A DNA stretch of 64,000 bases. It comes from Hyphococcus luteus. Its GTDB lineage: Bacteria > Pseudomonadota > Alphaproteobacteria > Caulobacterales > Parvularculaceae. Below, piece after piece: positions 1-64,000 of the stretch. The notes beneath the pieces were generated by a model. That model searched no databases. It was given only the letters and a program-made list of their open reading frames with translations, and had not been told where the DNA came from. A program made the position numbers and the translations under genes. Each line of letters starts with the position of its first letter. The first letter of the stretch is position 1. The DNA is taken from positions 124,001 through 188,000 of the forward strand of contig NZ_PJCH01000010.1 of assembly GCF_002943565.1 (NCBI RefSeq), read 5' to 3'.

Positions 1-3
1 GCC

Positions 4-90
4 TTCATCCTGAGGAGCAAAAATTTCTTCGTCCTTCGAGAACGCCGCTTCGCGGCCCTCAGGATGAAGAAATTTTTGTGTCTCGAAGGA
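4..90. repeat. Nested palindromic intergenic element
   Basis: Three nested or interleaved inverted arms are visible: TTCATCCTGAGG (4-15) with CCTCAGGATGAA (57-68), CAAAAATTTCTTC (18-30) with GAAGAAATTTTTG (66-78), and TCCTTCGAG (32-40) with CTCGAAGGA (82-90). The arms overlap, so alternative folds compete. The CCTCAGGATGA and CTTCGAG words resemble a dispersed palindrome common between alphaproteobacterial genes. It lies just beyond the stop codon of the pmbA-like gene and could also act as its terminator. Confidence 0.6.
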
Positions 91-120
91 TCGGAGGCGC
101 TCGTTCATATTCAAAGGCTT

Positions 121-1464
121 CTAATCGCCCGCGATGGTCATGGCCTGAACGAAAACGCTCGGCGCGTTGACCGGTCCGCGGATTTCAAGGTCGCTTGCGG
201 GAACGAGCCCCGCATACATGTCGAGAATATTCCCGGCGATGGTGATTTCGCTCACCGGATGGACGATTTCGCCGTTCTCCACCCAGAAACCCGAACAGCC
301 CACGGAATAATCGCCGGTGTTGGGGTTCACCTGCGGGCCGAACATGTCGCCGAGAAGAAGGCAGGCGCCGCCTTGCGTCAAAAGATCGTCGAAGCTCGCC
401 GACCCGGGCTCGAGCGTCAGGTTCGTCGGGCCCGATCCCGGGGCGCCGCCGGTCCCGCGCGTCGCCCGCGCATTGGTTTCAAGGTCCAATTGCGCCGCCT
501 GCGATGTGTTCAATAACCAGGCGGTGAGAACTCCGTCCTTGATGAGATCGATGCGGGCGTTTGCGACGCCTTCGCCGTCGAACGGACGAGAGCCGGCGCC
601 GCGCGGCACATGCGGATCGTCGATGATGTTGATCCCGTCGGCGAAGATCTTTTCGCCCATCTTGTTTTTCAGGAAACTGACGCCGCGCGCGATGGCGGCG
701 CCGTTCACCGCGCCCGCAAGCTGACCGATGAGCGAGCGCGACAGGCGGTTGTCGAAGATGACCGGCGCGGTGCGGCTTTTCAGTTTTTTCGGCGACAAAC
801 GGCGCACGGCGCGCTGGCCTGCGCTCATCCCCACTTCGACCGCGCCTTTGAGCGCTGAGAGATGCGTTTTGGAGTCGTAGTCGTAGTCGGTCTCCATACC
901 GTTGTCGTCTTTGGAGATGACGCTGACCGAAACCGAATGGTTCGAGCCGCCGGACTCGCCGAAAAAGCCGTGGCTCGTCATCAGCCATTTCCAGCCCTCG
1001 CCATAGCTCGCGCCGGCGCCGGAGGAATTGACGACGCCTTCAACGGCGAGCGCGGCTTCCTCGCAGGCGGCGGCGCGCTCTTTAAGCGCATCGGTGGAGG
1101 GTTCCTTGAAATCGCCAAGATCGAGATGGGGATAGGGCTCTTTGGCCAGCCGCTCTGCCGGGGCGAGGCCGCAATAAGGGTCCTCCGGCGCGGCCTTCGC
1201 CATGGCGACGGCGCGCTCGGCGAGCTCTTTCAGGGCCGCCTTGGAATGATCGGTGGTCGACACGCTGGCCTGGCGCTTGCCGATCAGGACCCTGAGGCCG
1301 AGATCGGCGCCCTCGGAGCGCTCGACGTCTTCCAGATTGCCCATGCGCCAGGAAACGCCTGTGGAAACAGAGTGATAGAGGACGGCGTCCGCCGCCTCCG
1401 CTCCGGCGGCCTTAGCGTCGGAGATCAGGCTTTCGAGAATGGGTAAAGCGTCTTTGGTTTGCAT
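121..1464 (-). CDS. pmbA: TldD/PmbA family metalloprotease (PmbA/TldE-like)
   Basis: A 447-residue protein matching PmbA/TldE in length and layout. Visible family segments are the N-terminal block around LGLRVLIGKRQASVSTTD and the C-terminal Gly/Asn-rich part with DYSVGCSGFWVENGEI. In the family, TldD carries the zinc site and PmbA/TldE is the partner; the pair degrades unfolded peptides and matures some RiPPs in the cytoplasm. No HExxH motif is seen, as expected for the TldE partner. I chose the ATG at 1464 (MQTKDALPIL) because the 12 upstream in-frame residues look untranslated. It is the last gene of a probable operon after the amidotransferase and GST genes, 60 bp behind the GST stop. No tldD is in the window. 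Confidence 0.85.
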   Translation of the reverse strand: MQTKDALPILESLISDAKAAGAEAADAVLYHSVSTGVSWRMGNLEDVERSEGADLGLRVLIGKRQASVSTTDHSKAALKELAERAVAMAKAAPEDPYCGLAPAERLAKEPYPHLDLGDFKEPSTDALKERAAACEEAALAVEGVVNSSGAGASYGEGWKWLMTSHGFFGESGGSNHSVSVSVISKDDNGMETDYDYDSKTHLSALKGAVEVGMSAGQRAVRRLSPKKLKSRTAPVIFDNRLSRSLIGQLAGAVNGAAIARGVSFLKNKMGEKIFADGINIIDDPHVPRGAGSRPFDGEGVANARIDLIKDGVLTAWLLNTSQAAQLDLETNARATRGTGGAPGSGPTNLTLEPGSASFDDLLTQGGACLLLGDMFGPQVNPNTGDYSVGCSGFWVENGEIVHPVSEITIAGNILDMYAGLVPASDLEIRGPVNAPSVFVQAMTIAGD

Positions 1465-1524
1465 TTTCGAGGGGATAGAGGGTCGGATCGCGGCGCGCAA
1501 GGCGTTGTCGAGAACTTGGCCGTC

Positions 1525-2166
1525 CTAACCCGCCGCCAGCTCCGCTTTCGCGCCTTCTATCCATTTTTGCATGGCGGGGAGCGCCATCATCATGTCCCGG
1601 TAAGAAGCGGCCTCGGGCGAAAGCTCCACCGGCCCGTAGGTGGTGAAGCGCGAGGCGACGGGCGCATAGATGGCGTCGGCGATGGAGAACCGGCCGAAGA
1701 GGAAGTCCCCGCCCGCGCCATAGGTCTTCCGGCACAGTGACCAGAGATGATCCACGCGCTCGATATCGCGCGCGACGCCGCTTTGGGTCGTGTGGCGCAT
1801 GTCCTTGCGCGTCACCATCATCGGCCAGACGGCGCGCAGGGCCGAAAAGCCCGAATGCATTTCCGCCGCGACGCTGCGCGCCAGGGCGCGCGCTTGTCTG
1901 TCTTCCGGCCAGAGCTGTTTTTCAGGAAAGAGCTCGTTCAGATATTCCATGATGGCGAGCGAATCCCAGATCTTCACGTCTCCATGGATGAGATAGGGAA
2001 CGAGCCCCGACGGCGATTTTTCTTTCAGGATCCCGCGCGTCTCCGGCCGGTCGAGCCTGATATTTTCCTCCGTAAACGGAATGCCTGCCTGGGTCATGAG
2101 AAACCATGGCCGCAGGGACCAGGAGGAAAGGTTTTTGTCGCCGATGCCGAGGGTGAAATCGTTCAT
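1525..2166 (-). CDS. Glutathione S-transferase family protein
   Basis: A 213-residue protein with the usual two-domain GST length. The N-terminal thioredoxin-like half begins [20 protein letters not shown], with Ser residues near position 14 where the catalytic Ser/Tyr/Cys sits. [11 protein letters not shown] and [11 protein letters not shown] are the cis-Pro and glutathione-binding segments. The C-terminal helical domain includes [20 protein letters not shown], the conserved folding motif around Asp. It resembles zeta or maleylacetoacetate-isomerase-like GSTs, but the substrate cannot be told from sequence. It begins 3 bp after the stop of the amidotransferase gene, so the two are almost certainly co-transcribed. 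Confidence 0.88.
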
Positions 2167-2169
2167 GGC

Positions 2170-2883
2170 TTAGCGCCCATGCTGGAGGAAGAAATTCGCG
2201 ATCCACTTACCCATGAGCGCGCGGTCGCTGCGGCCCTTATAGCTGTCGATGCCGGGGTCGGCGCGCTCCGCCGGGATGCGCCCCTTCCTGAGCCGTAACA
2301 GCGCCTCGCCATAATCATGGCCGAATTCAGGATGCTGCTGGAAAGAGATCGCCGGCCCTTGCGCGAAGTCGAGAACGCCCATGGGACAGAACTCCGACCC
2401 CCCGAGGATCTGCGCGCCTTTGGGCAGTTCCGTCACCTGGTCCTGGTGCGACACGGCGCAGGCGATGTGATTCGAGGGCGGGTCCATCCACTCCCTTTGC
2501 GCGGCGATCTTGTAGTCGTGAACGCCGACGCCCCAGCCCTTGCCGGATTTCTCCGCCTTGCCGCCGAAGGCTTGCGCCATCAACTGATGGCCGAAGCAGA
2601 TCCCGACCTGCGGCTTGCCGGCCTCCGCCGTGCGGCGGACAAGATCGGCGCAGGGCGCGATCCAGTCATGCCCGTCATAGACCCCGGCGGGCGAGCCGGT
2701 GATCAGGAGGCCATCGAAATCGGAAATCGCAGGGATGGGCTCGCCCTTTGTCACGTCCGTGGCGGAAAAGGAAAGGCGCGCGGAATAAGGCGAAATCAGT
2801 CTTTCGAACATCGCCGGATAATCGCCATACTGGCTCTTTAAAGGCTCCGGCGGCTCGCCGGTCACGAGGATACGGATCTGCAT
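2170..2883 (-). CDS. Class I glutamine amidotransferase (GMP synthase-like)
   Basis: A 237-residue stand-alone class I amidotransferase. The nucleophile elbow is GICFGHQL with Cys96, and the other triad members are His184 and Glu186 in FQQHPEF. Such GATase1 proteins hydrolyse glutamine or gamma-glutamyl bonds in the cytosol. Without a fused synthetase domain, the acceptor is unknown. Relatives are annotated as GMP synthase-like or gamma-glutamyl hydrolases. It is the first gene of the GATase-GST-pmbA minus-strand unit and is divergent from the crotonase gene, with an 82-bp gap that should hold both promoters. Confidence 0.88.
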   Translation of the reverse strand: MQIRILVTGEPPEPLKSQYGDYPAMFERLISPYSARLSFSATDVTKGEPIPAISDFDGLLITGSPAGVYDGHDWIAPCADLVRRTAEAGKPQVGICFGHQLMAQAFGGKAEKSGKGWGVGVHDYKIAAQREWMDPPSNHIACAVSHQDQVTELPKGAQILGGSEFCPMGVLDFAQGPAISFQQHPEFGHDYGEALLRLRKGRIPAERADPGIDSYKGRSDRALMGKWIANFFLQHGR

Positions 2884-2965
2884 AGATGTCGCCCTTTGCT
2901 GCGCCCCGTTCTTGATCCCGGCGCGGGCTTGGCGTCAAGTCGCCGGAATTGCGAAAGGGTGAAAC

Positions 2966-3748
2966 ATGAGCGATCACATTTCCGTATCCCGTGAAAGCTC
3001 CGTCCTGAGGCTTGCCTTCAACCGGCCGGAGAAAAAGAACGCCATTACGGCGGCCATGTACGCCGTGCTCGCCGACGCGCTGGCCGAGGCGGAGGGCGAC
3101 GAGGCCGTGCGGGCGGTGGTGTTCGAATCGAAGGGCGACGTGTTCACCTCCGGCAATGACATCGCGGATTTCATGGCCGGGACGGCGAGTCTCGGCGCCG
3201 AAGGCGAGAAGCCGCCGGTGATCCGGTTTCTGGAAGCCATCGCGACGGCCGAGAAACCGCTGATCGCGGCGGTGCAGGGACCGGCGGTCGGGGTCGGCGT
3301 CACCATGCTTCTGCATTGCGATCTTGTGTACGCTTCGGAAGCAGCTACGTTCCATACGCCTTTCGTGGATCTGGCGCTAGTGCCGGAGGCGGCGTCGAGC
3401 TTTCTCCTGCCGCAGATCGCCGGTCATCAGCGCGCCGCCGAGATGCTGATCCTCGGCAAGAAAATCGGCGCGGCGCGCGCCCGCGAGCTTGGTTTCGTCA
3501 ACGAAGCCGTCGCGCCGGACGCGCTGGAAGAAACCGCGCTCGCGTCCGCGCGCGCCATTGCGGAAAAGGCGCCCGCCGCCATGAAGCTGACGAAACAGCT
3601 CATGAAGGACGGGAACCGCGAGGATATTCTCGCGCGCATGAAAGAAGAAGGCGCGCATTTCGCCGCGCAGCTTCAGTCGGCGGAATTCCGAGAAGCGGGA
3701 ATGGCTTTCATGCAGAAAAGAAAGCCTGACTTTTCGAAGCTGGGATGA
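2966..3748 (+). CDS. Enoyl-CoA hydratase/isomerase (crotonase) family
   Basis: A 260-residue crotonase. FNRPEKKNAITAAMY and FTSGNDIADF form the CoA-binding and first oxyanion-hole segments. AAVQGPAVGVGVTMLLHCDL is the second oxyanion-hole helix, and ALVPEAASS places Glu141 at a family acidic position. Only one of the two classical hydratase glutamates is evident, so isomerase activity (PaaG or ECI type) is as likely as hydration. GAAAGGGTGAAAC precedes the ATG. It is a single-gene unit followed by a strong convergent terminator at 3758-3802. Confidence 0.9.
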   Translation: MSDHISVSRESSVLRLAFNRPEKKNAITAAMYAVLADALAEAEGDEAVRAVVFESKGDVFTSGNDIADFMAGTASLGAEGEKPPVIRFLEAIATAEKPLIAAVQGPAVGVGVTMLLHCDLVYASEAATFHTPFVDLALVPEAASSFLLPQIAGHQRAAEMLILGKKIGAARARELGFVNEAVAPDALEETALASARAIAEKAPAAMKLTKQLMKDGNREDILARMKEEGAHFAAQLQSAEFREAGMAFMQKRKPDFSKLG

Positions 3749-3757
3749 TCCCCACCC

Positions 3758-3802
3758 GAAACGCTGAAGCGTTTCGACCTCCCCTTTGCAAGGGGAGGTT
3801 TT
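3758..3802. terminator. Paired-hairpin convergent terminator
   Basis: Two hairpins lie in series between converging genes. The first is GAAACGCT-GA-AGCGTTTC (3758-3775). The second is ACCTCCCCTT-TGC-AAGGGGAGGT (3777-3799), followed by TTTT. The second is a textbook Rho-independent terminator for the crotonase gene. On the other strand it could also stop reading from the amidohydrolase gene, which ends at 3810. Confidence 0.8.
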
Positions 3803-3809
3803 AGACAGC

Positions 3810-4802
3810 CTATTCCTCCAGCCTCAAAAACCTTGCGGCGTTGTCGTGGAGGATGTCTTTTTTCTGCTCATAGGTGAGGAAAGGCGCGTCGTTGATCGCC
3901 TCGATGCCTTCCTCGATCATGCCGGGCCAGTACATCTGGTCCGAGCCGAACATGATGCGGTCGATAAAGCCGGCGCGCACGATCTCTTCGAGAAAGGCGT
4001 AATAGTCCTCGCGCGGCGCCGCGAGCTGCAAGACCCCCGTATCCACATAAAGCTGCGGATAGAGATAAAGCATGGCTTTCAGATCGTCCGCAAACGGAAA
4101 GCCCGCATGCATGAGATAGACGCGCAAGGTTTGATGGCGGTTGAGAACCGCCTCCATCTGCAGCGGCGTCTGGACGCGGAAATCGGGGTAAAGCATGGGA
4201 CTGCCCGGCGGGCCGATGCCGAGATGAATGCCGACAGGGATGTCGTGTTCGGCGGCGACCGCCCAATAGGCGTCGAAGGCCGAATCGTCGGCGAGGACGC
4301 CGCGATACTGGTTCGTGACTTCCGCGAGCACGTCGAAGCCGCCATTGACGAATTCCTGTTCGATCTCGTCGGCTGAAACATTGTCGCGTTTGAGGCTGAG
4401 TTCGCGTCCGGCGATGAAAAGGCCCGGCGCCGCCGCTCGCCAATCCGCGATGCGCTCGGCGGGGCCGCTGAGGACGCCCGTCACCTTGTATTTTTTCATA
4501 AGGGCGATGGTCCGGTCGCGCAGCTCTGCGTCCGTCGCCGGCCCTTGGATGGGATCCTCGCAGGGCGGGTCTGTCATCAGCGCGCCCATCTTCGCCGGCC
4601 AGGGCGTTTTCGGATCGTATTGAAGGTTCGCCGCGACGCCGGGGCAGACCGCGTTCGGCGCCGGGCCGTTGCCGTCCGCCGGATAGGCGTGAAGGTGAAC
4701 GTCGATGATCGGCCCTTCATAGGGCCGGCGGTCCTTGTCCCGGGCCGCAGCGGCCGAGCCGAGAAACATGAGCGCAGCCAGCGCGCCAGCGATGAATTTC
4801 AT
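3810..4802 (-). CDS. Exported amidohydrolase family (amidohydrolase_2) protein
   Basis: A 330-residue TIM-barrel metal hydrolase with an N-terminal signal peptide (MKFIAGALAALMFLGSAAAA). The metal-binding HxH is His36 and His38 in IIDVHLHAYP. Further ligand regions are VGIHLGIG, LMHAGFPF and MFGSDQMYW, whose Asp is the expected catalytic residue. The family includes aryl-acid decarboxylases and lactone or amide hydrolases related to ACMSD. The signal peptide suggests a periplasmic enzyme, unusual for ACMSD-type proteins. The substrate is unknown. It stands alone between the crotonase terminator and the cytochrome genes. Confidence 0.8.
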   Translation of the reverse strand: MKFIAGALAALMFLGSAAAARDKDRRPYEGPIIDVHLHAYPADGNGPAPNAVCPGVAANLQYDPKTPWPAKMGALMTDPPCEDPIQGPATDAELRDRTIALMKKYKVTGVLSGPAERIADWRAAAPGLFIAGRELSLKRDNVSADEIEQEFVNGGFDVLAEVTNQYRGVLADDSAFDAYWAVAAEHDIPVGIHLGIGPPGSPMLYPDFRVQTPLQMEAVLNRHQTLRVYLMHAGFPFADDLKAMLYLYPQLYVDTGVLQLAAPREDYYAFLEEIVRAGFIDRIMFGSDQMYWPGMIEEGIEAINDAPFLTYEQKKDILHDNAARFLRLEE

Positions 4803-4879
4803 GGAAAGCTTTCCCCCGCAGCTCTTTCATGGGAAAGTTACGAGGATTGGGGGCGGGGCGCAAATGCGCCCCTTGCCGC

Positions 4880-5548
4880 CTAAAGCTGCACCAGCGCGAC
4901 GGCGGCGCCGGCGATGACGACGCCGATGAGGAAGCGCGCCAGCGGGAACGGCCCGGCGCTTTCGGCGCCGGCGCGCTTTCCGGTCACCATGGCTCTCACG
5001 AGATTGGTTTTCAGAACGGCGAAATAAAAGGCGATCGCCGCGACATGGAGAACGATCAGCGCCAGGAGGATGTTGAAGCTCGTTTCGTGGAATTCGGCGG
5101 CGGCGCGGCCGGCTTCAAAGGAAACGAAACGCGACAGCGGTCCTGATTCGAGGCCGTCCACATCGACCGCGAAAAGGCCGGCGCCGACTTGCAGGACAAG
5201 GACGAGGAGGAGCGCGACGACGCTCAAGGCGCCGAGCGGATTATGGCCGGCCGCCGGAACGTAAGGCCGCTTCATTTCCCGCAGATAGGCGCGCACGGCC
5301 TTCGGGCCTTTCACGAAGCTTTTGAACCGCGCCGTCTTCGTGCCGGCGACGCCCCAATAGAGGCGGAAGACGAGCAGCCCCAGCATCGTCAGGCCGAAAC
5401 GCCTGTGCCAGTCCATGATCCCGTTTTCCGCCGACCACCACAAAAGGACGATGAGCAGAACCGCGCTCCAGTGAAAAACACGGAGGCTCCAGTCCCAGAT
5501 GACGGCGTCTTTAAGCGGGGCGCGCGCCGTCTTGACGGTCTCAGTCAT
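4880..5548 (-). CDS. Cytochrome b561-type membrane protein
   Basis: About 222 residues with four predicted membrane spans. Candidate heme ligands lie in LRVFHWSAV, MDWHRRFG, GHNPLGAL and IVLHVAAIAFY, the pattern of the bacterial cytochrome b/b6-561 domain. Such proteins pass electrons between the quinone pool and periplasmic c-type cytochromes. I chose ATG 5548 (MTETVKTA); a longer open frame exists but overlaps the upstream gene deeply. This start overlaps the stop of the cytochrome c' gene by 8 bp, so the two are translationally coupled and probably work together. Confidence 0.87.
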   Translation of the reverse strand: MTETVKTARAPLKDAVIWDWSLRVFHWSAVLLIVLLWWSAENGIMDWHRRFGLTMLGLLVFRLYWGVAGTKTARFKSFVKGPKAVRAYLREMKRPYVPAAGHNPLGALSVVALLLVLVLQVGAGLFAVDVDGLESGPLSRFVSFEAGRAAAEFHETSFNILLALIVLHVAAIAFYFAVLKTNLVRAMVTGKRAGAESAGPFPLARFLIGVVIAGAAVALVQL

Positions 5549-6053
5549 CATCTTCGCGGAACGTGTCGTGGCAGTTCTTGCAGGCGCCGCCGGTTTCCTT
5601 GAACGCGGCGCCGATCGCCTCGACATCGCCGCTGTCGGCGGCGGCGACAAGCTGCGGCGCGGCGCCTTCGAACCGCGTCACGGCGGCGTCGAATTCATCC
5701 GGCTTTTCCCAGATCGTATCGAGCGCTTCGGTCTCGACGCCGGAGGCGGCCGACGTGCCTTCCGGGAACCAGGTTCCGATATGCGCGGACTTTTCCGCAA
5801 CGGTCGCGGCGGACGTTTTGATGGCGTCGAGATCCGGCGCGCCTGCTTTCAACTGGTCGCTGATCGTCTTGAACGCCTTGCCCATCTCCTTGAGGCTCGA
5901 CTGGCGCGCTTCGATGGCTTCTTTCACCGTGCCGCCGCCGGGCAGGGCCTCATCGCCGCGATAGTCCGTCGCCGCTTGTTCGGTGTCTCCGCCGCAGGCG
6001 GCGAGGGCGAGGAACGCCAATCCGGCGCTGAAAGTCTTCCAAGGGGCGATCAT
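5541..6053 (-). CDS. Cytochrome c' family lipoprotein
   Basis: A 170-residue exported protein. The leader ends in the lipobox LALAAC, so it should be a lipid-anchored periplasmic protein. The body is a helical bundle (GTVKEAIEARQSSLKEMGKA and following), and the single heme site CKNCH (Cys158, Cys161, His162) is near the C terminus, as in cytochrome c'. The family binds NO and CO or carries electrons. Its coupling with the downstream b561 gene fits the b561-c' pairs seen in proteobacteria. Confidence 0.88.
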   Translation of the reverse strand: MIAPWKTFSAGLAFLALAACGGDTEQAATDYRGDEALPGGGTVKEAIEARQSSLKEMGKAFKTISDQLKAGAPDLDAIKTSAATVAEKSAHIGTWFPEGTSAASGVETEALDTIWEKPDEFDAAVTRFEGAAPQLVAAADSGDVEAIGAAFKETGGACKNCHDTFREDDD

Positions 6054-6202
6054 GATCTTCTCCTGATGAAGCCGTCTGTGAGACGGGACGAGTGAATTTT
6101 CGGAATGTTACGCAACAGGAAGGACAACCGCCGGAAAGCTTAAAAAGCGCCCCGGGCGGGGTCAATTGAGTCAAAGCGCGGCAGCTGGGTGATTCCGCCC
6201 TG

Positions 6203-6472
6203 TTATTCAGCGGGGGCCGCCGGGTGGGTCTTGTCGATGGTCGATTTGATCACCGGCGGGAAGCGGTGATGGTGGCGGCGCAGATGCAAGTCGAGATGGG
6301 GCCATTTTCCGCGCATATAGCGGATCAGCCGCTGGATCGCCGGAATGTAGGGGGCGAGGAGCGCAAAGCCGATGGTCAGCATGATCAGGCCAAAAGGAAT
6401 CGGCAGCGGCAGGACAATGAGACCCGCAACGACTAGCAATGATCCGAATACCTGATGCACAATCGGCAACAT
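6203..6472 (-). CDS. Small membrane protein, unknown function
   Basis: A short protein of about 89 residues from ATG 6472 (MLPIVHQVFG); the frame stays open upstream to 6580, so the start is uncertain. Two close membrane segments (LLVVAGLIVLPLPIPFGLIM and a following hydrophobic stretch) are followed by a basic, His-rich tail with RHHHRF. It resembles small PGPGW-type transmembrane proteins in layout, but I do not recognise a named family. It is transcribed away from the ubiD-like gene. Confidence 0.5.
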   Translation of the reverse strand: MLPIVHQVFGSLLVVAGLIVLPLPIPFGLIMLTIGFALLAPYIPAIQRLIRYMRGKWPHLDLHLRRHHHRFPPVIKSTIDKTHPAAPAE

Positions 6473-6756
6473 GCCGAGGAAAACTCCCAAATGCCCTTTT
6501 TGCCGGCTGTCCGGCCTTTCCGCCGGGCCGCGCGCAAGAGCGGCGAACGCATCGCCGCACAGTCGCATGCGGCGCTGCAATAAAGTATGCTGCGGCAGGC
6601 GAACCGTAAAGAGGAAGCGGAAAAAATAGCTTAAATCGGGCCCTTACTTTTTAGAGATGAAGGCGGTAACGCGGCGGGACGCTCTTGTCTTTGGCGTTTT
6701 TGGGGCGGCGCGGCGCCGCATGGGCGCCCGCAAGCCCCGCAGGATAGGAAACTGCC

Positions 6757-8301
6757 ATGTCGAAACCGGTCCAGCCCGCGGCGTCCTTGCGCGACTTTAT
6801 CGCCCGGCTCGAATCGGCGGGCGAGCTCGTCCGCGTCGCCGAGCCCGTGGCGGTGAAGCTCGAAATGACCGAGATCCAGACCCGGCTTCTGGCGGAGGGC
6901 GGTCCGGCGGTGCTGTTCGAAAAGCCGGTGATGGACGACGGATCGATTTCGCCCATGCCGGTGCTGGTCAATCTCTTCGGCACGGTGAAGCGCGTCGCCA
7001 TGGGGGTGACGCTCGAAGGCAAGGCCCGCGAGACCGGCGCGGATCTGCGCGAGGTGGGCGAGCTTCTGGCTTTCCTCAGGCAGCCCGAACCGCCGGGGGG
7101 GCTCAAGGACGCCCTCGGCATGCTGCCGCTGGCCAAGACCGTGATGGCCATGAAGCCGGCGTCGCGCGACTGGGGCGCGCCCTGCCAGGAGGTGGTGAAG
7201 ACCGGCGACGAGATCAATTTGGACGATCTGCCGATCCAGACCTGCTGGCCGGGCGAGCCGGCGCCGCTGATCACCTGGCCGCTGGTGGTGACGAAAGGCC
7301 CGTCCGACAAACGCGAGGACGATTTCAATCTCGGCATTTATCGCATGCAAAAACTCGGGCGCGGGCAGACGATCATGCGCTGGCTGAAACATCGCGGCGG
7401 GGCGCAGCATCATGCACGATGGGGCGCCGAGAAGCGCGAGCCGCTTCCCGCCGCGGCGGTGATCGGCGCCGACCCCGGCACCATCCTCGCCGCCGTGACG
7501 CCGGTGCCCGACACGCTGTCGGAATATCATTTCGCGGGGCTGTTGCGCGGCAAGAAGGTCGAGCTTGTGGACTGCAAGACCGTGCCCCTGAAAGTCCCCG
7601 CCGAGGCCGAGATCGTGCTCGAAGGCTATGTCTCCCTCGATGAGTATGCGGATGAAGGGCCTTATGGCGACCATACGGGCTATTATAATTCCGTGGAGCG
7701 TTTTCCGGTCTTCACCGTCACGGCGGTGACGCACCGGAAAGACCCGATCTATCTCTCGACTTTCACCGGCCGCCCGCCGGACGAGCCGTCCGTGCTGGGC
7801 GAGGCGCTGAACGAGGTCTTCATCCCGCTCCTGCAGCAGCAGTTCCCGGAGATCGTCGATTTCTGGCTGCCGCCCGAGGGCTGCTCCTACCGCATCGCAG
7901 TGATCAGCATGCGGAAAGCCTATCCCGGCCACGCCAAGCGGGTGATGATGGGCGCGTGGTCATATCTCAGACAGTTCATGTATACGAAATGGGTGATCGT
8001 CGTCGATGACGACATTAACGCACGCGACTGGAAAGACGTGATGTGGGCGGTCTCCACCAAGATGGACCCGGCGCGCGACATCACCGTGATCGAGTCGACG
8101 CCCATCGACTATCTCGACTTCGCAAGCCCCGAGTCAGGGCTCGGCTCCAAGATCGGCCTCGACGCCACCGACAAGCTTCCGCCCGAAACGAAGCGTGAAT
8201 GGGGCGCGGAAATCCGCATGGATGAGGCGGTGGTCAGACGCGTCGACGAGATGTGGGCGAAGCTTGGCCTGCCGGGCAGCGGCAAGGGGATTTGGAAGTA
8301 G
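6757..8301 (+). CDS. ubiD: UbiD family prFMN-dependent decarboxylase
   Basis: A 514-residue member of the UbiD family, start supported by AGGA seven bases before ATG. It begins with [18 protein letters not shown] and has the family blocks [15 protein letters not shown] and [19 protein letters not shown], where the acidic catalytic residues lie. The family decarboxylates 4-hydroxy-3-polyprenylbenzoate in ubiquinone synthesis, or other aromatic and unsaturated acids, with prenylated FMN made by UbiX. The length and N terminus fit the ubiquinone enzyme well, but no ubi or ubiX gene is adjacent, so a role in aromatic-acid metabolism is not excluded. Confidence 0.88.
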
Positions 8302-8425
8302 GCTGATTAAGCCCCCTCCGTCGCTTCGCGTTGTCTCCCCCCGCGCGCGAATGCGCGCAAATCATATTCGCGCCGGTTGGCGCGGGGCGGGGGAGGAAAA
8401 GCACAGGCTTAGCGGCGCATTTTCT

Positions 8426-8474
8426 CTTCCCCGCTTGCGGGGGAAGTCCCGTCCCGGACTTGATCCGGGGCGGG
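8426..8474. repeat. Double-hairpin intergenic repeat
   Basis: Two adjacent stems: CTTCCCCGC-TT-GCGGGGGAAG (8426-8446), and an 11-bp stem CCCGTCCCGGA / TCCGGGGCGGG (8448-8474) with loop CTTGA and one G:T pair. The form is like REP or other dispersed palindromes of alphaproteobacteria. It follows ubiD and may also terminate its transcript. Confidence 0.6.
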
Positions 8475-8661
8475 GATGGGGTGAGCGCCGGCGGCGGGCG
8501 GCAGGATAAAGCCAAATCCGCGCCCGGGGATAAAATTTAATAAATAAAATTTCGTCCCCGCTTTTGGCGGCGGGGGTAGGATGCGGGCGGTGATGATTGC
8601 AGGCGCCGGCAGAGCCGCAAAGCGATGGACGAAAGCCCGATATCCCCATGTCGATTCCCCC

Positions 8662-8724
8662 CACGCTTTAAGCGTGAGGGCCAGTCCAGGCCGGTTTGCT
8701 GGACGCCACGATTAAATCGTGGCG
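8662..8724. repeat. Triple-hairpin cluster (REP or IS200/605-end-like)
   Basis: Three stems sit end to end: CACGCTT-T-AAGCGTG (8662-8676), GTCCAG / CTGGAC (8684-8689 and 8699-8704), and CGCCACGAT-TAA-ATCGTGGCG (8704-8724), a perfect 9-bp stem with a 3-nt loop. Short hairpins with TTAA-type centres are typical of REP elements and of subterminal palindromes in IS200/IS605-type transposons. No transposase is nearby. Confidence 0.5.
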
Positions 8725-8874
8725 AGTCGCGAGCGGAGAGATCGCGGCAAGGCAAAGAAATATGCGCCGAAACGCCGTGAAACATTTTTACGCAAATGGC
8801 GCCAAATCGGCCTGAAAGCCTTGAGGGATGCCAAAAAAAAGAAGGAGACAAACGATTTACGCAAATTGTTTCAC

Positions 8875-8911
8875 GGAAACCCGGCCGCCGCCCACGGGCG
8901 GCCGTTCGGGT
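8875..8911. terminator. GC-rich stem-loop without T-tract
   Basis: GGCCGCC pairs with GGCGGCC around a GCCCAC loop, and the flanking AAACCCG can extend the stem against CGGGTTT across a small bulge. There is no good T-run, so it may be an attenuator, the end of a short RNA, or a simple palindrome rather than a true terminator. Confidence 0.35.
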
Positions 8912-9142
8912 TTGAGGCCCCCCGCATTCGCGTGCGCACGCCGCCTAATTGAAACGCTTTTGCGTCAAAATTTCTTCAAATCGTCAGTGCCCTGAAAACG
9001 CATAAATTTCCCCGGAAACTTTAGCCATATTGTCGGTTAAATTGCGCGCTGTCCTAAACTTTTGGTGCACACATTGCGCATACTCAGATTGTCCGAACGG
9101 GTGGAGAGCAGGGAGCGTTTTGGTTGCGAGAGGGCAGGCATT

Positions 9143-10426
9143 ATGTCGTTGAAACTGCTTCGGTCTTTTAAGGGATCAAAGAAAGGGTCGATCGCGGTGA
9201 TTTTCGCCGTGACGGCGCCCGTTGTGGTCGGATTTTCCGCGCTCGGCGCGGAGGTCATGTACTGGCAGTATAATCACCGCCTGTTGCAGAGCGCGGCGGA
9301 TGCGGCGGCGTTCTCCGGCGCGGCGCAGCTGGCGCAGGGGCGCAGCGTCACCGATGCGACGGCGGCCGCCTCCAACGCCGCTTATGAAACGGGCCTTAAG
9401 GCGGCGCGCGCCGATACGCCGGCGATTAGCTCGCCGCCCGTGTCCGGGACGTTTGCGGGCGATGCAAAGGCGGTCGAGGTCGTGTTGAGCGACAACCTGC
9501 CGCGCATGTTCACCGGCATTTTTTACGACACGGACACGGTGCGCATTTCCGCCCGCGCGGTTTCGCGCACGGCGGGCGCGCGTCCCGCCTGCGTGCTGGC
9601 GCTTAACAAATCCGCGAGCCAGGCGGTGAGTTTCGCCGGCTCCTCGACGCTCGTGCTTCAGGGCTGCGACGTCGCGTCGAACTCCATCGCCAGCGACGCC
9701 ATCGATTTCCAGGGCGCGACGGACGTGACGACCGAATGCGCGTCGGCGGTGGGCGGCATTGACGGCGCATCCGGGTCTTTGACGCTGACGGACTGCGCCG
9801 CGCCGTTTGCGGGCTCGCGGCCGTTCCCCGATCCTTATGAGGATCTCGTGTTTCCGGCGTCGGACACATGCGACCAGGCGCTGAAAAACAATCTCAATGT
9901 GAGCCCGGGCGTCAGCAGAACGGTGTCGCCGGGAACGGTGACGACCTTCTGCACGGGCAGCCCGAATGTCATGATCCAGGGCGACATCACGTTCAATGCG
10001 GGCCAGTATATTTTCGACGGCGTCGACGTGACCGTGAATTCAACGGCCTCTCTTTACGGCAGCGGCGTGACGATCTTTCTGACCGGCGGCGCGCGTCTCA
10101 CCATGAATGGCGGCGCCGACGTTCAACTCACGGCGCCGACAAGCGATCTCGATCCTTATCAGGGCGTGCTGGTTTTTGCGGACCCGGCGGATTCGAATGT
10201 CGACCATGTGCTGAACGGCAACAGCGCCACCTCGTTTACGGGCGCGCTTTACTTTCCGACGAGCGATGTGACCTTTTCCGGCACGAGCGACGAAGATGTG
10301 AGCGCCTGCACATTGCTGATCGCCGATGAAGTGGAATTCACCGGCAACAGTTTCTTCGGATCGAATTGCGATGCGATCGGCGTTGAGACAGCGGAGACGG
10401 CGCAAGTCGTCCTGATTGTGGAGTAA
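9143..10426 (+). CDS. TadG-like pilus-assembly protein
   Basis: About 427 residues from ATG 9143 (MSLKLLRSFKG). The N terminus has the TadE/TadG signature: a short basic leader, GSIAVIFAVTAPVVVGFSAL as the single membrane helix, then a conserved region after HRLLQSAADAAAFSGAAQLA. The rest is an extracytoplasmic Ser/Thr/Asp-rich beta region with regularly spaced Cys (ACVLAL, LQGCDVAS, TTECAS, TLTDCA, DTCDQA) and no recognisable domain. TadG proteins belong to Flp/Tad pilus systems. It is followed by two TadE-like genes in a likely operon, but no tad ATPase or secretin is in the window. Confidence 0.8.
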   Translation: MSLKLLRSFKGSKKGSIAVIFAVTAPVVVGFSALGAEVMYWQYNHRLLQSAADAAAFSGAAQLAQGRSVTDATAAASNAAYETGLKAARADTPAISSPPVSGTFAGDAKAVEVVLSDNLPRMFTGIFYDTDTVRISARAVSRTAGARPACVLALNKSASQAVSFAGSSTLVLQGCDVASNSIASDAIDFQGATDVTTECASAVGGIDGASGSLTLTDCAAPFAGSRPFPDPYEDLVFPASDTCDQALKNNLNVSPGVSRTVSPGTVTTFCTGSPNVMIQGDITFNAGQYIFDGVDVTVNSTASLYGSGVTIFLTGGARLTMNGGADVQLTAPTSDLDPYQGVLVFADPADSNVDHVLNGNSATSFTGALYFPTSDVTFSGTSDEDVSACTLLIADEVEFTGNSFFGSNCDAIGVETAETAQVVLIVE

Positions 10427-10430
10427 GGCC

Positions 10431-10919
10431 ATGGCGCGAGTGATTTCATCTTTCCGCCGCGCGACAAGGCGCTGGCTGAAGAGCAAAGCAGGCGTCGCCG
10501 CAACGGAGGCCGCGCTTCTCGCGCCGATTTTCGTTCTGAGCGGGCTCGCCGTGTTCGATCTCGGCCTTGCCGGCACGAAACGGCTCGAGCTCGATCAGGG
10601 ACTGCGCGCGGGCGCGCAGGTCTCCATGGTGAACGTCACCAGCGAAAGCGACATCCTCGCCGCGACGCTTGCGGCGCTGGGCGAAAGCACGCTCGGGGAG
10701 GTGCAGGAAGACGGCATCTGCGCGCCGAACGCATCCTGCGTCGATGTCAGCTACGCCTGCGAATGCAGCGACGGGACGGCGAACGCCTGTGATGCGCTTT
10801 GTCCGTCATCGGGCGACATTCCCTCCGCCTTTCTCACCATTGTCGCGTCGCGCCGTCATGAGGGGCTTTTGTTTCCCGACATGGGGCTTCAAACGCAGAT
10901 CACGGTGCAGACGCGATGA
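10431..10919 (+). CDS. TadE-like minor pseudopilin
   Basis: About 162 residues from ATG 10431; GAGTAAGG, at the stop of the preceding gene, serves as ribosome site. The TadE motif is KAGVAATEAALLAPIFVLSG, with the Glu of the pseudopilin cleavage region followed by one hydrophobic helix. The mature part has several Cys (DGICAPNASC, YACECSD, NACDALC), unusual for TadE and suggesting disulfide bonds outside the membrane. It is 4 bp behind the TadG-like gene and overlaps the next TadE gene by 4 bp. Confidence 0.75.
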   Translation: MARVISSFRRATRRWLKSKAGVAATEAALLAPIFVLSGLAVFDLGLAGTKRLELDQGLRAGAQVSMVNVTSESDILAATLAALGESTLGEVQEDGICAPNASCVDVSYACECSDGTANACDALCPSSGDIPSAFLTIVASRRHEGLLFPDMGLQTQITVQTR

Positions 10920-11344
10920 ATGGATTTTTCCACTCTCTCCGGCGATGCCGGAACGGCACCACGGCGGTTGAGTTCGCCATTGTGGCGCCGGTCATTTTCG
11001 CGCTGATGTTCTGGTTTTTCGACCTCGCCTTTTCGCTTTATGTGCGCAACAGCTTTACGCATGCGGTGAATGAGGTGGCGCGGGAGGTGTATCTCGATCC
11101 CGACCGCACGGATGCCGAATTGCAGGCGAGTCTCGTTTCCAAGCTCGGCGGTTTCGGCGAGCGCATTACGGTAAGCTCGGCGCTCGAAACGTCAGGCGCG
11201 ATCGACTATCACGTCATGAACGCCGAGATGGATTATCACTTCAAGTCGCCGCCCTTTACCGGAAAGGCCATCACCCTGACCGCTGAAGGCCGCGCGCCGG
11301 TGATCAGTTATCAGCTCGAAGAGGGCGCCAACGGGGCTCAGTAA
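10916..11344 (+). CDS. TadE family pseudopilin-like protein
   Basis: A 142-residue TadE protein. RNGTTAVEFAIVAPVIFALM is the classical TadE motif (xxAxEFAxxxP), with one membrane helix and the polar tail outside. It starts with an ATGA overlap on the previous TadE-like gene, so the three tad genes form one translationally coupled unit. It ends 18 bp before the convergent cytochrome c gene. Confidence 0.82.
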   Translation: MNGFFHSLRRCRNGTTAVEFAIVAPVIFALMFWFFDLAFSLYVRNSFTHAVNEVAREVYLDPDRTDAELQASLVSKLGGFGERITVSSALETSGAIDYHVMNAEMDYHFKSPPFTGKAITLTAEGRAPVISYQLEEGANGAQ

Positions 11345-11362
11345 CCGCCGGCGGCGTCCCGT

Positions 11363-11809
11363 TCAGTCCGCCGCGGCGAGGTAATTCGCCAGCTTGTCGA
11401 GTTCTGCGTCGGTGATCGCCGTGGGCTTGAAGGGCGGCATGGCGTTGAGGCCGTGGCGGACGATGTATTTCACATAGTCGGCGTTGAGGTCCTCGCGCTC
11501 TTCGAGGACGGCGAAGTCCTCCCCTCGCGTCGCGCCGAGCTGCATCGTGCCCGGATGATCGACGCCCGGCGCATGGCACCAGGAGCACTGCTTGGCGAAA
11601 ATGTCTGCGCCGCTGCCGGGTTCGGGTTTCGGCGCAGCCGCCATAGTTGCTTGAGGGGCGGTCTCGGTTTGGGGCTCTGCAGCGGCCGGCGCGGTCTCTG
11701 CCGTCGCCGCGCTGTCCGCTTCGGGCGCGGCGTCATCCGACGATCCGCCGCAGGCGGCGGCGAGAGACAAAAGACCGGCAAGGAAAGCGAAGGAAAGAAT
11801 GCGGGTCAT
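11363..11809 (-). CDS. Cytochrome c lipoprotein of the VAO flavocytochrome unit
   Basis: A 148-residue exported class I cytochrome c. The leader ends LSLAAAC, with Cys20 the lipidated residue, followed by a low-complexity Ala/Glu/Thr linker. The heme site is CSWCH (Cys75, Cys78, His79), and Met124 in NAMPPF is the likely sixth ligand. Its start codon abuts the stop of the VAO gene. In p-cresol methylhydroxylase a small c-type cytochrome is the electron acceptor of the flavoprotein, and this gene is in the right place for that role. The lipid anchor differs from soluble PchC. Confidence 0.88.
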   Translation of the reverse strand: MTRILSFAFLAGLLSLAAACGGSSDDAAPEADSAATAETAPAAAEPQTETAPQATMAAAPKPEPGSGADIFAKQCSWCHAPGVDHPGTMQLGATRGEDFAVLEEREDLNADYVKYIVRHGLNAMPPFKPTAITDAELDKLANYLAAAD

Positions 11810-13375
11810 TTATGCTTTCCTCCGGTTCTTGCCCCAGATGCCCGACTTGCCGGGCGCCAGGATGCCGTTGGGGTCGAGCGCGTCCTTGATGGTTTCGTGC
11901 ATCTTCCAGAGCGCGTTGTCGTTCCAGCTATAGGTTTTGGCGATGCGGTCCATGTAACGGATATGAGTGCGGTATTCGCCGTAGCCTTCAGCCGCCGCCT
12001 CGTCGACGAGGATGTTGAAGAGCTCGTCGAGCTTTTTGCGTTCGTCCGGGTCGGTCTTGTCGTAGACGATCACCGTGACGTGGTGGAGATCGCGCCAGCC
12101 GATGGCGAGGAGGCCCATATAGTCGAAGCCGTATTCGCGCACGCGCGACGAGACCATATTGTACTGTTTGATCGCGTCCTTGCCGGTGATCGGCGAAACC
12201 GGCGAAAAGCCCACATGGCCGCCGCCGCCGTCCCAGTTCAAAAAGTTGAACTCGGTGAGCTTCGGCACGCCCTTCATGGTTTCGGCGCGGTGGAGCAGGA
12301 GGTCGACCTTGTGGCGCCGGTCTTCGGGGAAATAGAATTTGACGCCCGGAATGTCGGCGAACGAATCGCGGATCGCCGTCCACAGCGTGTCCATCACCGG
12401 CGGCGGCCCGTAAAGCGCGCCGCAGAAATTCCACATGCCGAGATCGAGATCGGCCATCATGGTTTTCGCGACGCTCGGCGGAATCGGTCCGTCCCCGTCG
12501 TAATACTGGCTCTTGGTCCGGGTGATCGCCGCGTCGAGCACGAGGCTTCTCACCGTGGCGCCGTTCTGGATGACGCCGGCGACTTTCAAGGGGCGAAGGC
12601 GCTCGGTCACCGTCTCGATATCGTCTTCGTTTTCGAAAGTGATGAGATAGGGGCGGTAACCGGCGGGTTCGGGCATCAGCCAGATGCCCATTTTCGTCAC
12701 GACGCCGAAATTCGACTGCGAGAAAATCCCGTCCACATAAGGCCCGTAGCCATATTTGAAGAGCTGCCAGGTGTTGTTGCCCGGCATGGCGCCCATGCCG
12801 GTCCTCACGACTTCGCCATTCGGCAGCACCACTTCCATGCCGCATTGCATGGCGAAATGGTCGCCATAGGGCGTGTAGCCGATGCCGTGATCGAGGGCGT
12901 TGCCGACCACCGAGCCCCAGCCGGGATCGGGCACGTCGATCCAGAGTTTGAGGCCTTTTTCCTGGATGTAATCGTAAAGTTCGAAATAGGAGACGCCGGG
13001 CTCGACCAGCGCGTAACCGAACTCCTCGTTGACTTCGAGGATGCGGTTCATGCGGTTCATGTCGAGAACGACCGTGCCGGACATCACCGGCGCCGCGCCG
13101 CCATAGGCGAAGTTCTTGCCGCGCGAAACGGGCCAGAGCGGCACGCCGAATTCATTCGCGACGCGCACGATCTCCTGCACCTCTTCGGTGGAGGCGGGCG
13201 CGACCGCGGCGTACGGCCTGTGTTCGGTCTCGTCATTGGAGATCGTATAAGGGTCTTCGTAAGGCGTGATCTTGTCTTCGGTGAAGACCCAGTCGGCGCC
13301 GACGATGCGGGCGAAGCGGTCGAGCGCGCTCGACATCGCCTCAGCGGAAACGCCTTCGGGAAGCGGTGCGGCCAT
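11810..13375 (-). CDS. VAO/PCMH-family FAD oxidoreductase (4-cresol dehydrogenase-like)
   Basis: A 521-residue flavoprotein. The N-terminal PCMH FAD-binding domain has VWPVSRGKNFAYGG-type and GSVVGNALDHGIGYTPYGDH segments. The C-terminal cap has GGHVGFSPVSPITG, FDYMGLLAIGWRDLHHV and DPNGILAPGKSGIW, which line up with the flavoprotein of p-cresol methylhydroxylase, vanillyl-alcohol oxidase and eugenol hydroxylase. These enzymes oxidise para-alkylphenols at the benzylic carbon and pass electrons to a cytochrome c. The adjoining cytochrome gene favours a dehydrogenase over an oxidase. The exact phenol is not predictable. There is no Tat signal; export may depend on the small Tat protein encoded just upstream. 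Confidence 0.9.
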   Translation of the reverse strand: MAAPLPEGVSAEAMSSALDRFARIVGADWVFTEDKITPYEDPYTISNDETEHRPYAAVAPASTEEVQEIVRVANEFGVPLWPVSRGKNFAYGGAAPVMSGTVVLDMNRMNRILEVNEEFGYALVEPGVSYFELYDYIQEKGLKLWIDVPDPGWGSVVGNALDHGIGYTPYGDHFAMQCGMEVVLPNGEVVRTGMGAMPGNNTWQLFKYGYGPYVDGIFSQSNFGVVTKMGIWLMPEPAGYRPYLITFENEDDIETVTERLRPLKVAGVIQNGATVRSLVLDAAITRTKSQYYDGDGPIPPSVAKTMMADLDLGMWNFCGALYGPPPVMDTLWTAIRDSFADIPGVKFYFPEDRRHKVDLLLHRAETMKGVPKLTEFNFLNWDGGGGHVGFSPVSPITGKDAIKQYNMVSSRVREYGFDYMGLLAIGWRDLHHVTVIVYDKTDPDERKKLDELFNILVDEAAAEGYGEYRTHIRYMDRIAKTYSWNDNALWKMHETIKDALDPNGILAPGKSGIWGKNRRKA

Positions 13376-13381
13376 AATATG

Positions 13382-13777
13382 TTACCCCGTCTTTCTGGCG
13401 GCGCCCGTCCGGACGGACCAGGCGTAAAGATCTTTGCTGACGCGCTCGATGTTGCTTTCAAGCGGGCCTTGCGCTTGCAGCAGCGTTTTCAGGCAGAAAT
13501 AAAACGACTCGGTGGTGACGCCTTTGAGCGTCAGCGGCGCCGCGCGCGAAAGCGAGGCGAGGTCGCCGCGCCACAGCGCGGTGACGTCGCTGGCGACCGG
13601 CGTCAGGCGTCCTTGCCCGGCAAGCGCTCCCGCCATTTTGAGGGCTTCGGAAAAGCGCGCGTCATAGAAAATCCGGTCCGGCGCGCCTGTTCTCAGAAAA
13701 GACGCGGCGGCGGGCAAAACCGTTTGCGAAGCCGCAACGGAAGAAACCGCCGTCTTGACAAAAAGCCGTCTGTCCAT
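13382..13777 (-). CDS. Small Tat-signal protein upstream of the VAO flavoprotein
   Basis: A 131-residue protein from ATG 13777. It opens with MDRRLFVKTAVSSVAASQTV, a twin-arginine-type signal (RRLFVK plus a hydrophobic stretch). The mature part has no domain I recognise. It is 6 bp upstream of the flavoprotein gene in the same direction, so it is probably part of the same complex or carries it through the Tat pore. That job is inference: small Tat partners of other cofactor enzymes behave this way, and the flavoprotein has no signal of its own. Confidence 0.65.
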   Translation of the reverse strand: MDRRLFVKTAVSSVAASQTVLPAAASFLRTGAPDRIFYDARFSEALKMAGALAGQGRLTPVASDVTALWRGDLASLSRAAPLTLKGVTTESFYFCLKTLLQAQGPLESNIERVSKDLYAWSVRTGAARKTG

Positions 13778-13957
13778 CGTCCCCTTGCGAAGCGTCGAAG
13801 CCGGCGGCGCCGGGCATGCTTCGCCCTCCCTCATGCTCCGCGCTTGTTCTTTGCTTTACGCCATGTGCGCGAGGCGTGCGGGGAAGTATGATCGGCCCGG
13901 TTTTTCTGTCAATGACTTCAGGCGCAACCCATCTGGACGAACGCGCAAGAGGGCGGC

Positions 13958-14800
13958 TTATTTCTGCGCCTTCACCGCGTCGTCCACCAGGGTCAGAAAA
14001 TCGTCCGGCGTGTGAACGTTTTCGATTTCGTTCGCGGTGATGCGCACGCCCCATTTTTTCGCGATGGCTTCATAACGCGGCGCGCGCCAGTCGATGAGGC
14101 GGGCGAACCCCCAGCGGATGAAGGCGTCAGGGTCCACCTTGTCTTCAGGCATCCCGGTTTCAGCAAGATAGTCCGTCCAGCAAGAACGCAGAAACTCTTC
14201 ATTGTAATACATCGGCTTCGGCGCGCGGTCGAAACGCGCTTTCAACGCTTCCTTATGGGCTTCGTCGCCGGCGATGTAGATGATGAGGCAGGAATTTGCG
14301 AGCGCGGTCAGCACCGGGTCTTCCGGATCGTCCGGCTCCACCACTTCGCAGATCGAACCCGACGTGTCGCAGATGAATTTGTCATAACCGTAAATCGTCT
14401 TCGCCTTGCCGACGAAGAGCGGCGTGTCGAGCATGGCGCTGATTTCCGCTTCGCGATGCTGGCGCTGGCGGCGCACATATTCGTCGAAAGGAATGCCGCC
14501 CTTGTCCGGATCGCCGGGCTTGCCGAGATAGGTCGACAGGGGTTCGAGATTGTCGAAAGTGATGTTGGACGAGATATAGATCGAATCCGACATCAAAAGC
14601 TCGCGCAGCAGCGGCGTCTTCATCGCCTCGCGTTTGAAATTGTCCTCGATCGCCTCGTCCATGTAGCGCGTGCCGATGCGGTAATCGACCGAGTAATGGA
14701 ACCAATGATCCTGAGAGCGCAGCATGGAGGCGATGCGGGTCTTGCCGACGCCCGACATGCCGAGAACCGCGAGGGGAGAGCCGCGTTTGTAGTTCTTCAT
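13958..14800 (-). CDS. P-loop ATPase, function unknown
   Basis: A 280-residue protein with Walker A GMSGVGKT at residues 14-21, straight after a short basic start, as in small nucleotide kinases. Later segments are KFICDTSGSICEVVEPDDPE and ANSCLIIYIAGDEAHKEALK. The layout suggests a nucleoside- or small-molecule-kinase-like P-loop protein, but no family name can be fixed. It is a single-gene unit on the minus strand with about 120 bp to the next gene, so its neighbours give no clue. Confidence 0.7.
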   Translation of the reverse strand: MKNYKRGSPLAVLGMSGVGKTRIASMLRSQDHWFHYSVDYRIGTRYMDEAIEDNFKREAMKTPLLRELLMSDSIYISSNITFDNLEPLSTYLGKPGDPDKGGIPFDEYVRRQRQHREAEISAMLDTPLFVGKAKTIYGYDKFICDTSGSICEVVEPDDPEDPVLTALANSCLIIYIAGDEAHKEALKARFDRAPKPMYYNEEFLRSCWTDYLAETGMPEDKVDPDAFIRWGFARLIDWRAPRYEAIAKKWGVRITANEIENVHTPDDFLTLVDDAVKAQK

Positions 14801-14921
14801 AACCCGATATTCCGCTTATCCTTGCCGTATCCCCTCCATAACCGGAAAGAGGCGCGCCGCCAAACGCTTAGCAGGGCCCTCCCAAGATCGGGTTAAGGCG
14901 TGTCCGGGTATGGTCTGAGGC

Positions 14922-15569
14922 TCAGGCCGCGGCCTTTTTCACCGCCTCGGCGGGCCCCTCGAGCGCCGCCCGCGTCAGCGCGGCGGCGAGCCGCACGAAG
15001 CGTTCACGCGAGCCCGCGAGTTTTGCGAGCTTGCCGGCGTCGTCGGGCAGGCCGAGGTCTTTCGCCTCTTTCACCGCCGGCCCGTCGAGGCGGGGACAGA
15101 ACTCCTCCCACGGCCATTGCGCTTCGCGCAGGAAGATATTCGCGCCCATCTCGCCGATGCCTTTGACTTCCGAGAGAAGGCGGCGGGCCCTGGCGTCGTC
15201 GCCGTCGGCTTCTTCGCGCAGCCTGCGCAGGTCGCCATTATATTTTTCGTCGACGAGTTCGGCGGCGGCGTAGATCTCATCCGCGCCGATATTGTCGAAG
15301 CGCGCATAGCCGTTTTCGTTCAGTGTCTTGATGCGCTCGTCGCGCGGCGTATCAAGAATGTCGCGGATCTTGTAGAGGTTCTCCTTGCGCAGCCCCTTGC
15401 CGGCCTTGACGGCGTTCTCGCTGGAAATGCGCGCGCTCAACAAGATCGCGCCGAGAAGCCAGTGAAACAGCTCCTGCGGCGTGTTCTTTTCTATCTTCGC
15501 GCCCATGGCCTCGCTGTAGAGCGTTCCCTGCTCACGGATGAGGGCTTTGACAACGTCCTTTTGCGTCAT
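14922..15569 (-). CDS. HhH-GPD/endonuclease III-like DNA repair protein
   Basis: A 215-residue all-helical protein. LFHWLLGAILLSARIS is an endonuclease III-type N-terminal block and VKGIGEMGANIFLREAQWPW is a helix-hairpin-helix DNA-binding motif. The catalytic Lys expected before the HhH in bifunctional glycosylases is not obvious. There is no C-terminal four-Cys iron-sulfur cluster, so it is shorter and simpler than Nth. It may be a base-excision glycosylase homolog with altered specificity. Confidence 0.72.
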   Translation of the reverse strand: MTQKDVVKALIREQGTLYSEAMGAKIEKNTPQELFHWLLGAILLSARISSENAVKAGKGLRKENLYKIRDILDTPRDERIKTLNENGYARFDNIGADEIYAAAELVDEKYNGDLRRLREEADGDDARARRLLSEVKGIGEMGANIFLREAQWPWEEFCPRLDGPAVKEAKDLGLPDDAGKLAKLAGSRERFVRLAAALTRAALEGPAEAVKKAAA

Positions 15570-15765
15570 GGCGGCCTCCTTAGTCTCTTAGGCTTTATAA
15601 GCCAAAGGCGCGGGCGGCGCGCCCGTTCCAAAACAGGCGATATGGGCCGGCCCCGCGCCTGAGGGGCGAATTTTGCGGGTTTGGGTCCATCTGTCGGAAT
15701 TGATTGCGTAAATAGCACGGCGGGGCGGGCCTGCCTGCGAAAAATGGGGCAGGGAAGGGCTGACT

Positions 15766-15960
15766 ATGAAGACTGTCGACGGAAAGACGGCGTTCATCAC
15801 CGGCGGGGCGGGCGGCGTTGGGCTCGGCATCGCCAAGGCGCTCGCCGGGTTCGCCGGCGGCGCCCGATCGAACAGCGTTTGCGCGATTGAACTGGATGTC
15901 GCGAACCGCGAAGCCGACGCGTTGCTGGCGGCGCCGTCCGAATCCGAAATTCAAGTCTGA
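15766..15960 (+). pseudogene. Remnant of a short-chain dehydrogenase/reductase
   Basis: A 64-codon frame begins like a genuine SDR: KTAFITGGAGGVGLGIAKAL contains the TGxxxGxG cofactor motif at the right distance from the start. It then jumps to CAIELDVANREADAL, which resembles the end of the second Rossmann strand region of SDRs (xxxDVxxRE), and stops. A full SDR has about 250 residues with NNAG and YxxxK motifs, all missing here. The simplest reading is large deletions that left the first third of the gene. Confidence 0.6.
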
Positions 15961-16035
15961 CAGGCGAAAGCAAACATCCGATGCGGCGCGGGTGAAGCGA
16001 AACCGAATACAAATGTTTGAGAAAGGGAGTTTTTA

Positions 16036-16863
16036 ATGGCCAAGGACAATAAGATCACCTTTTACGATCTTGCGCTTTCGACGGGGGCGACGATCAGCCC
16101 GTTCGTCTGGGCGACGAAATACGCGCTCGCCCATAAAGGTTTTGAATTGGATGTAGTGCCCGGCGGCTTCACCGGCATCATGGAGCGCACCGGCGGCAAG
16201 ACCGAACGCCTGCCCGCCATTGTCGATGACGGCAAATGGGTGCTCGATAGCTGGGGCATCGTCGAATATCTCGACGAGACCTATCCGGACCGGCCGGCGC
16301 TTATTCCCCATCCGGGCGTTGCGACGCTGACGCGCGCGCTCGACGCCTGGTTCTGGGGCGCCGCCGTGGGGCCGTGGATGCGCTGCTATTGCGCCGATTA
16401 TCGCGATCTCTCCGTGCCGGAAGACCATGAATATGTAACGCACTCGCGCGAGAACATGCTCGGCATGAAGCTCGAAGACATGCAGGCCGGGCGCGAAGAT
16501 CGCCTGCCGGGGATTTCCGCCTCGCTCGAACCCCTGCGCGCCGCCTTGCGCGAGTCGAAATGGCTCGGCGGCGACGAACCGAACTACGCCGATTTCCGCA
16601 TTCTCGGCGGTTTCCTGTTCACCGCCTCGGTGGCGAAAACCCCGCCGCTCGCTGAAGACGATCCTTTGCGCGACTGGCTGGATCGCTGCTTCGATCTTTA
16701 TGGCGGGCTTGGCCGTCATCCGGGGCTTTTCACGCTGTTCGGTCTGAAACAGCGCGAAGGCGATCCCGACCTCTTCGTGAAGACGCCCTGGGGCGGGCAG
16801 GCCAACCGCAACACCGGCCCCCAATCGACCCGCGCGGAAACCGAAGCCATCACGCGGTCGTAA
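16036..16863 (+). CDS. LigE-like glutathione S-transferase (beta-etherase family)
   Basis: A 275-residue GST. The N terminus (ITFYDLALSTGATISPFVWA) and VVPGGFTGIMERTGGKTER closely follow the LigE/LigP beta-aryl etherases of sphingomonads, as do LPAIVDDGKWVLDSWGIVEY and AVGPWMRCYCADYRDLS. Those enzymes cleave beta-O-4 aryl ether bonds of lignin dimers with glutathione, and Ser rather than Cys occupies the active-site region. Related proteins also serve as general glutathione transferases, so true etherase activity is uncertain. A GAAAGGGAG ribosome site precedes the ATG. The neighbours are an SDR remnant and another GST. Confidence 0.82.
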   Translation: MAKDNKITFYDLALSTGATISPFVWATKYALAHKGFELDVVPGGFTGIMERTGGKTERLPAIVDDGKWVLDSWGIVEYLDETYPDRPALIPHPGVATLTRALDAWFWGAAVGPWMRCYCADYRDLSVPEDHEYVTHSRENMLGMKLEDMQAGREDRLPGISASLEPLRAALRESKWLGGDEPNYADFRILGGFLFTASVAKTPPLAEDDPLRDWLDRCFDLYGGLGRHPGLFTLFGLKQREGDPDLFVKTPWGGQANRNTGPQSTRAETEAITRS

Positions 16864-16985
16864 AACCCTTGGCTATGGGGCCCAAGGGTTTGTGATGGGG
16901 CGATCAAGCGCTTGTGTGTTCGCCCGCCGCATCCGAGACGCTATTTAAAGCCGCGCCAGAGAAGGAAAAGGAAAGAGGCCCTGCC

Positions 16986-17894
16986 ATGACCGACAACAGC
17001 GACGCTTCGAAAAACCAGCCGCCGGGCTATGTCCCGCCTAAGGTCTGGACCTGGGATGCGGCGAATGGCGGCGAGTTCGCCAGCATCAACCGCCCGATTT
17101 CCGGCGCCACCCACGACAAGGAACTGCCCGTTGGCAAGCATCCGATCCAGCTTTACTCCTTGGGCACGCCCAATGGCGTCAAAGTCACTATCATGCTGGA
17201 GGAGCTGCTCGCCGCCGGCCATGCGGGCGCGGAATACGACGCCTGGCTGATCGAGATCGGCAAGGGCGAGCAGTTTGGCAGCGGCTTTGTCGAGATCAAT
17301 CCGAATTCGAAAATTCCGGCGATGGCGGACCATTCCTTCGATCCGCCGATCCATCTTTTCGAAAGCGGCTCCATGCTGTTTTATCTCGCGGAGAAATTCG
17401 ACGCCTTCCTGCCGACTGAAATCCGCGCGCGCACGGCGGTGATGAACTGGCTGATGTGGCAGATGGGTTCGGCGCCGTTTGTCGGCGGCGGCTTCGGCCA
17501 CTTCTATAATTACGCGCCGTTCAAGATCCAATACGCTATCGACCGCTACGCCATGGAAACGAAGCGCCAGATGCATGTGCTCGACACACAGCTCGCGGAC
17601 AACAAATATGTGGCGGGCGACGACTATACGATCGCCGACATGGCGATCTGGCCCTGGTACGGTTCCGTGATGCGCGCGGCGTACGGCGCGCAGGAGTTCC
17701 TCTCCGTTCATGAATATAAAAATATCGACCGCTGGGTGGATCGCGTCGGCGAGCGCGAGGCGGTGAAGCGCGGAACGATGGTCAACCGCACTTTCGGCGA
17801 GCCTGACAGCCAGCTCCGCGAACGCCACGATGCGAGCGATTTCGAGAAGAACCGTCAGGATATGGTCGAAGCCAGGGGCGGCGAGCGGGTTTAA
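16986..17894 (+). CDS. yghU: YghU-type glutathione S-transferase (Nu class)
   Basis: A 302-residue protein nearly colinear with E. coli YghU: KVWTWDAANGGEFASINRPI, SGATHDKELPVGKHPIQLYS, LGTPNGVKVTIMLEEL and VEINPNSKIPAM all recur, as does the tail RERHDASDF. YghU binds two glutathiones and has disulfide-bond reductase activity. The Thr-Pro-Asn of TPNG is the glutathione site. I chose ATG 16986 (MTDNSDASKN), preceded by a purine-rich stretch. A perfect Rho-independent terminator follows at 17931. Confidence 0.92.
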   Translation: MTDNSDASKNQPPGYVPPKVWTWDAANGGEFASINRPISGATHDKELPVGKHPIQLYSLGTPNGVKVTIMLEELLAAGHAGAEYDAWLIEIGKGEQFGSGFVEINPNSKIPAMADHSFDPPIHLFESGSMLFYLAEKFDAFLPTEIRARTAVMNWLMWQMGSAPFVGGGFGHFYNYAPFKIQYAIDRYAMETKRQMHVLDTQLADNKYVAGDDYTIADMAIWPWYGSVMRAAYGAQEFLSVHEYKNIDRWVDRVGEREAVKRGTMVNRTFGEPDSQLRERHDASDFEKNRQDMVEARGGERV

Positions 17895-17930
17895 CTTAGC
17901 CTCCCCACAGTCCTTTACAGCAGCCTAATG

Positions 17931-17962
17931 ACGCGCCCCTGTCTAACAGGGGCGCGTTTTTT
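17931..17962 (+). terminator. Rho-independent terminator of yghU
   Basis: A perfect 11-bp stem ACGCGCCCCTG / CAGGGGCGCGT with loop TCTAA, followed by six T. It lies 37 bp after the yghU stop codon. Confidence 0.92.
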
Positions 17963-18128
17963 CATTGCGGCAAATAGCAAAGCAGAAAGATTTTCGCCTG
18001 CGTCCGGCCGGCTTTAAGCCGGATTTAGGCTCTATGGCGGCAAGAACGGGCTGTTGGGCGCTGCGCGATTATGTGTATTTTGCCGGCGGTTCCGAAATGG
18101 TTTTGAGTAGCGCGAGAGGGTGCGCCCC

Positions 18129-19196
18129 ATGCCGCATAGCAGGGTCTGGTTTGCCGTTGTGTTCTTTTGTTTCGTTGGGGCGCCGGCGCAGGCCGGCGAG
18201 CCCCAGACGGAAACCAAAGTTCCTGCTGACGCTGCGGCGCCCGCCGGTCATGTAACGGCCAGGGAGGAATTGCCCCCCGGCGTGCGTGAAATGCTGGAAG
18301 CCGCCGCCAGGACCGAGGACGCGGCCCAGGTCGCGGCGGTCGCTTACGCCGCGAGCGAGGTTTATCCGGAACAGGCCGAGGCGATAAATCAATATGGCGA
18401 CTTTCTGCGCGCCATTATTTCCCCACTCGGCGGCGATATCGACACGCTGATCGTGCAATACGAGCCGGAGCCTGATCCGGAAACGCCCAAGGTCAAACCC
18501 CGCACGGCCGAGCAGACGGTCAAACCCGCGCCGGCGCCGGAATTCCTGGGGCTTGGCGACTGGACAGGCAAGATCGGCGCGTCGGGACTCGTCTCTTCGG
18601 GCAACTCTCGCAACTCCGCGGCGGGGCTCGCCGTCGACGCCAAACTTCCGGACGGCGACTTCACGCATAATCTGAAGCTCTATTTCGACTATGGCCGTTC
18701 GAACGGCGCCAAGACCCAGCAGCGCTGGGGCGGCGCCTATAAGCTCGATTATGCGATCAGCGAAGACACTTTCGCTTACAGCCGTTTTTCCTATGACGAG
18801 GATGAATTTTCCGGTTTCGATTATCGTCTTTTCGGCGGGCTCGGCGCCGGGCACTGGTTCATTCGTTCCGAGAAAATGGCGCTCAGCCTCGAAGGCGGAC
18901 CCGGCTATCAATATGCGCCGATCGACGATACCCGCGAAACGGACAGTCATTTCGCCTTTTACAGCGCGGCCAAGTTTCACTGGGTGATCCGGGACGGGCT
19001 TAAATTCGAACAGAATGTCGACGCCACCTGGACCGAGCCCACCACCACCTTGCTGTCGAATACGGCGGTCACCGCGGCCTTTACCGACACGCTGTCGACC
19101 GGGATTTCCTACACCTATCGTTATGAAACCGATCCGCCGGAAGGACGCCTCAAGACGGATACGACCTTTCGCGTCAACTTGAATTACGATTTTTGA
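18129..19196 (+). CDS. DUF481 family outer-membrane protein
   Basis: A 355-residue protein with a signal peptide ending near PAQAG. About 100 residues of helical linker with a Pro/Glu/Lys-rich stretch (YEPEPDPETPKVKP) are followed by a beta barrel from WTGKIGASGLVSSGNSRNS. The SSGNS motif at the start of the first strands and the C-terminal RVNLNYDF with final Phe are typical of DUF481/YdiY-like salt-stress-induced outer-membrane proteins. I chose ATG 18129 (MPHSRVWF). Its function in the family is undefined. Confidence 0.82.
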   Translation: MPHSRVWFAVVFFCFVGAPAQAGEPQTETKVPADAAAPAGHVTAREELPPGVREMLEAAARTEDAAQVAAVAYAASEVYPEQAEAINQYGDFLRAIISPLGGDIDTLIVQYEPEPDPETPKVKPRTAEQTVKPAPAPEFLGLGDWTGKIGASGLVSSGNSRNSAAGLAVDAKLPDGDFTHNLKLYFDYGRSNGAKTQQRWGGAYKLDYAISEDTFAYSRFSYDEDEFSGFDYRLFGGLGAGHWFIRSEKMALSLEGGPGYQYAPIDDTRETDSHFAFYSAAKFHWVIRDGLKFEQNVDATWTEPTTTLLSNTAVTAAFTDTLSTGISYTYRYETDPPEGRLKTDTTFRVNLNYDF

Positions 19197-19232
19197 GGCG
19201 GGATCGGTTGCGTTTCCGGCCTGCTTTACCGG

Positions 19233-21062
19233 TTACGCCTTCTCCCGCGCGATATAGCCGTCGATGACGCGGCCAAGAACGGTCATGGGCACGCTGCCGC
19301 CGAGCACCACGGCGTCGTTGAAGCGGCGGAAGTCGTAATTGTCGCCGAGCGCGGCTTTTGCTTTTTCGCGCAAAGAAACGATCGCCGAATGGCCGACCTT
19401 GTAACCGCAGGCCTGACCCGGCCAGGCGCAATAGCGGTCGACTTCGCTTTGGACCTCATCGGGGTTCGAACCGTTTTCGGTGACGAAAAAGTCGATCCCT
19501 TGCGCGCGCGTCCAGCGCTTGGCGTGAAGGCCGGTGTCCACCACAAGGCGGCAGGCCCTGAAAGCAAGCGACTGAAGATAGCCGAGCCGGCCCACGGGGA
19601 AGTCGTCATAAACGCCGAGCTCGTCGGCGATCTGTTCGGCGTAGAGCGCCCAGCCTTCCGAATAGGCGTTGAAGGCGAGGAGGGACCGGATCAGAGGCTG
19701 TTTGAAAGCATATTCGCCCTGCCAGACATGGCCGGGGATTGCTTCGTGGTAAGTGAGATCCGCCAGCGTATAGCGCCGGTGCAGATCGGTTGTCCTCAAA
19801 TTGATCCAGAAATGACCCGGCTGCTTGCCGTCGATGGAGCCGGGCCCGCCATAGGCGCCCGGCGCGCCCGCTTCGACTTCCGGCGGAATGCGCGTCACCT
19901 CGAGAAAGCCCGGCACAAGCGTTTCAAAAGCCTGCGGCATGCGTCCGCGAATGTCTTCGAGTGTTTCCTCGATGAACGTCATGATCTGGCGGCGGCCTTC
20001 GTCGCCCTCGGCGAATTTGTAACGCGGGTCTTTCGAAAGCGCCGTCATGCGTTCGCCCACCGAGCCTTGCGTATAGCCGACGGAGCGCAGAATCGGGTCC
20101 ATGCGCGCATGAAGATCTGCGAGTTCGTCGAGGCCCATCTGATGCACCTCCTCGGACGACATGGTCGTCGTGGTGCCGGTCTTAAGGGCCCAGTCGTAAT
20201 AAGCCTCGCCGTCAGGCTGCGCCCAGACGCCTGCATTGCTTGTCGCCTTGGGCGCTAGCGTTTCCAGCGCCGCGATCTGCCGCTCGATGGCGGGCGCGAT
20301 TTTGCTTTCCGCAATGGCTTTCGCTTTGTCGGCGTAATCGCCTGGCAGGTCGGCGCTGCGCGCAGCAAGAGAGGAGACGATCCCCCAGTTTTCCGCCGGC
20401 GTCGCCATGGCGCCGCGCATCTGGCCGAGCGTTTTTTCCATCAGGAAATCCGGCAGCACGACGCCGGCTTCTCCATCGGCTGCGACGCGTTCGGTCTCGC
20501 CGTCTAGCTGGCCGGCATAGGCCTCCATGCGCGCGAGATAGGCGTCGGCGTCTTCGGCGGTTTCGATGGAATGGGAAGAATCGAGGAAGCTCGGAATCTC
20601 GACAAAGGCGCCGACATTTTGCGCAACCGCATAAGGACTGTTGCGGTAGGACCAGTTGCTGTTCAACAGCGCGACATCGCCATAGGGGAAGTCGAAGCCT
20701 TCGGATGTCGTTTCGAAAACGGTTTTGACGACATCGACATTGAGCGCTTCGTCGGAAGACAGGCTCGCCGTATCGACCTCATTCAGGCGGGCGAGCATGG
20801 CGCGCGCTTGCGTCTTGATCGCCGTCTGCCCGGCGGGCGAGCGGTCCGTCAGCTGCGATTTCAGATAGGCGTATTTGCCGCTGTCGATCCCCGCGCTTGA
20901 GGCGCTTTCGGGATAGGCGTTGAGGATGAGATCGGTCGCCTCATCGAGGAGGCCGCCCGCGCCTTCGGCGGACTTTTCCGGGCGCGCGCAGGCGCCCGGA
21001 AGGGCGGCGATGGCGGCTGTGGCGACTGAAGACTGAAGCAGGCGACGGCGGGAAAGGCGCAT
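19233..21062 (-). CDS. DUF885 family metallopeptidase-like protein, Tat-exported
   Basis: A 609-residue protein. It begins with a twin-arginine signal SRRRLLQSS and then a lipobox-like LPGAC, so it is probably a periplasmic lipoprotein. The DUF885 signature is YHEAIPGHVWQ, an HExxPGH variant of a zinc-peptidase motif, with WALYAEQIADELGVY further on as the second acidic ligand region. DUF885 proteins look like M3/M32-type helical carboxypeptidases. The gene converges with the DUF481 gene and stands alone. Confidence 0.85.
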   Translation of the reverse strand: MRLSRRRLLQSSVATAAIAALPGACARPEKSAEGAGGLLDEATDLILNAYPESASSAGIDSGKYAYLKSQLTDRSPAGQTAIKTQARAMLARLNEVDTASLSSDEALNVDVVKTVFETTSEGFDFPYGDVALLNSNWSYRNSPYAVAQNVGAFVEIPSFLDSSHSIETAEDADAYLARMEAYAGQLDGETERVAADGEAGVVLPDFLMEKTLGQMRGAMATPAENWGIVSSLAARSADLPGDYADKAKAIAESKIAPAIERQIAALETLAPKATSNAGVWAQPDGEAYYDWALKTGTTTTMSSEEVHQMGLDELADLHARMDPILRSVGYTQGSVGERMTALSKDPRYKFAEGDEGRRQIMTFIEETLEDIRGRMPQAFETLVPGFLEVTRIPPEVEAGAPGAYGGPGSIDGKQPGHFWINLRTTDLHRRYTLADLTYHEAIPGHVWQGEYAFKQPLIRSLLAFNAYSEGWALYAEQIADELGVYDDFPVGRLGYLQSLAFRACRLVVDTGLHAKRWTRAQGIDFFVTENGSNPDEVQSEVDRYCAWPGQACGYKVGHSAIVSLREKAKAALGDNYDFRRFNDAVVLGGSVPMTVLGRVIDGYIAREKA

Positions 21063-21146
21063 GGTCTGGGCTCCGGAAGCTGGCGCGATAGGGCGCGATT
21101 TGGCGATTGCCGCGCACCCTAGTCGCTATCGGAGCCTCAGGCCATA

Positions 21147-21794
21147 TTAAGGATTGACTCGCTTTGGAATGCGGCCCGCGCCGCATAGCCCTTCAGCGCG
21201 AAGCTTCGTGCAATCCGAATGATAGTCCCCTGAAAAGTCTTCTGAATGTGAACAGTCTAGCACTGTGGCGAAGGACGATGTGTTCGTCGTGCCGATGGAA
21301 AGGAAGACCCTGCTCCACACCTCCCGCGCATGCGCGCGCTGAACGCAGCAGGAATTATACTCGATCGTGCGTTTGATGTCGCCGTAAAGATTGACGTCAG
21401 GCTCGCTGGCGCGGGCCCAGTCCTCGATCTTGCCCTGCCGGCGTGGGCCGCCTCTAAATTCGGTCACGCATCCGGCGATGCGCTCGCCCAGCGTCGTGTT
21501 CCAGCGATGGTCCCAGATCCAGTTCGCGCAAGCCTTGATCGCGTCCCTTGCGTCATGACGGCATTGCTCGGATTGCGTGCGTCGCTTGCAAAAACCGCGG
21601 CCTTCAAGATCGACGATGAGCTCGCTTGGCGCCGCTTCTTGATTTCCCCGTTTGATATGTTCGCCCGCCTTGTTTATCCAGGCGACCGCGCTTGATTGGA
21701 CGCTCCCGGAACAACCGCGGTGTATATCCGCGCGCGCCTGTGTCGTGAAAAAAGCGGCCGCTAGGGCGGCGGCTAAGAAAAAGTTGCTGCGCAC
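21147..21794 (-). CDS. Secreted Cys-rich hypothetical protein
   Basis: About 215 residues from a GTG at 21794, chosen because AGGAG lies seven bases upstream and a clean signal peptide follows (RSNFFLAAALAAAFFTTQAR, cleaved near ARA). The mature part carries about ten Cys, among them RGCSG, GFCKRRTQSEQCRH, IKACANW, NSCCVQRAH, LDCSHS and GLCGAG. This implies several disulfides in the periplasm or outside the cell. I do not recognise a family. It lies between the DUF885 gene and tRNA-Lys, all on the minus strand. Confidence 0.65.
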   Translation of the reverse strand: MRSNFFLAAALAAAFFTTQARADIHRGCSGSVQSSAVAWINKAGEHIKRGNQEAAPSELIVDLEGRGFCKRRTQSEQCRHDARDAIKACANWIWDHRWNTTLGERIAGCVTEFRGGPRRQGKIEDWARASEPDVNLYGDIKRTIEYNSCCVQRAHAREVWSRVFLSIGTTNTSSFATVLDCSHSEDFSGDYHSDCTKLRAEGLCGAGRIPKRVNP

Positions 21795-21933
21795 TGTCGT
21801 ACTCCTGTTGTCCGAAAAGGCTAACAGGCAGGCCGCTGGCGGACATGGGCGAGAATACGCAATTTCCGGTTTTCCGGCGCCCAATTTTGGAGGGGGCGGT
21901 TGGCGAAGAGGCTGCTGTTTCTTGCTGGAAGAA

Positions 21934-22009
21934 TGGTGAGCCCTGATGGATTCGAACCATCGACCTACTGATTAAAAGTCAGTTGCTCTACCAGCTGAGC
22001 TAAGGGCCC
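21934..22009 (-). tRNA. tRNA-Lys (anticodon TTT)
   Basis: 76 nt with encoded CCA. The acceptor stem GGGCCCT pairs with AGGGCTC (one G:T). The D arm contains AGCTGGTAGA, the anticodon stem ACTGA/TCAGT holds loop CTTTTAA with TTT at 21974-21976, and the T arm is GATGGTTCGAATCCATC. No integrase lies next to it. Confidence 0.97.
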
Positions 22010-22190
22010 ACTCGGGATCGGCGGAGGGCTTGCGCGTCGCTGCTGGCATGTCGCGAAACCCGGCATTAAAAAGCCGCCCACGTATCCCCGTGAAGCGGCG
22101 ACCGCCTTGGAAGGCGCGGAACATAGGTGCGGCCCACGCGCCGGTCAACCGATTCGACGGCGTAAAATCGCGCCATTTTCACCCAGCGCT

Positions 22191-23318
22191 TCAGAGCACG
22201 GTTTCGCCGGTCGCGGCGCGGAACTCGGCGACGAAACCGGCGAAGTCTCCGGTCGCGATGGCCGCCCGCATGCCCGCCATAAGCTCCTGATAATATTGCA
22301 GATTGTGCCAGGTCAGGAGCATCGGTCCGAGATATTCCCCGGCGCGAAAGAGATGGTGGAGATAGGCCTTGGAATAGTCCCGGCTTGCAGGGCAGGGGCT
22401 CTCCGGATCGAGGGGCTCGGGATCGTCGGCGAAGCTCGCATTCTTGATGTTGATCGCTCCCGCTTTGGTCCAGGCCTGGCCGTGGCGTCCGGACCGGGTC
22501 GGCGCGACGCAGTCGAACATGTCGACACCCCGCGCCACGGCGCCGACAATGTCCGCCGGCTTGCCGACGCCCATGAGATAGCGGGGCTTTTGCGCCGGCA
22601 TGTGGGGCGTCGTGAAATCGAGCACGCGGAACATCTCCTCCCGGCCTTCGCCGACCGCGAGCCCGCCGATGGAATAGCCGGGAAAATCGATCTCCATCAG
22701 TTTCTCGAGGCTCTCCCGGCGCAACGCCTCGTAATTGGCGCCCTGGACGATGCCGAATAGCGCCTGTCCCGGTTGCGATTTTTCCTCGAAGGCGCGCTTG
22801 GAGCGTTCAGCCCAGCGCACGGAGAGCAGCATCGATGTGCGCGCCTTTTCCTCTTCGATGGGAATGGCCGGGCATTCGTCGAGCTGCATCTGGATGTCGG
22901 CGCCGAGAAGGCACTGGATTTCGATGGAGCGCTCCGGCGTCAGCATGTGCTTCGAGCCGTCAATATGCGACTGGAAAGAGACGCCCTCTTCGGTGAGTTT
23001 TCGGAGCTTCGACAAGGACATCACTTGAAAGCCGCCCGAGTCGGTCAGGATCGGATGCGGCCAGTTCATGAAGTGATGAAGCCCGCCCAGCGCTGCGACG
23101 CGTTCGGCGGTGGGGCGCAGCATCAGATGATAGGTGTTGCCGAGGACGATGTCGGCGCCCGTGGCGCGGACATTTTCCGGCAGCATGGCTTTCACAGTCC
23201 CCGCCGTCCCTACGGGCATGAAGGCGGGCGTGCGGATGTCGCCGCGCGGCGTTTCGATGACGCCGGCCCGCGCGCCGGCGTCCGTCGCGCTGACAGTGAA
23301 AGAAAAGCCTTCGCTCAA
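22191..23318 (-). CDS. tgt: tRNA-guanine transglycosylase
   Basis: A 375-residue bacterial Tgt, which exchanges G34 of Asp, Asn, His and Tyr tRNAs for preQ1. The catalytic and substrate segments are [11 protein letters not shown] (Asp93), [11 protein letters not shown] and [17 protein letters not shown]. Oddly, the usual zinc motif CxCxxC near the C terminus appears as [17 protein letters not shown], so only one Cys (about 309) and the His pair remain. It overlaps csaA by an ATGA and is the last gene of the queuosine run. Confidence 0.95.
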
Positions 23319-23653
23319 TGCATGCGCTCCCCGTTCGGCACCGGCCGCTCCGGCCCGATCAGCACGATGGCGCCGTTCTCGTCCGAAAAGCCGAGCACCA
23401 GCACCTCCGACATGAAGTCGGCGATCTGGCGCGGCGGGAAATTGATCACGGCCGCGACCTGGCGTCCGATCAGATCTTCTTCCGTGTAGTGAACGGTAAT
23501 CTGCGCGGAGGATTTCTTGACCCCGATCTCCGGCCCGAAATCAACCCAGACCTTCCAGGCGGGCTTCCTCGCCTTCGGAAAGGGCTCGACCTTTTGAATC
23601 GTGCCGACGCGGATGTCGACTTTCATAAAATCGTCAAAGGTGATCTCAGTCAT
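23315..23653 (-). CDS. csaA: CsaA-type tRNA-binding protein
   Basis: A 112-residue OB-fold protein. [20 protein letters not shown] and [20 protein letters not shown] are the classical EMAP/TrbP tRNA-binding segments, followed by VLVLGFSD. CsaA dimers bind tRNA and can act as export-related chaperones. ATGA overlaps link it to DUF1697 upstream and tgt downstream, so it sits inside the tRNA-modification operon. Confidence 0.93.
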
Positions 23654-24180
23654 GATTTCCGCCCTGTCAGGTCGATAAGCGCTTCTATTGTTTTCCAGTT
23701 CCGCGCTGTTGTTTTCGTTTTCAAAATGCGGTCGGCTTTTTCAGCGATTTTTGAAACGGCGAAGCCTTTCGGGGAATGGAGATAGAGAACGCCCTTCGCG
23801 AGAACAAATTGTTCCGCCGCCGTCTTTATCTCTTCCAGTTCCGCTTCAGCGCCTTTTTGCGGCTCGCCTTCAAGAAAAAGCAGATGCACGGACTTCGGAT
23901 CTGCTTGCGCCTGTTTTTGAAAAGGGGCCGATGCGACGGCCTTTTTCAGCGCGGCGGCGGTCATCACGAAAGTTTGTGGTTTGAAACCGAAATTTTTGTT
24001 GATGGCGCTCGCGATGTCAGCGCCTGTGGCCGTGCCGTCATAAACGACATTGCCGCTCTGGATATAGGTTCGCACATTCTTGCAGCCCATGTCGCTAAGC
24101 ATGGCGGCAAGTTCTTTCATGGGCAGTCTGTTTTTTCCGCCGACATTAACGCCGCGGAGGAGGGCGACTTTCTGTGTCAT
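23650..24180 (-). CDS. DUF1697 domain protein
   Basis: A 176-residue DUF1697 protein. The start [20 protein letters not shown] and [15 protein letters not shown] are the family's hallmark blocks, with two ferredoxin-like repeats and a C terminus [20 protein letters not shown]. The function is unknown. It overlaps queA (ATGA) and csaA (ATGA), so it is fully embedded in the queuosine operon. Confidence 0.9.
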
Positions 24181-25232
24181 ATGCGCTCCAACAGGCAGGC
24201 GTCGCCATAAGAATAAAAACGATAGCCTTGCTCGACGGCGTGGGCGTAGGCGGCCTTCATGCGGTCCGTGCCGGCGAAGGCCGAGACCAGCATGAACAGC
24301 GTCGAGCGTGGCAGATGGAAATTCGTCATCAGCATGTCTGCGGCCTTAAACCGGTAGCCGGGCGTAATAAAGATGTCGGTCTCGTCGGCAAAGGGCGCGA
24401 TTTTGCCGTCTTCGCCCGCCGCGCTTTCGAGGAGGCGCAGGGAGGTGGTGCCAACGGCGATGATACGCCCGCCGGCGGCGCGCGCTTCGTTGATCTTTGC
24501 CGCCTGGCTATGGGTGATCTCGCCCCATTCAGCGTGCATCTTGTGGTCGGCGGTGTCCTCCGCCGTGACGGGCAGGAATGTGCCCGCGCCCACATGAAGC
24601 GTGACGGTTGTCTGCTCGACGCCTTTGTCTCTCAGCGCGGCGATGAGGTCCGGCGTGAAATGAAGTCCCGCGGTGGGCGCGGCGACGGAGCCCGCCTCGT
24701 CGGCGAACATGGTTTGGTAACTCGCCTTGTCATCCTCGCCCGCCGGGCGCTTGCGCGCGATGTAGGGCGGCAGCGGCATGACGCCGGCCTTTTCGAGCGC
24801 GGCGAAGAAATGATCGCCCTGCGTCTCGAATTGCAGATCGGCTTCCGCGCCGTCGCGGGCGATGACGCGCGCCGCCAGGCCGGCGGCGAAGGTTATAGCG
24901 TCGCCTTCTTTCAGGCGCTTGGCGGGGCGCACGAAGGCGCGCCAGACATTCCTGCCGAGGTCTTTGTGCAAGGTCGCCTCGACAGCGACGGGCGCGCCGC
25001 CTGTCTGTCCGTCGCGCGGCGGTCTTTGCCCGAAAAGCTGCGCCGGAATGACTTTGGTGTCGTTGGCGACGAGGAGATCGCCGGGGCGCAGGAGGCCGGG
25101 GAGATCGCGCACGATCCGGTCCTCAAGGCCTTCCGGGCGCACGCATAAAAGCCGCGCGGAATCCCGCGGGGAGACGGGCTCCATCGCGATCCGCTCGGGC
25201 GGCAGCTCGAAATCGAAAAGATCGACACGCAT
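24177..25232 (-). CDS. queA: S-adenosylmethionine:tRNA ribosyltransferase-isomerase
   Basis: A 351-residue QueA, converting preQ1 in tRNA to epoxyqueuosine with SAM. It opens [20 protein letters not shown] (start at 25232) and carries [22 protein letters not shown] and [12 protein letters not shown], the family's core motifs. A longer in-frame extension to 25328 is rejected because it overlaps the upstream gene and lacks similarity. It sits 10 bp after the luciferase-like gene and overlaps DUF1697 by 4 bp. Confidence 0.95.
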
Positions 25233-25242
25233 GACGCGCCTG

Positions 25243-26244
25243 TCATGCCGCCCGGAGACGGGAAACGCAATCCGCGGCGATTTCCAGGGAGCGTTTGCGC
25301 TTTTCGTGGTCGAAAACCTGGCTCGCAAAGATCATTTCGTCGGGCTGGTGCGTCTCGATGAAGACCTCAAGCTCCCGCGCGATCTTCTCGGGCCCGCCAA
25401 TGAAAGAGCAGCGCAGGGTCCGGCGCAGCATGGACTGCGCGCTCGGGTCGAGGGTCTCGAGAAAGCCTTCCGCCGGCGGTTGCACCAGCTTGTGGGAATG
25501 GCCCGTGCGCAGATTGACGAAGGCCTGATAGAGCGTAGTGGCGAGGAATGCGGCTTCTTCGTCCGTCTTGGCCGCGACTATATTTGCGGCGAGCATCAGA
25601 TGCGGTTCGGGCCAGTCCTCGGAGGGCTGGTAGCGATCGCGATAAAGGCGGATCGCATTTTCAAGTTCGGCCGGGGCGAAATGCGAGGCGAAGGCGTAGG
25701 GCAGGCCGAAATGCGCGGCGAATTGCGCGCCGTAAAGGCTGGAGCCGAGGATCCAGATCGGCACATGGGTTCCGGCGCCCGGCGTCGCTTGCAGCTTTCC
25801 TTCTTCCGGGTCTCCCAGAAAATATTGCAGCTCCGCCACGTCGTGCGGGAAGCGGTCCTCTCCGCCTTCACGCATGGGCCGGCGGAGCGCCCGGATCGAG
25901 GCCATGTCGCCGCCGGGCGCGCGCCCGAGCCCCAGATCGATGCGGCCCGGATAAAGCTCGGCGAGCGTGCCGAATTGTTCGGCGATCACGAGCGGGGCGT
26001 GATTGGGCAGCATGACCCCGCCGGCGCCGACGCGGATCGTTGACGTGCCGTCCGCCACATAGCCGATGACGACCGACGTGGCGGCGCTCGCGACGCTCGG
26101 AATGTTGTGATGCTCGGCGAGCCAGAAACGCTTGTAACCGGCGGCTTCGGCGCAACGCGCCAGATCGCGCGAGTTCCTCAGCGCCTGGCCGGCGTCGCCG
26201 CCTTCAATGACGGGGCAGAGATCGAGAACGGAAATCGGGATCAT
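25243..26244 (-). CDS. Luciferase-like (LLM class) flavin oxidoreductase
   Basis: A 333-residue single-component LLM protein. [14 protein letters not shown] at the start, [20 protein letters not shown] and [20 protein letters not shown], then [12 protein letters not shown], are typical of the MsnO8/YhbW subgroup. Such proteins are FMN- or F420-dependent monooxygenases or dehydrogenases of unknown substrate. It lies between cysE and queA on the same strand, 79 bp after cysE and 10 bp before queA. Confidence 0.9.
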
Positions 26245-26322
26245 GAGGGAACCTTACGCATCCGCGCCTCTATCGCAAAGAGACGGCGCAAAACCGTTCG
26301 GCCGACGCCGGCCAAGAGGAGC

Positions 26323-27156
26323 CTAGATGGAATAGGTGTCGTAATTGAAAACCTGATTCATGGTTTCCGACGGCGACTTGTCCTTGCAGGCGCCGACCGG
26401 CGTCGCGGGAACGCCGGCGACGGTGCAGTGCGGTTCTACCGGTTTCAGAACGACGCTGCCGGCGGCGACCTTCGCGCCTTCGCCGATCTCGATATTGCCG
26501 AGCACTTTCGCGCCGACGCTGATGAGCGCGCCCCGGCGGATCTTCGGATGACGGTCGCCGGACTCCTTGCCGGTGCCGCCGAGGGTGACATTCTGCAGGA
26601 TCGAAACGTCGTCTTCGACTTCCGCAGTTTCGCCGATGACGATGCCGGTTGCGTGGTCCATGAAAACGCCTTTGCCGATCTTCACCGCCGGATGAATGTC
26701 CACGGCGAAAAGCTCCGACATGCGGCTTTGCAGGAACAGCGCCAGCGCCTGACGGTCATGGCGCCACAGCCAGTTGGCGACGCGCTGCGCTTCGAGCGCC
26801 TGATAGCCTTTGAAATAGAGAAAAGGCTGCATGTATTCGTGACAGGCCGGATCGCGATCGTAAACGGCGCGCAGATCCACAAGCGCGGCCTCGACCATGG
26901 CCGGCTCGTTCTCATACGCTTCGTCACAGACTTCGCGCCACAGCATGGCGTTCATTTCCGGGTCGGAAAGCTTTTGCGCAAGGCGATAGGAGAGGGCGGC
27001 CTGAAAGCTTTCGTGATTGAGAATGGTCGCATGCAGGAAGCTCGCGAGCACGGGTTCCGCCGCCGCCGCGGACGCCGCCTCGACGCGCATGCGCGCCCAA
27101 GTTTGATCCGTGGTCATCGGAACGACATTGGATTTATTTTCAGAAGCCTGGGACAT
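26323..27156 (-). CDS. cysE: Serine O-acetyltransferase
   Basis: A 277-residue CysE. The helical N-terminal domain (PVLASFLHATILNHESFQAA) is followed by a left-handed beta helix of hexapeptide repeats (KIGKGVFMDHATGIVIGETA, then NVTLGGTGKESGDRHPKIRR). The catalytic His/Asp lie in MDHATG and the acetyl-CoA loop in LGGTGKESGDRHP. It makes O-acetylserine for cysteine synthesis. The C terminus is DTYSI, and a terminal Ile is what cysteine synthase grips in the CysE-CysK complex. It lies 26 bp after the Nudix gene. Confidence 0.94.
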   Translation of the reverse strand: MSQASENKSNVVPMTTDQTWARMRVEAASAAAAEPVLASFLHATILNHESFQAALSYRLAQKLSDPEMNAMLWREVCDEAYENEPAMVEAALVDLRAVYDRDPACHEYMQPFLYFKGYQALEAQRVANWLWRHDRQALALFLQSRMSELFAVDIHPAVKIGKGVFMDHATGIVIGETAEVEDDVSILQNVTLGGTGKESGDRHPKIRRGALISVGAKVLGNIEIGEGAKVAAGSVVLKPVEPHCTVAGVPATPVGACKDKSPSETMNQVFNYDTYSI

Positions 27157-27182
27157 CGCGTTTTCCTCTCCCGAGGAGTTTC

Positions 27183-27791
27183 CTATTTTTGCGGAAGCCC
27201 CGCAAGTATGAGAGTCGAAATAGGCTCCGGAAGCGCGCCATGCAAGGCCTTAATGTAAGCCGTCATGACCATCACGATTGTGAGACTGTCCGTAATCTCG
27301 CCGGACATCACCATTTCTAAAAGGTCTTTAAAGAAAACCTGTTTTATTGTTAACGCCTCGGAGGGATCGGGCGCGGCTTCCCCTTCGCTCAAATCCCACG
27401 CCAGGTAACAGACGGCGCGTTCGTCCGTCACCGAATTCGAGATGTCGAATTCGCAAAGGCGTTCCCATTCGCGCGCGCGAAGCCCCGTCTCTTCTTCAAG
27501 CTCGCGCTTTGCGCTATCGAGCGGCGGGACATCGCGCTTGCCGCCGCCTTCGGGCAGCTCCCAGCTATATTTGTCGAGAGGAAAACGATGCTGGCCGACA
27601 AGCGTCGCCTTGCCTTCAGCGTCGATCGGCAAAACCCCGACGGCGAGGTTTTTGAAACGCACAACGCCATATTCGCCGGGCGTTCCGTCCGGGTGGATCA
27701 CCTTGTGATCGGCGAGGTTGATCCACGGATTGTCGAAAATCTCGCGCTCATCGGTGATGCGCCAGGGGCCGAGTGTTTTTCCCTTGCTCAT
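27183..27791 (-). CDS. Nudix hydrolase (ADP-ribose pyrophosphatase-like)
   Basis: About 202 residues from ATG 27791 (MSKGKTLGPW). The Nudix helix RELEEETGL is intact after WELPEGGGKRDVPPLDSAK, and the protein has the length and N-terminal strands of ADP-ribose/NADH-type pyrophosphatases. A longer upstream reading frame overlaps the cyclophilin gene and is not credible. The start overlaps the cyclophilin stop by ATGA. Its role may be clearance of nucleoside diphosphate derivatives. Confidence 0.87.
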   Translation of the reverse strand: MSKGKTLGPWRITDEREIFDNPWINLADHKVIHPDGTPGEYGVVRFKNLAVGVLPIDAEGKATLVGQHRFPLDKYSWELPEGGGKRDVPPLDSAKRELEEETGLRAREWERLCEFDISNSVTDERAVCYLAWDLSEGEAAPDPSEALTIKQVFFKDLLEMVMSGEITDSLTIVMVMTAYIKALHGALPEPISTLILAGLPQK

Positions 27792-28699
27792 TCGGCGGCG
27801 ATTTCGCGAACGGGAATCGTCAGCGCACAGACATCCACATGATCCGGGCGATAATAGAAAAAATCTTCCGGCCGGTTTCGCCGGGATTCGGCGTAGGCCG
27901 CGAAAGTGGCCGTATCCGTGCGCAGGATTTCGAGCGCGGGCCGCTTGTCTTCTGCAAGATCCGCAGCGACGCGCATGGAAAGAATGGTTTCGCTGACATC
28001 GTCTCCGGGCGTTTCGGCGCGCACGACCCGAGGCAAGGCCTGCAAATGCTCCATGCCGTCGACTACATGGCCGAAGACCGTGAGATTGCGGTCGAGATAA
28101 CGTTGCGGTTGCAGCGTGAAGTAAAACTCCGTGCCGCCCGTGTCTTTTTCGATGTCTCGGGCCATCGCCATGGCGCCGGTGCAATGGAGCGCCCAGATGG
28201 TTGTTCCGCCCGCATCGGCGCCCACGGGCTGACTGTCGATGAAGCCGACCTGCGCGGCGTAGCCGTCCGTGTCTTCAATGGGCGTGAATGTCATATCCGC
28301 CGTCAAAGGCTGGTCGAACATCGCTTCAAGCGTTTTTTTCGCCGTCTTGACCTCGCGTTGTTCGAAGACGTCGCCGCCTTGCGCCACAAAGCCGTCAATG
28401 ACGCGATAAAAGGAAAGCCCGTCGTAAAAGCCCTCTCGGGCGAGGGCTTTCATCTGCGCTGTATGATTTTGCGCGAGCGTCGACGAAAGCTCGACGACGA
28501 CGCGCCCGCGCTCCAGCTCGACCACCAGCATGTTTTCAGGGTCGATGGCGCGCCAATCTTCGGGCGCCGCTTCGGCGATGATTTCCGCAGGCGCGCGTTT
28601 TTGCGCGTCCGCTTCGGCGTCTTCCGCCGGCGCCGGCGTTTCGCCGCGCGTGCAGGCGGCGGCCAGCAAGACGCCGAGCATGAAAACAGAACAGCGCAT
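27788..28699 (-). CDS. Cyclophilin-type peptidyl-prolyl isomerase lipoprotein
   Basis: A 303-residue cyclophilin with lipobox LLAAAC near residue 16, so it is anchored in the periplasm. FYRVIDGFVAQGGDVFE and GAMAMARD are the cyclophilin core motifs, and EFYFTLQPQRYLDRNLTVFG matches the QFFI and NxHTVFG region with altered residues. The N-terminal 40 residues are Ala/Glu-rich linker. It lies 9 bp after queF and is joined to the Nudix gene by ATGA. Confidence 0.88.
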   Translation of the reverse strand: MRCSVFMLGVLLAAACTRGETPAPAEDAEADAQKRAPAEIIAEAAPEDWRAIDPENMLVVELERGRVVVELSSTLAQNHTAQMKALAREGFYDGLSFYRVIDGFVAQGGDVFEQREVKTAKKTLEAMFDQPLTADMTFTPIEDTDGYAAQVGFIDSQPVGADAGGTTIWALHCTGAMAMARDIEKDTGGTEFYFTLQPQRYLDRNLTVFGHVVDGMEHLQALPRVVRAETPGDDVSETILSMRVAADLAEDKRPALEILRTDTATFAAYAESRRNRPEDFFYYRPDHVDVCALTIPVREIAAE

Positions 28700-28708
28700 G
28701 ACGGCCTC

Positions 28709-29293
28709 CTATCCGCGTCCGCGATAGGGCGCGACGCCCGGATCGGGCAGCCATACGCCCTTTGGCGGTTCACCCGTCTGGTAAAACACATCGATGGGAA
28801 TGCCGCCGCGCGGATACCAGTAGCCGGCGATCCGGAGCCATTTCGGTTTCGCCGCGTCGATGATGCGCTTGGCGATATAGACCGTGCAGTCTTCGTGAAA
28901 GGCGCCGTGATTGCGGAATGAGGTCAGGAACAGTTTCAGGGATTTCGATTCGACGATGTGTTTCCCCGGAACATAGTCGATGACGAGATGAGCGAAATCC
29001 GGCTGTCCCGTCACCGGGCAGAGCGAGGTGAATTCCGGCGCGGTGAAGCGCGCCACGTAAGTCTCGCCGGCTTGAGGGTTCGGCGCGGTTTCAAGCATCG
29101 CCTCTTCCGGGCTCGCGGCCGGCGCGGCGGCGCTCCCAAGCTGGGTGAGGGGCGCGGCGCCCGCCGTCTTCACCTTGGACTTGCCGGATTTGCCGCTGTC
29201 GATGGCGCGGAGCGCCGAGAGGGCCGCAGCCTTGGGGGCGGCTTTCTTTCTGGCCGTGCTCTTGGCCTTTTTGGTCCGGGATCGTGTTGGCAT
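28709..29293 (-). CDS. queF: NADPH-dependent 7-cyano-7-deazaguanine reductase
   Basis: About 194 residues from ATG 29293, with an AAAGAGG ribosome site. It is the short (unimodal) QueF type: [15 protein letters not shown] has the catalytic Cys and Asp, and [20 protein letters not shown] is the QueF NADPH motif. It reduces preQ0 to preQ1, which Tgt inserts into tRNA. The first 60 residues are an unusual Lys/Ala/Ser-rich basic extension ([16 protein letters not shown]) not needed for the fold. It heads the long minus-strand run that also carries queA and tgt. Confidence 0.93.
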
Positions 29294-29499
29294 GGGAGAC
29301 CTCTTTTTCCCATCCATAGCGGCGCCCGCGCCGGGCCGCAAAGCCGCCCGCTAATCGGGGCCGTCCGCGGCGCGGGAACGGCGGATTTCGTCCTTCCGGC
29401 CATGGACAAGGCCGCTCCGCCGGACTATAAGCCGCGCTCCGCCGGACCGGCCCCTGCGCCCGCCGGCGGAATGAGGCGGGGTCCAGCTGCTCCGCCCGC

Positions 29500-29575
29500 G
29501 CCCAGGTAGCTCAGTTGGTAGAGCAGCGGATTGAAAATCCGCGTGTCGGTGGTTCAAATCCGCCCCTGGGCACCA
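29500..29575 (+). tRNA. tRNA-Phe (anticodon GAA)
   Basis: 76 nt with encoded CCA. The acceptor GCCCAGG pairs perfectly with CCTGGGC. The anticodon stem GCGGA/TCCGC carries loop TTGAAAA with GAA at 29533-29535. The T loop reads GGTTCAAATC. The integrase gene 243 bp downstream makes its 3' end the probable attachment site of the island. Confidence 0.97.
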
Positions 29576-29818
29576 TCACCAGTTTTTCCACACCTGCGGA
29601 TGTTTGCTGAAACTTTTTCGGCGGCTTCATAGCGTGCTGATTTTCTTCAGCTTTTCGCCCTTCTCCCAAACGTCCACAGGCCTGCGCAAACATGCGCAGC
29701 GATGGCCCTGTCGCGCCTCCGCTTGGTACAATTCTTGGCATTTCGCGGGGTCGATTGGGACCTTTGTACCAACCCGAATCTCACATCCGGAACCGAACCA
29801 AATCCGAAAGGGAATCCT

Positions 29819-31057
29819 ATGAAGCTGACAGACTTGGTATGTCGCAGCGCGATGCCCGGCCCGAAAGTGCGCAAGCTTTCAGACGGCGGCGGCCTGCAAT
29901 TATGGGTGCAGCCCGGCGGCTCGCGCCAGTGGCGCCTCGCCTACAAATTCGACGGAAAGCAAAAGGTGCTGGCCATCGGTCCCTATCCTATCGTCTCGCT
30001 CGCGCAGGCGCGTGAGGCGAGGGACGAGGCGAAGCGTCTGCTGTACGAAGGCGTCGATCCCAATATCCGAAAAAAGGAGCAGCAAAAGCCTGCCGAAACT
30101 TTCCGAAACATCGCCGCGGAGTATGTGGAGAAGATTACTCGGGAAGGCAGGGCCGAGCGGACGCTTTCCAAAAACAACTGGCTGCTTGGGATGGCGAACG
30201 ACACATTCGGCGATATGGAGATCAGGGAGATCGCCGCGCCGAAGATTCTTGAAGCCCTGCGGCAGGTTGAGGCCCGCGGCCATTATGAGTCCGCGCGGCG
30301 GATGCGGTCGACCATCGGCAGCGTCTTTCGTTACGCCATGGCGACAGCGAGGGCGGATGCGGACCCCACCATCGCCCTGCGGGATGCGCTTATTCGCCCG
30401 CAGCCCACCTCCCGAGCGGCGATTATCGACCCCGAAGCGGTCGGAGGCCTGCTTCGCGCTGTCGATGGTTTCGAAGGGCATTTCACGACTCGCGCCGGAC
30501 TTCAGCTCATGGCGCTTCTTTTTCCGCGCCCGGGTGAGCTGCGATTTGCGGAATGGTCTGAGTTTGATTTCGAGACGGCGATCTGGACCGTCCCTGCGTC
30601 CCGCATGAAGATGCGGCGGCCCCATAAGTCGCCCCTGCCGCGGCAGTCGATTGAAATCCTCGCCGAGCTTAGAGCACTGAACGGCGGGTCGCGGTTTGTG
30701 CTTCCGGGAATGCGGTCTTCAGATCGGCCCATGAGCGACAGCGCCATGAATGCCGCGCTGCGCCGGATGGGGTTCGCCAAGGACGAGATGACGCCGCATG
30801 GGTTTCGGGCGACGGCGGCGACGCTTCTGAATGAAACCGGAAAATGGCATCCGGACGCCGTTGAACGGCAGTTGGCCCATATCGACGAGAACGAAATCCG
30901 GCGCGCTTATACGCGCGGCGAATATTGGGACGAGCGCGTCCGGATGATGCAATGGTGGGCGGATTATCTGGATAAGTTGAAGGCGTCCGGGAAGAGAGAG
31001 CAAAACAAGGTGACTCTGGCGTCGCCGCGCCGGGACTTCATTCACATTGGCGAATAG
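29819..31057 (+). CDS. Tyrosine recombinase, P4-type integrase
   Basis: A 412-residue integrase from ATG 29819 (MKLTDLVCRS). It has the N-terminal DUF4102 arm-binding domain (GGGLQLWVQPGGSRQWRLAY) and the core-binding domain. In the catalytic domain LLFPRPGELRFAEW supplies the first Arg, TPHGFRATAATLL the HxxR, RQLAH the next His, and RRAYTRGEYW the Tyr. Such integrases insert at the 3' end of tRNA genes, and tRNA-Phe is directly upstream. It is followed by a toxin-antitoxin pair. Confidence 0.93.
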   Translation: MKLTDLVCRSAMPGPKVRKLSDGGGLQLWVQPGGSRQWRLAYKFDGKQKVLAIGPYPIVSLAQAREARDEAKRLLYEGVDPNIRKKEQQKPAETFRNIAAEYVEKITREGRAERTLSKNNWLLGMANDTFGDMEIREIAAPKILEALRQVEARGHYESARRMRSTIGSVFRYAMATARADADPTIALRDALIRPQPTSRAAIIDPEAVGGLLRAVDGFEGHFTTRAGLQLMALLFPRPGELRFAEWSEFDFETAIWTVPASRMKMRRPHKSPLPRQSIEILAELRALNGGSRFVLPGMRSSDRPMSDSAMNAALRRMGFAKDEMTPHGFRATAATLLNETGKWHPDAVERQLAHIDENEIRRAYTRGEYWDERVRMMQWWADYLDKLKASGKREQNKVTLASPRRDFIHIGE

Positions 31058-31120
31058 CGCATGGCGCGATGGGTTTGCGGGCGGGCTTTCAGGCGGCGCT
31101 AAATATGCCCTCTTGATTAA

Positions 31121-31140
31121 TAGTAACGTATAGGGTACTA
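31121..31140. promoter_or_regulatory. Possible toxin-antitoxin operator
   Basis: An imperfect dyad, TAGTA at 31121-31125 and TACTA at 31136-31140, in an AT-rich stretch ending five bases before the toxin ATG. Type II toxin-antitoxin operons are usually self-repressed at such dyads. This is inference from position and symmetry. Confidence 0.35.
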
Positions 31141-31144
31141 ATAA

Positions 31145-31468
31145 ATGGACGTCCTGGAATACCTAGATGAAGCTGGCGAAAGCCCGTTCGGCCGGTGGTT
31201 TGCGATTATCGACAGCCAAGCGGCCCTAAAGGTCCGGCGCTCCATCGCCCGCATGGAGCTGGGGAATTTCGGGGACTCCAAAGGCGTGGGCGGGGGCGTC
31301 CTTGAGTGTCGGATTAGTTATGGTCCCGGCTACCGGATCTATTACGGGCGTGATGGCGACAGTCTGGTGATCCTTCTCGCCGGTGGGACAAAGAAGCGCC
31401 AGCAGGCGGATATCGAAAGGGCGCAAGGCTACTGGGCGGATTACAAGGCCCGCAAAGGAACGAAGTGA
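31145..31468 (+). CDS. RelE/HigB-type toxin (Gp49-like)
   Basis: A 107-residue basic protein of the RelE/ParE superfamily. GNFGDSKGVGGGVLECRISY, GPGYRIYYGRDGDSLVILLA and GGTKKRQQADIERA are the typical strands and helix of the HigB/Gp49 killer-protein group, which are mRNA interferases or gyrase poisons. It precedes its antitoxin, the order seen in higBA systems, and overlaps it by one base (TGATG). It probably stabilises the integrated element. Confidence 0.85.
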   Translation: MDVLEYLDEAGESPFGRWFAIIDSQAALKVRRSIARMELGNFGDSKGVGGGVLECRISYGPGYRIYYGRDGDSLVILLAGGTKKRQQADIERAQGYWADYKARKGTK

Positions 31469-31782
31469 TGGCGCTGACGAAAGGCTTTAAAGAGACCGTT
31501 CAGGCGCGCGCGAAGCGCGATCCCGAGTTTCGTCGCGGGCTTCTGACGGAGGCCCTCGATTGTTTCCTCTCCGGCGAGCTGGACGAAGGAAAACTTCTTC
31601 TGCGCGATTACATCAATGCGACGGTGGGGTTCGAAGAACTTGGCAGAATGACCGACAAGACGCCGAAAAGTCTCATGCGCATGCTGAGTGTCGGCGGGAA
31701 CCCACGAGCCGACAATCTCTTCGCCATTATCGGCTGCCTTCAGGCGAAAGAGGGCGTGCATTTGAGCGTGATGGCGGAGTAG
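31468..31782 (+). CDS. Antitoxin, HigA-like DNA-binding protein
   Basis: About 104 residues starting at ATG 31468, which shares a base with the toxin stop; an in-frame GTG lies three bases earlier. LLRDYINATVGFEELGRMTD followed by TPKSLMRMLSVGGNPRADNL is the HTH of the putative addiction-module antitoxin family paired with Gp49-like toxins. It should neutralise the toxin and repress the promoter. Confidence 0.82.
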   Translation: MALTKGFKETVQARAKRDPEFRRGLLTEALDCFLSGELDEGKLLLRDYINATVGFEELGRMTDKTPKSLMRMLSVGGNPRADNLFAIIGCLQAKEGVHLSVMAE

Positions 31783-32054
31783 GGCCGCCAAGCGATGTTC
31801 TTGTAAACCTGAATGGAAACGCGGATAAAAAAGCCACGGATATCAGGTCAAATTGCCCTTAACCCGCAGTAGCAGAGTCTTAGACCCCATACGCCTTGGC
31901 TCCCTTTTATTGGCGGGAGCCGCCACCGCCCACAGCATTCCGCCGACCGGCGCAAAGGGGCTCACGCCAATCTCTTGTAGTGAAAAATAAGCCAGATTTT
32001 CTCTCTTAGGCCAGGGCGCGAATTCCAATCCAGCTCAATTGATGATGCTATTGT

Positions 32055-33674
32055 TCAAGTCGGCAAGCATGATCCATATTGATCGCGCAGCTTCTTCTTA
32101 TCTATCTTCCCTGTCGCTGTTAGCGGCACCTCTGCGAAGATAACGGCGTCCGGAAGCCACCATTTTGCAAAATGCGGCTCGATATGGTCCAGGACCTCCT
32201 GATCCGACAGGGCGGCTCTATTATGTGTTTCAACGACGAGAATTGGACGCTCTTCCCATTTTGGATGCTTCACGCCGACGACAGCGGCGATTCGAATGTC
32301 CGGGTGAGAGACGGCCGCATTCTCGATGTCGATGGAACTGATCCATTCGCCGCCGGATTTGATGACGTCTTTGCTGCGGTCAGTAATGCGCAGGAAGCCT
32401 TGCGAGTCGATCGTGGCGATGTCGCCGGTGTCGAACCATCCGTCTGAATCAAGCGCGGATTTCTCCGCCCGGTAATAGCGTTCAATCGTCCATGGGCCGC
32501 GAACAAGAAGCGCACCAGAGGTTTCGCCGTCATTCGGCAACGCCTTGCCATCGTCGTCGACGATCTTGAGTTCAATGCCGAATTGCAGACGGCCCTGACG
32601 GGTCCAGATGACGTCGTTCAACTCTTTTTCACCGCGCGCCGCCAGTTTGGGCGTTGGCGTCGCGACGACGCCGAGCGGGCTGGTTTCGGTCATGCCCCAG
32701 ATCTGGCGAACTGCGACGCCGTATTTGTCCTGGAAGGTTTCCGCCATGGCGCGGGGCACGGCCGATCCGCCGATGATGATGCGTTCCAGCGTTTCTGTGG
32801 TTTCGCCTGTACGTGCAAGATGGTCGAGATACATGGTCCATATGGTCGGCACGCCCCCGGAAAAGGTGACGCCTTCGTTTTTGATAAGCTCCTGAAGACT
32901 GGCGCCATCCATCTTTTCGCAAGGCAGCACGATCTTGCAGCCATTGATCGCGGCAGCGAAAGGAAGGCCCCAGGCTGTCGCGTGATAAAGCGAAGAGCAG
33001 GGCATGACGCAGTCAAATGCGGAAAAATTGAAAGCGCCGGGCAGGCCGGCGGCGAGGCCGTGCAGCACGACAGACCGGTGGCTGTAGAGAACGCCTTTGG
33101 GATCGCCGGTCGTTCCCGATGTGTAGCACAAGAACGCTCCGGCGTTTTCATCAAAGGCGGGCCAGACGATTTCCTCGTCCTGATCGGCGATAAGATCTTC
33201 GTATCTCGCCGCATTGAGTTCGCCGTTTACGGAGGAGGCGTCTTCCGACAGCACAATAAAAGTATCGATGGAGGAAAGCTGCGGCCTCAGGCGTTCGACC
33301 AGCGCGGCGAAAGACTTGTCAAACATCAAAATTCGGCTGCCCGCATGATTGATGGTGTAGGCGAGCTGTTGCTCTGAAAATCTGGGATTGGCCGTATGCA
33401 AAACGGCTCCAATGCCGGGAACGGCGTAAAATAACTCAAGATGCCGGTGCGTGTTCCAGGCAAGAGAGGTGACGCGTTCTCCGGGCGCTACTCCTTGCGT
33501 TTTGAGCATCTGTGCGCATTTCGCCGTGCGGCGGCGCAATCCGGCGTAGTCATAGCGATGCAAAGGTTCGTCTACGAGTCGGGAGACGATTTCCCTGTCG
33601 CCATGCGCGTTGGCCGCGTAGTCCAGAATGCCGCTGACCATCAGCGGCGAACGTTGCATGAGCCCGTCAAGCAC
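32055..33674 (-). CDS. AMP-dependent acyl-CoA synthetase
   Basis: A 539-residue ANL-family ligase. The P-loop is [20 protein letters not shown], the adenine motif is near [10 protein letters not shown], and [20 protein letters not shown] and [15 protein letters not shown] form the hinge and A8 motifs. [10 protein letters not shown] supplies the catalytic Lys. Length and motifs fit medium- or long-chain fatty-acid or aryl-acid CoA ligases. It begins at a GTG with GGGAAG upstream, 175 bp after the TonB receptor in the same direction. It probably activates the acid released in the island's pathway. Confidence 0.92.
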
Positions 33675-33849
33675 GGTTTCTTCCCAAATTTTTTTACATT
33701 TGCAGAGTGCTTAGTAGATCAGGCCATGCAGTTTACATAGCAAATCCGGTCGTCTTCCGGAAAATTGCACGCCGGCTTCTGCCGGGGTGAGGGAATGTGA
33801 GCGGAACGGGGGAGGAAGCGCTCCGCTCACATCTGGTCAATCCAGGCGC

Positions 33850-36099
33850 TTAAAACTGAACGGTTATCGTTCCGCCAAAAGTGCGCGGTGGATTGTAGTT
33901 TTCATAGCCGAAACCGAGGCTCGTCAGATTGACGCCTTGAACCTTATAAGCTTCGTCAAAGATGTTTTTGGCCCAGAGCGCGGCTTCCCAGCTTCCGTCC
34001 TCAGCGCCGACAGCGAGCCGGCCGTTCCATAACGTGAAACTGTCAGACGCGATTAGCGGATCGTTGAGCGCGTCCTTGAAGGTGGAGCCGGAATAGCGGC
34101 CATCGATCTGGATGATTCCGCGCAATCCGGGAGAGATCACGCGTTCATAACGCGCCAGGGTGTTGAAGGTGACGCTGGGCGCATTGGGGAATTCGTTGCC
34201 CTTCGGCGCCGGGCCGGAGAGGGCGACAAACTGGCCCAATTCAGAATTGAGAAGTCCGAGCCCGACCGTCAGCGTCAACCCTTCAATTGCCGGCGGCGCC
34301 AATGTCGCTTCGAGATCGGCGCCATACAGCGTCGCTTCATCAACGTTGCCGAGGCGTTGGAACGGGACTGCGCCCGACTGGTCGCGGATGAAGGTCTGGA
34401 TGTCGGAATAGTCGTAGTAAAACCCGCTCGCGGCCAGCCGCAGGGCGCCGTTCGCGGTCTGGTGCTTTACGCCGGCTTCATAAGAGACCAGGCTTTCCGG
34501 TTCGAAGGGCTGGAAGGAGCCGCTGTTTGTGGCGAAGCCGAAAAAGAAGCCGCCCGATTTCACGCCGCGCGAGGCGCTGACGTAAAGCAGCGTTGAAGGG
34601 AGGGGCTTCCAGTCGAGCCCGGCTTTCCAGGAGAGGTTCGTGTCTTCCGCTTTAAGGGCGTCCGCCGCAGCGAGCGTAATTTGAGGCGTCGGGCCTGGCG
34701 AGCAGGTGAGGCTGATCAGGCAACTCGTGCCGAACGGATTGTCGTCAAAGACGCGCGCCGTGTATTCTTTTTCCTCCCAGGTGAGCCGGAGGCCGCCGAT
34801 AACGGATAGCGTGTCGGTCAGCGCGTATTCGCCGTGGATAAAACCGGCGACTGAATCCGTCGTCTGGTCGCCAAAGCCGCTTGTGCGGGTTTGGAAGAGG
34901 ACGTCTGCATAGCCGGTGGATCCGACGACGATGTGATCGTGCGACCAGAAAGCGCCTACGAGCCAGTCAACGCTCTCATTGAGATTGCCGGCGAGCCTGA
35001 GTTCTTGCGAATATTGCCGGACGTCTGTGGTCGGCAGGAATTCAAGCGCCGTTAGCGGCGAGGCATCGAGATCGTTATAGGCTTCACGATAGTGATCGAT
35101 GAAGCCGGTGACGCTGGTCAGTTCCGCGCCGCCAAGGTCGAATACGCCGCGAAGCGTCGCGCCGATCTGTTTGGCGTCGTAAAACTGCCGATCCGACCAG
35201 TCGCCTGTGTAAGGGTCGCCGTCAGGATCGCTGTAGCCGAAAAAGTCTGTACAGGTTGGGTCGGTTTCATTTTCCGCAATGGCGGCGCACGCAAAACTCG
35301 GCGGGTTTGTATAGTCTACAGCGCCGAAAAACGCGCCCTGACCAAGTCCGGAATTGTTTGAGTAGCCTTCGACTTTCAACAGAATGTCCGCGCTGTCTCC
35401 CGGCATCCAGCGAAGTTGTGCGCGGCCGAGCGCGATGTTGCGTTCGCCGATATCGTCGTCGGCCGCGCGGTTGAAATAATAGCCCTCCCACTGGCGGATG
35501 ACCTTGGCGCCGAGGCGAATGGCGAGTTCTTCGTTGACCGGAATATTGGTCACGCCCTCGACTTCGAGCGTGTCGTAATTGCCATAGCTAGCGGACAGCC
35601 GGGTCAGGGGGGCGTCGAAATTCGGTTTCGCCGTGATGAAGTTGACGGCGCCCGCTGTTGAGTTGCGGCCGTAAAGCGTGCCTTGCGGGCCCTTCAGAAC
35701 TTCGATGCGCTCAAGGTCGAAAAAGTCGAAAGCAAGAAGCCCAAGCGAGGAGAGATAGACTTCATCGATGTAAACGCCGGCGCTCGGGTTGTTGGTGTTG
35801 CTGAAATCATTGAGTCCGACGCCGCGAATGGTGATCACCGGCAGGGTGCCGGGCGCCTGTTCGCGAATGTCGACATTCGGGACAAAAGTCGCGATGTCGC
35901 GCATTTCGAGGACGCGCGCGTCCTGAAGCGTTTGTCGGCTGATCGCAGTCACGGCCGCGCCGACGTCGAGAATGTTCTGCTCGCGCTTTTGGGCCGTTAC
36001 CACGATCACGTCGCCGGAAGTCGATTGTTGTGCTTGCGCGCCGGCGCTTGCTGTAAGCGCGGCGGCGCAGACGGAAGCCGTCAGGATAGTCTTGCGCAT
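33850..36099 (-). CDS. TonB-dependent outer-membrane receptor (first)
   Basis: A 749-residue receptor. After the signal peptide (cleavage near SAGAQA) come the TonB box region DVIVVTAQKREQN, the plug domain (TLPVITIRGVGLNDF, VLKGPQGTLYGRNSTAGAVN) and a 22-strand barrel ending in TFGGTITVQF. This Sphingomonad/Caulobacter-type receptor class imports bulky hydrophobic or aromatic substrates. It lies with the ligase gene in one unit, and an operator-like dyad is 84 bp upstream. The gene is divergent from the second receptor. Confidence 0.94.
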   Translation of the reverse strand: MRKTILTASVCAAALTASAGAQAQQSTSGDVIVVTAQKREQNILDVGAAVTAISRQTLQDARVLEMRDIATFVPNVDIREQAPGTLPVITIRGVGLNDFSNTNNPSAGVYIDEVYLSSLGLLAFDFFDLERIEVLKGPQGTLYGRNSTAGAVNFITAKPNFDAPLTRLSASYGNYDTLEVEGVTNIPVNEELAIRLGAKVIRQWEGYYFNRAADDDIGERNIALGRAQLRWMPGDSADILLKVEGYSNNSGLGQGAFFGAVDYTNPPSFACAAIAENETDPTCTDFFGYSDPDGDPYTGDWSDRQFYDAKQIGATLRGVFDLGGAELTSVTGFIDHYREAYNDLDASPLTALEFLPTTDVRQYSQELRLAGNLNESVDWLVGAFWSHDHIVVGSTGYADVLFQTRTSGFGDQTTDSVAGFIHGEYALTDTLSVIGGLRLTWEEKEYTARVFDDNPFGTSCLISLTCSPGPTPQITLAAADALKAEDTNLSWKAGLDWKPLPSTLLYVSASRGVKSGGFFFGFATNSGSFQPFEPESLVSYEAGVKHQTANGALRLAASGFYYDYSDIQTFIRDQSGAVPFQRLGNVDEATLYGADLEATLAPPAIEGLTLTVGLGLLNSELGQFVALSGPAPKGNEFPNAPSVTFNTLARYERVISPGLRGIIQIDGRYSGSTFKDALNDPLIASDSFTLWNGRLAVGAEDGSWEAALWAKNIFDEAYKVQGVNLTSLGFGYENYNPPRTFGGTITVQF

Positions 36100-36182
36100 G
36101 TTCCCTCCCTTGCGCCCGAATGTCGGGTTGCTGTCCGTCTGTTGCGCTTCTTGCCGGCGCGTGGACGGGCTGTTTTACAATA

Positions 36183-36197
36183 TGTCGATTATTGACT
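36183..36197. promoter_or_regulatory. Island operator site A
   Basis: TGTCGATTATTGACT, 13 of 15 matches to TGTCAATnATTGACA. It lies 84 bp upstream of the minus-strand TonB receptor. It is identical over the first 14 bases to site F in front of the MFS gene. Confidence 0.6.
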
Positions 36198-36420
36198 TAA
36201 TGTCTGATGAAAGGCAACTGTGAAAATCCACAGCGCCTGCGATTCCTTGGCTTGCCAGCCATTATGCGCTGGCGCCGGCGAGGCAAGGTCTGGCGCATTT
36301 TCCGAGTAATATGTGGAAAATAGGGGCGCCGCCGACGGCCCGCGGCGTCTTTTCAGTAGGGCGCTGGCGTGTCGCAGCGCTGAAAATTACGTGAGGAAAT
36401 CTCTCCGCTGTCTTTCTATT

Positions 36421-36435
36421 TGTGAATTATTGACA
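36421..36435. promoter_or_regulatory. Island operator site B
   Basis: TGTGAATTATTGACA, one mismatch to the dyad consensus TGTCAATnATTGACA. It lies 85 bp upstream of the plus-strand TonB receptor. Its TTGACA half could double as a -35 element. Confidence 0.6.
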
Positions 36436-36519
36436 TACTATCGTTTGCATAACAGTCATAATTGACGACGCGCGGGCGGCGAACGCGCGAACAGCGCCGG
36501 CGTGTAAGGGAGGCGGTAG

Positions 36520-38754
36520 ATGAGACTGGGTAATTGGTTTGCGGGCGGCGTGGCTCTGGGGGCGCTTTCGCTGGCGAGCGGCGGCGCGGCGGCGCAGGCG
36601 GAAGCTGCCGCTGGCGCTCCGGATATTGACGCGTCGGCCGCCGAAAGCGATCTGATCGTCGTCACGGCGCGCCGCCGTGAAGAGCGTCTGTCGGATGTGC
36701 CCGCGTCGGCCGCGGTGCTCTCTGCCGACTATCTTCAGGAGAGGGGCGGGCCGCGATCCGCCAAGGATCTTCTTGCGGGCCAGGCGGGCGTGCGTTTCTT
36801 CGATACGACCTCGCCCGTCAATTCCGAAGTGTCCATCCGCGGTTCTTCGACAGCGCGCGCGACAAACGCCGATCCGAGCGTGGGGCTTTATCGTGATGGC
36901 GTTTACATTGGCGGCGGCACGGTTGGCGGGCGCAGTTTTTCCCGCCTTGATATTTTCGATGCAGAGCGTGTTGAGGTGCTGCGCGGCGTGCAAGGGGCTC
37001 TTTACGGGCGCAATGCAGTCGGCGGCGCCGTCAACTTGATCACGGCGAAACCGAAATTCGAAAACAGCGGTTATCTCGATCTTCGTTACACGACGCAGAC
37101 GAAAGGAAAAGAAGGCCAGCTTGTGCTGAACGCATCGCCTTCGGACGAATGGGCGTTTCGTGTCGGCGTCGACGGCGTTCATCAAAATGAAGGCTTTTTC
37201 TATAATCCGAGCAATCACGTTTATTTCGACCGACAGAAGGGATTGGGATATAGGGGGCAGGTCCGCTACAAAAATGACCGGCTTGACGTCACGCTTCTTG
37301 GCGAGCGTCAGAATCTCGATGTGCCGGCGATCACCTATCGCGTCGTCATCGCGCCTGGGCCGATCTTTCCCCTCGGCTTCGTCCAGCCGCCTTATGAATA
37401 TGACCACAGCACGGAGCCTTTTGCGCATCAGGAAATCAACGCCGGCGGTCTTTCAATCGAATATGATCTTGGCTGGGCGACATTGCATTCGAACACGTTG
37501 ATCCGTCAGCGCAATTCCGAATATACGTTTGACGCCGACGCCATCACGCCTGAGCGCGCGCTTGAAGCGTATCTGAATGGGGAGGTGATTTTTCCGCTTG
37601 GCGGTGAAAGTTACGTCAACCAGCGCGATGAAACGAGGACGATCACCGAGGTCGCGCATCTGACCGGAACACTGTTCGATGATCGCGTCGTCTGGCTGGG
37701 CGGTTTTGAATATCTCACGCAAGACAGCAACGCCTTCCGCCTGACGCAAACGAACCAGATTATCAATGTGTTCACGCGGACCCGTGCGGATGTCGATCTG
37801 GAATATGATTCCTATGCGTTTTTCGGGTCTTTAGGGATAGACATCACGCCGCGGCTGAACCTGACGGGCGAACTGCGTTACACAAATGACGATCGTTCCA
37901 GCACGTCGAGCCTGATCGACGATTTCACCGGCATGGAAACAGGCGGGGATGCGTTCAATTTTTCCGCTGACCGGTCGTCGGACAATGTTTCCTATAATGC
38001 GACGCTGGCTTATCGCTTCGCCGATGACTGGCAAATCTATGGAAAAGTCGGGAGCAGCTATCGCGCCGGCGGGTTCAATGCGAGCCTCGGGACGCCGTTG
38101 CAGCCGATACCGGTCCCGGCAGCCTATAATGATGAAACCTCGACGGAGTATGAGGGCGGCGTAAAGGGCCAGTTTGGCGACTTATATGTAGCGATTGCGG
38201 GCTATGTCGCCGAGGCCGATGATCTCATCGTGCAGCGTGACAATGGGTGCAGCGTGACCCTGCCGGCGTGTCCGGTGGCCCCGACGGTTTTTCTCGATAA
38301 TGCGGGCAAGGCGAGAACCTGGGGCGTTGAAGCTGAATTCAACGGTTCATTTGAGATCGGCGCAGGGACTCTGACGGCGACTTTGGCGGCCTCTCGTCAG
38401 GACGGGAAAGTGACAGAGGGACCGTTAAGCGGCGTGCCGACGGCGCAGACGCCGAACTGGCTTGCCTCGTCGAACCTCAACTATCGTCAGCCGTTCAATG
38501 ACAAGATCGACATGTTCGTCAATTTGTTCGCTTACGGTCAATGGGGCGGAACACAGGAGCTGACGGTTCCGTCTCCGCCGCTTGATAATTTTCAAATCGT
38601 CAATCTTCGGTTCGGCGTAACCTATGACCGGATCGAGATCGCCGGTTTTGTCAACAATCTCTTTGATGAACAGTATCTCACTTTCCAGGAAGCGACGACG
38701 CAAAGGCTCGGAACGCCGCGTGCGACCGGCGTGGAACTACGTTACAGGTTCTGA
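36520..38754 (+). CDS. TonB-dependent outer-membrane receptor (second)
   Basis: A 744-residue receptor with signal peptide (LASGGAAAQ) and TonB box ESDLIVVTARRREE. The plug has EVSIRGSSTARATNADPSVG and VLRGVQGALYGRNAVGGAVN; the barrel ends ATGVELRYRF with the terminal Phe required for insertion. A GGGAGG ribosome site precedes the ATG. It shares the 420-bp intergenic region with the first receptor and is followed by the MmgE/PrpD gene in the same direction. Two different receptors suggest uptake of two related substrates. Confidence 0.94.
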   Translation: MRLGNWFAGGVALGALSLASGGAAAQAEAAAGAPDIDASAAESDLIVVTARRREERLSDVPASAAVLSADYLQERGGPRSAKDLLAGQAGVRFFDTTSPVNSEVSIRGSSTARATNADPSVGLYRDGVYIGGGTVGGRSFSRLDIFDAERVEVLRGVQGALYGRNAVGGAVNLITAKPKFENSGYLDLRYTTQTKGKEGQLVLNASPSDEWAFRVGVDGVHQNEGFFYNPSNHVYFDRQKGLGYRGQVRYKNDRLDVTLLGERQNLDVPAITYRVVIAPGPIFPLGFVQPPYEYDHSTEPFAHQEINAGGLSIEYDLGWATLHSNTLIRQRNSEYTFDADAITPERALEAYLNGEVIFPLGGESYVNQRDETRTITEVAHLTGTLFDDRVVWLGGFEYLTQDSNAFRLTQTNQIINVFTRTRADVDLEYDSYAFFGSLGIDITPRLNLTGELRYTNDDRSSTSSLIDDFTGMETGGDAFNFSADRSSDNVSYNATLAYRFADDWQIYGKVGSSYRAGGFNASLGTPLQPIPVPAAYNDETSTEYEGGVKGQFGDLYVAIAGYVAEADDLIVQRDNGCSVTLPACPVAPTVFLDNAGKARTWGVEAEFNGSFEIGAGTLTATLAASRQDGKVTEGPLSGVPTAQTPNWLASSNLNYRQPFNDKIDMFVNLFAYGQWGGTQELTVPSPPLDNFQIVNLRFGVTYDRIEIAGFVNNLFDEQYLTFQEATTQRLGTPRATGVELRYRF

Positions 38755-38857
38755 GCAAACCCGATGTGCGCCATGGCGAAAGCTGAAAAACATGAGCATG
38801 CTGCCATCAGCAAAAAGAGAGGTTTTTTTGTCGGATTTTCGCGTTTCAAAAAGCGCC

Positions 38858-40303
38858 ATGACGCGCAGAAGCGTGTTGGGCGGCGCGGCGGCGTTGGCTG
38901 GGGCTGGGCCGGCCTGCGCCCTGACTGAGAAAAGCCAAGTGCCGCCGGACAGCTTTACCAAAGCGATTGCAGAAGCCGTGACAGCGTTGCACGAGCGGGC
39001 GCCTGTTGAGGTCGAAGAGCGCGTCGCGTGGACCTTGCTCGATAATCTTGCGTCAATGCTTTATGCGGGAACGCTTGCGCGTCCGATAAGCGCGGCCGCC
39101 TATTTCGCAAAAAACACGCCCGGCCGCGATGCGGAGGTGTTGACGGCCGACCTTGTTTCTTCGCAGACAGGCGCCGCTTCTGCGATGGCGTATTTGCTGC
39201 ACGCCGCTGAAATCGACGACAGCGATCCACGCGGAGAGTTGCGCGCCTCGGCGGTCATCATGCCGGCCTGTCTTGCCGCGGCGCAGGCCGCCGATGCAAG
39301 CGGGCCCGAATTTCTTCGCGCGGCGGCGCTCGGCTATACGCTTCAGGGGCGCTTCGTTCAGCCGGTAGGGCCGGTTCAAACGCGGGGCTGGATGGCGTCC
39401 GGCGTATGGGGGCCGCCGGCCGCCGCCGCCGCCGTCTCTTTCCTTCGGGGCAGGCCGGCTGCGGACATCGCTTCGTCGATGTCGCTCGCGGGTTCCGCCG
39501 CTGGCGGCGCGTTTCAATATTATTTCGATCAGACGGACGAAAAGCGGATCATCGTCGCGCGCGCTGCGCGCGCTGCGATCGAAAGCGCCGATCTCGCCGC
39601 CTTGGGCGAGCACGGTGCGGCGCGCATTCTGGAGGGGCGCGCCGGGCTTTATCATCTTTTCGCTGGAACGGATGCGCCGGCGCTGGCGCCGCTGACGGAT
39701 GATCTTGGCCGGCTTGAGGGGCCGCTTTATCTGCGTCCCAAATTTTTCGCCGCATCGCATTCCATTATTCCGACGCTTGACGGCCTGCAGGCGGCGGCGC
39801 CTTCCGAGCTTGATCCGGCGTCGATTGAAAGCTTCATTGTTCGCGGCAACGCCTCCTGGAGCCGCATTGTGGCGCGCAAGATTAATGATTTTGAACCGCC
39901 GTCATCGCGGATCGGGGCGGCGCTCAATTTCAGCTTTGTCGTCGCCATGTGGCTGGTGCGCCGCTCGGTTCTGCCCGGCGATTACACGCAGGAAGCGTTC
40001 CGGGACCCGGACATTATTTCGCTGGCGCGGTCCGGATCGTTTGAAGTAAATGACAGCGATCATCTTTCCATTGAAATCGTGCTTCGTAACGGAGAAAGAA
40101 TTCACGCCGTCGCGCAGGATCCGGACCGCAATGCGCCTGCGCCGCTGAATGCAGTGCGGCGGATGAATAAATTCAACGCGCTTGCCGGATCGCGGCTGAA
40201 TGAAGAGCGAAAAGCAGATTTGCACGAGCACTGCATGGACCTGAAAAACGCACGCTCCATGCGGGCTTGGGTGCGGCATGCGCAAAAGCTCTGCGGCGCG
40301 TAG
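38858..40303 (+). CDS. MmgE/PrpD family protein with Tat-like leader
   Basis: About 481 residues from ATG 38858. The leader TRRSVLGGAAALAGAGPACA resembles a twin-arginine signal, uncommon in this normally cytoplasmic family. A TTG at 38828 with AGAGAGG upstream is an alternative start adding ten residues. Family blocks are VAWTLLDNLASMLYAGTLAR, HAAEIDDSDP and GLYHLFAG. MmgE/PrpD proteins include 2-methylcitrate dehydratase and cis-aconitate decarboxylase-fold enzymes. Its place behind a TonB receptor suggests a dehydratase- or decarboxylase-like step outside the cytoplasm, but that is inference. Confidence 0.8.
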   Translation: MTRRSVLGGAAALAGAGPACALTEKSQVPPDSFTKAIAEAVTALHERAPVEVEERVAWTLLDNLASMLYAGTLARPISAAAYFAKNTPGRDAEVLTADLVSSQTGAASAMAYLLHAAEIDDSDPRGELRASAVIMPACLAAAQAADASGPEFLRAAALGYTLQGRFVQPVGPVQTRGWMASGVWGPPAAAAAVSFLRGRPAADIASSMSLAGSAAGGAFQYYFDQTDEKRIIVARAARAAIESADLAALGEHGAARILEGRAGLYHLFAGTDAPALAPLTDDLGRLEGPLYLRPKFFAASHSIIPTLDGLQAAAPSELDPASIESFIVRGNASWSRIVARKINDFEPPSSRIGAALNFSFVVAMWLVRRSVLPGDYTQEAFRDPDIISLARSGSFEVNDSDHLSIEIVLRNGERIHAVAQDPDRNAPAPLNAVRRMNKFNALAGSRLNEERKADLHEHCMDLKNARSMRAWVRHAQKLCGA

Positions 40304-40311
40304 AGACCGCC

Positions 40312-41427
40312 TCATTGTTCTTCAAGAAAGGCGTCGACCCGGTCAGCCGCGTTTGTGCGGATATTCATATAGAAGAGATTGTAGTCGAAAACGTGATAAG
40401 AGCCGTTCTTAGTCTGCCGGCTTTTAAAGCCGTCTATGTCTTCATTGAAATCGATCACCAGATATCCGTTTTCGCATCCGGCGCCGGTGAGGCGAGGGAG
40501 GAGCGCCGATAAGGCGCCGGGGTCCTGATTGCCCGAAAGCGCGCCGAGATTGTCGCTGGCGGGCGCGGTGCCGCCTGCTTTCCAGTTCAGCGGATTGACG
40601 CATAAGAGCGGGCGCCCGGCGACCGGCCGGTAGCCGCCGTCAAGCCAGATGAGGGCGCGTTCGTCGCGGCGCAGGTCGGGTTCGTTTTTTTTGCTGACCG
40701 TATTCCAGCCGATGATGCAGCGGGTCTGCCGGGCGTCGTCGCAAGGCGGCAGCCGGTCCGGTGCGAACGCTTCCGGCACGGGGCCCCCGACTGCATAAAC
40801 GGCGACAAGCCTGTCCATAAGGTCTGTGCCGAGGACGCGTTCTTCAAGAAGGCGCATGGCGTGATAACTGCCCTGGCTGTGGCTGGCGATGATGAAGGGC
40901 CGTCCGTCGTTTTTTTCACGGATAAAATTATCAAACGCTGCGGCGATGTCCTGATAGGCGAGATCAAGGGCATGTTCGCTGTTTTCGTTGAATGCAAGGA
41001 ACGTATAAAGCGTCGCCTGGCGATAGCGCGGCGCGAAGACGCGACAGCAACCGTTAAAAACGCTTGCCTGGCCTCGCAAGGTTCCCTCTTCGACGCTCAT
41101 GCGGCCTTCGCCGGAATTCTCATAAGGCGCGTTCCATCCGTCCTTTTTGAAATAGGTTGTCGGATGGATGAAAAAGACATCGGCTGCCGCTTCCGCCTGA
41201 TTATCTGCAATGCCTTCCGGCGTCTGATCGGCGTTGTCCTTGCGCTCCGGCAGCGCCGCCCAGGCGTCCGGCAAACGATAGTCCGGCGCCGGCGGGGCAA
41301 GGTCTGGCGAAAAATCATGGTCCGGTTTGAAAACCAGCCTTTGTGCGATTTTGGTTTCGTCATCTTCCTGCGACGAGCACGCGACGGCGAGCGCCGTCGC
41401 CAGCAAAGCTAGAACATGTTTTTTCAT
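40312..41427 (-). CDS. DUF3089 alpha/beta-hydrolase lipoprotein
   Basis: A 371-residue DUF3089 protein. The leader ends LAVAC (Cys17), so it is lipid-anchored. The family block ADVFFIHPTTYF and the nucleophile elbow ASHSQGSYHA with Ser184 mark an alpha/beta-hydrolase; WNTVSKKNEPD and CVNPLNWKA lie downstream. Such proteins are probable esterases. It is 38 bp downstream of the beta-lactamase-fold esterase gene on the same strand and converges with MmgE/PrpD. Confidence 0.85.
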   Translation of the reverse strand: MKKHVLALLATALAVACSSQEDDETKIAQRLVFKPDHDFSPDLAPPAPDYRLPDAWAALPERKDNADQTPEGIADNQAEAAADVFFIHPTTYFKKDGWNAPYENSGEGRMSVEEGTLRGQASVFNGCCRVFAPRYRQATLYTFLAFNENSEHALDLAYQDIAAAFDNFIREKNDGRPFIIASHSQGSYHAMRLLEERVLGTDLMDRLVAVYAVGGPVPEAFAPDRLPPCDDARQTRCIIGWNTVSKKNEPDLRRDERALIWLDGGYRPVAGRPLLCVNPLNWKAGGTAPASDNLGALSGNQDPGALSALLPRLTGAGCENGYLVIDFNEDIDGFKSRQTKNGSYHVFDYNLFYMNIRTNAADRVDAFLEEQ

Positions 41428-41465
41428 TACTGAGTCCTTGGTAGGCGGCGGGCGTGGATAGCGGT

Positions 41466-42776
41466 TTAATTCATGGCCTGATAGACGGCGGTCTTCAGCA
41501 TGTCGCGCAAGGGCAGCGTTCCCGATGGGAAAAGCTGGGTCATCAGCGTCGCCGACAAACCGGCCTCGGGAACCGCGAAAAAGGTCGTGCTTGCCGCCCC
41601 GCCCCAGGTGTATTCGCCTTTAAGGCCGGGTTTTTCGGCGGCCGCCGGCTCGGTCAGCACAGCGCCGCCAAGCGCCATCTCCATGCCGAGGCCGGACCCG
41701 CCCGAGGCGAACCCCATGAATTTCTGGAATGTGTCGCCGAGAACATCGGCGCCCACATGAGGCGCTGTCATTGTGCGGACGCTTTTGCGGCTCATGACGC
41801 GTGCGCCGCCAGCTTCACCGAACCCAGCAAGCATATCGGCGAAGCGGTGATAATCGCTGAGCGTGCATAAAAGTCCGGCGGAGCCGGATTCAGCGTAGGG
41901 CTTGGTCAGGAAAGGAGAGCCGGTCGCTGCTTCTGCGAGGATGAGGCTTCCTTCTTTTAATGCATACATGCTCGCAAGCCGTTCGGCTTTGGGTGCGGGC
42001 ACATAAAAATCCGCATCCTCCATGCCAAGCGGGTTGAAAATCCGTTCCTTTAAAAAGGCGCTGAAGCTCGCCCCCGTGACGCGCTCGACAACCAATCCCG
42101 CAATATCAGGGGAAATGCTGTAGAGCCATTGCGAGCCGGGCTGAAACTGCAGAGGGATTTTTCCGAGCCGGGCCGCGAATTCCGAAAGACCGGCGCTGAA
42201 TTCCGGATCGTAGACATATTTTGCTGAAACAAGGCCGGCCTTGCGGTAGAGAGGGGAAATCGGACCGGGATTCCAGCTATTGCTGAGGCCGGACGTATGC
42301 GTCAGCAGGTGAGCGACGCGCATGACGCCCGCAGGCTCCGACACGATCTTTTCGCCATCCTGTGAAACATAAACGGCGAGATCGGAAAATTCCGGAACAT
42401 AAGCGGTCACCGGATCATTGAGCGACAGCTTGTTGTCCTCGACCAGCAGCATGATGGCGGCGGCCGTAACCGGCTTGGTCATGGAATAAGCCCGATAGAT
42501 CGTATCCGGGGCGATGTTCTTGCCGGATGCGATGTCCGCCTTGCCCGCATAATGCTCGAAAAGCAGCTCGCCATGCTGAGATATGCGCACCGCGCCGCCG
42601 GGGATTTGGCCGCTTTCAATGAGGCCGTCGATCATCTCGCCCGCCGCGCTGAGGCGGCCGATGTCGAACATTCTGGCGGGCGACTTTTTCGCGACGCAGG
42701 AGGGCAGGGCGAGCGCAGTGAGGGGCGCTGACGCGGCGGCGGCGAGCGTGCTCCGGCGGGTGAAAAGCGCGGTCAA
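41466..42776 (-). CDS. Serine hydrolase, class C beta-lactamase fold (EstB-like), first
   Basis: A 436-residue enzyme. The leader TRRSTLAAAASAPLTALALP runs to a lipobox-like Cys27. The SxxK motif is SMTK (Ser98, Lys101) in YRAYSMTKPVTAAAIM, and LYSISPDIAGLVVERVTG holds the Tyr of the second motif. It is about 40 residues longer than AmpC and belongs with EstB-type esterases and D-aminopeptidase-like enzymes. An operator-like dyad is 17 bp before the start. Ester or lactone cleavage in the periplasm is the most likely job. Confidence 0.88.
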   Translation of the reverse strand: MTALFTRRSTLAAAASAPLTALALPSCVAKKSPARMFDIGRLSAAGEMIDGLIESGQIPGGAVRISQHGELLFEHYAGKADIASGKNIAPDTIYRAYSMTKPVTAAAIMLLVEDNKLSLNDPVTAYVPEFSDLAVYVSQDGEKIVSEPAGVMRVAHLLTHTSGLSNSWNPGPISPLYRKAGLVSAKYVYDPEFSAGLSEFAARLGKIPLQFQPGSQWLYSISPDIAGLVVERVTGASFSAFLKERIFNPLGMEDADFYVPAPKAERLASMYALKEGSLILAEAATGSPFLTKPYAESGSAGLLCTLSDYHRFADMLAGFGEAGGARVMSRKSVRTMTAPHVGADVLGDTFQKFMGFASGGSGLGMEMALGGAVLTEPAAAEKPGLKGEYTWGGAASTTFFAVPEAGLSATLMTQLFPSGTLPLRDMLKTAVYQAMN

Positions 42777-42792
42777 AAACCCCTCCCTGAAT

Positions 42793-42807
42793 TGTCAATA
42801 AATTTCA
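42793..42807. promoter_or_regulatory. Island operator site C
   Basis: TGTCAATAAATTTCA: the left half is perfect and the right half degenerate (three mismatches to TGTCAATnATTGACA). It lies 17 bp upstream of the first esterase gene. Confidence 0.4.
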
Positions 42808-42872
42808 TATTTATGATTTTTTCAGGAAAATATACGAAATATATCAGATTATCCACTGCTTTCTTGACTAAT

Positions 42873-42887
42873 TGAAAATAATTGACA
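42873..42887. promoter_or_regulatory. Island operator site D
   Basis: TGAAAATAATTGACA: the right half is perfect, with two mismatches in the left half. TTGAC at 42865-42869 may be a further half site next to it. It lies 125 bp upstream of the second esterase gene. Confidence 0.45.
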
Positions 42888-43011
42888 ATATGACGGCGCA
42901 CCGGCCGCAACGCCGATTCTTCCTGCTCGCCTTGTACGCCGGCAACCCAAAAGCATTCCCGATCGCGGCTCTTCCGGCGGGGATGGAATGCAATCAAACA
43001 AGGAGGAAACA

Positions 43012-44223
43012 GTGAGGTTCAAAAGCAAGCATTTTGGAGGAGTGGGAGCGCTATGCGGCGCGCTACTGGCGCTGGTCTTTGCAACGCAGGCCGCCGCGCA
43101 AACCAACGCTAAATGTCCGGATGATCCTTTGCCGTCGGGTTATGATTGGACCGACGTCAAAGCTGCGTTGGAAAATTCACCTTTCCAGCGCGGGGGAATG
43201 ATCGTCTATCACAAGGGCGAGGTCGTTTATTGGACCGGCTTCGGTTGGTGGGACGGCCAAGGCTGCGATTACTTCATCAACAATCACAACTTTAATGTCG
43301 CGTCTTTGTCGAAAACCTTTACGGCGGCGGTGGCGATGGCGGTGGCGCAGGATCCGAATGTCAATTTTTCGTTGAACGATCTGGTGAAAGACCATATCAC
43401 AAACGCGACGTCGTTGAACGCAAGTCAATTCGACGATAACGGGACGGCGCGTCTCGTTTACGACCACATGACGATCAACGATCTCATTACCATGATGACG
43501 GGACATGAGACCGTCAGCGCTTGGCCGATTGGTCTGACTTCATGCATTAACAATCCGTTTGTTTCGTTTGAAACATGCGGGGAGGATATGATCGCCGCCG
43601 ACATTGCGGAAGATGACGATCCGAACAACAACAGCGCTTATGTTTACGCGCCCGGCGAAGCTTTCTCTTACGGTCCAATGTCGTGGCAGATTCTCGGACT
43701 TGCGGTGGCTAACGCCGTCAATGATGACTTTACGACAATTCTTGAGGACTATTTGACCGGTCCCTGCAACCTTACGGACACGATTGTGAAGCGCCCCAAT
43801 AATGAATGGGCGGCAGGCGGATTTGAAACCGATCTGTTCGATGGCGGCGCCTTCGCGCAGGCGCTGCTGAGCGGCGAGTGCGGAAACAATCACACGCTTT
43901 TCAATGCGGCTTCTCTTGCTTCATTGAATGAAGTCACGGTTCCGTTGCAGAGCGGATCTGTTCCGACGGTGAGCAGCCCGATCAAGGATCTCGATCTCGA
44001 TTATGCGCGCGGCCAGTGGGTGTTCGACCAGGGCGGCTCGAAAATCTATCTGGGCGTCGGCGCCTGGGGCGCGGTTACGTTTTATTCGCCCGACAAGGAC
44101 TGGGCCGCCTATATCCATCTCGATGACCATCTTTTGACGGGATATATCGACGCGACGGATCTCATCATCAAGTCGGGCGGGCTCGCGGACCTGATTGATA
44201 TTCAGGCGAACAACAATCCGTAA
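43012..44223 (+). CDS. Serine hydrolase, beta-lactamase fold, second
   Basis: A 403-residue exported protein. I chose GTG 43012 because AGGAGG lies six bases upstream; an in-frame ATG at 42988 has no such site. The signal peptide ends near TQAAAQ. The SxxK motif is SLSK (Ser98, Lys101) in NVASLSKTFTAAVAM, the same residue numbers as in the neighbouring esterase. FSYGPMSWQILGLAVANAV replaces the usual YS/AN motif by Tyr-Gly-Pro. The two proteins are only distantly alike, so this is not a recent duplication. A hairpin terminator follows. Confidence 0.82.
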   Translation: MRFKSKHFGGVGALCGALLALVFATQAAAQTNAKCPDDPLPSGYDWTDVKAALENSPFQRGGMIVYHKGEVVYWTGFGWWDGQGCDYFINNHNFNVASLSKTFTAAVAMAVAQDPNVNFSLNDLVKDHITNATSLNASQFDDNGTARLVYDHMTINDLITMMTGHETVSAWPIGLTSCINNPFVSFETCGEDMIAADIAEDDDPNNNSAYVYAPGEAFSYGPMSWQILGLAVANAVNDDFTTILEDYLTGPCNLTDTIVKRPNNEWAAGGFETDLFDGGAFAQALLSGECGNNHTLFNAASLASLNEVTVPLQSGSVPTVSSPIKDLDLDYARGQWVFDQGGSKIYLGVGAWGAVTFYSPDKDWAAYIHLDDHLLTGYIDATDLIIKSGGLADLIDIQANNNP

Positions 44224-44252
44224 TCGCTGAAAGCCTCGAGGCGAATTGTTCG

Positions 44253-44279
44253 GGGAGCGTCGGCAAGGCCGGCGCTCCC
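44253..44279 (+). terminator. Terminator of the second esterase gene
   Basis: A 12-bp stem GGGAGCGTCGGC / GCCGGCGCTCCC with one G:T pair and loop AAG, 30 bp after the stop codon. The T-tract behind it is weak (TCTGCATTTT). Confidence 0.65.
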
Positions 44280-44344
44280 TCTGCATTTTCGGCGCCGGCG
44301 TTAAAATTTGCAATGTTTGGCAAACAGTTGCGTAAATATAAGAA

Positions 44345-44359
44345 AGTCAATTATTTTCT
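44345..44359. promoter_or_regulatory. Island operator site E
   Basis: AGTCAATTATTTTCT: the core GTCAATTATT is kept and the right half decayed (four mismatches). It lies 43 bp upstream of the first GntR gene, where an autoregulatory site is expected. It is the weakest of the six. Confidence 0.35.
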
Positions 44360-44402
44360 CTCGCCATTTCAGGGACCCACAGCAGGCAGATAAAGTCAGG
44401 GC

Positions 44403-44957
44403 GTGACCAAAAAACCAACCACAACGCGTCAGTCGCCAAAGTCCTCGAGGACGGCTTCAGGCAAAAGCGGGCCAGGCCCTTCGCTGGTCGCGGACGAGCT
44501 GCGCGCGCTGATTGTCGATGGGTCCTTCAAGGCGGGCGCCCGCATCACCGAGCGCGCGGTCGCCGAGCGGTTTCATTGCACGGCGGCGACGACCCGCGAA
44601 GCGTTTCACCTTCTGGAAAAGCAGGGCGCGATCATCGTGTCTGCGCGCCGCGGCGCCCGGGTGATCGACGACCAATACGCACCGCCCGCGGAGCTGTTTA
44701 TCGTGTGGGACCGTCTGCGTTGGCTGCTTGGCGAGGAGCTGCGCCGTCATGGCGCGGTGATTGAACAGCCGCGTGCTGAAGGAAACGCGGAAACGAAACC
44801 ATCGCGCCGGCTCGTTCTGGTTGAAGAGCAGCTTGAGCAACTTGGGGAGGCGTCTAAAAATGCACGCCTGGCCAGGGCGATGGCGCGCATCGCCCTGCAT
44901 GTGTCCATCGTTGCGCCGGAGCGCCTTGGCGAAATCGAAGAAAGTCTGAACCGATGA
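44403..44957 (+). CDS. GntR-family regulator (short form)
   Basis: A 184-residue protein starting at GTG. A basic disordered tail (TKKPTTTRQSPKSS) leads into a winged helix: LVADELRALIVDGSFKAGAR, ITERAVAERFHCTAATTREA and HLLEKQGAIIVSARRGARVI, the FadR-subfamily pattern. The C-terminal effector domain is only about 90 residues and lacks the Asp/His set that binds metal in FCD domains. It overlaps the next GntR gene by 4 bp. The two may act as a heteromer; the short one may be a degenerate partner. Confidence 0.8.
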   Translation: MTKKPTTTRQSPKSSRTASGKSGPGPSLVADELRALIVDGSFKAGARITERAVAERFHCTAATTREAFHLLEKQGAIIVSARRGARVIDDQYAPPAELFIVWDRLRWLLGEELRRHGAVIEQPRAEGNAETKPSRRLVLVEEQLEQLGEASKNARLARAMARIALHVSIVAPERLGEIEESLNR

Positions 44958-45730
44958 CGGCGGAGCTTGCACCGGATATCAGGGCTTTCGTTGCGCGGGC
45001 TGAAACCATCGCTGGCGTGGCGCAGCCGCCGCCGCCGACTTTGCCCGGTTATATCGCGGCCTGGATTGCAGATCGGATTCAGTTTGGCGACTTCAAGCCG
45101 GGCGAGTCGATTCGGGAGCTGGCGGTGGCGGATCATTTTGATGTCAGCCGCGGGCCGGTGCGCGAAGCGTTGCGCCTCCTGGACAGGGACGGGCTTGTCA
45201 CGCTTCGAGGGCGAAAAGGCGCAATCGTGCGCAAGCTGACGGACGACGAGCTGGAGGCGCTTTTTCATATTCGCGCTGAGTTGTTCGCCGCCCAGGCGGG
45301 CCTTGCCGCGTCCGCGAGCGAGCGCAGCGCCGCCGCGCTCGCCGCCATTGCGGACGGCGTCGCTCTGCTGACGCGGTTGTCGATCGCGAAGGAAGCGACT
45401 GTCGGCGATTACATCACAGTGCGCCGCGCTGTTTCCGTTTTGATCACCAGCCTGTCCGGCGCGCGGTATCTCGGGCGGATGTCTGCGGTGTTTGAGCGCG
45501 AAGTCGCCGTGCTATGGGCCAGCATTTTAAGTCCAGAGCGCCGCCGTAGATCGGCGGCGCGCTGGTCGGCGCTATGCAAGGCGATCGAAAATGCGCGCGT
45601 TGGCGAGGCGGAGCGTCTGGCGCGGGATCTGGTGCTCGACAGTCTTGCGGAGATCCGCCGGCGCGGCGAAACGGGCGAGACGCCGGAGGCGTTGCTGGAA
45701 AAATCGTCAAAGGCCGGGGCTTCCGACTAG
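44954..45730 (+). CDS. GntR-family regulator with FCD-like domain
   Basis: A 258-residue FadR-type regulator. The winged helix runs from IAAWIADRIQFGDFKPGESI through VSRGPVREALRLLDRDGLVT to RGRKGAIVRKLTDDELEAL. The helical ligand domain follows. Positions that usually carry metal-binding His are other residues (DYITVRRAVSVL, SARWSALCKAIENA), so it probably senses its ligand without metal. It is the prime candidate to bind the TGTCAATnATTGACA dyads of the island. It is translationally coupled to the short GntR gene. Confidence 0.87.
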   Translation: MTAELAPDIRAFVARAETIAGVAQPPPPTLPGYIAAWIADRIQFGDFKPGESIRELAVADHFDVSRGPVREALRLLDRDGLVTLRGRKGAIVRKLTDDELEALFHIRAELFAAQAGLAASASERSAAALAAIADGVALLTRLSIAKEATVGDYITVRRAVSVLITSLSGARYLGRMSAVFEREVAVLWASILSPERRRRSAARWSALCKAIENARVGEAERLARDLVLDSLAEIRRRGETGETPEALLEKSSKAGASD

Positions 45731-45812
45731 GGCCTTGCTGGCCGGCAGAGCTTGGCGCATGGGCGCGGGACAGGATCCGCCTGCGCTGCATTTCCATACG
45801 AGACATAACAAA

Positions 45813-45827
45813 TGTCGATTATTGACA
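45813..45827. promoter_or_regulatory. Island operator site F
   Basis: TGTCGATTATTGACA, one mismatch to TGTCAATnATTGACA. It lies 125 bp upstream of the MFS gene and matches site A over 14 bases. Confidence 0.6.
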
Positions 45828-45951
45828 AAAACTCCGGGGCGGCGTTTCATGGGGGCAAACAGAACAAGACGGCCGGAACGCGCGGGCGATGAAACACCGT
45901 CAGCACGGCTTGGGCTGCATGCCGCAAGATAGACGTTCATTAGGAGAGGAC

Positions 45952-47256
45952 ATGAGAATGGCGGCGAGCGGCAGACCGGAGCCCGGCGCAATCCCGATGT
46001 CCGGCGCGGCGTCCGGCAAGGCCGCAGGAACGTCCTTGCCGTATTTCCTTGGCGTCATGTTTCTGGTGTCGACCCTGAACATGGCCGACCGGCAGATTAT
46101 CGGCATCGTGGCCGAGCCCATCAAAAATGAATTCGGCCTTTCGGACACCATGCTGGGGCTGGTGGGCGGAACCGCCTTTGCGCTCGTTTACCCGACATTG
46201 GGGCTTGCGATTGCACGCGCCGCCGACCGGCTCAATCGCCGCAACATCCTTGCGGCGTGTCTGGCGGTCTGGAGCGCCATGACGATGTTGTGCGGCGTGG
46301 CGCCCGGCTTTTGGTATCTCGCCGTCGCGCGCACCGGAGTCGCTGCCGGCGAGGCGGGATATGCGCCATGCACACATTCGCTTATCGCGGATTCCGTTTC
46401 GCCGGAGCGGCGCTCGTCTGCGTTTTCCGTCCTCGTTGTGGGCATCTCGGCCGGCGGTCTTGTTGCGTCGCTGATCGGCGGCCTCGTGGCGGAAACCCAT
46501 GGCTGGCGCGCGGCGTTTATGGCGCTTGGCGCACCCGGATTGATCGTGTCCGCGCTGGTCTATTTCACGCTTAAGGAGCCGGTTCGCCTGGGCGCCGCCG
46601 CCAGGGCGGGGCGCGCGGTTAAGGCGTTCGGCGCATTGATGAAATCACCGCCGTTCCTGCTCTGCGTCGCCGGATCTGCGTTTCACTTGATGGTGGCCTA
46701 TGGGCTCGCTGCTTTCGGCATTGCGTATTTCGTGCGCGCTCACGGCATGTCGGTCGGTGCGGCGGCGGCGATCCTGGGCGCATCAGCGGCGATTGCGGGT
46801 GCGTTAGGCAGCCTGATTGGCGGCGCGGCCGGGGATTTTCTCGCCAAACGCGATCGCCGCTGGCTCGCCTGGTGGCCCGCCGTGACGGTTTTCGCCGCGA
46901 CCTTTGTCGGCGTGCCCGCTTTTCTGGCGCAAGGTCTTGTGTTTGCGCTCATCGGCGCGGTGGCGGCGGTGTTTTGCAACACGCTTTATCAGCCGGCCTC
47001 CTACGCGCTTGTCCAGGGAGTTGCGGATCCGCAAGAGCGCGCGAGCGCCGCCGCGTTGATGATCTTTATACAGAATTTAGTGGGGCTTGGGCTTGGGCCG
47101 CTGGTGATCGGTTTGATCAGCGATGCGCTGGCGCCGTCCGTTGGCGTTGCGGCGCTCGGCATGGCGATCGCCTTTTCATTTTTGTTCAACATACCGTCCG
47201 CCATCGCCTTTTATTTTGCAGGCAAAACCTGGGGACGGGCCGACAAACCATGTTGA
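45952..47256 (+). CDS. MFS transporter (spinster-like)
   Basis: A 434-residue twelve-helix transporter from ATG 45952, preceded by AGGAGAGG. FLVSTLNMADRQIIGIVAEP and FGLSDTMLGLVGGTAFALVY are typical of the spinster-like MFS group, with the loop motif ARAADRLNRRNILAACLAVW. Members move organic acids, lipids or lignin-derived compounds. It is the first gene of the MFS-TauD-SDR unit behind operator F and is the likely inner-membrane step after TonB-dependent uptake. Confidence 0.9.
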   Translation: MRMAASGRPEPGAIPMSGAASGKAAGTSLPYFLGVMFLVSTLNMADRQIIGIVAEPIKNEFGLSDTMLGLVGGTAFALVYPTLGLAIARAADRLNRRNILAACLAVWSAMTMLCGVAPGFWYLAVARTGVAAGEAGYAPCTHSLIADSVSPERRSSAFSVLVVGISAGGLVASLIGGLVAETHGWRAAFMALGAPGLIVSALVYFTLKEPVRLGAAARAGRAVKAFGALMKSPPFLLCVAGSAFHLMVAYGLAAFGIAYFVRAHGMSVGAAAAILGASAAIAGALGSLIGGAAGDFLAKRDRRWLAWWPAVTVFAATFVGVPAFLAQGLVFALIGAVAAVFCNTLYQPASYALVQGVADPQERASAAALMIFIQNLVGLGLGPLVIGLISDALAPSVGVAALGMAIAFSFLFNIPSAIAFYFAGKTWGRADKPC

Positions 47257-47280
47257 ACGCCTTAGAAATCGAGGCAACAA

Positions 47281-48162
47281 ATGATGAATCTAAAGCAAAA
47301 ACCGTTGAACGCTCCCGCTGTTGGGGGCATGGAGACGGACAGCTATCGTTACATCGCCGTCAACAAATTTACGCCGGTGATCGGCGCCGAGATTGGCGGC
47401 GTCAATCTTGGCAAAGAGCTTTCCGGCGCCGTCATTGAGGAAATTCGCCGCGCCTTCCTCGAAAATCTGGTGATTTTCTTCCGCGGCCAGGACCTGACGC
47501 CGGATCAGCATGTCGCCTTCGGCAAGCTCTTTGGCGAACTGCATGCGCATCCGGCGGCCCCGAGCGAAGCCGGCCATCCGGAACTGATGGTCATCGCCGC
47601 CGATGAGAATTCTTCCAGAGCCAATGGAGAAACATGGCACACGGACGTATCCTGCGAGCCCGAGCCGCCGCTGGGCAGCATTCTTTACATCAAGCAAACC
47701 CCGCCTTGCGGCGGCGATACGCTGTTCGCAAACATGTATGCGGCCTATGACGCCTTGTCGCCGCAGATGAAAACCTATCTCGATGGCATGACTGCGATCC
47801 ATGACGGCGAGCATGTTTATCGAGGGCTATATGCGGATTTGGGCGTCAAGGATAAGCCGCAATATCCGCGCGCCCATCATCCGGTCGTGCGCACGCATCC
47901 GGAAACGAAGCGCAAATGCCTTTATGTGAATGCCGGCTTTACGACTGCGATCGACGGTGTTCCTCCTGACGAAAGCGATGCGATCTTGCGTTTCCTGATC
48001 CGGCATGCGGCGCATCCGGCGTTTCAGTGCCGCTTTCGCTGGGCGCCGGGCTCCCTTGCTTTTTGGGACAATCGCTGCGCGCAGCATCATGCGGTGTGGG
48101 ACTACTGGCCCCATCGCCGTTACGGAAACAGGGTCACAATCAAGGGCGACCGTCCTTTTTAA
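47281..48162 (+). CDS. TauD/TfdA family 2-oxoglutarate-dependent dioxygenase
   Basis: A 293-residue Fe(II)/2-oxoglutarate dioxygenase. The iron ligands are His120 and Asp122 in TWHTDVSC and a His at 269-270 in CAQHHAVWDYW. Arg280 or 284 in RRYGNRV would bind 2-oxoglutarate. FLENLVIFFRGQDLTPDQHV is the family's N-terminal block. Members hydroxylate sulfonates, aryloxyalkanoates or alkyl sulfates next to a heteroatom, releasing an aldehyde or phenol. It starts 24 bp after the MFS gene and 23 bp before the SDR gene. Confidence 0.92.
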   Translation: MMNLKQKPLNAPAVGGMETDSYRYIAVNKFTPVIGAEIGGVNLGKELSGAVIEEIRRAFLENLVIFFRGQDLTPDQHVAFGKLFGELHAHPAAPSEAGHPELMVIAADENSSRANGETWHTDVSCEPEPPLGSILYIKQTPPCGGDTLFANMYAAYDALSPQMKTYLDGMTAIHDGEHVYRGLYADLGVKDKPQYPRAHHPVVRTHPETKRKCLYVNAGFTTAIDGVPPDESDAILRFLIRHAAHPAFQCRFRWAPGSLAFWDNRCAQHHAVWDYWPHRRYGNRVTIKGDRPF

Positions 48163-48185
48163 CGGAACGGGAAAGGGCTGGCGCC

Positions 48186-48974
48186 ATGTCAAAGACCTTC
48201 GCCGACTGCATTGTCGCTGTAACGGGCGCGTCGACAGGGCTTGGGCGCGCCATCGCCCAAGGGGCTGCAGCGCGCGGGGCTGAGGCCGTCATTATCAATT
48301 ATCACGCGAACGCCGCAGAGGCGGATGAGACTGCAGCGCTGGTCGAGGAGGCGGGCGCTAAAGCGGTCCTGGTCCGGGGGGATGTCGGCGATGACGAGGA
48401 CTGCAAGAAAATCGCCGCCGCCGCTGAGCCCTTCGGGCGTATCGATGCGTTGTTCAACAATGCAGGCGTCACGGCGGTCGCGTTGGACCAGAGCGATCTT
48501 GGCGCCTTGAACAGCGAAGACTTCATGCGCCTTTATCGCGTCAATGTCGTCGGCGCCTATCAGATGACGCGGGGCGCGCGGCCGCTGCTCGAAGCGGCGC
48601 CCAAGCGCGCGGCGGTCGTCAATACGTCGTCAATCGCCGCTCTTACGGGCGTCGGGTCTTCCATCGCCTATGCGGCGTCAAAAGGCGCGCTGACCACGAT
48701 GACGCTGTGCCTGGCGCGCGTGCTGGCGCCGAAAATCAGGGTCAATGCGGTTTGTCCCGGATTTATTGATACGCCATGGTTTGCAAAGAGGCTTGCCGCC
48801 GATCAGATGGACGACTTGCGTGAGCACATCAAAAACGCGGTTCCGTTAAAAGAGGCCTCAACGGCGGAAGATATTTGCGGCGCCGCATTGTTCCTGGCGT
48901 CGCCGGATGCGCGCCACGTGACCGGAGAGACCCTGCTTGTCGACGCCGGCGCGCATTTGGCGTTTTCGTTTTAA
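48186..48974 (+). CDS. Short-chain dehydrogenase/reductase
   Basis: A 262-residue classical SDR from ATG 48186 (MSKTFADCIV). TGASTGLG at 13-20 binds NAD(P), NNAG follows, NTSSIAALTG supplies Ser and YAASK the catalytic Tyr and Lys; VCPGFIDTPW is the usual PG motif. As the last gene of the MFS-TauD-SDR unit it probably oxidises or reduces the product of the dioxygenase. The frame stays open upstream but that part lies in the TauD gene. Confidence 0.92.
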   Translation: MSKTFADCIVAVTGASTGLGRAIAQGAAARGAEAVIINYHANAAEADETAALVEEAGAKAVLVRGDVGDDEDCKKIAAAAEPFGRIDALFNNAGVTAVALDQSDLGALNSEDFMRLYRVNVVGAYQMTRGARPLLEAAPKRAAVVNTSSIAALTGVGSSIAYAASKGALTTMTLCLARVLAPKIRVNAVCPGFIDTPWFAKRLAADQMDDLREHIKNAVPLKEASTAEDICGAALFLASPDARHVTGETLLVDAGAHLAFSF

Positions 48975-49657
48975 AGTCGGAATAGCGTCGATAGACTTTG
49001 TGATCGCGCCGACCATTCTATTCAAGTTGTTTCATTGTCTGGTCATCCTCAGCTAGGCCGCGATTGGTAGAATCGCACTGGCGTCAACCCGCATACATCG
49101 CGCCGGACGCACTCGCCTAACGGAAAAGGATGAGGTGTTCATCGGCAGGGCTCACCTAACCGGTGCAGGACACGAGAAGCGCAGATCACTGTGGTTTTCC
49201 GCCGATTTAAACATTTGCCTAGCAGGCGTTCCCTGTTTCAATGCGGCGATGCCGGACGATCTGCCGAGTATTTGGAGATGGCGAAGCCTGTTGTCTTTCG
49301 GTCTGTTTCAACGACCCGCGGAGCGATAATCTTGTCCGCGAAATCAGCCTTCTTCGCGCGTTAGGCTGTTATGTCGCCGGATAGCGGCCCTTTGAAACCA
49401 CCGTTTCTGTCGTCTTGTCTGACGCATGTTCTAGGGCGCCTGCCCGGTGAAGGTTATAGTTTTTGGGCGCGCGCGCCGCATCGGCAGGCGATTTTCAGGT
49501 TATGAGTCGTGTACGGACTAATTTTCCAAATTTGCTGTGCTTTGATTTACGCACGCTTTTCAACGTGTTATACTAAAAATGAATTTGCAGCACTTTGCGC
49601 TGGTATGCGGAAGTTTGCGCGTGATTGCTTACCCAGTGCTTACCGATTTGAGCGAGT
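48975..49657. other. 683-bp region between catabolic unit and second integrase
   Basis: I found no convincing gene, tRNA or duplicated tRNA-Phe end here. A small open frame (49135-49329) has no protein-like character. The stretch is more AT-rich toward 49500-49600 and should contain the integrase promoter and one attachment site of the second element. Confidence 0.5.
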
Positions 49658-50920
49658 ATGGCGAAGCTGTCCAAAGCATTTATCGACAAGGCGGAAGTCG
49701 TCCGTGAAAAGATTTTCTGGGATGACAGCCTAACTGGTTTCGGTTTGCGGGTGAAGCCGTCCGGGCTGAAGACATTCGTCGTGCAGTATCGCACGCAAGC
49801 CGGCCGCAGCCGCCGCTGGTCCATAGGCAAGCACGGGGTCATCACCCATACGGAAGCACGCAAGCAGGCGATCAAGCTGCTGGCGCAGGCTTCGAGTGGC
49901 GCCGACCCCGTTGGCGACCGGGAGCGAAAGCGCGCCAGCGCAACGGTCGGCGATCTCTTCAAGCGCTATATGGCTGAACATTGCGAAGGCCGCTGCAAGC
50001 CGCGGACACTGGAGGCGCATAAGTGGCTGTACGCGAAACTGATCAAGCCGCGGCTTGGCGCAAGAAAGCTTGTAGAGCTGACGCGGAGCGATCTCGCGAA
50101 ACTCCACTCGGACCTTCGCGACAAGCCTTACAACGCCAACCGCGCCCTCGGGCTGATGCGGGCGATGCTCAACTGGGCGGAGCGGCAGGAGTTGATCGAA
50201 CCGAGATCGAACCCGGCGATGCTCATCAAACCCTATAGGGAGAGCAAGCGAGAGCGCTTTCTCAGCCAGAAGGAGCTGCAGGACCTCTTAAGGACCATCG
50301 ATATCTGCGAGCAGGACGAAACGGTCGATACGTATATGGCGGCGGCCATGCGGATGCTTGTCTTCACCGGCTGCCGTTTGAGCGAGATCCTCACCCTGCG
50401 CTGGGACGCTATCGACTTCCATCAGGAACGGTTCACGCTCGCCGAGCACAAGACCAGCCAGTATGGGGCGAAGCTGATTCCACTCAACGCGGCCGCCCTG
50501 GCGCTGCTTCGAGACCTGCCCCGCTGCGCCGGCAATCCATACGTCATGGTCGGCGGCAAGGAGGGCGCCCATCTCGTCGACCTCCAGCGGCCATGGCGGC
50601 GAGTTCGCGCCCGGGCCGGACTTGAAGACGTTCGGCTCCATGATCTGCGTCACAGCTTCGCCAGCTTTGCGGCGGCTGCCGGGGTCTCGCTGCCGATCAT
50701 CGGGGGCCTTCTCGGTCATCGCAGCGTGCAGGCGACGGCGCGCTACGCCCACCTCGCGCAGGAACCGCTCAAGGACGCCAGCAACGCCGTCGCAAAGTAT
50801 TTCAAACCGGCTCCCGACAGACCCCCGCCAGCCCCGGTCCCGGCCAATGAAGGCGGGGTTCGCGCAAACGAGGGCAGGGTGGTCCGCCTTGACAAATATA
50901 ACCTGCGAGTTATATCGTGA
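49658..50920 (+). CDS. Tyrosine recombinase/integrase (second)
   Basis: A 420-residue integrase with an N-terminal DUF4102-like arm domain (WDDSLTGFGLRVKPSGLKTF), a SAM-like core-binding domain, and a complete catalytic set: FTGCRLSEILTLRW (Arg), KTSQYGAKLIP (Lys region), HDLRHSFASFAA (HxxR), GGLLGHRSVQATARYAHLAQ (His and Tyr). It is not a close copy of the first integrase. Its stop codon overlaps the GTG of a toxin gene, so integrase, toxin and antitoxin form one coupled cassette. Confidence 0.94.
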   Translation: MAKLSKAFIDKAEVVREKIFWDDSLTGFGLRVKPSGLKTFVVQYRTQAGRSRRWSIGKHGVITHTEARKQAIKLLAQASSGADPVGDRERKRASATVGDLFKRYMAEHCEGRCKPRTLEAHKWLYAKLIKPRLGARKLVELTRSDLAKLHSDLRDKPYNANRALGLMRAMLNWAERQELIEPRSNPAMLIKPYRESKRERFLSQKELQDLLRTIDICEQDETVDTYMAAAMRMLVFTGCRLSEILTLRWDAIDFHQERFTLAEHKTSQYGAKLIPLNAAALALLRDLPRCAGNPYVMVGGKEGAHLVDLQRPWRRVRARAGLEDVRLHDLRHSFASFAAAAGVSLPIIGGLLGHRSVQATARYAHLAQEPLKDASNAVAKYFKPAPDRPPPAPVPANEGGVRANEGRVVRLDKYNLRVIS

Positions 50921-51270
50921 GCTGGTCGGTATTGTTCGATGATGCATTCTATGAGGAGTATCTGGCCTTGGCCGAGGCAGTTCAGGAAGAACTGTTGGCG
51001 CATGCCCGGCTGCTCGAGGATTTCGGGCCAGCGCTCGGTCGCCCGCATGCGGATACGCTGAACGGCTCGCGCTTTCATAACATGAAAGAGCTGCGGTTCA
51101 GGGCTGACGACGGCGTATGGCGCGTCGCCTTCGCTTTCGATCCGGCGCGCAGCGCCATCCTTCTCGTGGCGGGCGACAAGGGCGGCGTCAGCGAGAAGCG
51201 GTTTTACAAGCGCCTGATCGAGACGGCCGACAAACGCTACGCCGCCCATATAGAAAGGCTTGGAGAATAA
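50917..51270 (+). CDS. RelE/HigB-type toxin (second)
   Basis: A 117-residue protein starting at GTG within the integrase stop (GTGA). VLFDDAFYEEYLALAEAVQE, LGRPHADTLNGSRFHNMKEL and RFRADDGVWRVAFAFDPARS are the standard blocks of HigB2-like toxins of the RelE superfamily. The last third, GVSEKRFYKRLIETADKRY, is the C-terminal helix. It precedes its antitoxin by 2 bp. Confidence 0.88.
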   Translation: MSWSVLFDDAFYEEYLALAEAVQEELLAHARLLEDFGPALGRPHADTLNGSRFHNMKELRFRADDGVWRVAFAFDPARSAILLVAGDKGGVSEKRFYKRLIETADKRYAAHIERLGE

Positions 51271-51272
51271 GA

Positions 51273-51596
51273 ATGCCCCGCGCTTTGAAAGACGTGATCG
51301 ACAAGCTCCCTCCGGCGCGGCGCGCCAAGGTCGAGCGCCGTTACGCCGATCTCGTCGAAGAGATTGAAACCTTGAGCGAGCTGCGCAAGCTGACCTCGAT
51401 GTCGCAAGCGAAACTCGCCGAGACATTGCAGATCAGCCAGCCCGCCATCTCGAAGCTTGAAAAACAGACCGACATGTATCTGTCGACCCTGCGGCTCTAC
51501 GTCGAGGCTATGGGGGGCGAACTGGACATTGTCATCCGTCTGCCGAACCACGCCCCGATCAAGGTCCGATCACTGGGAGACGCAATGGCGGAATAG
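51273..51596 (+). CDS. XRE-family antitoxin (HigA-like)
   Basis: A 107-residue protein from ATG 51273. The helix-turn-helix is SQAKLAETLQISQPAISKLE, followed by the short C-terminal strand segment LRLYVEAMGGELDIVIRLPN typical of XRE antitoxins paired with HigB2-like toxins. The coiled N-terminal helix (RRAKVERRYADLVEEIETLS) probably wraps the toxin. Confidence 0.9.
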   Translation: MPRALKDVIDKLPPARRAKVERRYADLVEEIETLSELRKLTSMSQAKLAETLQISQPAISKLEKQTDMYLSTLRLYVEAMGGELDIVIRLPNHAPIKVRSLGDAMAE

Positions 51597-51623
51597 CACC
51601 GCCCCGAATGGAAGGAGACCGGC

Positions 51624-52442
51624 ATGCCTGCTTACATTTCGCCATTCGATGACCGCTTCCTGAAACTCGGCCGGGCCGCAAAGCTGGCCGCCGAAAATCA
51701 TCCCGGCCTCGACAGCGCCGATGTCATGGACATGCTGGCGCGCGCCGTGTTCGCCGGCGCGTTCGATCCGCCCTCGGCGGAAGGTCTCGACGAACGCGCA
51801 AGAAAGGTCCGCGAGGCGCCCGAGAACTGGCCGCACATTCCGATCGAAACGCCGGCCCCCTGGCTGACGCCATCCCAACGAAAGCTCTCGCCAAAGCCGC
51901 AGCAATATTTCGGGGCGAACCGGCACACCATCGTCAGCGTCATGCAATCGGAGGACTGTCTTCCGGGCGAAGCCGCACAATGGGACGCCCTCCTGCGCGA
52001 CCTCACCCGCCCGGAAGGGCAGGAGGAGGCCTTCGCTGCGCTCACGAAAACGCCGTTTGCGCATTATCCCCAAGCCGGGCGGCGCTTCATCGAGGGCATA
52101 TACGTCCCGCGCGGGAAACTGCGGCGCTGGTTCGAGCTGCGTCAAATTTCGGTCCCGGAATTGCTGAGAGATGACGAAGAACAGGCGGACAAGGAAAACG
52201 CGGCCGCCGCCCCATGCGCGCCCCTTGAGCCGACATTGCGCGGCCGGCCGCAGAAGGCGGCGTGGCGATGCATCACGCAGGCGCTGTTGATGCTACGGAC
52301 GGAAAACCCGACCATGCAACGGAAGGCGATGGCCTATGCCGCCTGGAAGAGCGCCGCCAAAGAGTTCGAGGAGTCCGACCTGCCGAGCGTTGCGACGATC
52401 CAGCGCAAGCTTGGTGAAATCTTCCGGTCGAACAGGCGTTAA
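51624..52442 (+). CDS. Hypothetical protein of the second integrative element
   Basis: A 272-residue protein, start preceded by GGAAGGAG. Three parts are visible: an N-terminal helical part (RAAKLAAENHPGLDSADVMD), a middle region with YPQAGRRFIEGIYVPRGKLR, and a C-terminal helical part after an acidic linker (TLRGRPQKAAWRCITQALLM). It resembles cargo or regulatory proteins of integrative elements in position only. No family recognised. It follows the antitoxin by 27 bp and may be in its operon. Confidence 0.65.
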   Translation: MPAYISPFDDRFLKLGRAAKLAAENHPGLDSADVMDMLARAVFAGAFDPPSAEGLDERARKVREAPENWPHIPIETPAPWLTPSQRKLSPKPQQYFGANRHTIVSVMQSEDCLPGEAAQWDALLRDLTRPEGQEEAFAALTKTPFAHYPQAGRRFIEGIYVPRGKLRRWFELRQISVPELLRDDEEQADKENAAAAPCAPLEPTLRGRPQKAAWRCITQALLMLRTENPTMQRKAMAYAAWKSAAKEFEESDLPSVATIQRKLGEIFRSNRR

Positions 52443-52593
52443 ACGCGGCGCGCCCCCGCCGCGTGTCCCTGAAGCGAAAAGATGGGCGGTAGAAGCCGTG
52501 ACTGCAGGGGGTGTGCGCTATCGGCGCCGGGCGCTCTATGAGTGGATGGCGGCGAGCGCGCGCCGCCACACGGGCGAGGCGGGGCCAGCATGA
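52414..52593 (+). CDS. Possible small DNA-binding (excisionase-like) protein
   Basis: A 59-codon frame with a GTG start inside the end of the preceding gene. Its last part, GVRYRRRALYEWMAASARRH, resembles the C-terminal half of AlpA/excisionase-type winged helices (xRVRYRRxDLxxWL). There is no clear ribosome site and the N-terminal half is poor, so it could equally be a decayed remnant. Confidence 0.25.
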   Translation: MKSSGRTGVKRGAPPPRVPEAKRWAVEAVTAGGVRYRRRALYEWMAASARRHTGEAGPA

Positions 52594-52853
52594 CCCGTGC
52601 GAAAATCCCATTGCTGACGATCGGCTTGTCCGCGCGCGCTTTGCGAGCAGGCGATGCGCGTCGTGCTGCAACAGGCGGCGCAGCGGCGCGTCACTGGATT
52701 CTCTTGAACCGAGAGCCGCATATGGCCGACATTTTATTCAGCTAACTCCCTACCATCGGCCAATAGCGGGGCTGATGAAGTGCGCCGCCACATAGAGGTG
52801 GTCCATCGATTTGTTAGTCCGGCGGTTTCTTGAAGCGCTTGGGAATGAACGGC

Positions 52854-53723
52854 TTATTCCGAAGACGCGACGTCCACCCGCACGTCCATCCGTTCAAAGG
52901 AATTTCCGTCGCCGACGAAACTGCCGACGACGGGCATGGTTTGGCGAATGTGGCGGCCGACGGCGACCGGGATCAGATTGAAACCGCCGACGCTTCGGTT
53001 CGTTGGATCAAAGGTAATCCACCCCGCGCCGGGCACATAGACCTCTGCCCAGGCATGGGTCGATCCGGCGCCGGCTGAGCCAAGCGCATTCTGATCCGGA
53101 TCGTAAAGATATCCCGAGACAATGCGGGCGCCGAAACCGAGACTGCGAACGGCGTCGACAAACAGCGCCGCGAAATCGCGACACGAGCCTCGTCCGCGAT
53201 CCAGCGTCTCCTCCGGCGACTGGGTGTTCTCTTCTTCACGAATTTCGTAAGCAATCTGCGCTGCGACGCCGGAAGAGATGTCCTTCAGCAGAGCAAGCGT
53301 TCCAGTCGGGTCACCGGCGACGAAGCCTTGCGTCCACTTAGCGAGTCGCCCGGAGCTATCGAGATAGCTCTGAAGCCGCAGGGCGCCAAGGTCCGTCATA
53401 TCGTCCTCGGTCAGCAGAAACGGGTAATGCGCAGCCGATGCGGCGATATCAAAGACGGGCCACTGGTCGGCGTCGAGCGTGAGTTCGGCAATGCTGCCGA
53501 TGACCAGCGTATCCGCACGTTGGTCAAATATGGCGGTAGCAACGGCGTTGCCGAAGACGTCGTGCGCCCATGTCACAGTGGCATCCGGCGTAAACGTCAG
53601 ATCATGGGCGATAAGGCGAAGGTTGCGGCTCTCGCGCGGGCGCAGCATCAACCGATGTGGTCCGAATGCCAGCGGCGCCCGGTATCGATAAGTCGTCTGG
53701 TGGTGGATTGAAATCCTGGTCAA
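52854..53723 (-). CDS. Transglutaminase-like cysteine protease domain protein
   Basis: A 289-residue protein with TTG start and AGGAAA upstream. The N-terminal beta domain opens ISIHHQTTYRYRAPLAFGPH, the bacterial transglutaminase N-terminal region. The triad is Cys181 (GRGSCRDFA), His223 (STHAWAEVY) and Asp239 (ITFDPTN). This cytosolic family hydrolyses or cross-links amide bonds, often next to circularly permuted ATP-grasp proteins, which are absent here. It marks the return to normal chromosome right of the second integrase element. Confidence 0.9.
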   Translation of the reverse strand: MTRISIHHQTTYRYRAPLAFGPHRLMLRPRESRNLRLIAHDLTFTPDATVTWAHDVFGNAVATAIFDQRADTLVIGSIAELTLDADQWPVFDIAASAAHYPFLLTEDDMTDLGALRLQSYLDSSGRLAKWTQGFVAGDPTGTLALLKDISSGVAAQIAYEIREEENTQSPEETLDRGRGSCRDFAALFVDAVRSLGFGARIVSGYLYDPDQNALGSAGAGSTHAWAEVYVPGAGWITFDPTNRSVGGFNLIPVAVGRHIRQTMPVVGSFVGDGNSFERMDVRVDVASSE

Positions 53724-53787
53724 TAAATTTCCTGTTTTGGGGAGACGATTATAGGTCCTGCCGTCAGCTCGCTGTTAGCTTGGTTTA

Positions 53788-53994
53788 TCAATCCGCCTGG
53801 ATTGCATCGTCCAGCGCCTTGGCCAATGCCTTGGCTTTCGAAAGCGCCGCCCGTTCTTTGTCTTCGTCTGACTGAGTGTTTTCTCCGTGACCTGCGGCGA
53901 CAGAAACCATGCATCGGATGGTGTCATCTCCTCTCGAAATAACGACGGAAAATTGATCCGTCTCGCCATTGCGCGATATTTGCAGTTTTTCCAT
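53788..53994 (-). CDS. Small hypothetical protein
   Basis: A 68-residue protein with AGGGA before the ATG. It reads as a short beta region (LQISRNGETDQFSVVISRGD) followed by a charged Ala/Lys-rich helix (ERAALSKAKALAKALDDAIQ). It has no signal peptide or known motif. Codon use and amino-acid balance look genuine. It is adjacent to another minus-strand small gene. Confidence 0.55.
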   Translation of the reverse strand: MEKLQISRNGETDQFSVVISRGDDTIRCMVSVAAGHGENTQSDEDKERAALSKAKALAKALDDAIQAD

Positions 53995-54030
53995 TTATTC
54001 CCTGATTTCTGCGCCCTTCGCGATGGTCGC

Positions 54031-54210
54031 CTAAACTGACGCCTTTTTTGTAGCGTTCGTACGTTTCGCCTGGGCGACGGCGTCCTTCAGATCGGTATAT
54101 CGAAAACCATTGATGTGGAAATAATCGACAGGAACACGTTTGATCCCATATTTCTGCATCTCCCCGTCCAATGTTCTTTCAGTATCGGTTTTCGTGATTT
54201 CTTCCGTCAT
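54031..54210 (-). CDS. 59-residue hypothetical protein
   Basis: A short gene with AAGGGA nine bases before the ATG. The protein starts MTEEITKTDTERTLDGEMQK, continues with a compact segment VPVDYFHINGFRYTDLKDAV, and ends in a Lys-rich tail. The balanced composition and good ribosome site make it likely to be expressed. I do not recognise it. It lies just upstream of the 68-residue gene in the same direction, with a 36-bp gap. Confidence 0.6.
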   Translation of the reverse strand: MTEEITKTDTERTLDGEMQKYGIKRVPVDYFHINGFRYTDLKDAVAQAKRTNATKKASV

Positions 54211-54542
54211 TTCTAAATTCCCTTCAAGTATTTAAATGGCGACCCGGTCGGCGCGATTCAATCGACAATGGCCATTTCAGGAGCTTTTTTCCAACATTTT
54301 AAGGTATTTCGTTTGAATACGGAAATTTGCTTGCAAACGTCTGGTTCAAGGCAAATCGTTAATGGTCAATACGCGTTCTTCGATGCAATCGCGATTGGCG
54401 TTCAGGAATAGACAATCCGCCGTGCACTTGCCGATATATTGATAGCTTCTTGAGTCTTCGGGGGAGAAGGATCGCCTGCCGGCGCTTTCGCCTAGCGGGC
54501 GATCCTCTCAAAATGCGTTTATTTGAACAGGAATTTTCCAAT

Positions 54543-54689
54543 ATGGCCAAAGGTCAACAACGCAGCAATCGCGAACCCAAAAAACCGAAACAGAACAAAC
54601 CCAAGAAGACAGAAAGCAAGCTTTCAGGCGTCTCCGCAACCTTTGAAAACAAGCTCAATCCGCAACAAAAAAAGGGCGGCAAGAAATAA
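54543..54689 (+). CDS. 48-residue Lys-rich small protein
   Basis: From ATG 54543 with AGGAA about nine bases upstream. The sequence is very basic with an Asn/Lys/Pro-rich first half (QQRSNREPKKPKQNKPKK), then a short core LSGVSATFENKLNP and a GGKK end. Similar tiny basic proteins are common in proteobacteria. It is likely disordered and nucleic-acid-binding; the function is unknown. Confidence 0.6.
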   Translation: MAKGQQRSNREPKKPKQNKPKKTESKLSGVSATFENKLNPQQKKGGKK

Positions 54690-54692
54690 AAA

Positions 54693-55049
54693 TCAACACT
54701 GCCTGTAGAGGCAGTCTCTCGGCATGACGCTGTCCGGCGCCAACGCCGTATCGAAGCAATACGCAGTCGCACAATAGGGGCAGAGCATGGAATCGGATAA
54801 GCCCATATTCAAATAGACATGGGGATGGTCATGGGGCGGCGATGCGCCAATACATTCGAATTCCCGCATCCCGATCCGGATCTCGGCAATCCCGTCGTCA
54901 TTGCGTAATTTTGAGAAGCGGCGCGGCGTGGCGGTCTCAGATCCATCTATTTGATCACGTCCGTAAAGCGGCGTCGTCGGCGCCGTCAACGAGCCGCCCT
55001 CGGATTCCCATCTGAGAATAGAGACGGATTGGGGAGGGAGCGCTCTCAT
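54693..55049 (-). CDS. CHCC zinc-finger protein (NDUFS6-like domain)
   Basis: About 118 residues from ATG 55049, which overlaps the preceding stop by ATGA. The C-terminal half has the zf-CHCC pattern: FECIGASPPHDHPHVYLNMG followed by MLCPYCATAYCFD, that is a Cys, a His and a CxxC pair for one zinc. Stand-alone bacterial zf-CHCC proteins are usually about 60-80 residues; here an extra N-terminal 60 residues precede it. Its coupling to a secreted Cys-repeat protein is unusual. Confidence 0.72.
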   Translation of the reverse strand: MRALPPQSVSILRWESEGGSLTAPTTPLYGRDQIDGSETATPRRFSKLRNDDGIAEIRIGMREFECIGASPPHDHPHVYLNMGLSDSMLCPYCATAYCFDTALAPDSVMPRDCLYRQC

Positions 55050-55945
55050 TCCGCCAGACATTGATTACCCCGCCGCCGGTGAAGCTTGTCGCATTCCCAG
55101 TCATTGCCGGAATAATCGAGGTGGGCGCCCTTCGGAATAATGACGGCGACGCAGTTTGCGCCATTCGTCCGAAACCCTCTTTCGCATTTCCAGCCGGAAC
55201 CATAGAGGTTTCCGGTCAAAAACCCGTGCTCGGGCACGTTCACTTTGATGCAAGCATTATCCGTCGCACGAAACCCGCGGTCGCACTCCCAGCCGCGTCC
55301 ATAACCTGAAACCACGAGAAATCCGTTCCTGGGCGCGGAAATGGCTTCGCATCGGTCTCCAACAGCGCGGTGACCATGCTCGCACTCCCAGCCAGAACCA
55401 TGGGACGTATTTGTTGGATATGCATTGACGGGAACGCCTATAGCAGCGCAGCCTTCTTCGCTGGCGCGGTAACCGCGGTTGCACTCCCAACCTTCTCCAT
55501 AGCTCGCATCGGAAAGAAAGCCGTTTTCCGGCACGTTGATTTCAACGCAAGTCTTGTTTGCCTTCCTGTATCCTCGATTGCAGCTCCATTGATCCCCGAA
55601 GGAAGTAAGGTAGGCGTTCTCCGGCACGTTGATTTCAGCGCACGCCCCTTCGGATCGGCGATAGCCGCGACGGCATTCCCACGCGCGCCCATATGAAGCG
55701 TTTGTGCCATAAGCATATTCAGGAACGACAACAGCGACGCAGGCGCCAGCCTTTTCCTGAAAGCCCTGGTCGCATTCCCAGCCGCCGCCATAGCTCCTTT
55801 TGTGTGCGTTTTGAGGCGGATCGAAGCTGCGCGATTGCGCCTGTGCTGACGCTGGCGCAACAAAGAAAAACGTCAGTTGAAGCGTAAACGGAAGCGCCAT
55901 GCAAACCATGGCGGCGCTAAGGGTTTTCAATATTCGACTGGCCAT
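55046..55945 (-). CDS. Secreted protein with eight tandem Cys-pair repeats
   Basis: A 299-residue protein. A signal peptide of about 36 residues (ends VAPASAQA) is followed by eight repeats of 30-33 residues with consensus VPENAYLTxxSYGxGWEC, then xRGYRxxxxxC. Each repeat holds exactly two Cys, giving 16 in the mature protein, with an invariant Trp two residues before the first. This looks like a string of small disulfide-closed beta modules in the periplasm or on the surface. I do not know a function. It is translationally coupled to the zinc-finger gene. Confidence 0.8.
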   Translation of the reverse strand: MASRILKTLSAAMVCMALPFTLQLTFFFVAPASAQAQSRSFDPPQNAHKRSYGGGWECDQGFQEKAGACVAVVVPEYAYGTNASYGRAWECRRGYRRSEGACAEINVPENAYLTSFGDQWSCNRGYRKANKTCVEINVPENGFLSDASYGEGWECNRGYRASEEGCAAIGVPVNAYPTNTSHGSGWECEHGHRAVGDRCEAISAPRNGFLVVSGYGRGWECDRGFRATDNACIKVNVPEHGFLTGNLYGSGWKCERGFRTNGANCVAVIIPKGAHLDYSGNDWECDKLHRRRGNQCLAE

Positions 55946-56096
55946 TCTTTGTGTCCTGCACTCAGTATTGGAGGGGTAAGGCGCGAGACGGTTTCAGGCT
56001 TCAGCGCAAAAATGTGGAGTTGCGCTTCGACAACGCCTGGCTCAACCGCTTATCCGCGCAGAGAGCCCGGGAAACGGCGTCGCGACATTGCCTGCA

Positions 56097-56366
56097 TCAT
56101 GCAGCGACAGCTAAACGGTCGCTTTCCAGTGCGCGGAACAAGTCTCTCGGATCGAGCTCGACCTCATGCAGGCTGCCTTGCAGCCCCGACAGCATGTGCA
56201 ATCGGATGGTGGTTTTCGTCTTTTTCTCCCAGGAGAACGGGAACGTCCAATAATGCCGGTCACGGGTTTCGATACTGTATGACCCGGCAGGTTGTCTGGC
56301 GGCGATGCCTGTTAAAGAAAAAGGGCGCCGAAAATTGATTCGCGAATAGACTACTGGCGCGCGCAT
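56097..56366 (-). CDS. Small hypothetical protein
   Basis: An 89-residue frame. The segment from PAGSYSIETRDRHYWTFPFS through TTIRLHMLSGLQGSLHEVEL to DPRDLFRAL looks protein-like and recalls short alphaproteobacterial proteins with an xAGxYxVETDEE start and a Dxx-DLxxAL end. The first 25 residues may be untranslated. No clear ribosome site was found. Confidence 0.45.
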   Translation of the reverse strand: MRAPVVYSRINFRRPFSLTGIAARQPAGSYSIETRDRHYWTFPFSWEKKTKTTIRLHMLSGLQGSLHEVELDPRDLFRALESDRLAVAA

Positions 56367-56445
56367 GGGAAAAAATCCGTATGATGACGCATGACGCTAA
56401 ATCAGACAGTCGCGGAGAGGGGAAAAGCCCCCTCCGCAAGGCGGT

Positions 56446-56592
56446 TTAAGATTTTTTGTCTTCGCAGGCGGGCGCAGCCGATTTTTCCGCTTTGGGCGCA
56501 GATTGACCGGCCGTCTCCGCCGTTTTGGAAACATGGTCTTTGTTTTCTTGTTTCGGGGTTTTATCGCCTTGATTATCGCTTTTCTTGAACAT
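56446..56592 (-). CDS. Possible 48-residue hydrophilic protein
   Basis: An ATG at 56592 opens a 48-codon frame of low-complexity charged sequence (FKKSDNQGDKTPKQENKDHV, then KAEKSAAPACEDKKS) with a single Cys near the end. It is similar in style to the other short hydrophilic proteins in this region. The ribosome site is weak. It could be a chance frame. Confidence 0.35.
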   Translation of the reverse strand: MFKKSDNQGDKTPKQENKDHVSKTAETAGQSAPKAEKSAAPACEDKKS

Positions 56593-56784
56593 GTCATGTA
56601 ACTTTCATTTTGCACGGCAATGATTTGCTGGCGCACTCTATAAAATGGGCGCCGAGGCCTCGCTATACAATGGGCAACGCCAATATAAGGAAAATATTTT
56701 TGTACGGACTTCTGACATTGAACGAAAGCGCGCAATCGCGCCCAATTATTGAGTCTGTGAACTCCCGCATTCTGGAAGGGTAGG

Positions 56785-58659
56785 GTGAATGGCGCGGTCA
56801 TGACAGAACCATTGACAGGCGCCTTTCATATCTGGGCGACTTATGCGCTGGTCGTAATGGCTGTCGTGGGGTTTTCATCCGATCGGCTTAAGATTGAGGT
56901 GACATCCCTTCTTTTGCTGACCGCTATGCTTCTTCTGTTCGAGCTTATCCCTGTTGTCGGCTCTGAAGAAGGAAATCCGCTCAATACCGCTCGGTTGCTG
57001 GCGGGATTCGCAAATCCCGCTCTTATCGCGGTTCTCGCATTATTAGTGGTTGGGAACGGACTTTGGCGTTCGGGAGCTTTGGATTGGGCGCTGGGCTTGT
57101 TCCTTGACCGCGTCGGCAGCCGCCGACGGCTTGCAATCGGGATTTGTTTCGCGACGGTGTTCCTGGCGAGTCCGTTTGTGAATAATACCCCAGTCGTCGT
57201 GATCTTCATTCCGATCATGGAGACGATTGCGCGACGCTTTTCTGTGGGTCCAAGCCGCGTGATGATGCCGCTTTCATTCATCGCGATTCTCGCTGGCATG
57301 ACCACGCTAATTGGATCTTCAACCAACTTGCTTGTTTCCGGCGCCCTCAGTGAACTCGGTGAGGAACCGCTCGGCTTTTTTGATTTCATCGTGCCCGGCC
57401 TGGCGCTAGCGAGCGTGGGCATTCTCTATGTCATTTTTGTCATGCCGCATCTGCTGCCCCGACGTCACTCGCCCGTCGAGCGGTATATGACCGGAAAGAA
57501 CCGGCGCTTCATCGCGCAGCTTACGGTGGGGCGCGAGTCTAAACTGGTCGGCGAGACCGCCCGTTTCAATATTCTGGGCATACGCGGTTCCCGCCTTATT
57601 CTCGTGCAGCGTGGCGAACATGCTTACATACCTCCATTCGAGCATTTAAAGATAGACGATAATGACATTCTGGTTTTCATGGCCACGAATGAGGCGTTGG
57701 CCGAAGCGCAAACCAAGTTCTCGCGCCTCATGTTCAGCGTGTCGGGAGAACAGGATCTTCCGGCGGACGAAGAGGAGCGCAAGAAATGGCTGTCGCGGGG
57801 CCAGATGATTGCAGAGGTGATGATTGCGCCGGGATCGAATATCGCCGGGCTTTCTCTCGAAGAGGTCGGGTTTCGCGCCCGGTATGACTGTCTGGTGCTG
57901 GGGATAGAGCGGCAATCCCGCCTGACCCAGCGCCACCTTACCGGCGCTCTGCTGCAAGAAGGCGACGTGCTTGTGGTGCAGGGCGACCGTGAGGCGCTCG
58001 ACCGCATGCGCAAGCATCGCAGCGTCGTGATGCTCGACGGCACGACCCAGCAACTCCCGGCGACCCGCAATGCAAAGATGGCCGGGGCGATCTTCGCCGC
58101 CGTTATTTTCCTCGCCTCTACCGGTATCTTGCCGATTGCTGCAGCTGCAGTCGGCGGCGTTGCGTTGATGCTGATCACCGGCGTTTTAACCCTGAACCAG
58201 GCGACGGCGGCGCTGGATCGCCAGATATTCTTAATGGTGGGCGCATCTTTGGCGCTCGGCGCCGCCATGCTGGAGACTGGCGCGGCTTCGTATCTCGCCG
58301 GCGGCGTGATCGGATTGGCCGGTCCGGCGGGAAAGGCGGCGGTCCTTTCCGTGCTGTTTCTGCTTGTTGCGCTGTTGACGAATGTCCTCTCCAACAACGC
58401 TGCCGCTATCCTTTTCACGCCGATAGCGCTGGGTCTGGCGAACGGCCTGGACACCGATCCCATGCCGTTCGCGCTGGCTGTGATGTTCGGCGCCAGCTGT
58501 TCGTTCGCGACGCCGGTCGGCTACCAGACGAATTTGCTTGTGATGGGCCCGGGTTATTACCGCTTCAAGGATTTCATGCGCGCCGGGGCGCCATTGGTCG
58601 TACTGCTTTGGATTGCTTTCAGTTTGTTCATGCCGTGGCGCTACGGACTGCTGGACTAA
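56785..58659 (+). CDS. SLC13/DASS family transporter with TrkA-C domains
   Basis: A 624-residue transporter. Membrane segments form two halves of the SLC13 fold; SPFVNNTPVVVIFIPIM and LSNNAAAILFTPIAL are the paired hairpin signatures and TTLIGSSTNLLVSG and FATPVGYQTNLLVMG the substrate and Na+ motifs. Between the halves lie two TrkA-C (RCK_C) domains around RFIAQLTVGRESKLVGETAR and IAEVMIAPGSNIAGLSLEEV. Such proteins carry sulfate, phosphate or dicarboxylates. It is a single-gene unit. Confidence 0.92.
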   Translation: MNGAVMTEPLTGAFHIWATYALVVMAVVGFSSDRLKIEVTSLLLLTAMLLLFELIPVVGSEEGNPLNTARLLAGFANPALIAVLALLVVGNGLWRSGALDWALGLFLDRVGSRRRLAIGICFATVFLASPFVNNTPVVVIFIPIMETIARRFSVGPSRVMMPLSFIAILAGMTTLIGSSTNLLVSGALSELGEEPLGFFDFIVPGLALASVGILYVIFVMPHLLPRRHSPVERYMTGKNRRFIAQLTVGRESKLVGETARFNILGIRGSRLILVQRGEHAYIPPFEHLKIDDNDILVFMATNEALAEAQTKFSRLMFSVSGEQDLPADEEERKKWLSRGQMIAEVMIAPGSNIAGLSLEEVGFRARYDCLVLGIERQSRLTQRHLTGALLQEGDVLVVQGDREALDRMRKHRSVVMLDGTTQQLPATRNAKMAGAIFAAVIFLASTGILPIAAAAVGGVALMLITGVLTLNQATAALDRQIFLMVGASLALGAAMLETGAASYLAGGVIGLAGPAGKAAVLSVLFLLVALLTNVLSNNAAAILFTPIALGLANGLDTDPMPFALAVMFGASCSFATPVGYQTNLLVMGPGYYRFKDFMRAGAPLVVLLWIAFSLFMPWRYGLLD

Positions 58660-58724
58660 CGGTGCGACAGACATTCGAAAATCAGAATTTCGCGGCACAA
58701 CTTCAAACAATTTATCGAAAGGCG

Positions 58725-59072
58725 CTATCCTGAAAGAGAGCATCCGAAATGCGCCCTGATGAACGCCTTTCTGATCGGAACGCTGGCGGCAAGCACGTTA
58801 TCCCGCATTTCGTCCCTTGAAAGCGCGCTTTCAATGAGTTTCGCCGCCTCGACTGCTTCGCTTTCGATCAAAGCGCCAGAAATGCGGTTTGCATAGCATT
58901 CGCTCCTGGCCGATGACGCGCCAAGACGCCGCATGCCGCCTTTTATTTTCATAGCGACCTCATTCGTGGCGACGGTTTCAGGATGATGTTTCGGGAAGAC
59001 GGAACACGCGGCTAAAAGCCAGAAAGATGTTCCGCAAAGCAAAAAAAACCGGATGCGCGCATAAAGGAACAT
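58725..59072 (-). CDS. Small lipoprotein, unknown function
   Basis: About 115 residues from ATG 59072. The leader FFLLCGTSFWLLAAC has a clear lipobox. The mature part includes SARSECYANRISGALIESEA and a Cys near the C terminus (AHFGCSLSG), so a disulfide is possible. No family recognised. It converges with the SLC13 gene and lies 16 bp after the entericidin gene, which is read the same way. Confidence 0.6.
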   Translation of the reverse strand: MFLYARIRFFLLCGTSFWLLAACSVFPKHHPETVATNEVAMKIKGGMRRLGASSARSECYANRISGALIESEAVEAAKLIESALSRDEMRDNVLAASVPIRKAFIRAHFGCSLSG

Positions 59073-59088
59073 GGCGCATTTTCGCGTT

Positions 59089-59214
59089 TTATTCGTCGTC
59101 AATCGAATCGTCGATCGCTTCGCCCGCATCTTCCACGTCGCGTCCAACGCCCTTGATGGTTTCGCAGGAAGACAGAAACAGACAGGTAATTAGCAGCATA
59201 CTTAATATTCGCAT
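59089..59214 (-). CDS. Entericidin-like lipoprotein
   Basis: A 41-residue protein with GGAGG before the ATG at 59214. The leader MRILSMLLITCLFLSSC ends in the lipobox, and TIKGVGRDVEDAGEAIDDS is the entericidin EcnA/EcnB core (xxGxGxDVxxxGxxI). Entericidins are tiny membrane lipoproteins induced in stationary phase or stress; in alphaproteobacteria they often belong to the EcfG regulon. An EcfG-like promoter lies 43 bp upstream. Confidence 0.88.
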   Translation of the reverse strand: MRILSMLLITCLFLSSCETIKGVGRDVEDAGEAIDDSIDDE

Positions 59215-59256
59215 GGGAGCCTCCACAAGCGGCCGGTAGGCCGTGCATGCGTGAAC

Positions 59257-59281
59257 AACTCGCCGCGAAGACAAGGGTTCC
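59257..59281 (-). promoter_or_regulatory. Probable EcfG-type promoter of the entericidin gene
   Basis: Reading the minus strand, GGAAC is followed by 16 bases and AGTT, three of four matches to the CGTT box of the general stress sigma factor EcfG, 43 bp before the start codon. Confidence 0.45.
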
Positions 59282-59467
59282 GCAGGGAGCTGGTTGGAAT
59301 TAAATTTATTTCGTTGTCTCCAAAAAACTGTGGGCTGTAGGTGAGTATATTCCGAGCCTTGTCAGACTAGGGGAAGCTGATCAATTGTCATTGTAGCTGC
59401 AAGAATAGAAATCAATTGATGACCTCTGCTTTAAGCGAGAAACCGCTCATCAAATATGGGAAAAGCT

Positions 59468-59800
59468 ATGACCAATAACCTGCTGTCTTCAAGTACGATC
59501 ACCGGCGATCATGTCAAAAACGCTAAGGGTGAAGACCTCGGTAAGATCGAAGATCTCATGATTGATACGAATGACGGCGCCATTCAGTACGCGGTACTGT
59601 CTTTTGGCGGCATTATGGGGCTGGGTGAGAAATTATTCGCAGTTCCCTTCGGCCGGTTGAAAGTCGATACCGAAAATAAATGCATGATCCTGGATGCAGA
59701 TAAGCAGCGCCTTAAAGACGCTCCCGGTTTTGACAAGGATAAATGGCCGGACTTTTCTGATGCTTCCTTCAAAACAACACATGATGCTTATTATAAATAA
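59468..59800 (+). CDS. PRC-barrel domain protein
   Basis: About 110 residues from ATG 59468; another in-frame ATG at 59456 is possible. The PRC-barrel starts STITGDHVKNAKGEDLGKIE and continues DTNDGAIQYAVLSFGGIMGL and KLFAVPFGRLKVDTENKCMI. Stand-alone PRC-barrel proteins of this type are stress-induced in alphaproteobacteria, with unknown ligand. The gene sits between the entericidin gene and a two-module ORF. Confidence 0.88.
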   Translation: MTNNLLSSSTITGDHVKNAKGEDLGKIEDLMIDTNDGAIQYAVLSFGGIMGLGEKLFAVPFGRLKVDTENKCMILDADKQRLKDAPGFDKDKWPDFSDASFKTTHDAYYK

Positions 59801-59843
59801 GCGCCGCCGCACCAGCTATTGATGACGAGGTGTCGGGTATCGC

Positions 59844-60326
59844 ATGATCCAGTCGAAATCATCTTCACCTGAAAAGCTTATCGAAAAGCTTCAGATCATG
59901 GTGGCCGACTCAGAGCTGACCATGATTGATGACTGGCGCTCCGAAAACCGCGCCGCGAGCCGATCCGCTGCGATCCGCTCTCTCATTTACCTCGGTCTGG
60001 AGCTCTCCAAAGCGAACCCCGACAAGGCGAACGAGCTACTGGAGCAGTTGCTTCCTAAAAATTATTCCACCGCCGTCCAAATTGGCCCGGCAGAACCCCC
60101 GTGCGCATCTGCGCATAAAACACTGAAAAGGCGAAATCCTGTGAATTCGAACAATAACGCCGAAAGCAAACTTAAAACCGTTAAAGCGGCCTGCGACAAG
60201 GCGCCCGCGGGCGACAAGAAAGACGCCGCCTTCAAGCATTTTTCTGCTGCTGAAAAAGCGCATAAAGCGAAAAATGACAAAGAATGCATGACCGAATTGG
60301 CGGCCGCTGAAAAAGCGCTCCACTGA
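59844..60326 (+). CDS. Two-module small protein (ribbon-helix-helix-like plus helical domain)
   Basis: A 160-residue frame with two unrelated halves. Residues 1-75 look like a ribbon-helix-helix-type domain (ELTMIDDWRSENRAASRSAA followed by IRSLIYLGLEL). Residues 100-160 (NAESKLKTVKAACDKAPAGD, HFSAAEKAHKAKNDKECMTE) resemble a small stand-alone helical protein. A GTG at 60141 with AAAAGG nine bases upstream could start that second protein separately. Either a natural fusion or two genes joined by loss of a stop codon. Confidence 0.6.
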   Translation: MIQSKSSSPEKLIEKLQIMVADSELTMIDDWRSENRAASRSAAIRSLIYLGLELSKANPDKANELLEQLLPKNYSTAVQIGPAEPPCASAHKTLKRRNPVNSNNNAESKLKTVKAACDKAPAGDKKDAAFKHFSAAEKAHKAKNDKECMTELAAAEKALH

Positions 60327-60360
60327 CAGCTGGCTAGGAAACGCGTCCCTCAATAAGTCG

Positions 60361-60447
60361 AGGCCAGGAATCTGGTAGGTCAGAATCTCCTGGCCTTGCC
60401 GGTCTGACCCGCCCTCACGCCCCCCCGGCCCCTCGGGGGCGGGTCAG
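60361..60447 (+). terminator. Two strong hairpins after the two-module gene
   Basis: AGGCCAGGA / TCCTGGCCT (60361-60396) is followed by CTGACCCGCCC / GGGCGGGTCAG (60404-60447), an 11-bp stem with a C/G-rich loop. No long T-run follows, so termination may be partial. A similar CTGACC...GGTCAG closure appears in the RNA candidate at 63.4 kb. Confidence 0.5.
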
Positions 60448-60514
60448 TCATCAAATTTCCGACCATTGAAGGACCACATTCGCTTTTTCGAAAATATTTA
60501 TGAAAGGTTAGATA

Positions 60515-61027
60515 ATGAGAAAATTTCTGATAGTGGCCGTCTGCGCAGCATCGCTGCCGATGGCCGCGAACGCCTCAACCATCGTGGCACAGGGAGGCGG
60601 TCCCTATAATGTCCAGTCTGACGATCTGTTCTTCGGCGTCGTTTCGTCGACTGCAGGCGGGGCAGGGTCGTACACAATCGACTTCACGAACCCGAGTGGT
60701 TCGGTCCTTGCAGTCGCTGATGCGGCGGTGACAAGCGCTGCGGTCGATACGCTTTTCACCGACCTGACCATCTCCTGGCTCGACGGAGTCACGCTGAATA
60801 CCCTTGTTCAGGCTGCAGGCATTGATACGCTGTCGACAGTCTTTTCCGATATGTTTCAATCACAGCGCCTGGTTTTTGATTGGTCTGACTCTGTCGCCGG
60901 GGCCGGATTTGGTGTTGATGTTGAAACTAAAATCTCGGAAGTTCCCATACCTGCGGCCCTGCCTTTGTTCTTTTCGGCTCTATTTGGATTAGGTTTTGCA
61001 TCTCGTCGCCGTCGAAATCCTGCCTAA
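60515..61027 (+). CDS. VPLPA-CTERM sorting-signal protein
   Basis: A 170-residue exported protein. Signal peptide MRKFLIVAVCAASLPMAANA; mature beta-rich region without a known domain; C-terminal tripartite tail VPIPAALPLFFSALFGLGFA followed by SRRRR. That is the VPLPA-CTERM (PEP-CTERM variant) anchor, normally processed by an exosortase in exopolysaccharide-producing bacteria. The exosortase is not in the window. It is followed by a good terminator at 61112. Confidence 0.88.
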   Translation: MRKFLIVAVCAASLPMAANASTIVAQGGGPYNVQSDDLFFGVVSSTAGGAGSYTIDFTNPSGSVLAVADAAVTSAAVDTLFTDLTISWLDGVTLNTLVQAAGIDTLSTVFSDMFQSQRLVFDWSDSVAGAGFGVDVETKISEVPIPAALPLFFSALFGLGFASRRRRNPA

Positions 61028-61111
61028 GGCGATTTTTTTAGATGTTTATTGCGATATGAATTTGTGCATGCTTGCCGGGAAACCTAAGCAGCACTAGCAT
61101 ATTGTTATTAG

Positions 61112-61149
61112 ATTGCGGTCGCCGGAAAACGTGGCGATCGCAATTTTTT
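61112..61149 (+). terminator. Rho-independent terminator after the VPLPA-CTERM gene
   Basis: A 12-bp stem ATTGCGGTCGCC / GGCGATCGCAAT with one G:T pair and a 9-nt loop, followed by a run of six T. Confidence 0.88.
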
Positions 61150-61164
61150 GCGTTTTTGCAAGGC

Positions 61165-61413
61165 TTATTGCTCCCGTTCAATGCTAACGCCAGATGGAAT
61201 TTCTTCAGCGTCTGAGTTAGCGTCCAACGGCTCCCGCCATAGATCGCCCATATTATATTGACGCTTGCCAACAAATACATCCCTGATGCTGTCGTCTTCT
61301 GCAAAGTCTACTCCATGCTGAAGGCGTTTAACGCCTATAAACCTGGCGACGGCTTTTTTGAAAGCGCCGAAAGGCGTTTCCTGTTGTTGGGCGGCATGAT
61401 TGGCCTTGTTCAT
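61165..61413 (-). CDS. Small hypothetical protein, stress-associated by promoter
   Basis: An 82-residue hydrophilic protein with AGGAG nine bases before the ATG. ETPFGAFKKAVARFIGVKRL forms an amphipathic helix, followed by an acidic tail. No signal peptide or known family. It is divergent from the GlsB/YeaQ gene, and both have EcfG-like promoters, which supports its being a real, stress-induced gene. Confidence 0.6.
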   Translation of the reverse strand: MNKANHAAQQQETPFGAFKKAVARFIGVKRLQHGVDFAEDDSIRDVFVGKRQYNMGDLWREPLDANSDAEEIPSGVSIEREQ

Positions 61414-61442
61414 TACTATACTCCTGGATCAAGTTCCCAATT

Positions 61443-61467
61443 AACATCTACGTTGCCGCAAGGTTCC
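61443..61467 (-). promoter_or_regulatory. Possible EcfG-type promoter of the 82-residue gene
   Basis: On the minus strand GGAAC, 16-bp spacer, TGTT (three of four matches to CGTT), 30 bp before the start codon at 61413. Confidence 0.4.
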
Positions 61468-61496
61468 GGAACAGGCGTCAAGACGCCATCTAAAAC

Positions 61497-61521
61497 GGAA
61501 CCATTCCGTACAGAATGCGTT
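61497..61521 (+). promoter_or_regulatory. EcfG-type promoter of the GlsB/YeaQ gene
   Basis: GGAAC, 16-bp spacer, CGTT: an exact match to the EcfG general-stress sigma consensus (GGAAC-N16/17-CGTT), 29 bp before the ATG at 61551. Confidence 0.75.
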
Positions 61522-61550
61522 TCACTGGCCCAGTTTATAGGAGATATAAA

Positions 61551-61802
61551 ATGTCACTCAGCGGATTACTGATCTGGCTGCTCATCGGCGCTATCGCCGG
61601 ATGGCTTGCCGGTATTATCGTGAAGGGCTACGGCTTTGGTCTGATCGGGAATATTGTAGTGGGAATTGTCGGCGCATTTGTTGGCGGCTGGCTCTTTGGG
61701 CAGTTCGGCATCGTCAGCAACGGCGTCCTCGGCGCCATTCTGGGCGCCACGACCGGTGCGGTTATCGTTCTGTTCTTGATTCGTCTGGTCCGTAGCGTTT
61801 AG
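61551..61802 (+). CDS. GlsB/YeaQ/YmgE family stress membrane protein
   Basis: An 83-residue membrane protein with AGGAGA before the ATG. Three membrane helices carry the family's Gly zipper: LLIWLLIGAIAGWLAGIIVK, GLIGNIVVGIVGAFVGGWLF and GVLGAILGATTGAVIVLFLI. YeaQ-type proteins are induced in stationary phase or stress, and the exact EcfG-type promoter upstream fits that. Confidence 0.93.
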   Translation: MSLSGLLIWLLIGAIAGWLAGIIVKGYGFGLIGNIVVGIVGAFVGGWLFGQFGIVSNGVLGAILGATTGAVIVLFLIRLVRSV

Positions 61803-61890
61803 CAGGTCGCGATTTGCCAGGAGATCCGTGATGAATCGTGGATCAAACTGGTGCGCCTGAGAACGCATCCTTTGATGTTGATCTTTTTGG

Positions 61891-62328
61891 TTAAGGTGTC
61901 GACTTCGCATTCATAGGCCAGTCGGGGTTAGGATTGCTGACATTTTCAATAGCTTTGCGGAACAGTAAAGGATTTGCGATCGGGCGAATTTTGATATCAG
62001 CGTCTCCGCTGCCATGGATAACCAGGCGGCCGTATCCGAAAATGCGCGCCCAAAATCCCTGCTGGATTGTCACCAGTTCGATGCTGCGAATTGGAAGTTC
62101 GCGGGTGTAACGCCGCAGCCACCCTGTTTTTACGACAACACGATGGTTGGTCACCACAATCTCCGTCGTTGCGGCGGTAACCCACAGATGAAAGAAGATA
62201 ATGAAACCAACCCCAACAAGGCCTAACGAGAGCAGGGCGAGCCAGGCCCCGATCCAGTAAAGCCAATGAAAGTGAGCGCTTGAAATCACGATTTCATGTT
62301 GGCCGAGTGTTTTTGAAATGTAGCTCAT
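61891..62328 (-). CDS. Bacterial PH-domain membrane protein
   Basis: A 145-residue protein. Two membrane helices (HWLYWIGAWLALLSLGLVGV and the segment after it) are followed by the bPH2 domain TEIVVTNHRVVVKTGWLRRY, ELPIRSIELVTIQQGFWARI, FGYGRLVIHGSGDADIKIRP. This is the YdbS-like membrane PH layout; the ligand is unknown. It lies between the GlsB gene and the sigma-factor gene. Confidence 0.9.
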   Translation of the reverse strand: MSYISKTLGQHEIVISSAHFHWLYWIGAWLALLSLGLVGVGFIIFFHLWVTAATTEIVVTNHRVVVKTGWLRRYTRELPIRSIELVTIQQGFWARIFGYGRLVIHGSGDADIKIRPIANPLLFRKAIENVSNPNPDWPMNAKSTP

Positions 62329-62447
62329 AATGCGCTTTTAGAGAAAGTATGATGCAGCGTTGGCATGCTAAGCGGTATCGCATCGAGAGGAAGTGGCGGC
62401 GTACTGCTCTTTCACCGCCCGTCGACACAATTGGGCGGGGCCCTCTG

Positions 62448-63041
62448 TTATGCGGCGCGCCGCGAAAGCGATCCGTCCTCAACGAGGTCGACAAGCCTTG
62501 ATCGCGCCCGTGAAAGTCGAGAGCGAACAGTGCCAATCGGCACGTTAGTATGCTCCGCGATTTCAGCGTATTTCAGTCCATCGAGGGCGCTGAGTGCAAT
62601 AACCTGCTTGTCGTTCATTGTAAGTCGATCCAGAGCACCAGCAACATCTGAAAAATGCATGTGATCGTCCTGGATCGCCCGCGTGCAAAGGCTGTATGAG
62701 GGAGCGTCATCATAGGAAATAGCGACGCCACGCGATTTGTCTCGCCTTATGTTATTTAGGAATATTCTTTTGCAAATCGTTGTGAGCCAGGCGCGAAGGT
62801 TGGCGCCGTCGAATAGATGCGATTTTATGAGCGCTCGCTCAACTGTATCTTGCACCAGGTCTGCCGCGTCATCCGCATTTCGCGTCAGGCTGCATGCAAA
62901 GCGATGCAAGTAGGGCAACAGATCAGTCAATTCTTGCGAATTGATTGTTTCACCTGTCCGTTCAGCGGATTGATCCTGCAACTCGGCGCGGATAGCCGGT
63001 GAGGCGCAATCTATGGCGAAAAAAGTATTTTGAATGGTCAT
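62448..63041 (-). CDS. ECF sigma factor, EcfG-like
   Basis: About 197 residues from ATG 63041. Region 2 is LLPYLHRFACSLTRNADDAA, DLVQDTVERALIKSHLF and NLRAWLTTICKRIFLNNIRR; region 4 is LTMNDKQVIALSALDGLKYA and EIAEHTNVPIGTVRSRLSRA. The R-F-A-x-SLTR and NLRAWL motifs are those of EcfG (ECF15) general-stress sigma factors. NepR and PhyR genes, usually adjacent, are not in the window. It could drive the GGAAC/CGTT promoters found within 4 kb. Confidence 0.88.
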   Translation of the reverse strand: MTIQNTFFAIDCASPAIRAELQDQSAERTGETINSQELTDLLPYLHRFACSLTRNADDAADLVQDTVERALIKSHLFDGANLRAWLTTICKRIFLNNIRRDKSRGVAISYDDAPSYSLCTRAIQDDHMHFSDVAGALDRLTMNDKQVIALSALDGLKYAEIAEHTNVPIGTVRSRLSRARSRLVDLVEDGSLSRRAA

Positions 63042-63340
63042 GAATATCGTCCCTTCTATGTAAATACTCTGCTCACCCCGCAATGACGTCTGCATACGGC
63101 GCAGAGGGGAAAGTCTGGACTATAAGCTGGAGGTGATAACTGTCTTCGTATTCGTCTGATCAGGCGCGCCAGCAGGATCAGTGCAGCGCCAATCGCTTTG
63201 CTCAGAGCCGCTGTTCATTAATGAATGTGCAGCGAGCGGATTAAGTTTAACAGGATCGGGATATACTCAACTCTTATTCAACAATGAAATGAGTAGATTC
63301 CGATGCTCCCCATTCAAAAGATGAAAGATTAACGTAGAGG
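63042..63340. other. Noncoding region upstream of the sigma factor
   Basis: About 300 bases without a convincing gene. It should hold the sigma-gene promoter on the minus strand. TATACT at 63262-63267 is a candidate -10 box for a plus-strand RNA starting near 63275. No good -35 was seen. Confidence 0.4.
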
Positions 63341-63460
63341 CTGACCATCCCTCCGGGAAACCGGCGCGCATTGCGACAAGCCGCCCCCCCGCGCTCGCAA
63401 TGGCAGGTCAGTTCAACCGCCGGCCTAGCCCTCCCATAAATAGGCCGGCGGTTGCTTTTT
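63341..63460 (+). ncRNA. Candidate structured small RNA with perfect terminator
   Basis: A nested fold is visible: CTGACC (63341-63346) closes with GGTCAG (63406-63411). Inside are CCGG-GAAA-CCGG (63353-63364), a GNRA tetraloop hairpin, and CATTGCGA / TCGCAATG (63369-63376 and 63395-63402). It is followed by an intrinsic terminator: a 14-bp perfect stem CAACCGCCGGCCTA / TAGGCCGGCGGTTG (63414-63454) and TTTTT. No open frame ends there, so the terminator needs another transcript. The 5' end is unknown and may lie upstream. Confidence 0.5.
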
Positions 63461-63801
63461 CAGACAAGATCCGCGGTTTCATATGAGCCTTCGGCGCATA
63501 CTTTGTTTCATCCAGCGAGCGTCGGCTATTTATTCTACGAGCAGCGTTTGTTTCGTCATGAAGTACGCAAAATCCGCCGGCCTGTGAGGCCTTCACCACA
63601 ATATACGGAAAAAGCGGCTCCGTGATCGAGATAAGATCGCAACAGCGAACTAAAACACACTGAAAAAACGTGTCCGATCACGGATCCAAACCGCAGCAAG
63701 GTTCTCCCCCAAGGCTGCGGTTATCCATGTTAGCTTTGCCGAAAATGTCTGCACTGCAGGGGGAGGGAGCAGCGCATGTATATTTTAGGCGTTGTTGCGC
63801 A

Positions 63802-64000
63802 CTAGCGTTGAGGACGATAGTCAAGCACCTGTCGCGCATCGTAAACGCTAGTCGATCGCGGGGCGGGGTTATTGCCCATGAGAATTTCGATCTGCGCTAC
63901 CGCACTGTCGTCAGTTCCGTAGTCATATTGAGGTCTGTCCGGATAACGCTGGCTATCGCGGCCGTAGATACGCATCTGATCGTAACGGTCTAAAGTTGAG
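63802..64000 (-). CDS. C-terminal part of a hypothetical protein, cut by the window edge
   Basis: On the minus strand a frame enters from beyond 64000 and stops with TAG at 63802-63804, giving 65 residues. The composition is protein-like and rich in Tyr, Arg, Asp and Gln (LDRYDQMRIYGRDSQRYPDR, then DDSAVAQIEILMGNNPAPRS and YDARQVLDYRPQR). No start is visible. The start and most of the protein lie outside, so no function can be given. Confidence 0.5.
   Translation of the reverse strand, partial: STLDRYDQMRIYGRDSQRYPDRPQYDYGTDDSAVAQIEILMGNNPAPRSTSVYDARQVLDYRPQR

Follow-up and report, generated by a model that had tools for sequence, protein, structure and literature searches.

Genes and candidate operator sites of the island

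The window, that is the whole 64,000-nucleotide stretch of DNA analysed here, harbors a 16.9-kb gene island. On the minus strand, it encodes TonB-dependent receptor 1 (33850..36099; PF00593/PF07715) together with an AMP-binding enzyme of the acyl-CoA ligase type (32055..33674; PF00501), and esterase 1 (41466..42776; PF00144) together with a DUF3089 protein (40312..41427; PF11288). The plus strand encodes TonB-dependent receptor 2 (36520..38754; PF00593/PF07715) and an MmgE/PrpD protein (38624..40303; PF03972/PF19305, first match from residue 116), esterase 2 (42988..44223; PF00144), and the two regulators GntR1 (44403..44957) and GntR2 (44954..45730). These are followed by an MFS transporter (45889..47256; PF07690), a TauD/TfdA-family dioxygenase (47281..48162; PF02668) and a short-chain dehydrogenase, SDR (48027..48974; PF00106 from residue 62 and PF13561 from residue 67), all on the plus strand. 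The listed starts of the MmgE/PrpD protein and the dehydrogenase are probably too early. The gene names of the preliminary description agree with Pfam, except that Pfam does not give "esterase" for the two PF00144 proteins of the beta-lactamase superfamily; we retain the word as a label. A tRNA-Phe gene is found at 29500-29575 and then a tyrosine integrase at 29702 (region 29500-31057), and on its opposite side the island is bordered by a second integrase (49658-50920). We did not find a second copy of the tRNA-Phe end within the window.

Six sites resembling the dyad TGTCAATnATTGACA lie 16-100 bp ahead of the listed starts of the island units. All are given on the plus strand, and each is compared with its counterpart in a paralogous island of the same genome, described below. 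Dyad A (36183..36197; TGTCGATTATTGACT), before the receptor 1-ligase unit, has two mismatches to TGTCAATnATTGACA and is identical in the paralogous island at 15/15 positions. Dyad B (36421..36435; TGTGAATTATTGACA), before the receptor 2-MmgE unit, has one mismatch and 14/15 identical positions. The weak dyad C (42793..42807; TGTCAATAAATTTCA), before esterase 1-DUF3089, has three mismatches and 15/15 identical positions. Dyad D (42873..42887; TGAAAATAATTGACA), before esterase 2, has two mismatches and 13/15 identical positions, its counterpart TGACAATTATTGACA being nearer the consensus. Site E (44345..44359; AGTCAATTATTTTCT), before the GntR pair, is weak with one good half; it has four mismatches and 13/15 identical positions, and its counterpart has three mismatches. 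Dyad F (45813..45827; TGTCGATTATTGACA), before MFS-TauD-SDR, has one mismatch and 14/15 identical positions. All six sites are thus present where the preliminary description had placed them, and its rating of C and E as weak agrees with their three and four mismatches as against one or two in A, B, D and F; in the window, neither the unit of C nor that of E has a strong site. The mirror placement that it reported for A and B holds to within a base, the distances to the receptor start codons being 83 and 84 bp, not 84 and 85 bp. As a conserved feature, the mirror spacing was rejected, the distances in the paralogous island being approximately 94 and 81 bp. The distance between A and B is 238 bp, and that between the starts of C and D, which lie between the divergent esterase genes, is 80 bp.

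Scanning the window at up to three mismatches gave six matches (A, B, C, D, F and one at 54116), a number reached by none of 100 shuffles (mean 1.12). At up to two mismatches to TGTCAATnATTGACA, the island holds four matches (shuffle mean 0.033) and the remaining 47.1 kb of the window none. We also searched the 4.92-Mb genome for TGTCAATnATTGACA at up to one, two and three mismatches. The five places at up to one mismatch, with approximately 0.22 expected by base composition, are B, F and positions 23,484, 30,013 and 39,616 of contig C12. The motif, for which the preliminary description had proposed a genome-wide frequency check, is thus not evenly spread, and its good matches are confined to two islands. 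At up to two mismatches there are 14 places, nine of them in the two islands, which make up 0.78% of the genome, and five outside (C1:133714, C2:34256, C10:307284, C10:344571 and C12:1093593); the one examined among these, C2:34256, falls within an ORF. With TGTCGATTATTGACA as query at up to two mismatches, eight of 13 places are in the islands; of the five others, C2:34256, C2:49911 and C9:492843 lie in called ORFs, C7:450596 in an ORF of 72 aa whose status is doubtful, and C2:178116 (window position 54116) between ORFs. At up to three mismatches, the 82 places found differ little from the 73 that composition predicts (backwards control 14), so that frequency alone is uninformative at such looseness, and the weak sites C and E rest on conservation.

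The second island (C12:18,254-39,406) was located via the motif on another contig of the same genome. It encodes paralogues of MFS, GntR2, GntR1, esterase 2, esterase 1, DUF3089, MmgE, TonB2, TonB1, ligase and TauD, with 67-89% amino acid identity to the window island proteins; the window island SDR has no match in it. It also has genes for a MaoC-type protein, an acyl-CoA dehydrogenase and a second ligase. Its dyads are located at MFS (19,661), in the esterase 1/esterase 2 spacer (23,484), at TonB2 (30,013), at TonB1 (30,284) and at the relocated TauD unit, which has a dyad of its own, a perfect palindrome (39,616). The six site windows are 13-15/15 identical between the islands, in four spacers that are 46-67% identical overall; non-site 15-bp windows of these spacers have a mean of 6.5 identical positions, and 40 of 792 reach 13. 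A third copy, in genome G019 of the same genus, is 96.5% identical over 16,953 bp (window 32052-48974), and outside this copy the 40 kb fetched from G019 matches the window in short pieces only. From these sequences we infer that the island module probably travels as one unit.

The GntR1 and GntR2 proteins

GntR1 (184 aa) is predicted to consist of a winged helix and a short tail of four helices (model pLDDT 86). The winged helix is matched by PF00392 (7.5e-12), no PF07729 (FCD) match was found at E 0.001, and among the 50 PDB matches listed for the model the query TM-score does not exceed 0.54. By these results, GntR1 belongs to the GntR superfamily through its winged helix and lacks the FCD domain of the FCD subfamily. 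In GntR2 (258 aa), the winged helix is matched by PF00392 at 3.4e-14 (52.7 bits, cut-off 27), and PF07729 gives a weak match under its cut-off (3.8e-4; 21.3 bits, cut-off 24.3). In the GntR2 model (pLDDT 82), the winged helix is joined to an FCD-like bundle, and the predicted fold is close to that of VanR-group FCD regulators (4p9f_A, TMt 0.86; 3ihu_A, 0.87).

We found the two genes adjacent and in the same order at all nine pair loci, down to 42% identity for GntR2 and 30% for GntR1 at the most diverged. They overlap by 4 bp in the window, C12, G019 and G265 and are separated by 1 bp in G091, G311 and L037; for G791 and G803, the translations point to a probable GntR2 start that likewise gives a 4-bp overlap.

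Arg45 of Atu1419 from Agrobacterium fabrum is described as reading an operator guanine and is termed typical of the GntR family (PMC7797058). We matched this position by the shared S-R-x-P-V-R pattern, with Atu1419 itself left out of the alignment. GntR2 keeps the arginine at 9/9 loci, in a helix 3 that reads SRGPVR(E/D)A throughout (for G803 from its translation). GntR1 has it at none of the nine: the residue is Ala in the window, G265 and G019, Ser in C12, Gln in G091, and His in G311, L037, G791 and G803.

Distribution of the pair and the dyad

Among 398 genomes of the order, five encode a GntR2 relative at E 1e-25 (G000, G019, G265, G091 and G311); the best few candidates per genome were scored, and a diverged GntR2 could escape. 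A gene-blind search of the same genomes for exact TGTCRATTATTGACA gave ten places in six genomes and none for the backwards control. Nine of the ten places are in islands with the GntR1-GntR2 pair, and the tenth, in G396, is inside an unrelated coding gene, by eye that of a PHP-type phosphoesterase. Five of the six genomes are precisely the five with a GntR2 relative, the word being absent from 392 of the 393 without one.

In the genus of G311, five of 101 genomes have a GntR2 relative, namely G311, G091, G806 (contig L037), G791 and G803, those of G791 and G803 being diverged pair loci. Among 42 genomes in the genus of G265, the only relative is that of G265 itself, whose proteins are the same as those of Hyphomonas oceanitis (L036). 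A first scan of named genomes, with patterns from the N-terminal end, confirmed no relative; a second gave 12 loci, with the pair in L036, L037 and L038 (Phenylobacterium). GntR2 had no match at E 1e-15 in the plasmid collection.

A whole-genome search for TGTCRATNATYGACA in nine genomes picked for a GntR2 relative gave 73 places. All 11 exact places are at pair loci, and G533 and G555, which have no separate pair, have no exact place. Of the 62 places with one mismatch, seven are at pair loci and 55 outside the islands; 39 of the latter are centred, by eye, on CGAT[G/C]ATCG. Good sites are hence confined to the gene cluster, as in a local regulon, both for sites with at most one mismatch in the window genome and for exact sites in the relatives.

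At up to two mismatches to TGTCAATnATTGACA, each of the nine pair loci examined holds two to five dyads: five in C12 and G791, four in the window and G019, three in G265 and G803, and two in G091, G311 and L037. First-order Markov shuffles (60 for each locus) have means of 0-0.033. Eleven loci with distant GntR relatives (G533, G555 and L039-L047) have no dyad at this threshold. G791 has a one-mismatch dyad 38 bp ahead of gntR1, and G803 a two-mismatch dyad in the spacer that separates gntR1 from a TonB gene, positions that autoregulation would lead one to expect.

It should be mentioned that in G265 a dyad with one mismatch to TGTCRATNATYGACA, AGTCAATAATCGACA, is located in the spacer ahead of a gene cluster on contig 20 (L073:6779-9700). 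The cluster encodes proteins of transglutaminase-like and asparagine-synthase type, and genes for a prolyl oligopeptidase, a TonB receptor and a LuxR protein are close by. By this gene set, it looks like a lasso-peptide cluster. The dyad is either a chance match or a remote member of the regulon. Two related islands encode a PF03601 protein (conserved hypothetical 698; L071:10956-11966 and L030:11061-12110) that is not among the genes of the window island.

G533, from another order of the class, encodes a 482-aa protein with two GntR domains (L061:9078-10526; two PF00392 stretches, 1.2e-30). The Arg45 equivalent is His in the first half and Arg in the second. Over 231 aa, the second half shares 35% identity with GntR2; the first resembles the GntR2 helix at least as much as that of GntR1. 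A DUF3089 relative (44% over 345 aa) is located one gene away. We did not find a dyad of this kind at the locus; the fusion thus speaks for a partnership of the two proteins, not for this operator. It is known from one genome that is 83% complete, and the family and the order of G533 comprise one genome each. G555 has a GntR2 relative, with no GntR1 relative among its called ORFs and no dyad.

Control of the island

The consensus of 19 sites has GT and AC 9 nt apart (GT-N9-AC), and we take this dyad as the operator. The preliminary description had likened it in size to the dyads of FadR-type regulators, but it is not typical of these: in FadR-subfamily operators, as described in PMC4494728, GT and AC are mostly 3 nt and in some groups 2 nt apart, with exceptions. 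The candidate operator of GntR2 therefore falls outside the spacing of 2-3 nt that marks the FCD subfamily. The misfit is either a new geometry or a warning that GntR2 reads its operator differently. In the YtrA subfamily, as described in PMC4494728, the conserved GT and AC of the operator stand well away from the centre of the palindrome, and the regulators have a short C-terminal domain. The wide spacing of the dyad and the short C-terminal domain of GntR1 resemble this account, whereas GntR2 has an FCD-like domain and the window island encodes no ABC transporter.

In sequence and predicted fold, GntR2 matches structures of the VanR group (Atu1419, McbR and AlkR). Atu1419 is reported to repress catabolic genes via several palindromes and to loop over two sites 190 bp apart (PMC7797058), compared with 238 bp between A and B here. 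The spacings of A/B and C/D might be compatible with tetramer looping of the kind reported for Atu1419. By the same account, Atu1419 acts as a single protein at a palindrome of 10 bp, ATGTATACAT, whereas the island has a gene pair and a 15-bp dyad. Its zinc ligands, three His and one Asn, are not evident in GntR2 when inspected by eye without Atu1419 in the alignment. In Escherichia coli, ExuR and UxuR are paralogous GntR-family regulators with a reported heterodimer and shared targets, and UxuR is said to work either as a homodimer or as a heterodimer (PMC9369180, PMC12842492). Going by these descriptions, they would be the nearest reported GntR heterodimer that we found. Likened to them, the pair described here differs in that one partner is short and without the base-reading Arg, and in that the genes overlap. 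A literature search of titles and abstracts found nothing on the GntR1-GntR2 pair, the dyad or the cluster.

It is well supported that the island has a regulon of its own. Chance similarity in AT-rich spacers is an extremely improbable account of the dyads: the genome count at three mismatches does agree with composition, but the Markov shuffles fall far short of the two to five dyads per pair locus, and the dyads are conserved between paralogues and across families; for A, B, D and F, chance is refuted. The matches might instead be nothing but -35 promoter boxes, as the right half includes TTGACA and, at 16-18 bp on one side, three of the 19 sites match TATAAT at 4/6 positions and one at 5/6. 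On either side at this distance, however, 15 of the 19 match at 3/6 positions or fewer, in a raw count without random control. The preliminary description had named this reading as one that would refute it; we find it very unlikely, since both halves are conserved and the exact 15-mer occurs in 6/398 genomes only. A regulator encoded elsewhere could also own the dyad, with the GntR pair as one target. Co-occurrence alone cannot separate regulator from target, site E ahead of the pair is weak, and regulator genes of other kinds lie close to the C12 island (TetR) and in the G265 stretch (LysR). We nevertheless regard an outside regulator as improbable, given that no other regulator recurs among the ORFs matched between loci (Pfam-scanned in part) and that the exact word is missing from nearly every genome of the order without a GntR2 relative. 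The suggestion in the preliminary description, control of the island by one or both GntR proteins, is supported, and by the simplest reading the GntR1-GntR2 pair very probably owns the dyad.

A harder question is which of the two proteins binds. GntR2 alone could bind the palindrome as an ordinary homodimer and control the island, with GntR1 as a decaying duplicate or a modulator that does not touch DNA. The operator is palindromic, and GntR2 has a full-length fold in which the canonical residues of helix 3 are retained. A variant half, TGTCGAT, is found in 11 of the 19 sites and never twice in one site, yet strict asymmetry of the half-sites had to be rejected as evidence that would prove a heterodimer: in G803 and G791 there are sites that carry TGTCGAT in both halves. 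The two halves can thus be alike, which a homodimer would permit. We consider the homodimer a real but rather doubtful possibility, because GntR1 is kept at every pair locus with its predicted winged helix intact, which is not expected of a decaying copy, and because the GT-N9-AC spacing is far off the FadR-subfamily norm given in PMC4494728.

Based on the constant pairing, the loss of Arg in one partner and the one fusion, we propose a GntR1-GntR2 heteromer, a claim that sequence comparison leaves evenly balanced. That the pair acts together on the dyad, likely as a heterodimer, as the repressor of the island is in our judgement an even call. In brief, the overlapping genes would yield both proteins, which would most likely form a heterodimer or a dimer of heterodimers on the 15-bp operator ahead of the island units. 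GntR2 would bring the canonical base-reading Arg and a helical sensor domain, and GntR1 a second winged helix without that Arg. We infer that the bound heteromer would repress, rather than activate, import through the two TonB receptors and the MFS transporter, ester cleavage, CoA activation and oxidation. Release may be brought about by a ligand, an intermediate of the ester substrate and perhaps an acyl or acyl-CoA product, and the weak site E may provide mild autoregulation of the pair. As to the inducer and the direction of control, we are guessing from the FCD precedent.

Just short of even confidence, we put forward tentatively that this is an obligate two-gene GntR regulator and the switch that belongs to a mobile island of ester catabolism, present twice in the genome. 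GntR1, half-blind in having neither the base-reading Arg nor an FCD domain, and a sensing GntR2 would pair as a heterodimer at a wide dyad, and one lineage would have fused this arrangement into one chain. The system would offer a compact regulon, with two proteins, approximately six sites per island and two islands per cell, for a catabolic system that is uncharacterised. The same word is found in two diverged islands of one cell, so that cross-talk or insulation between paralogous regulons is measurable. For the GntR family, it would be a natural case of how a dimer might split labour between unlike subunits.
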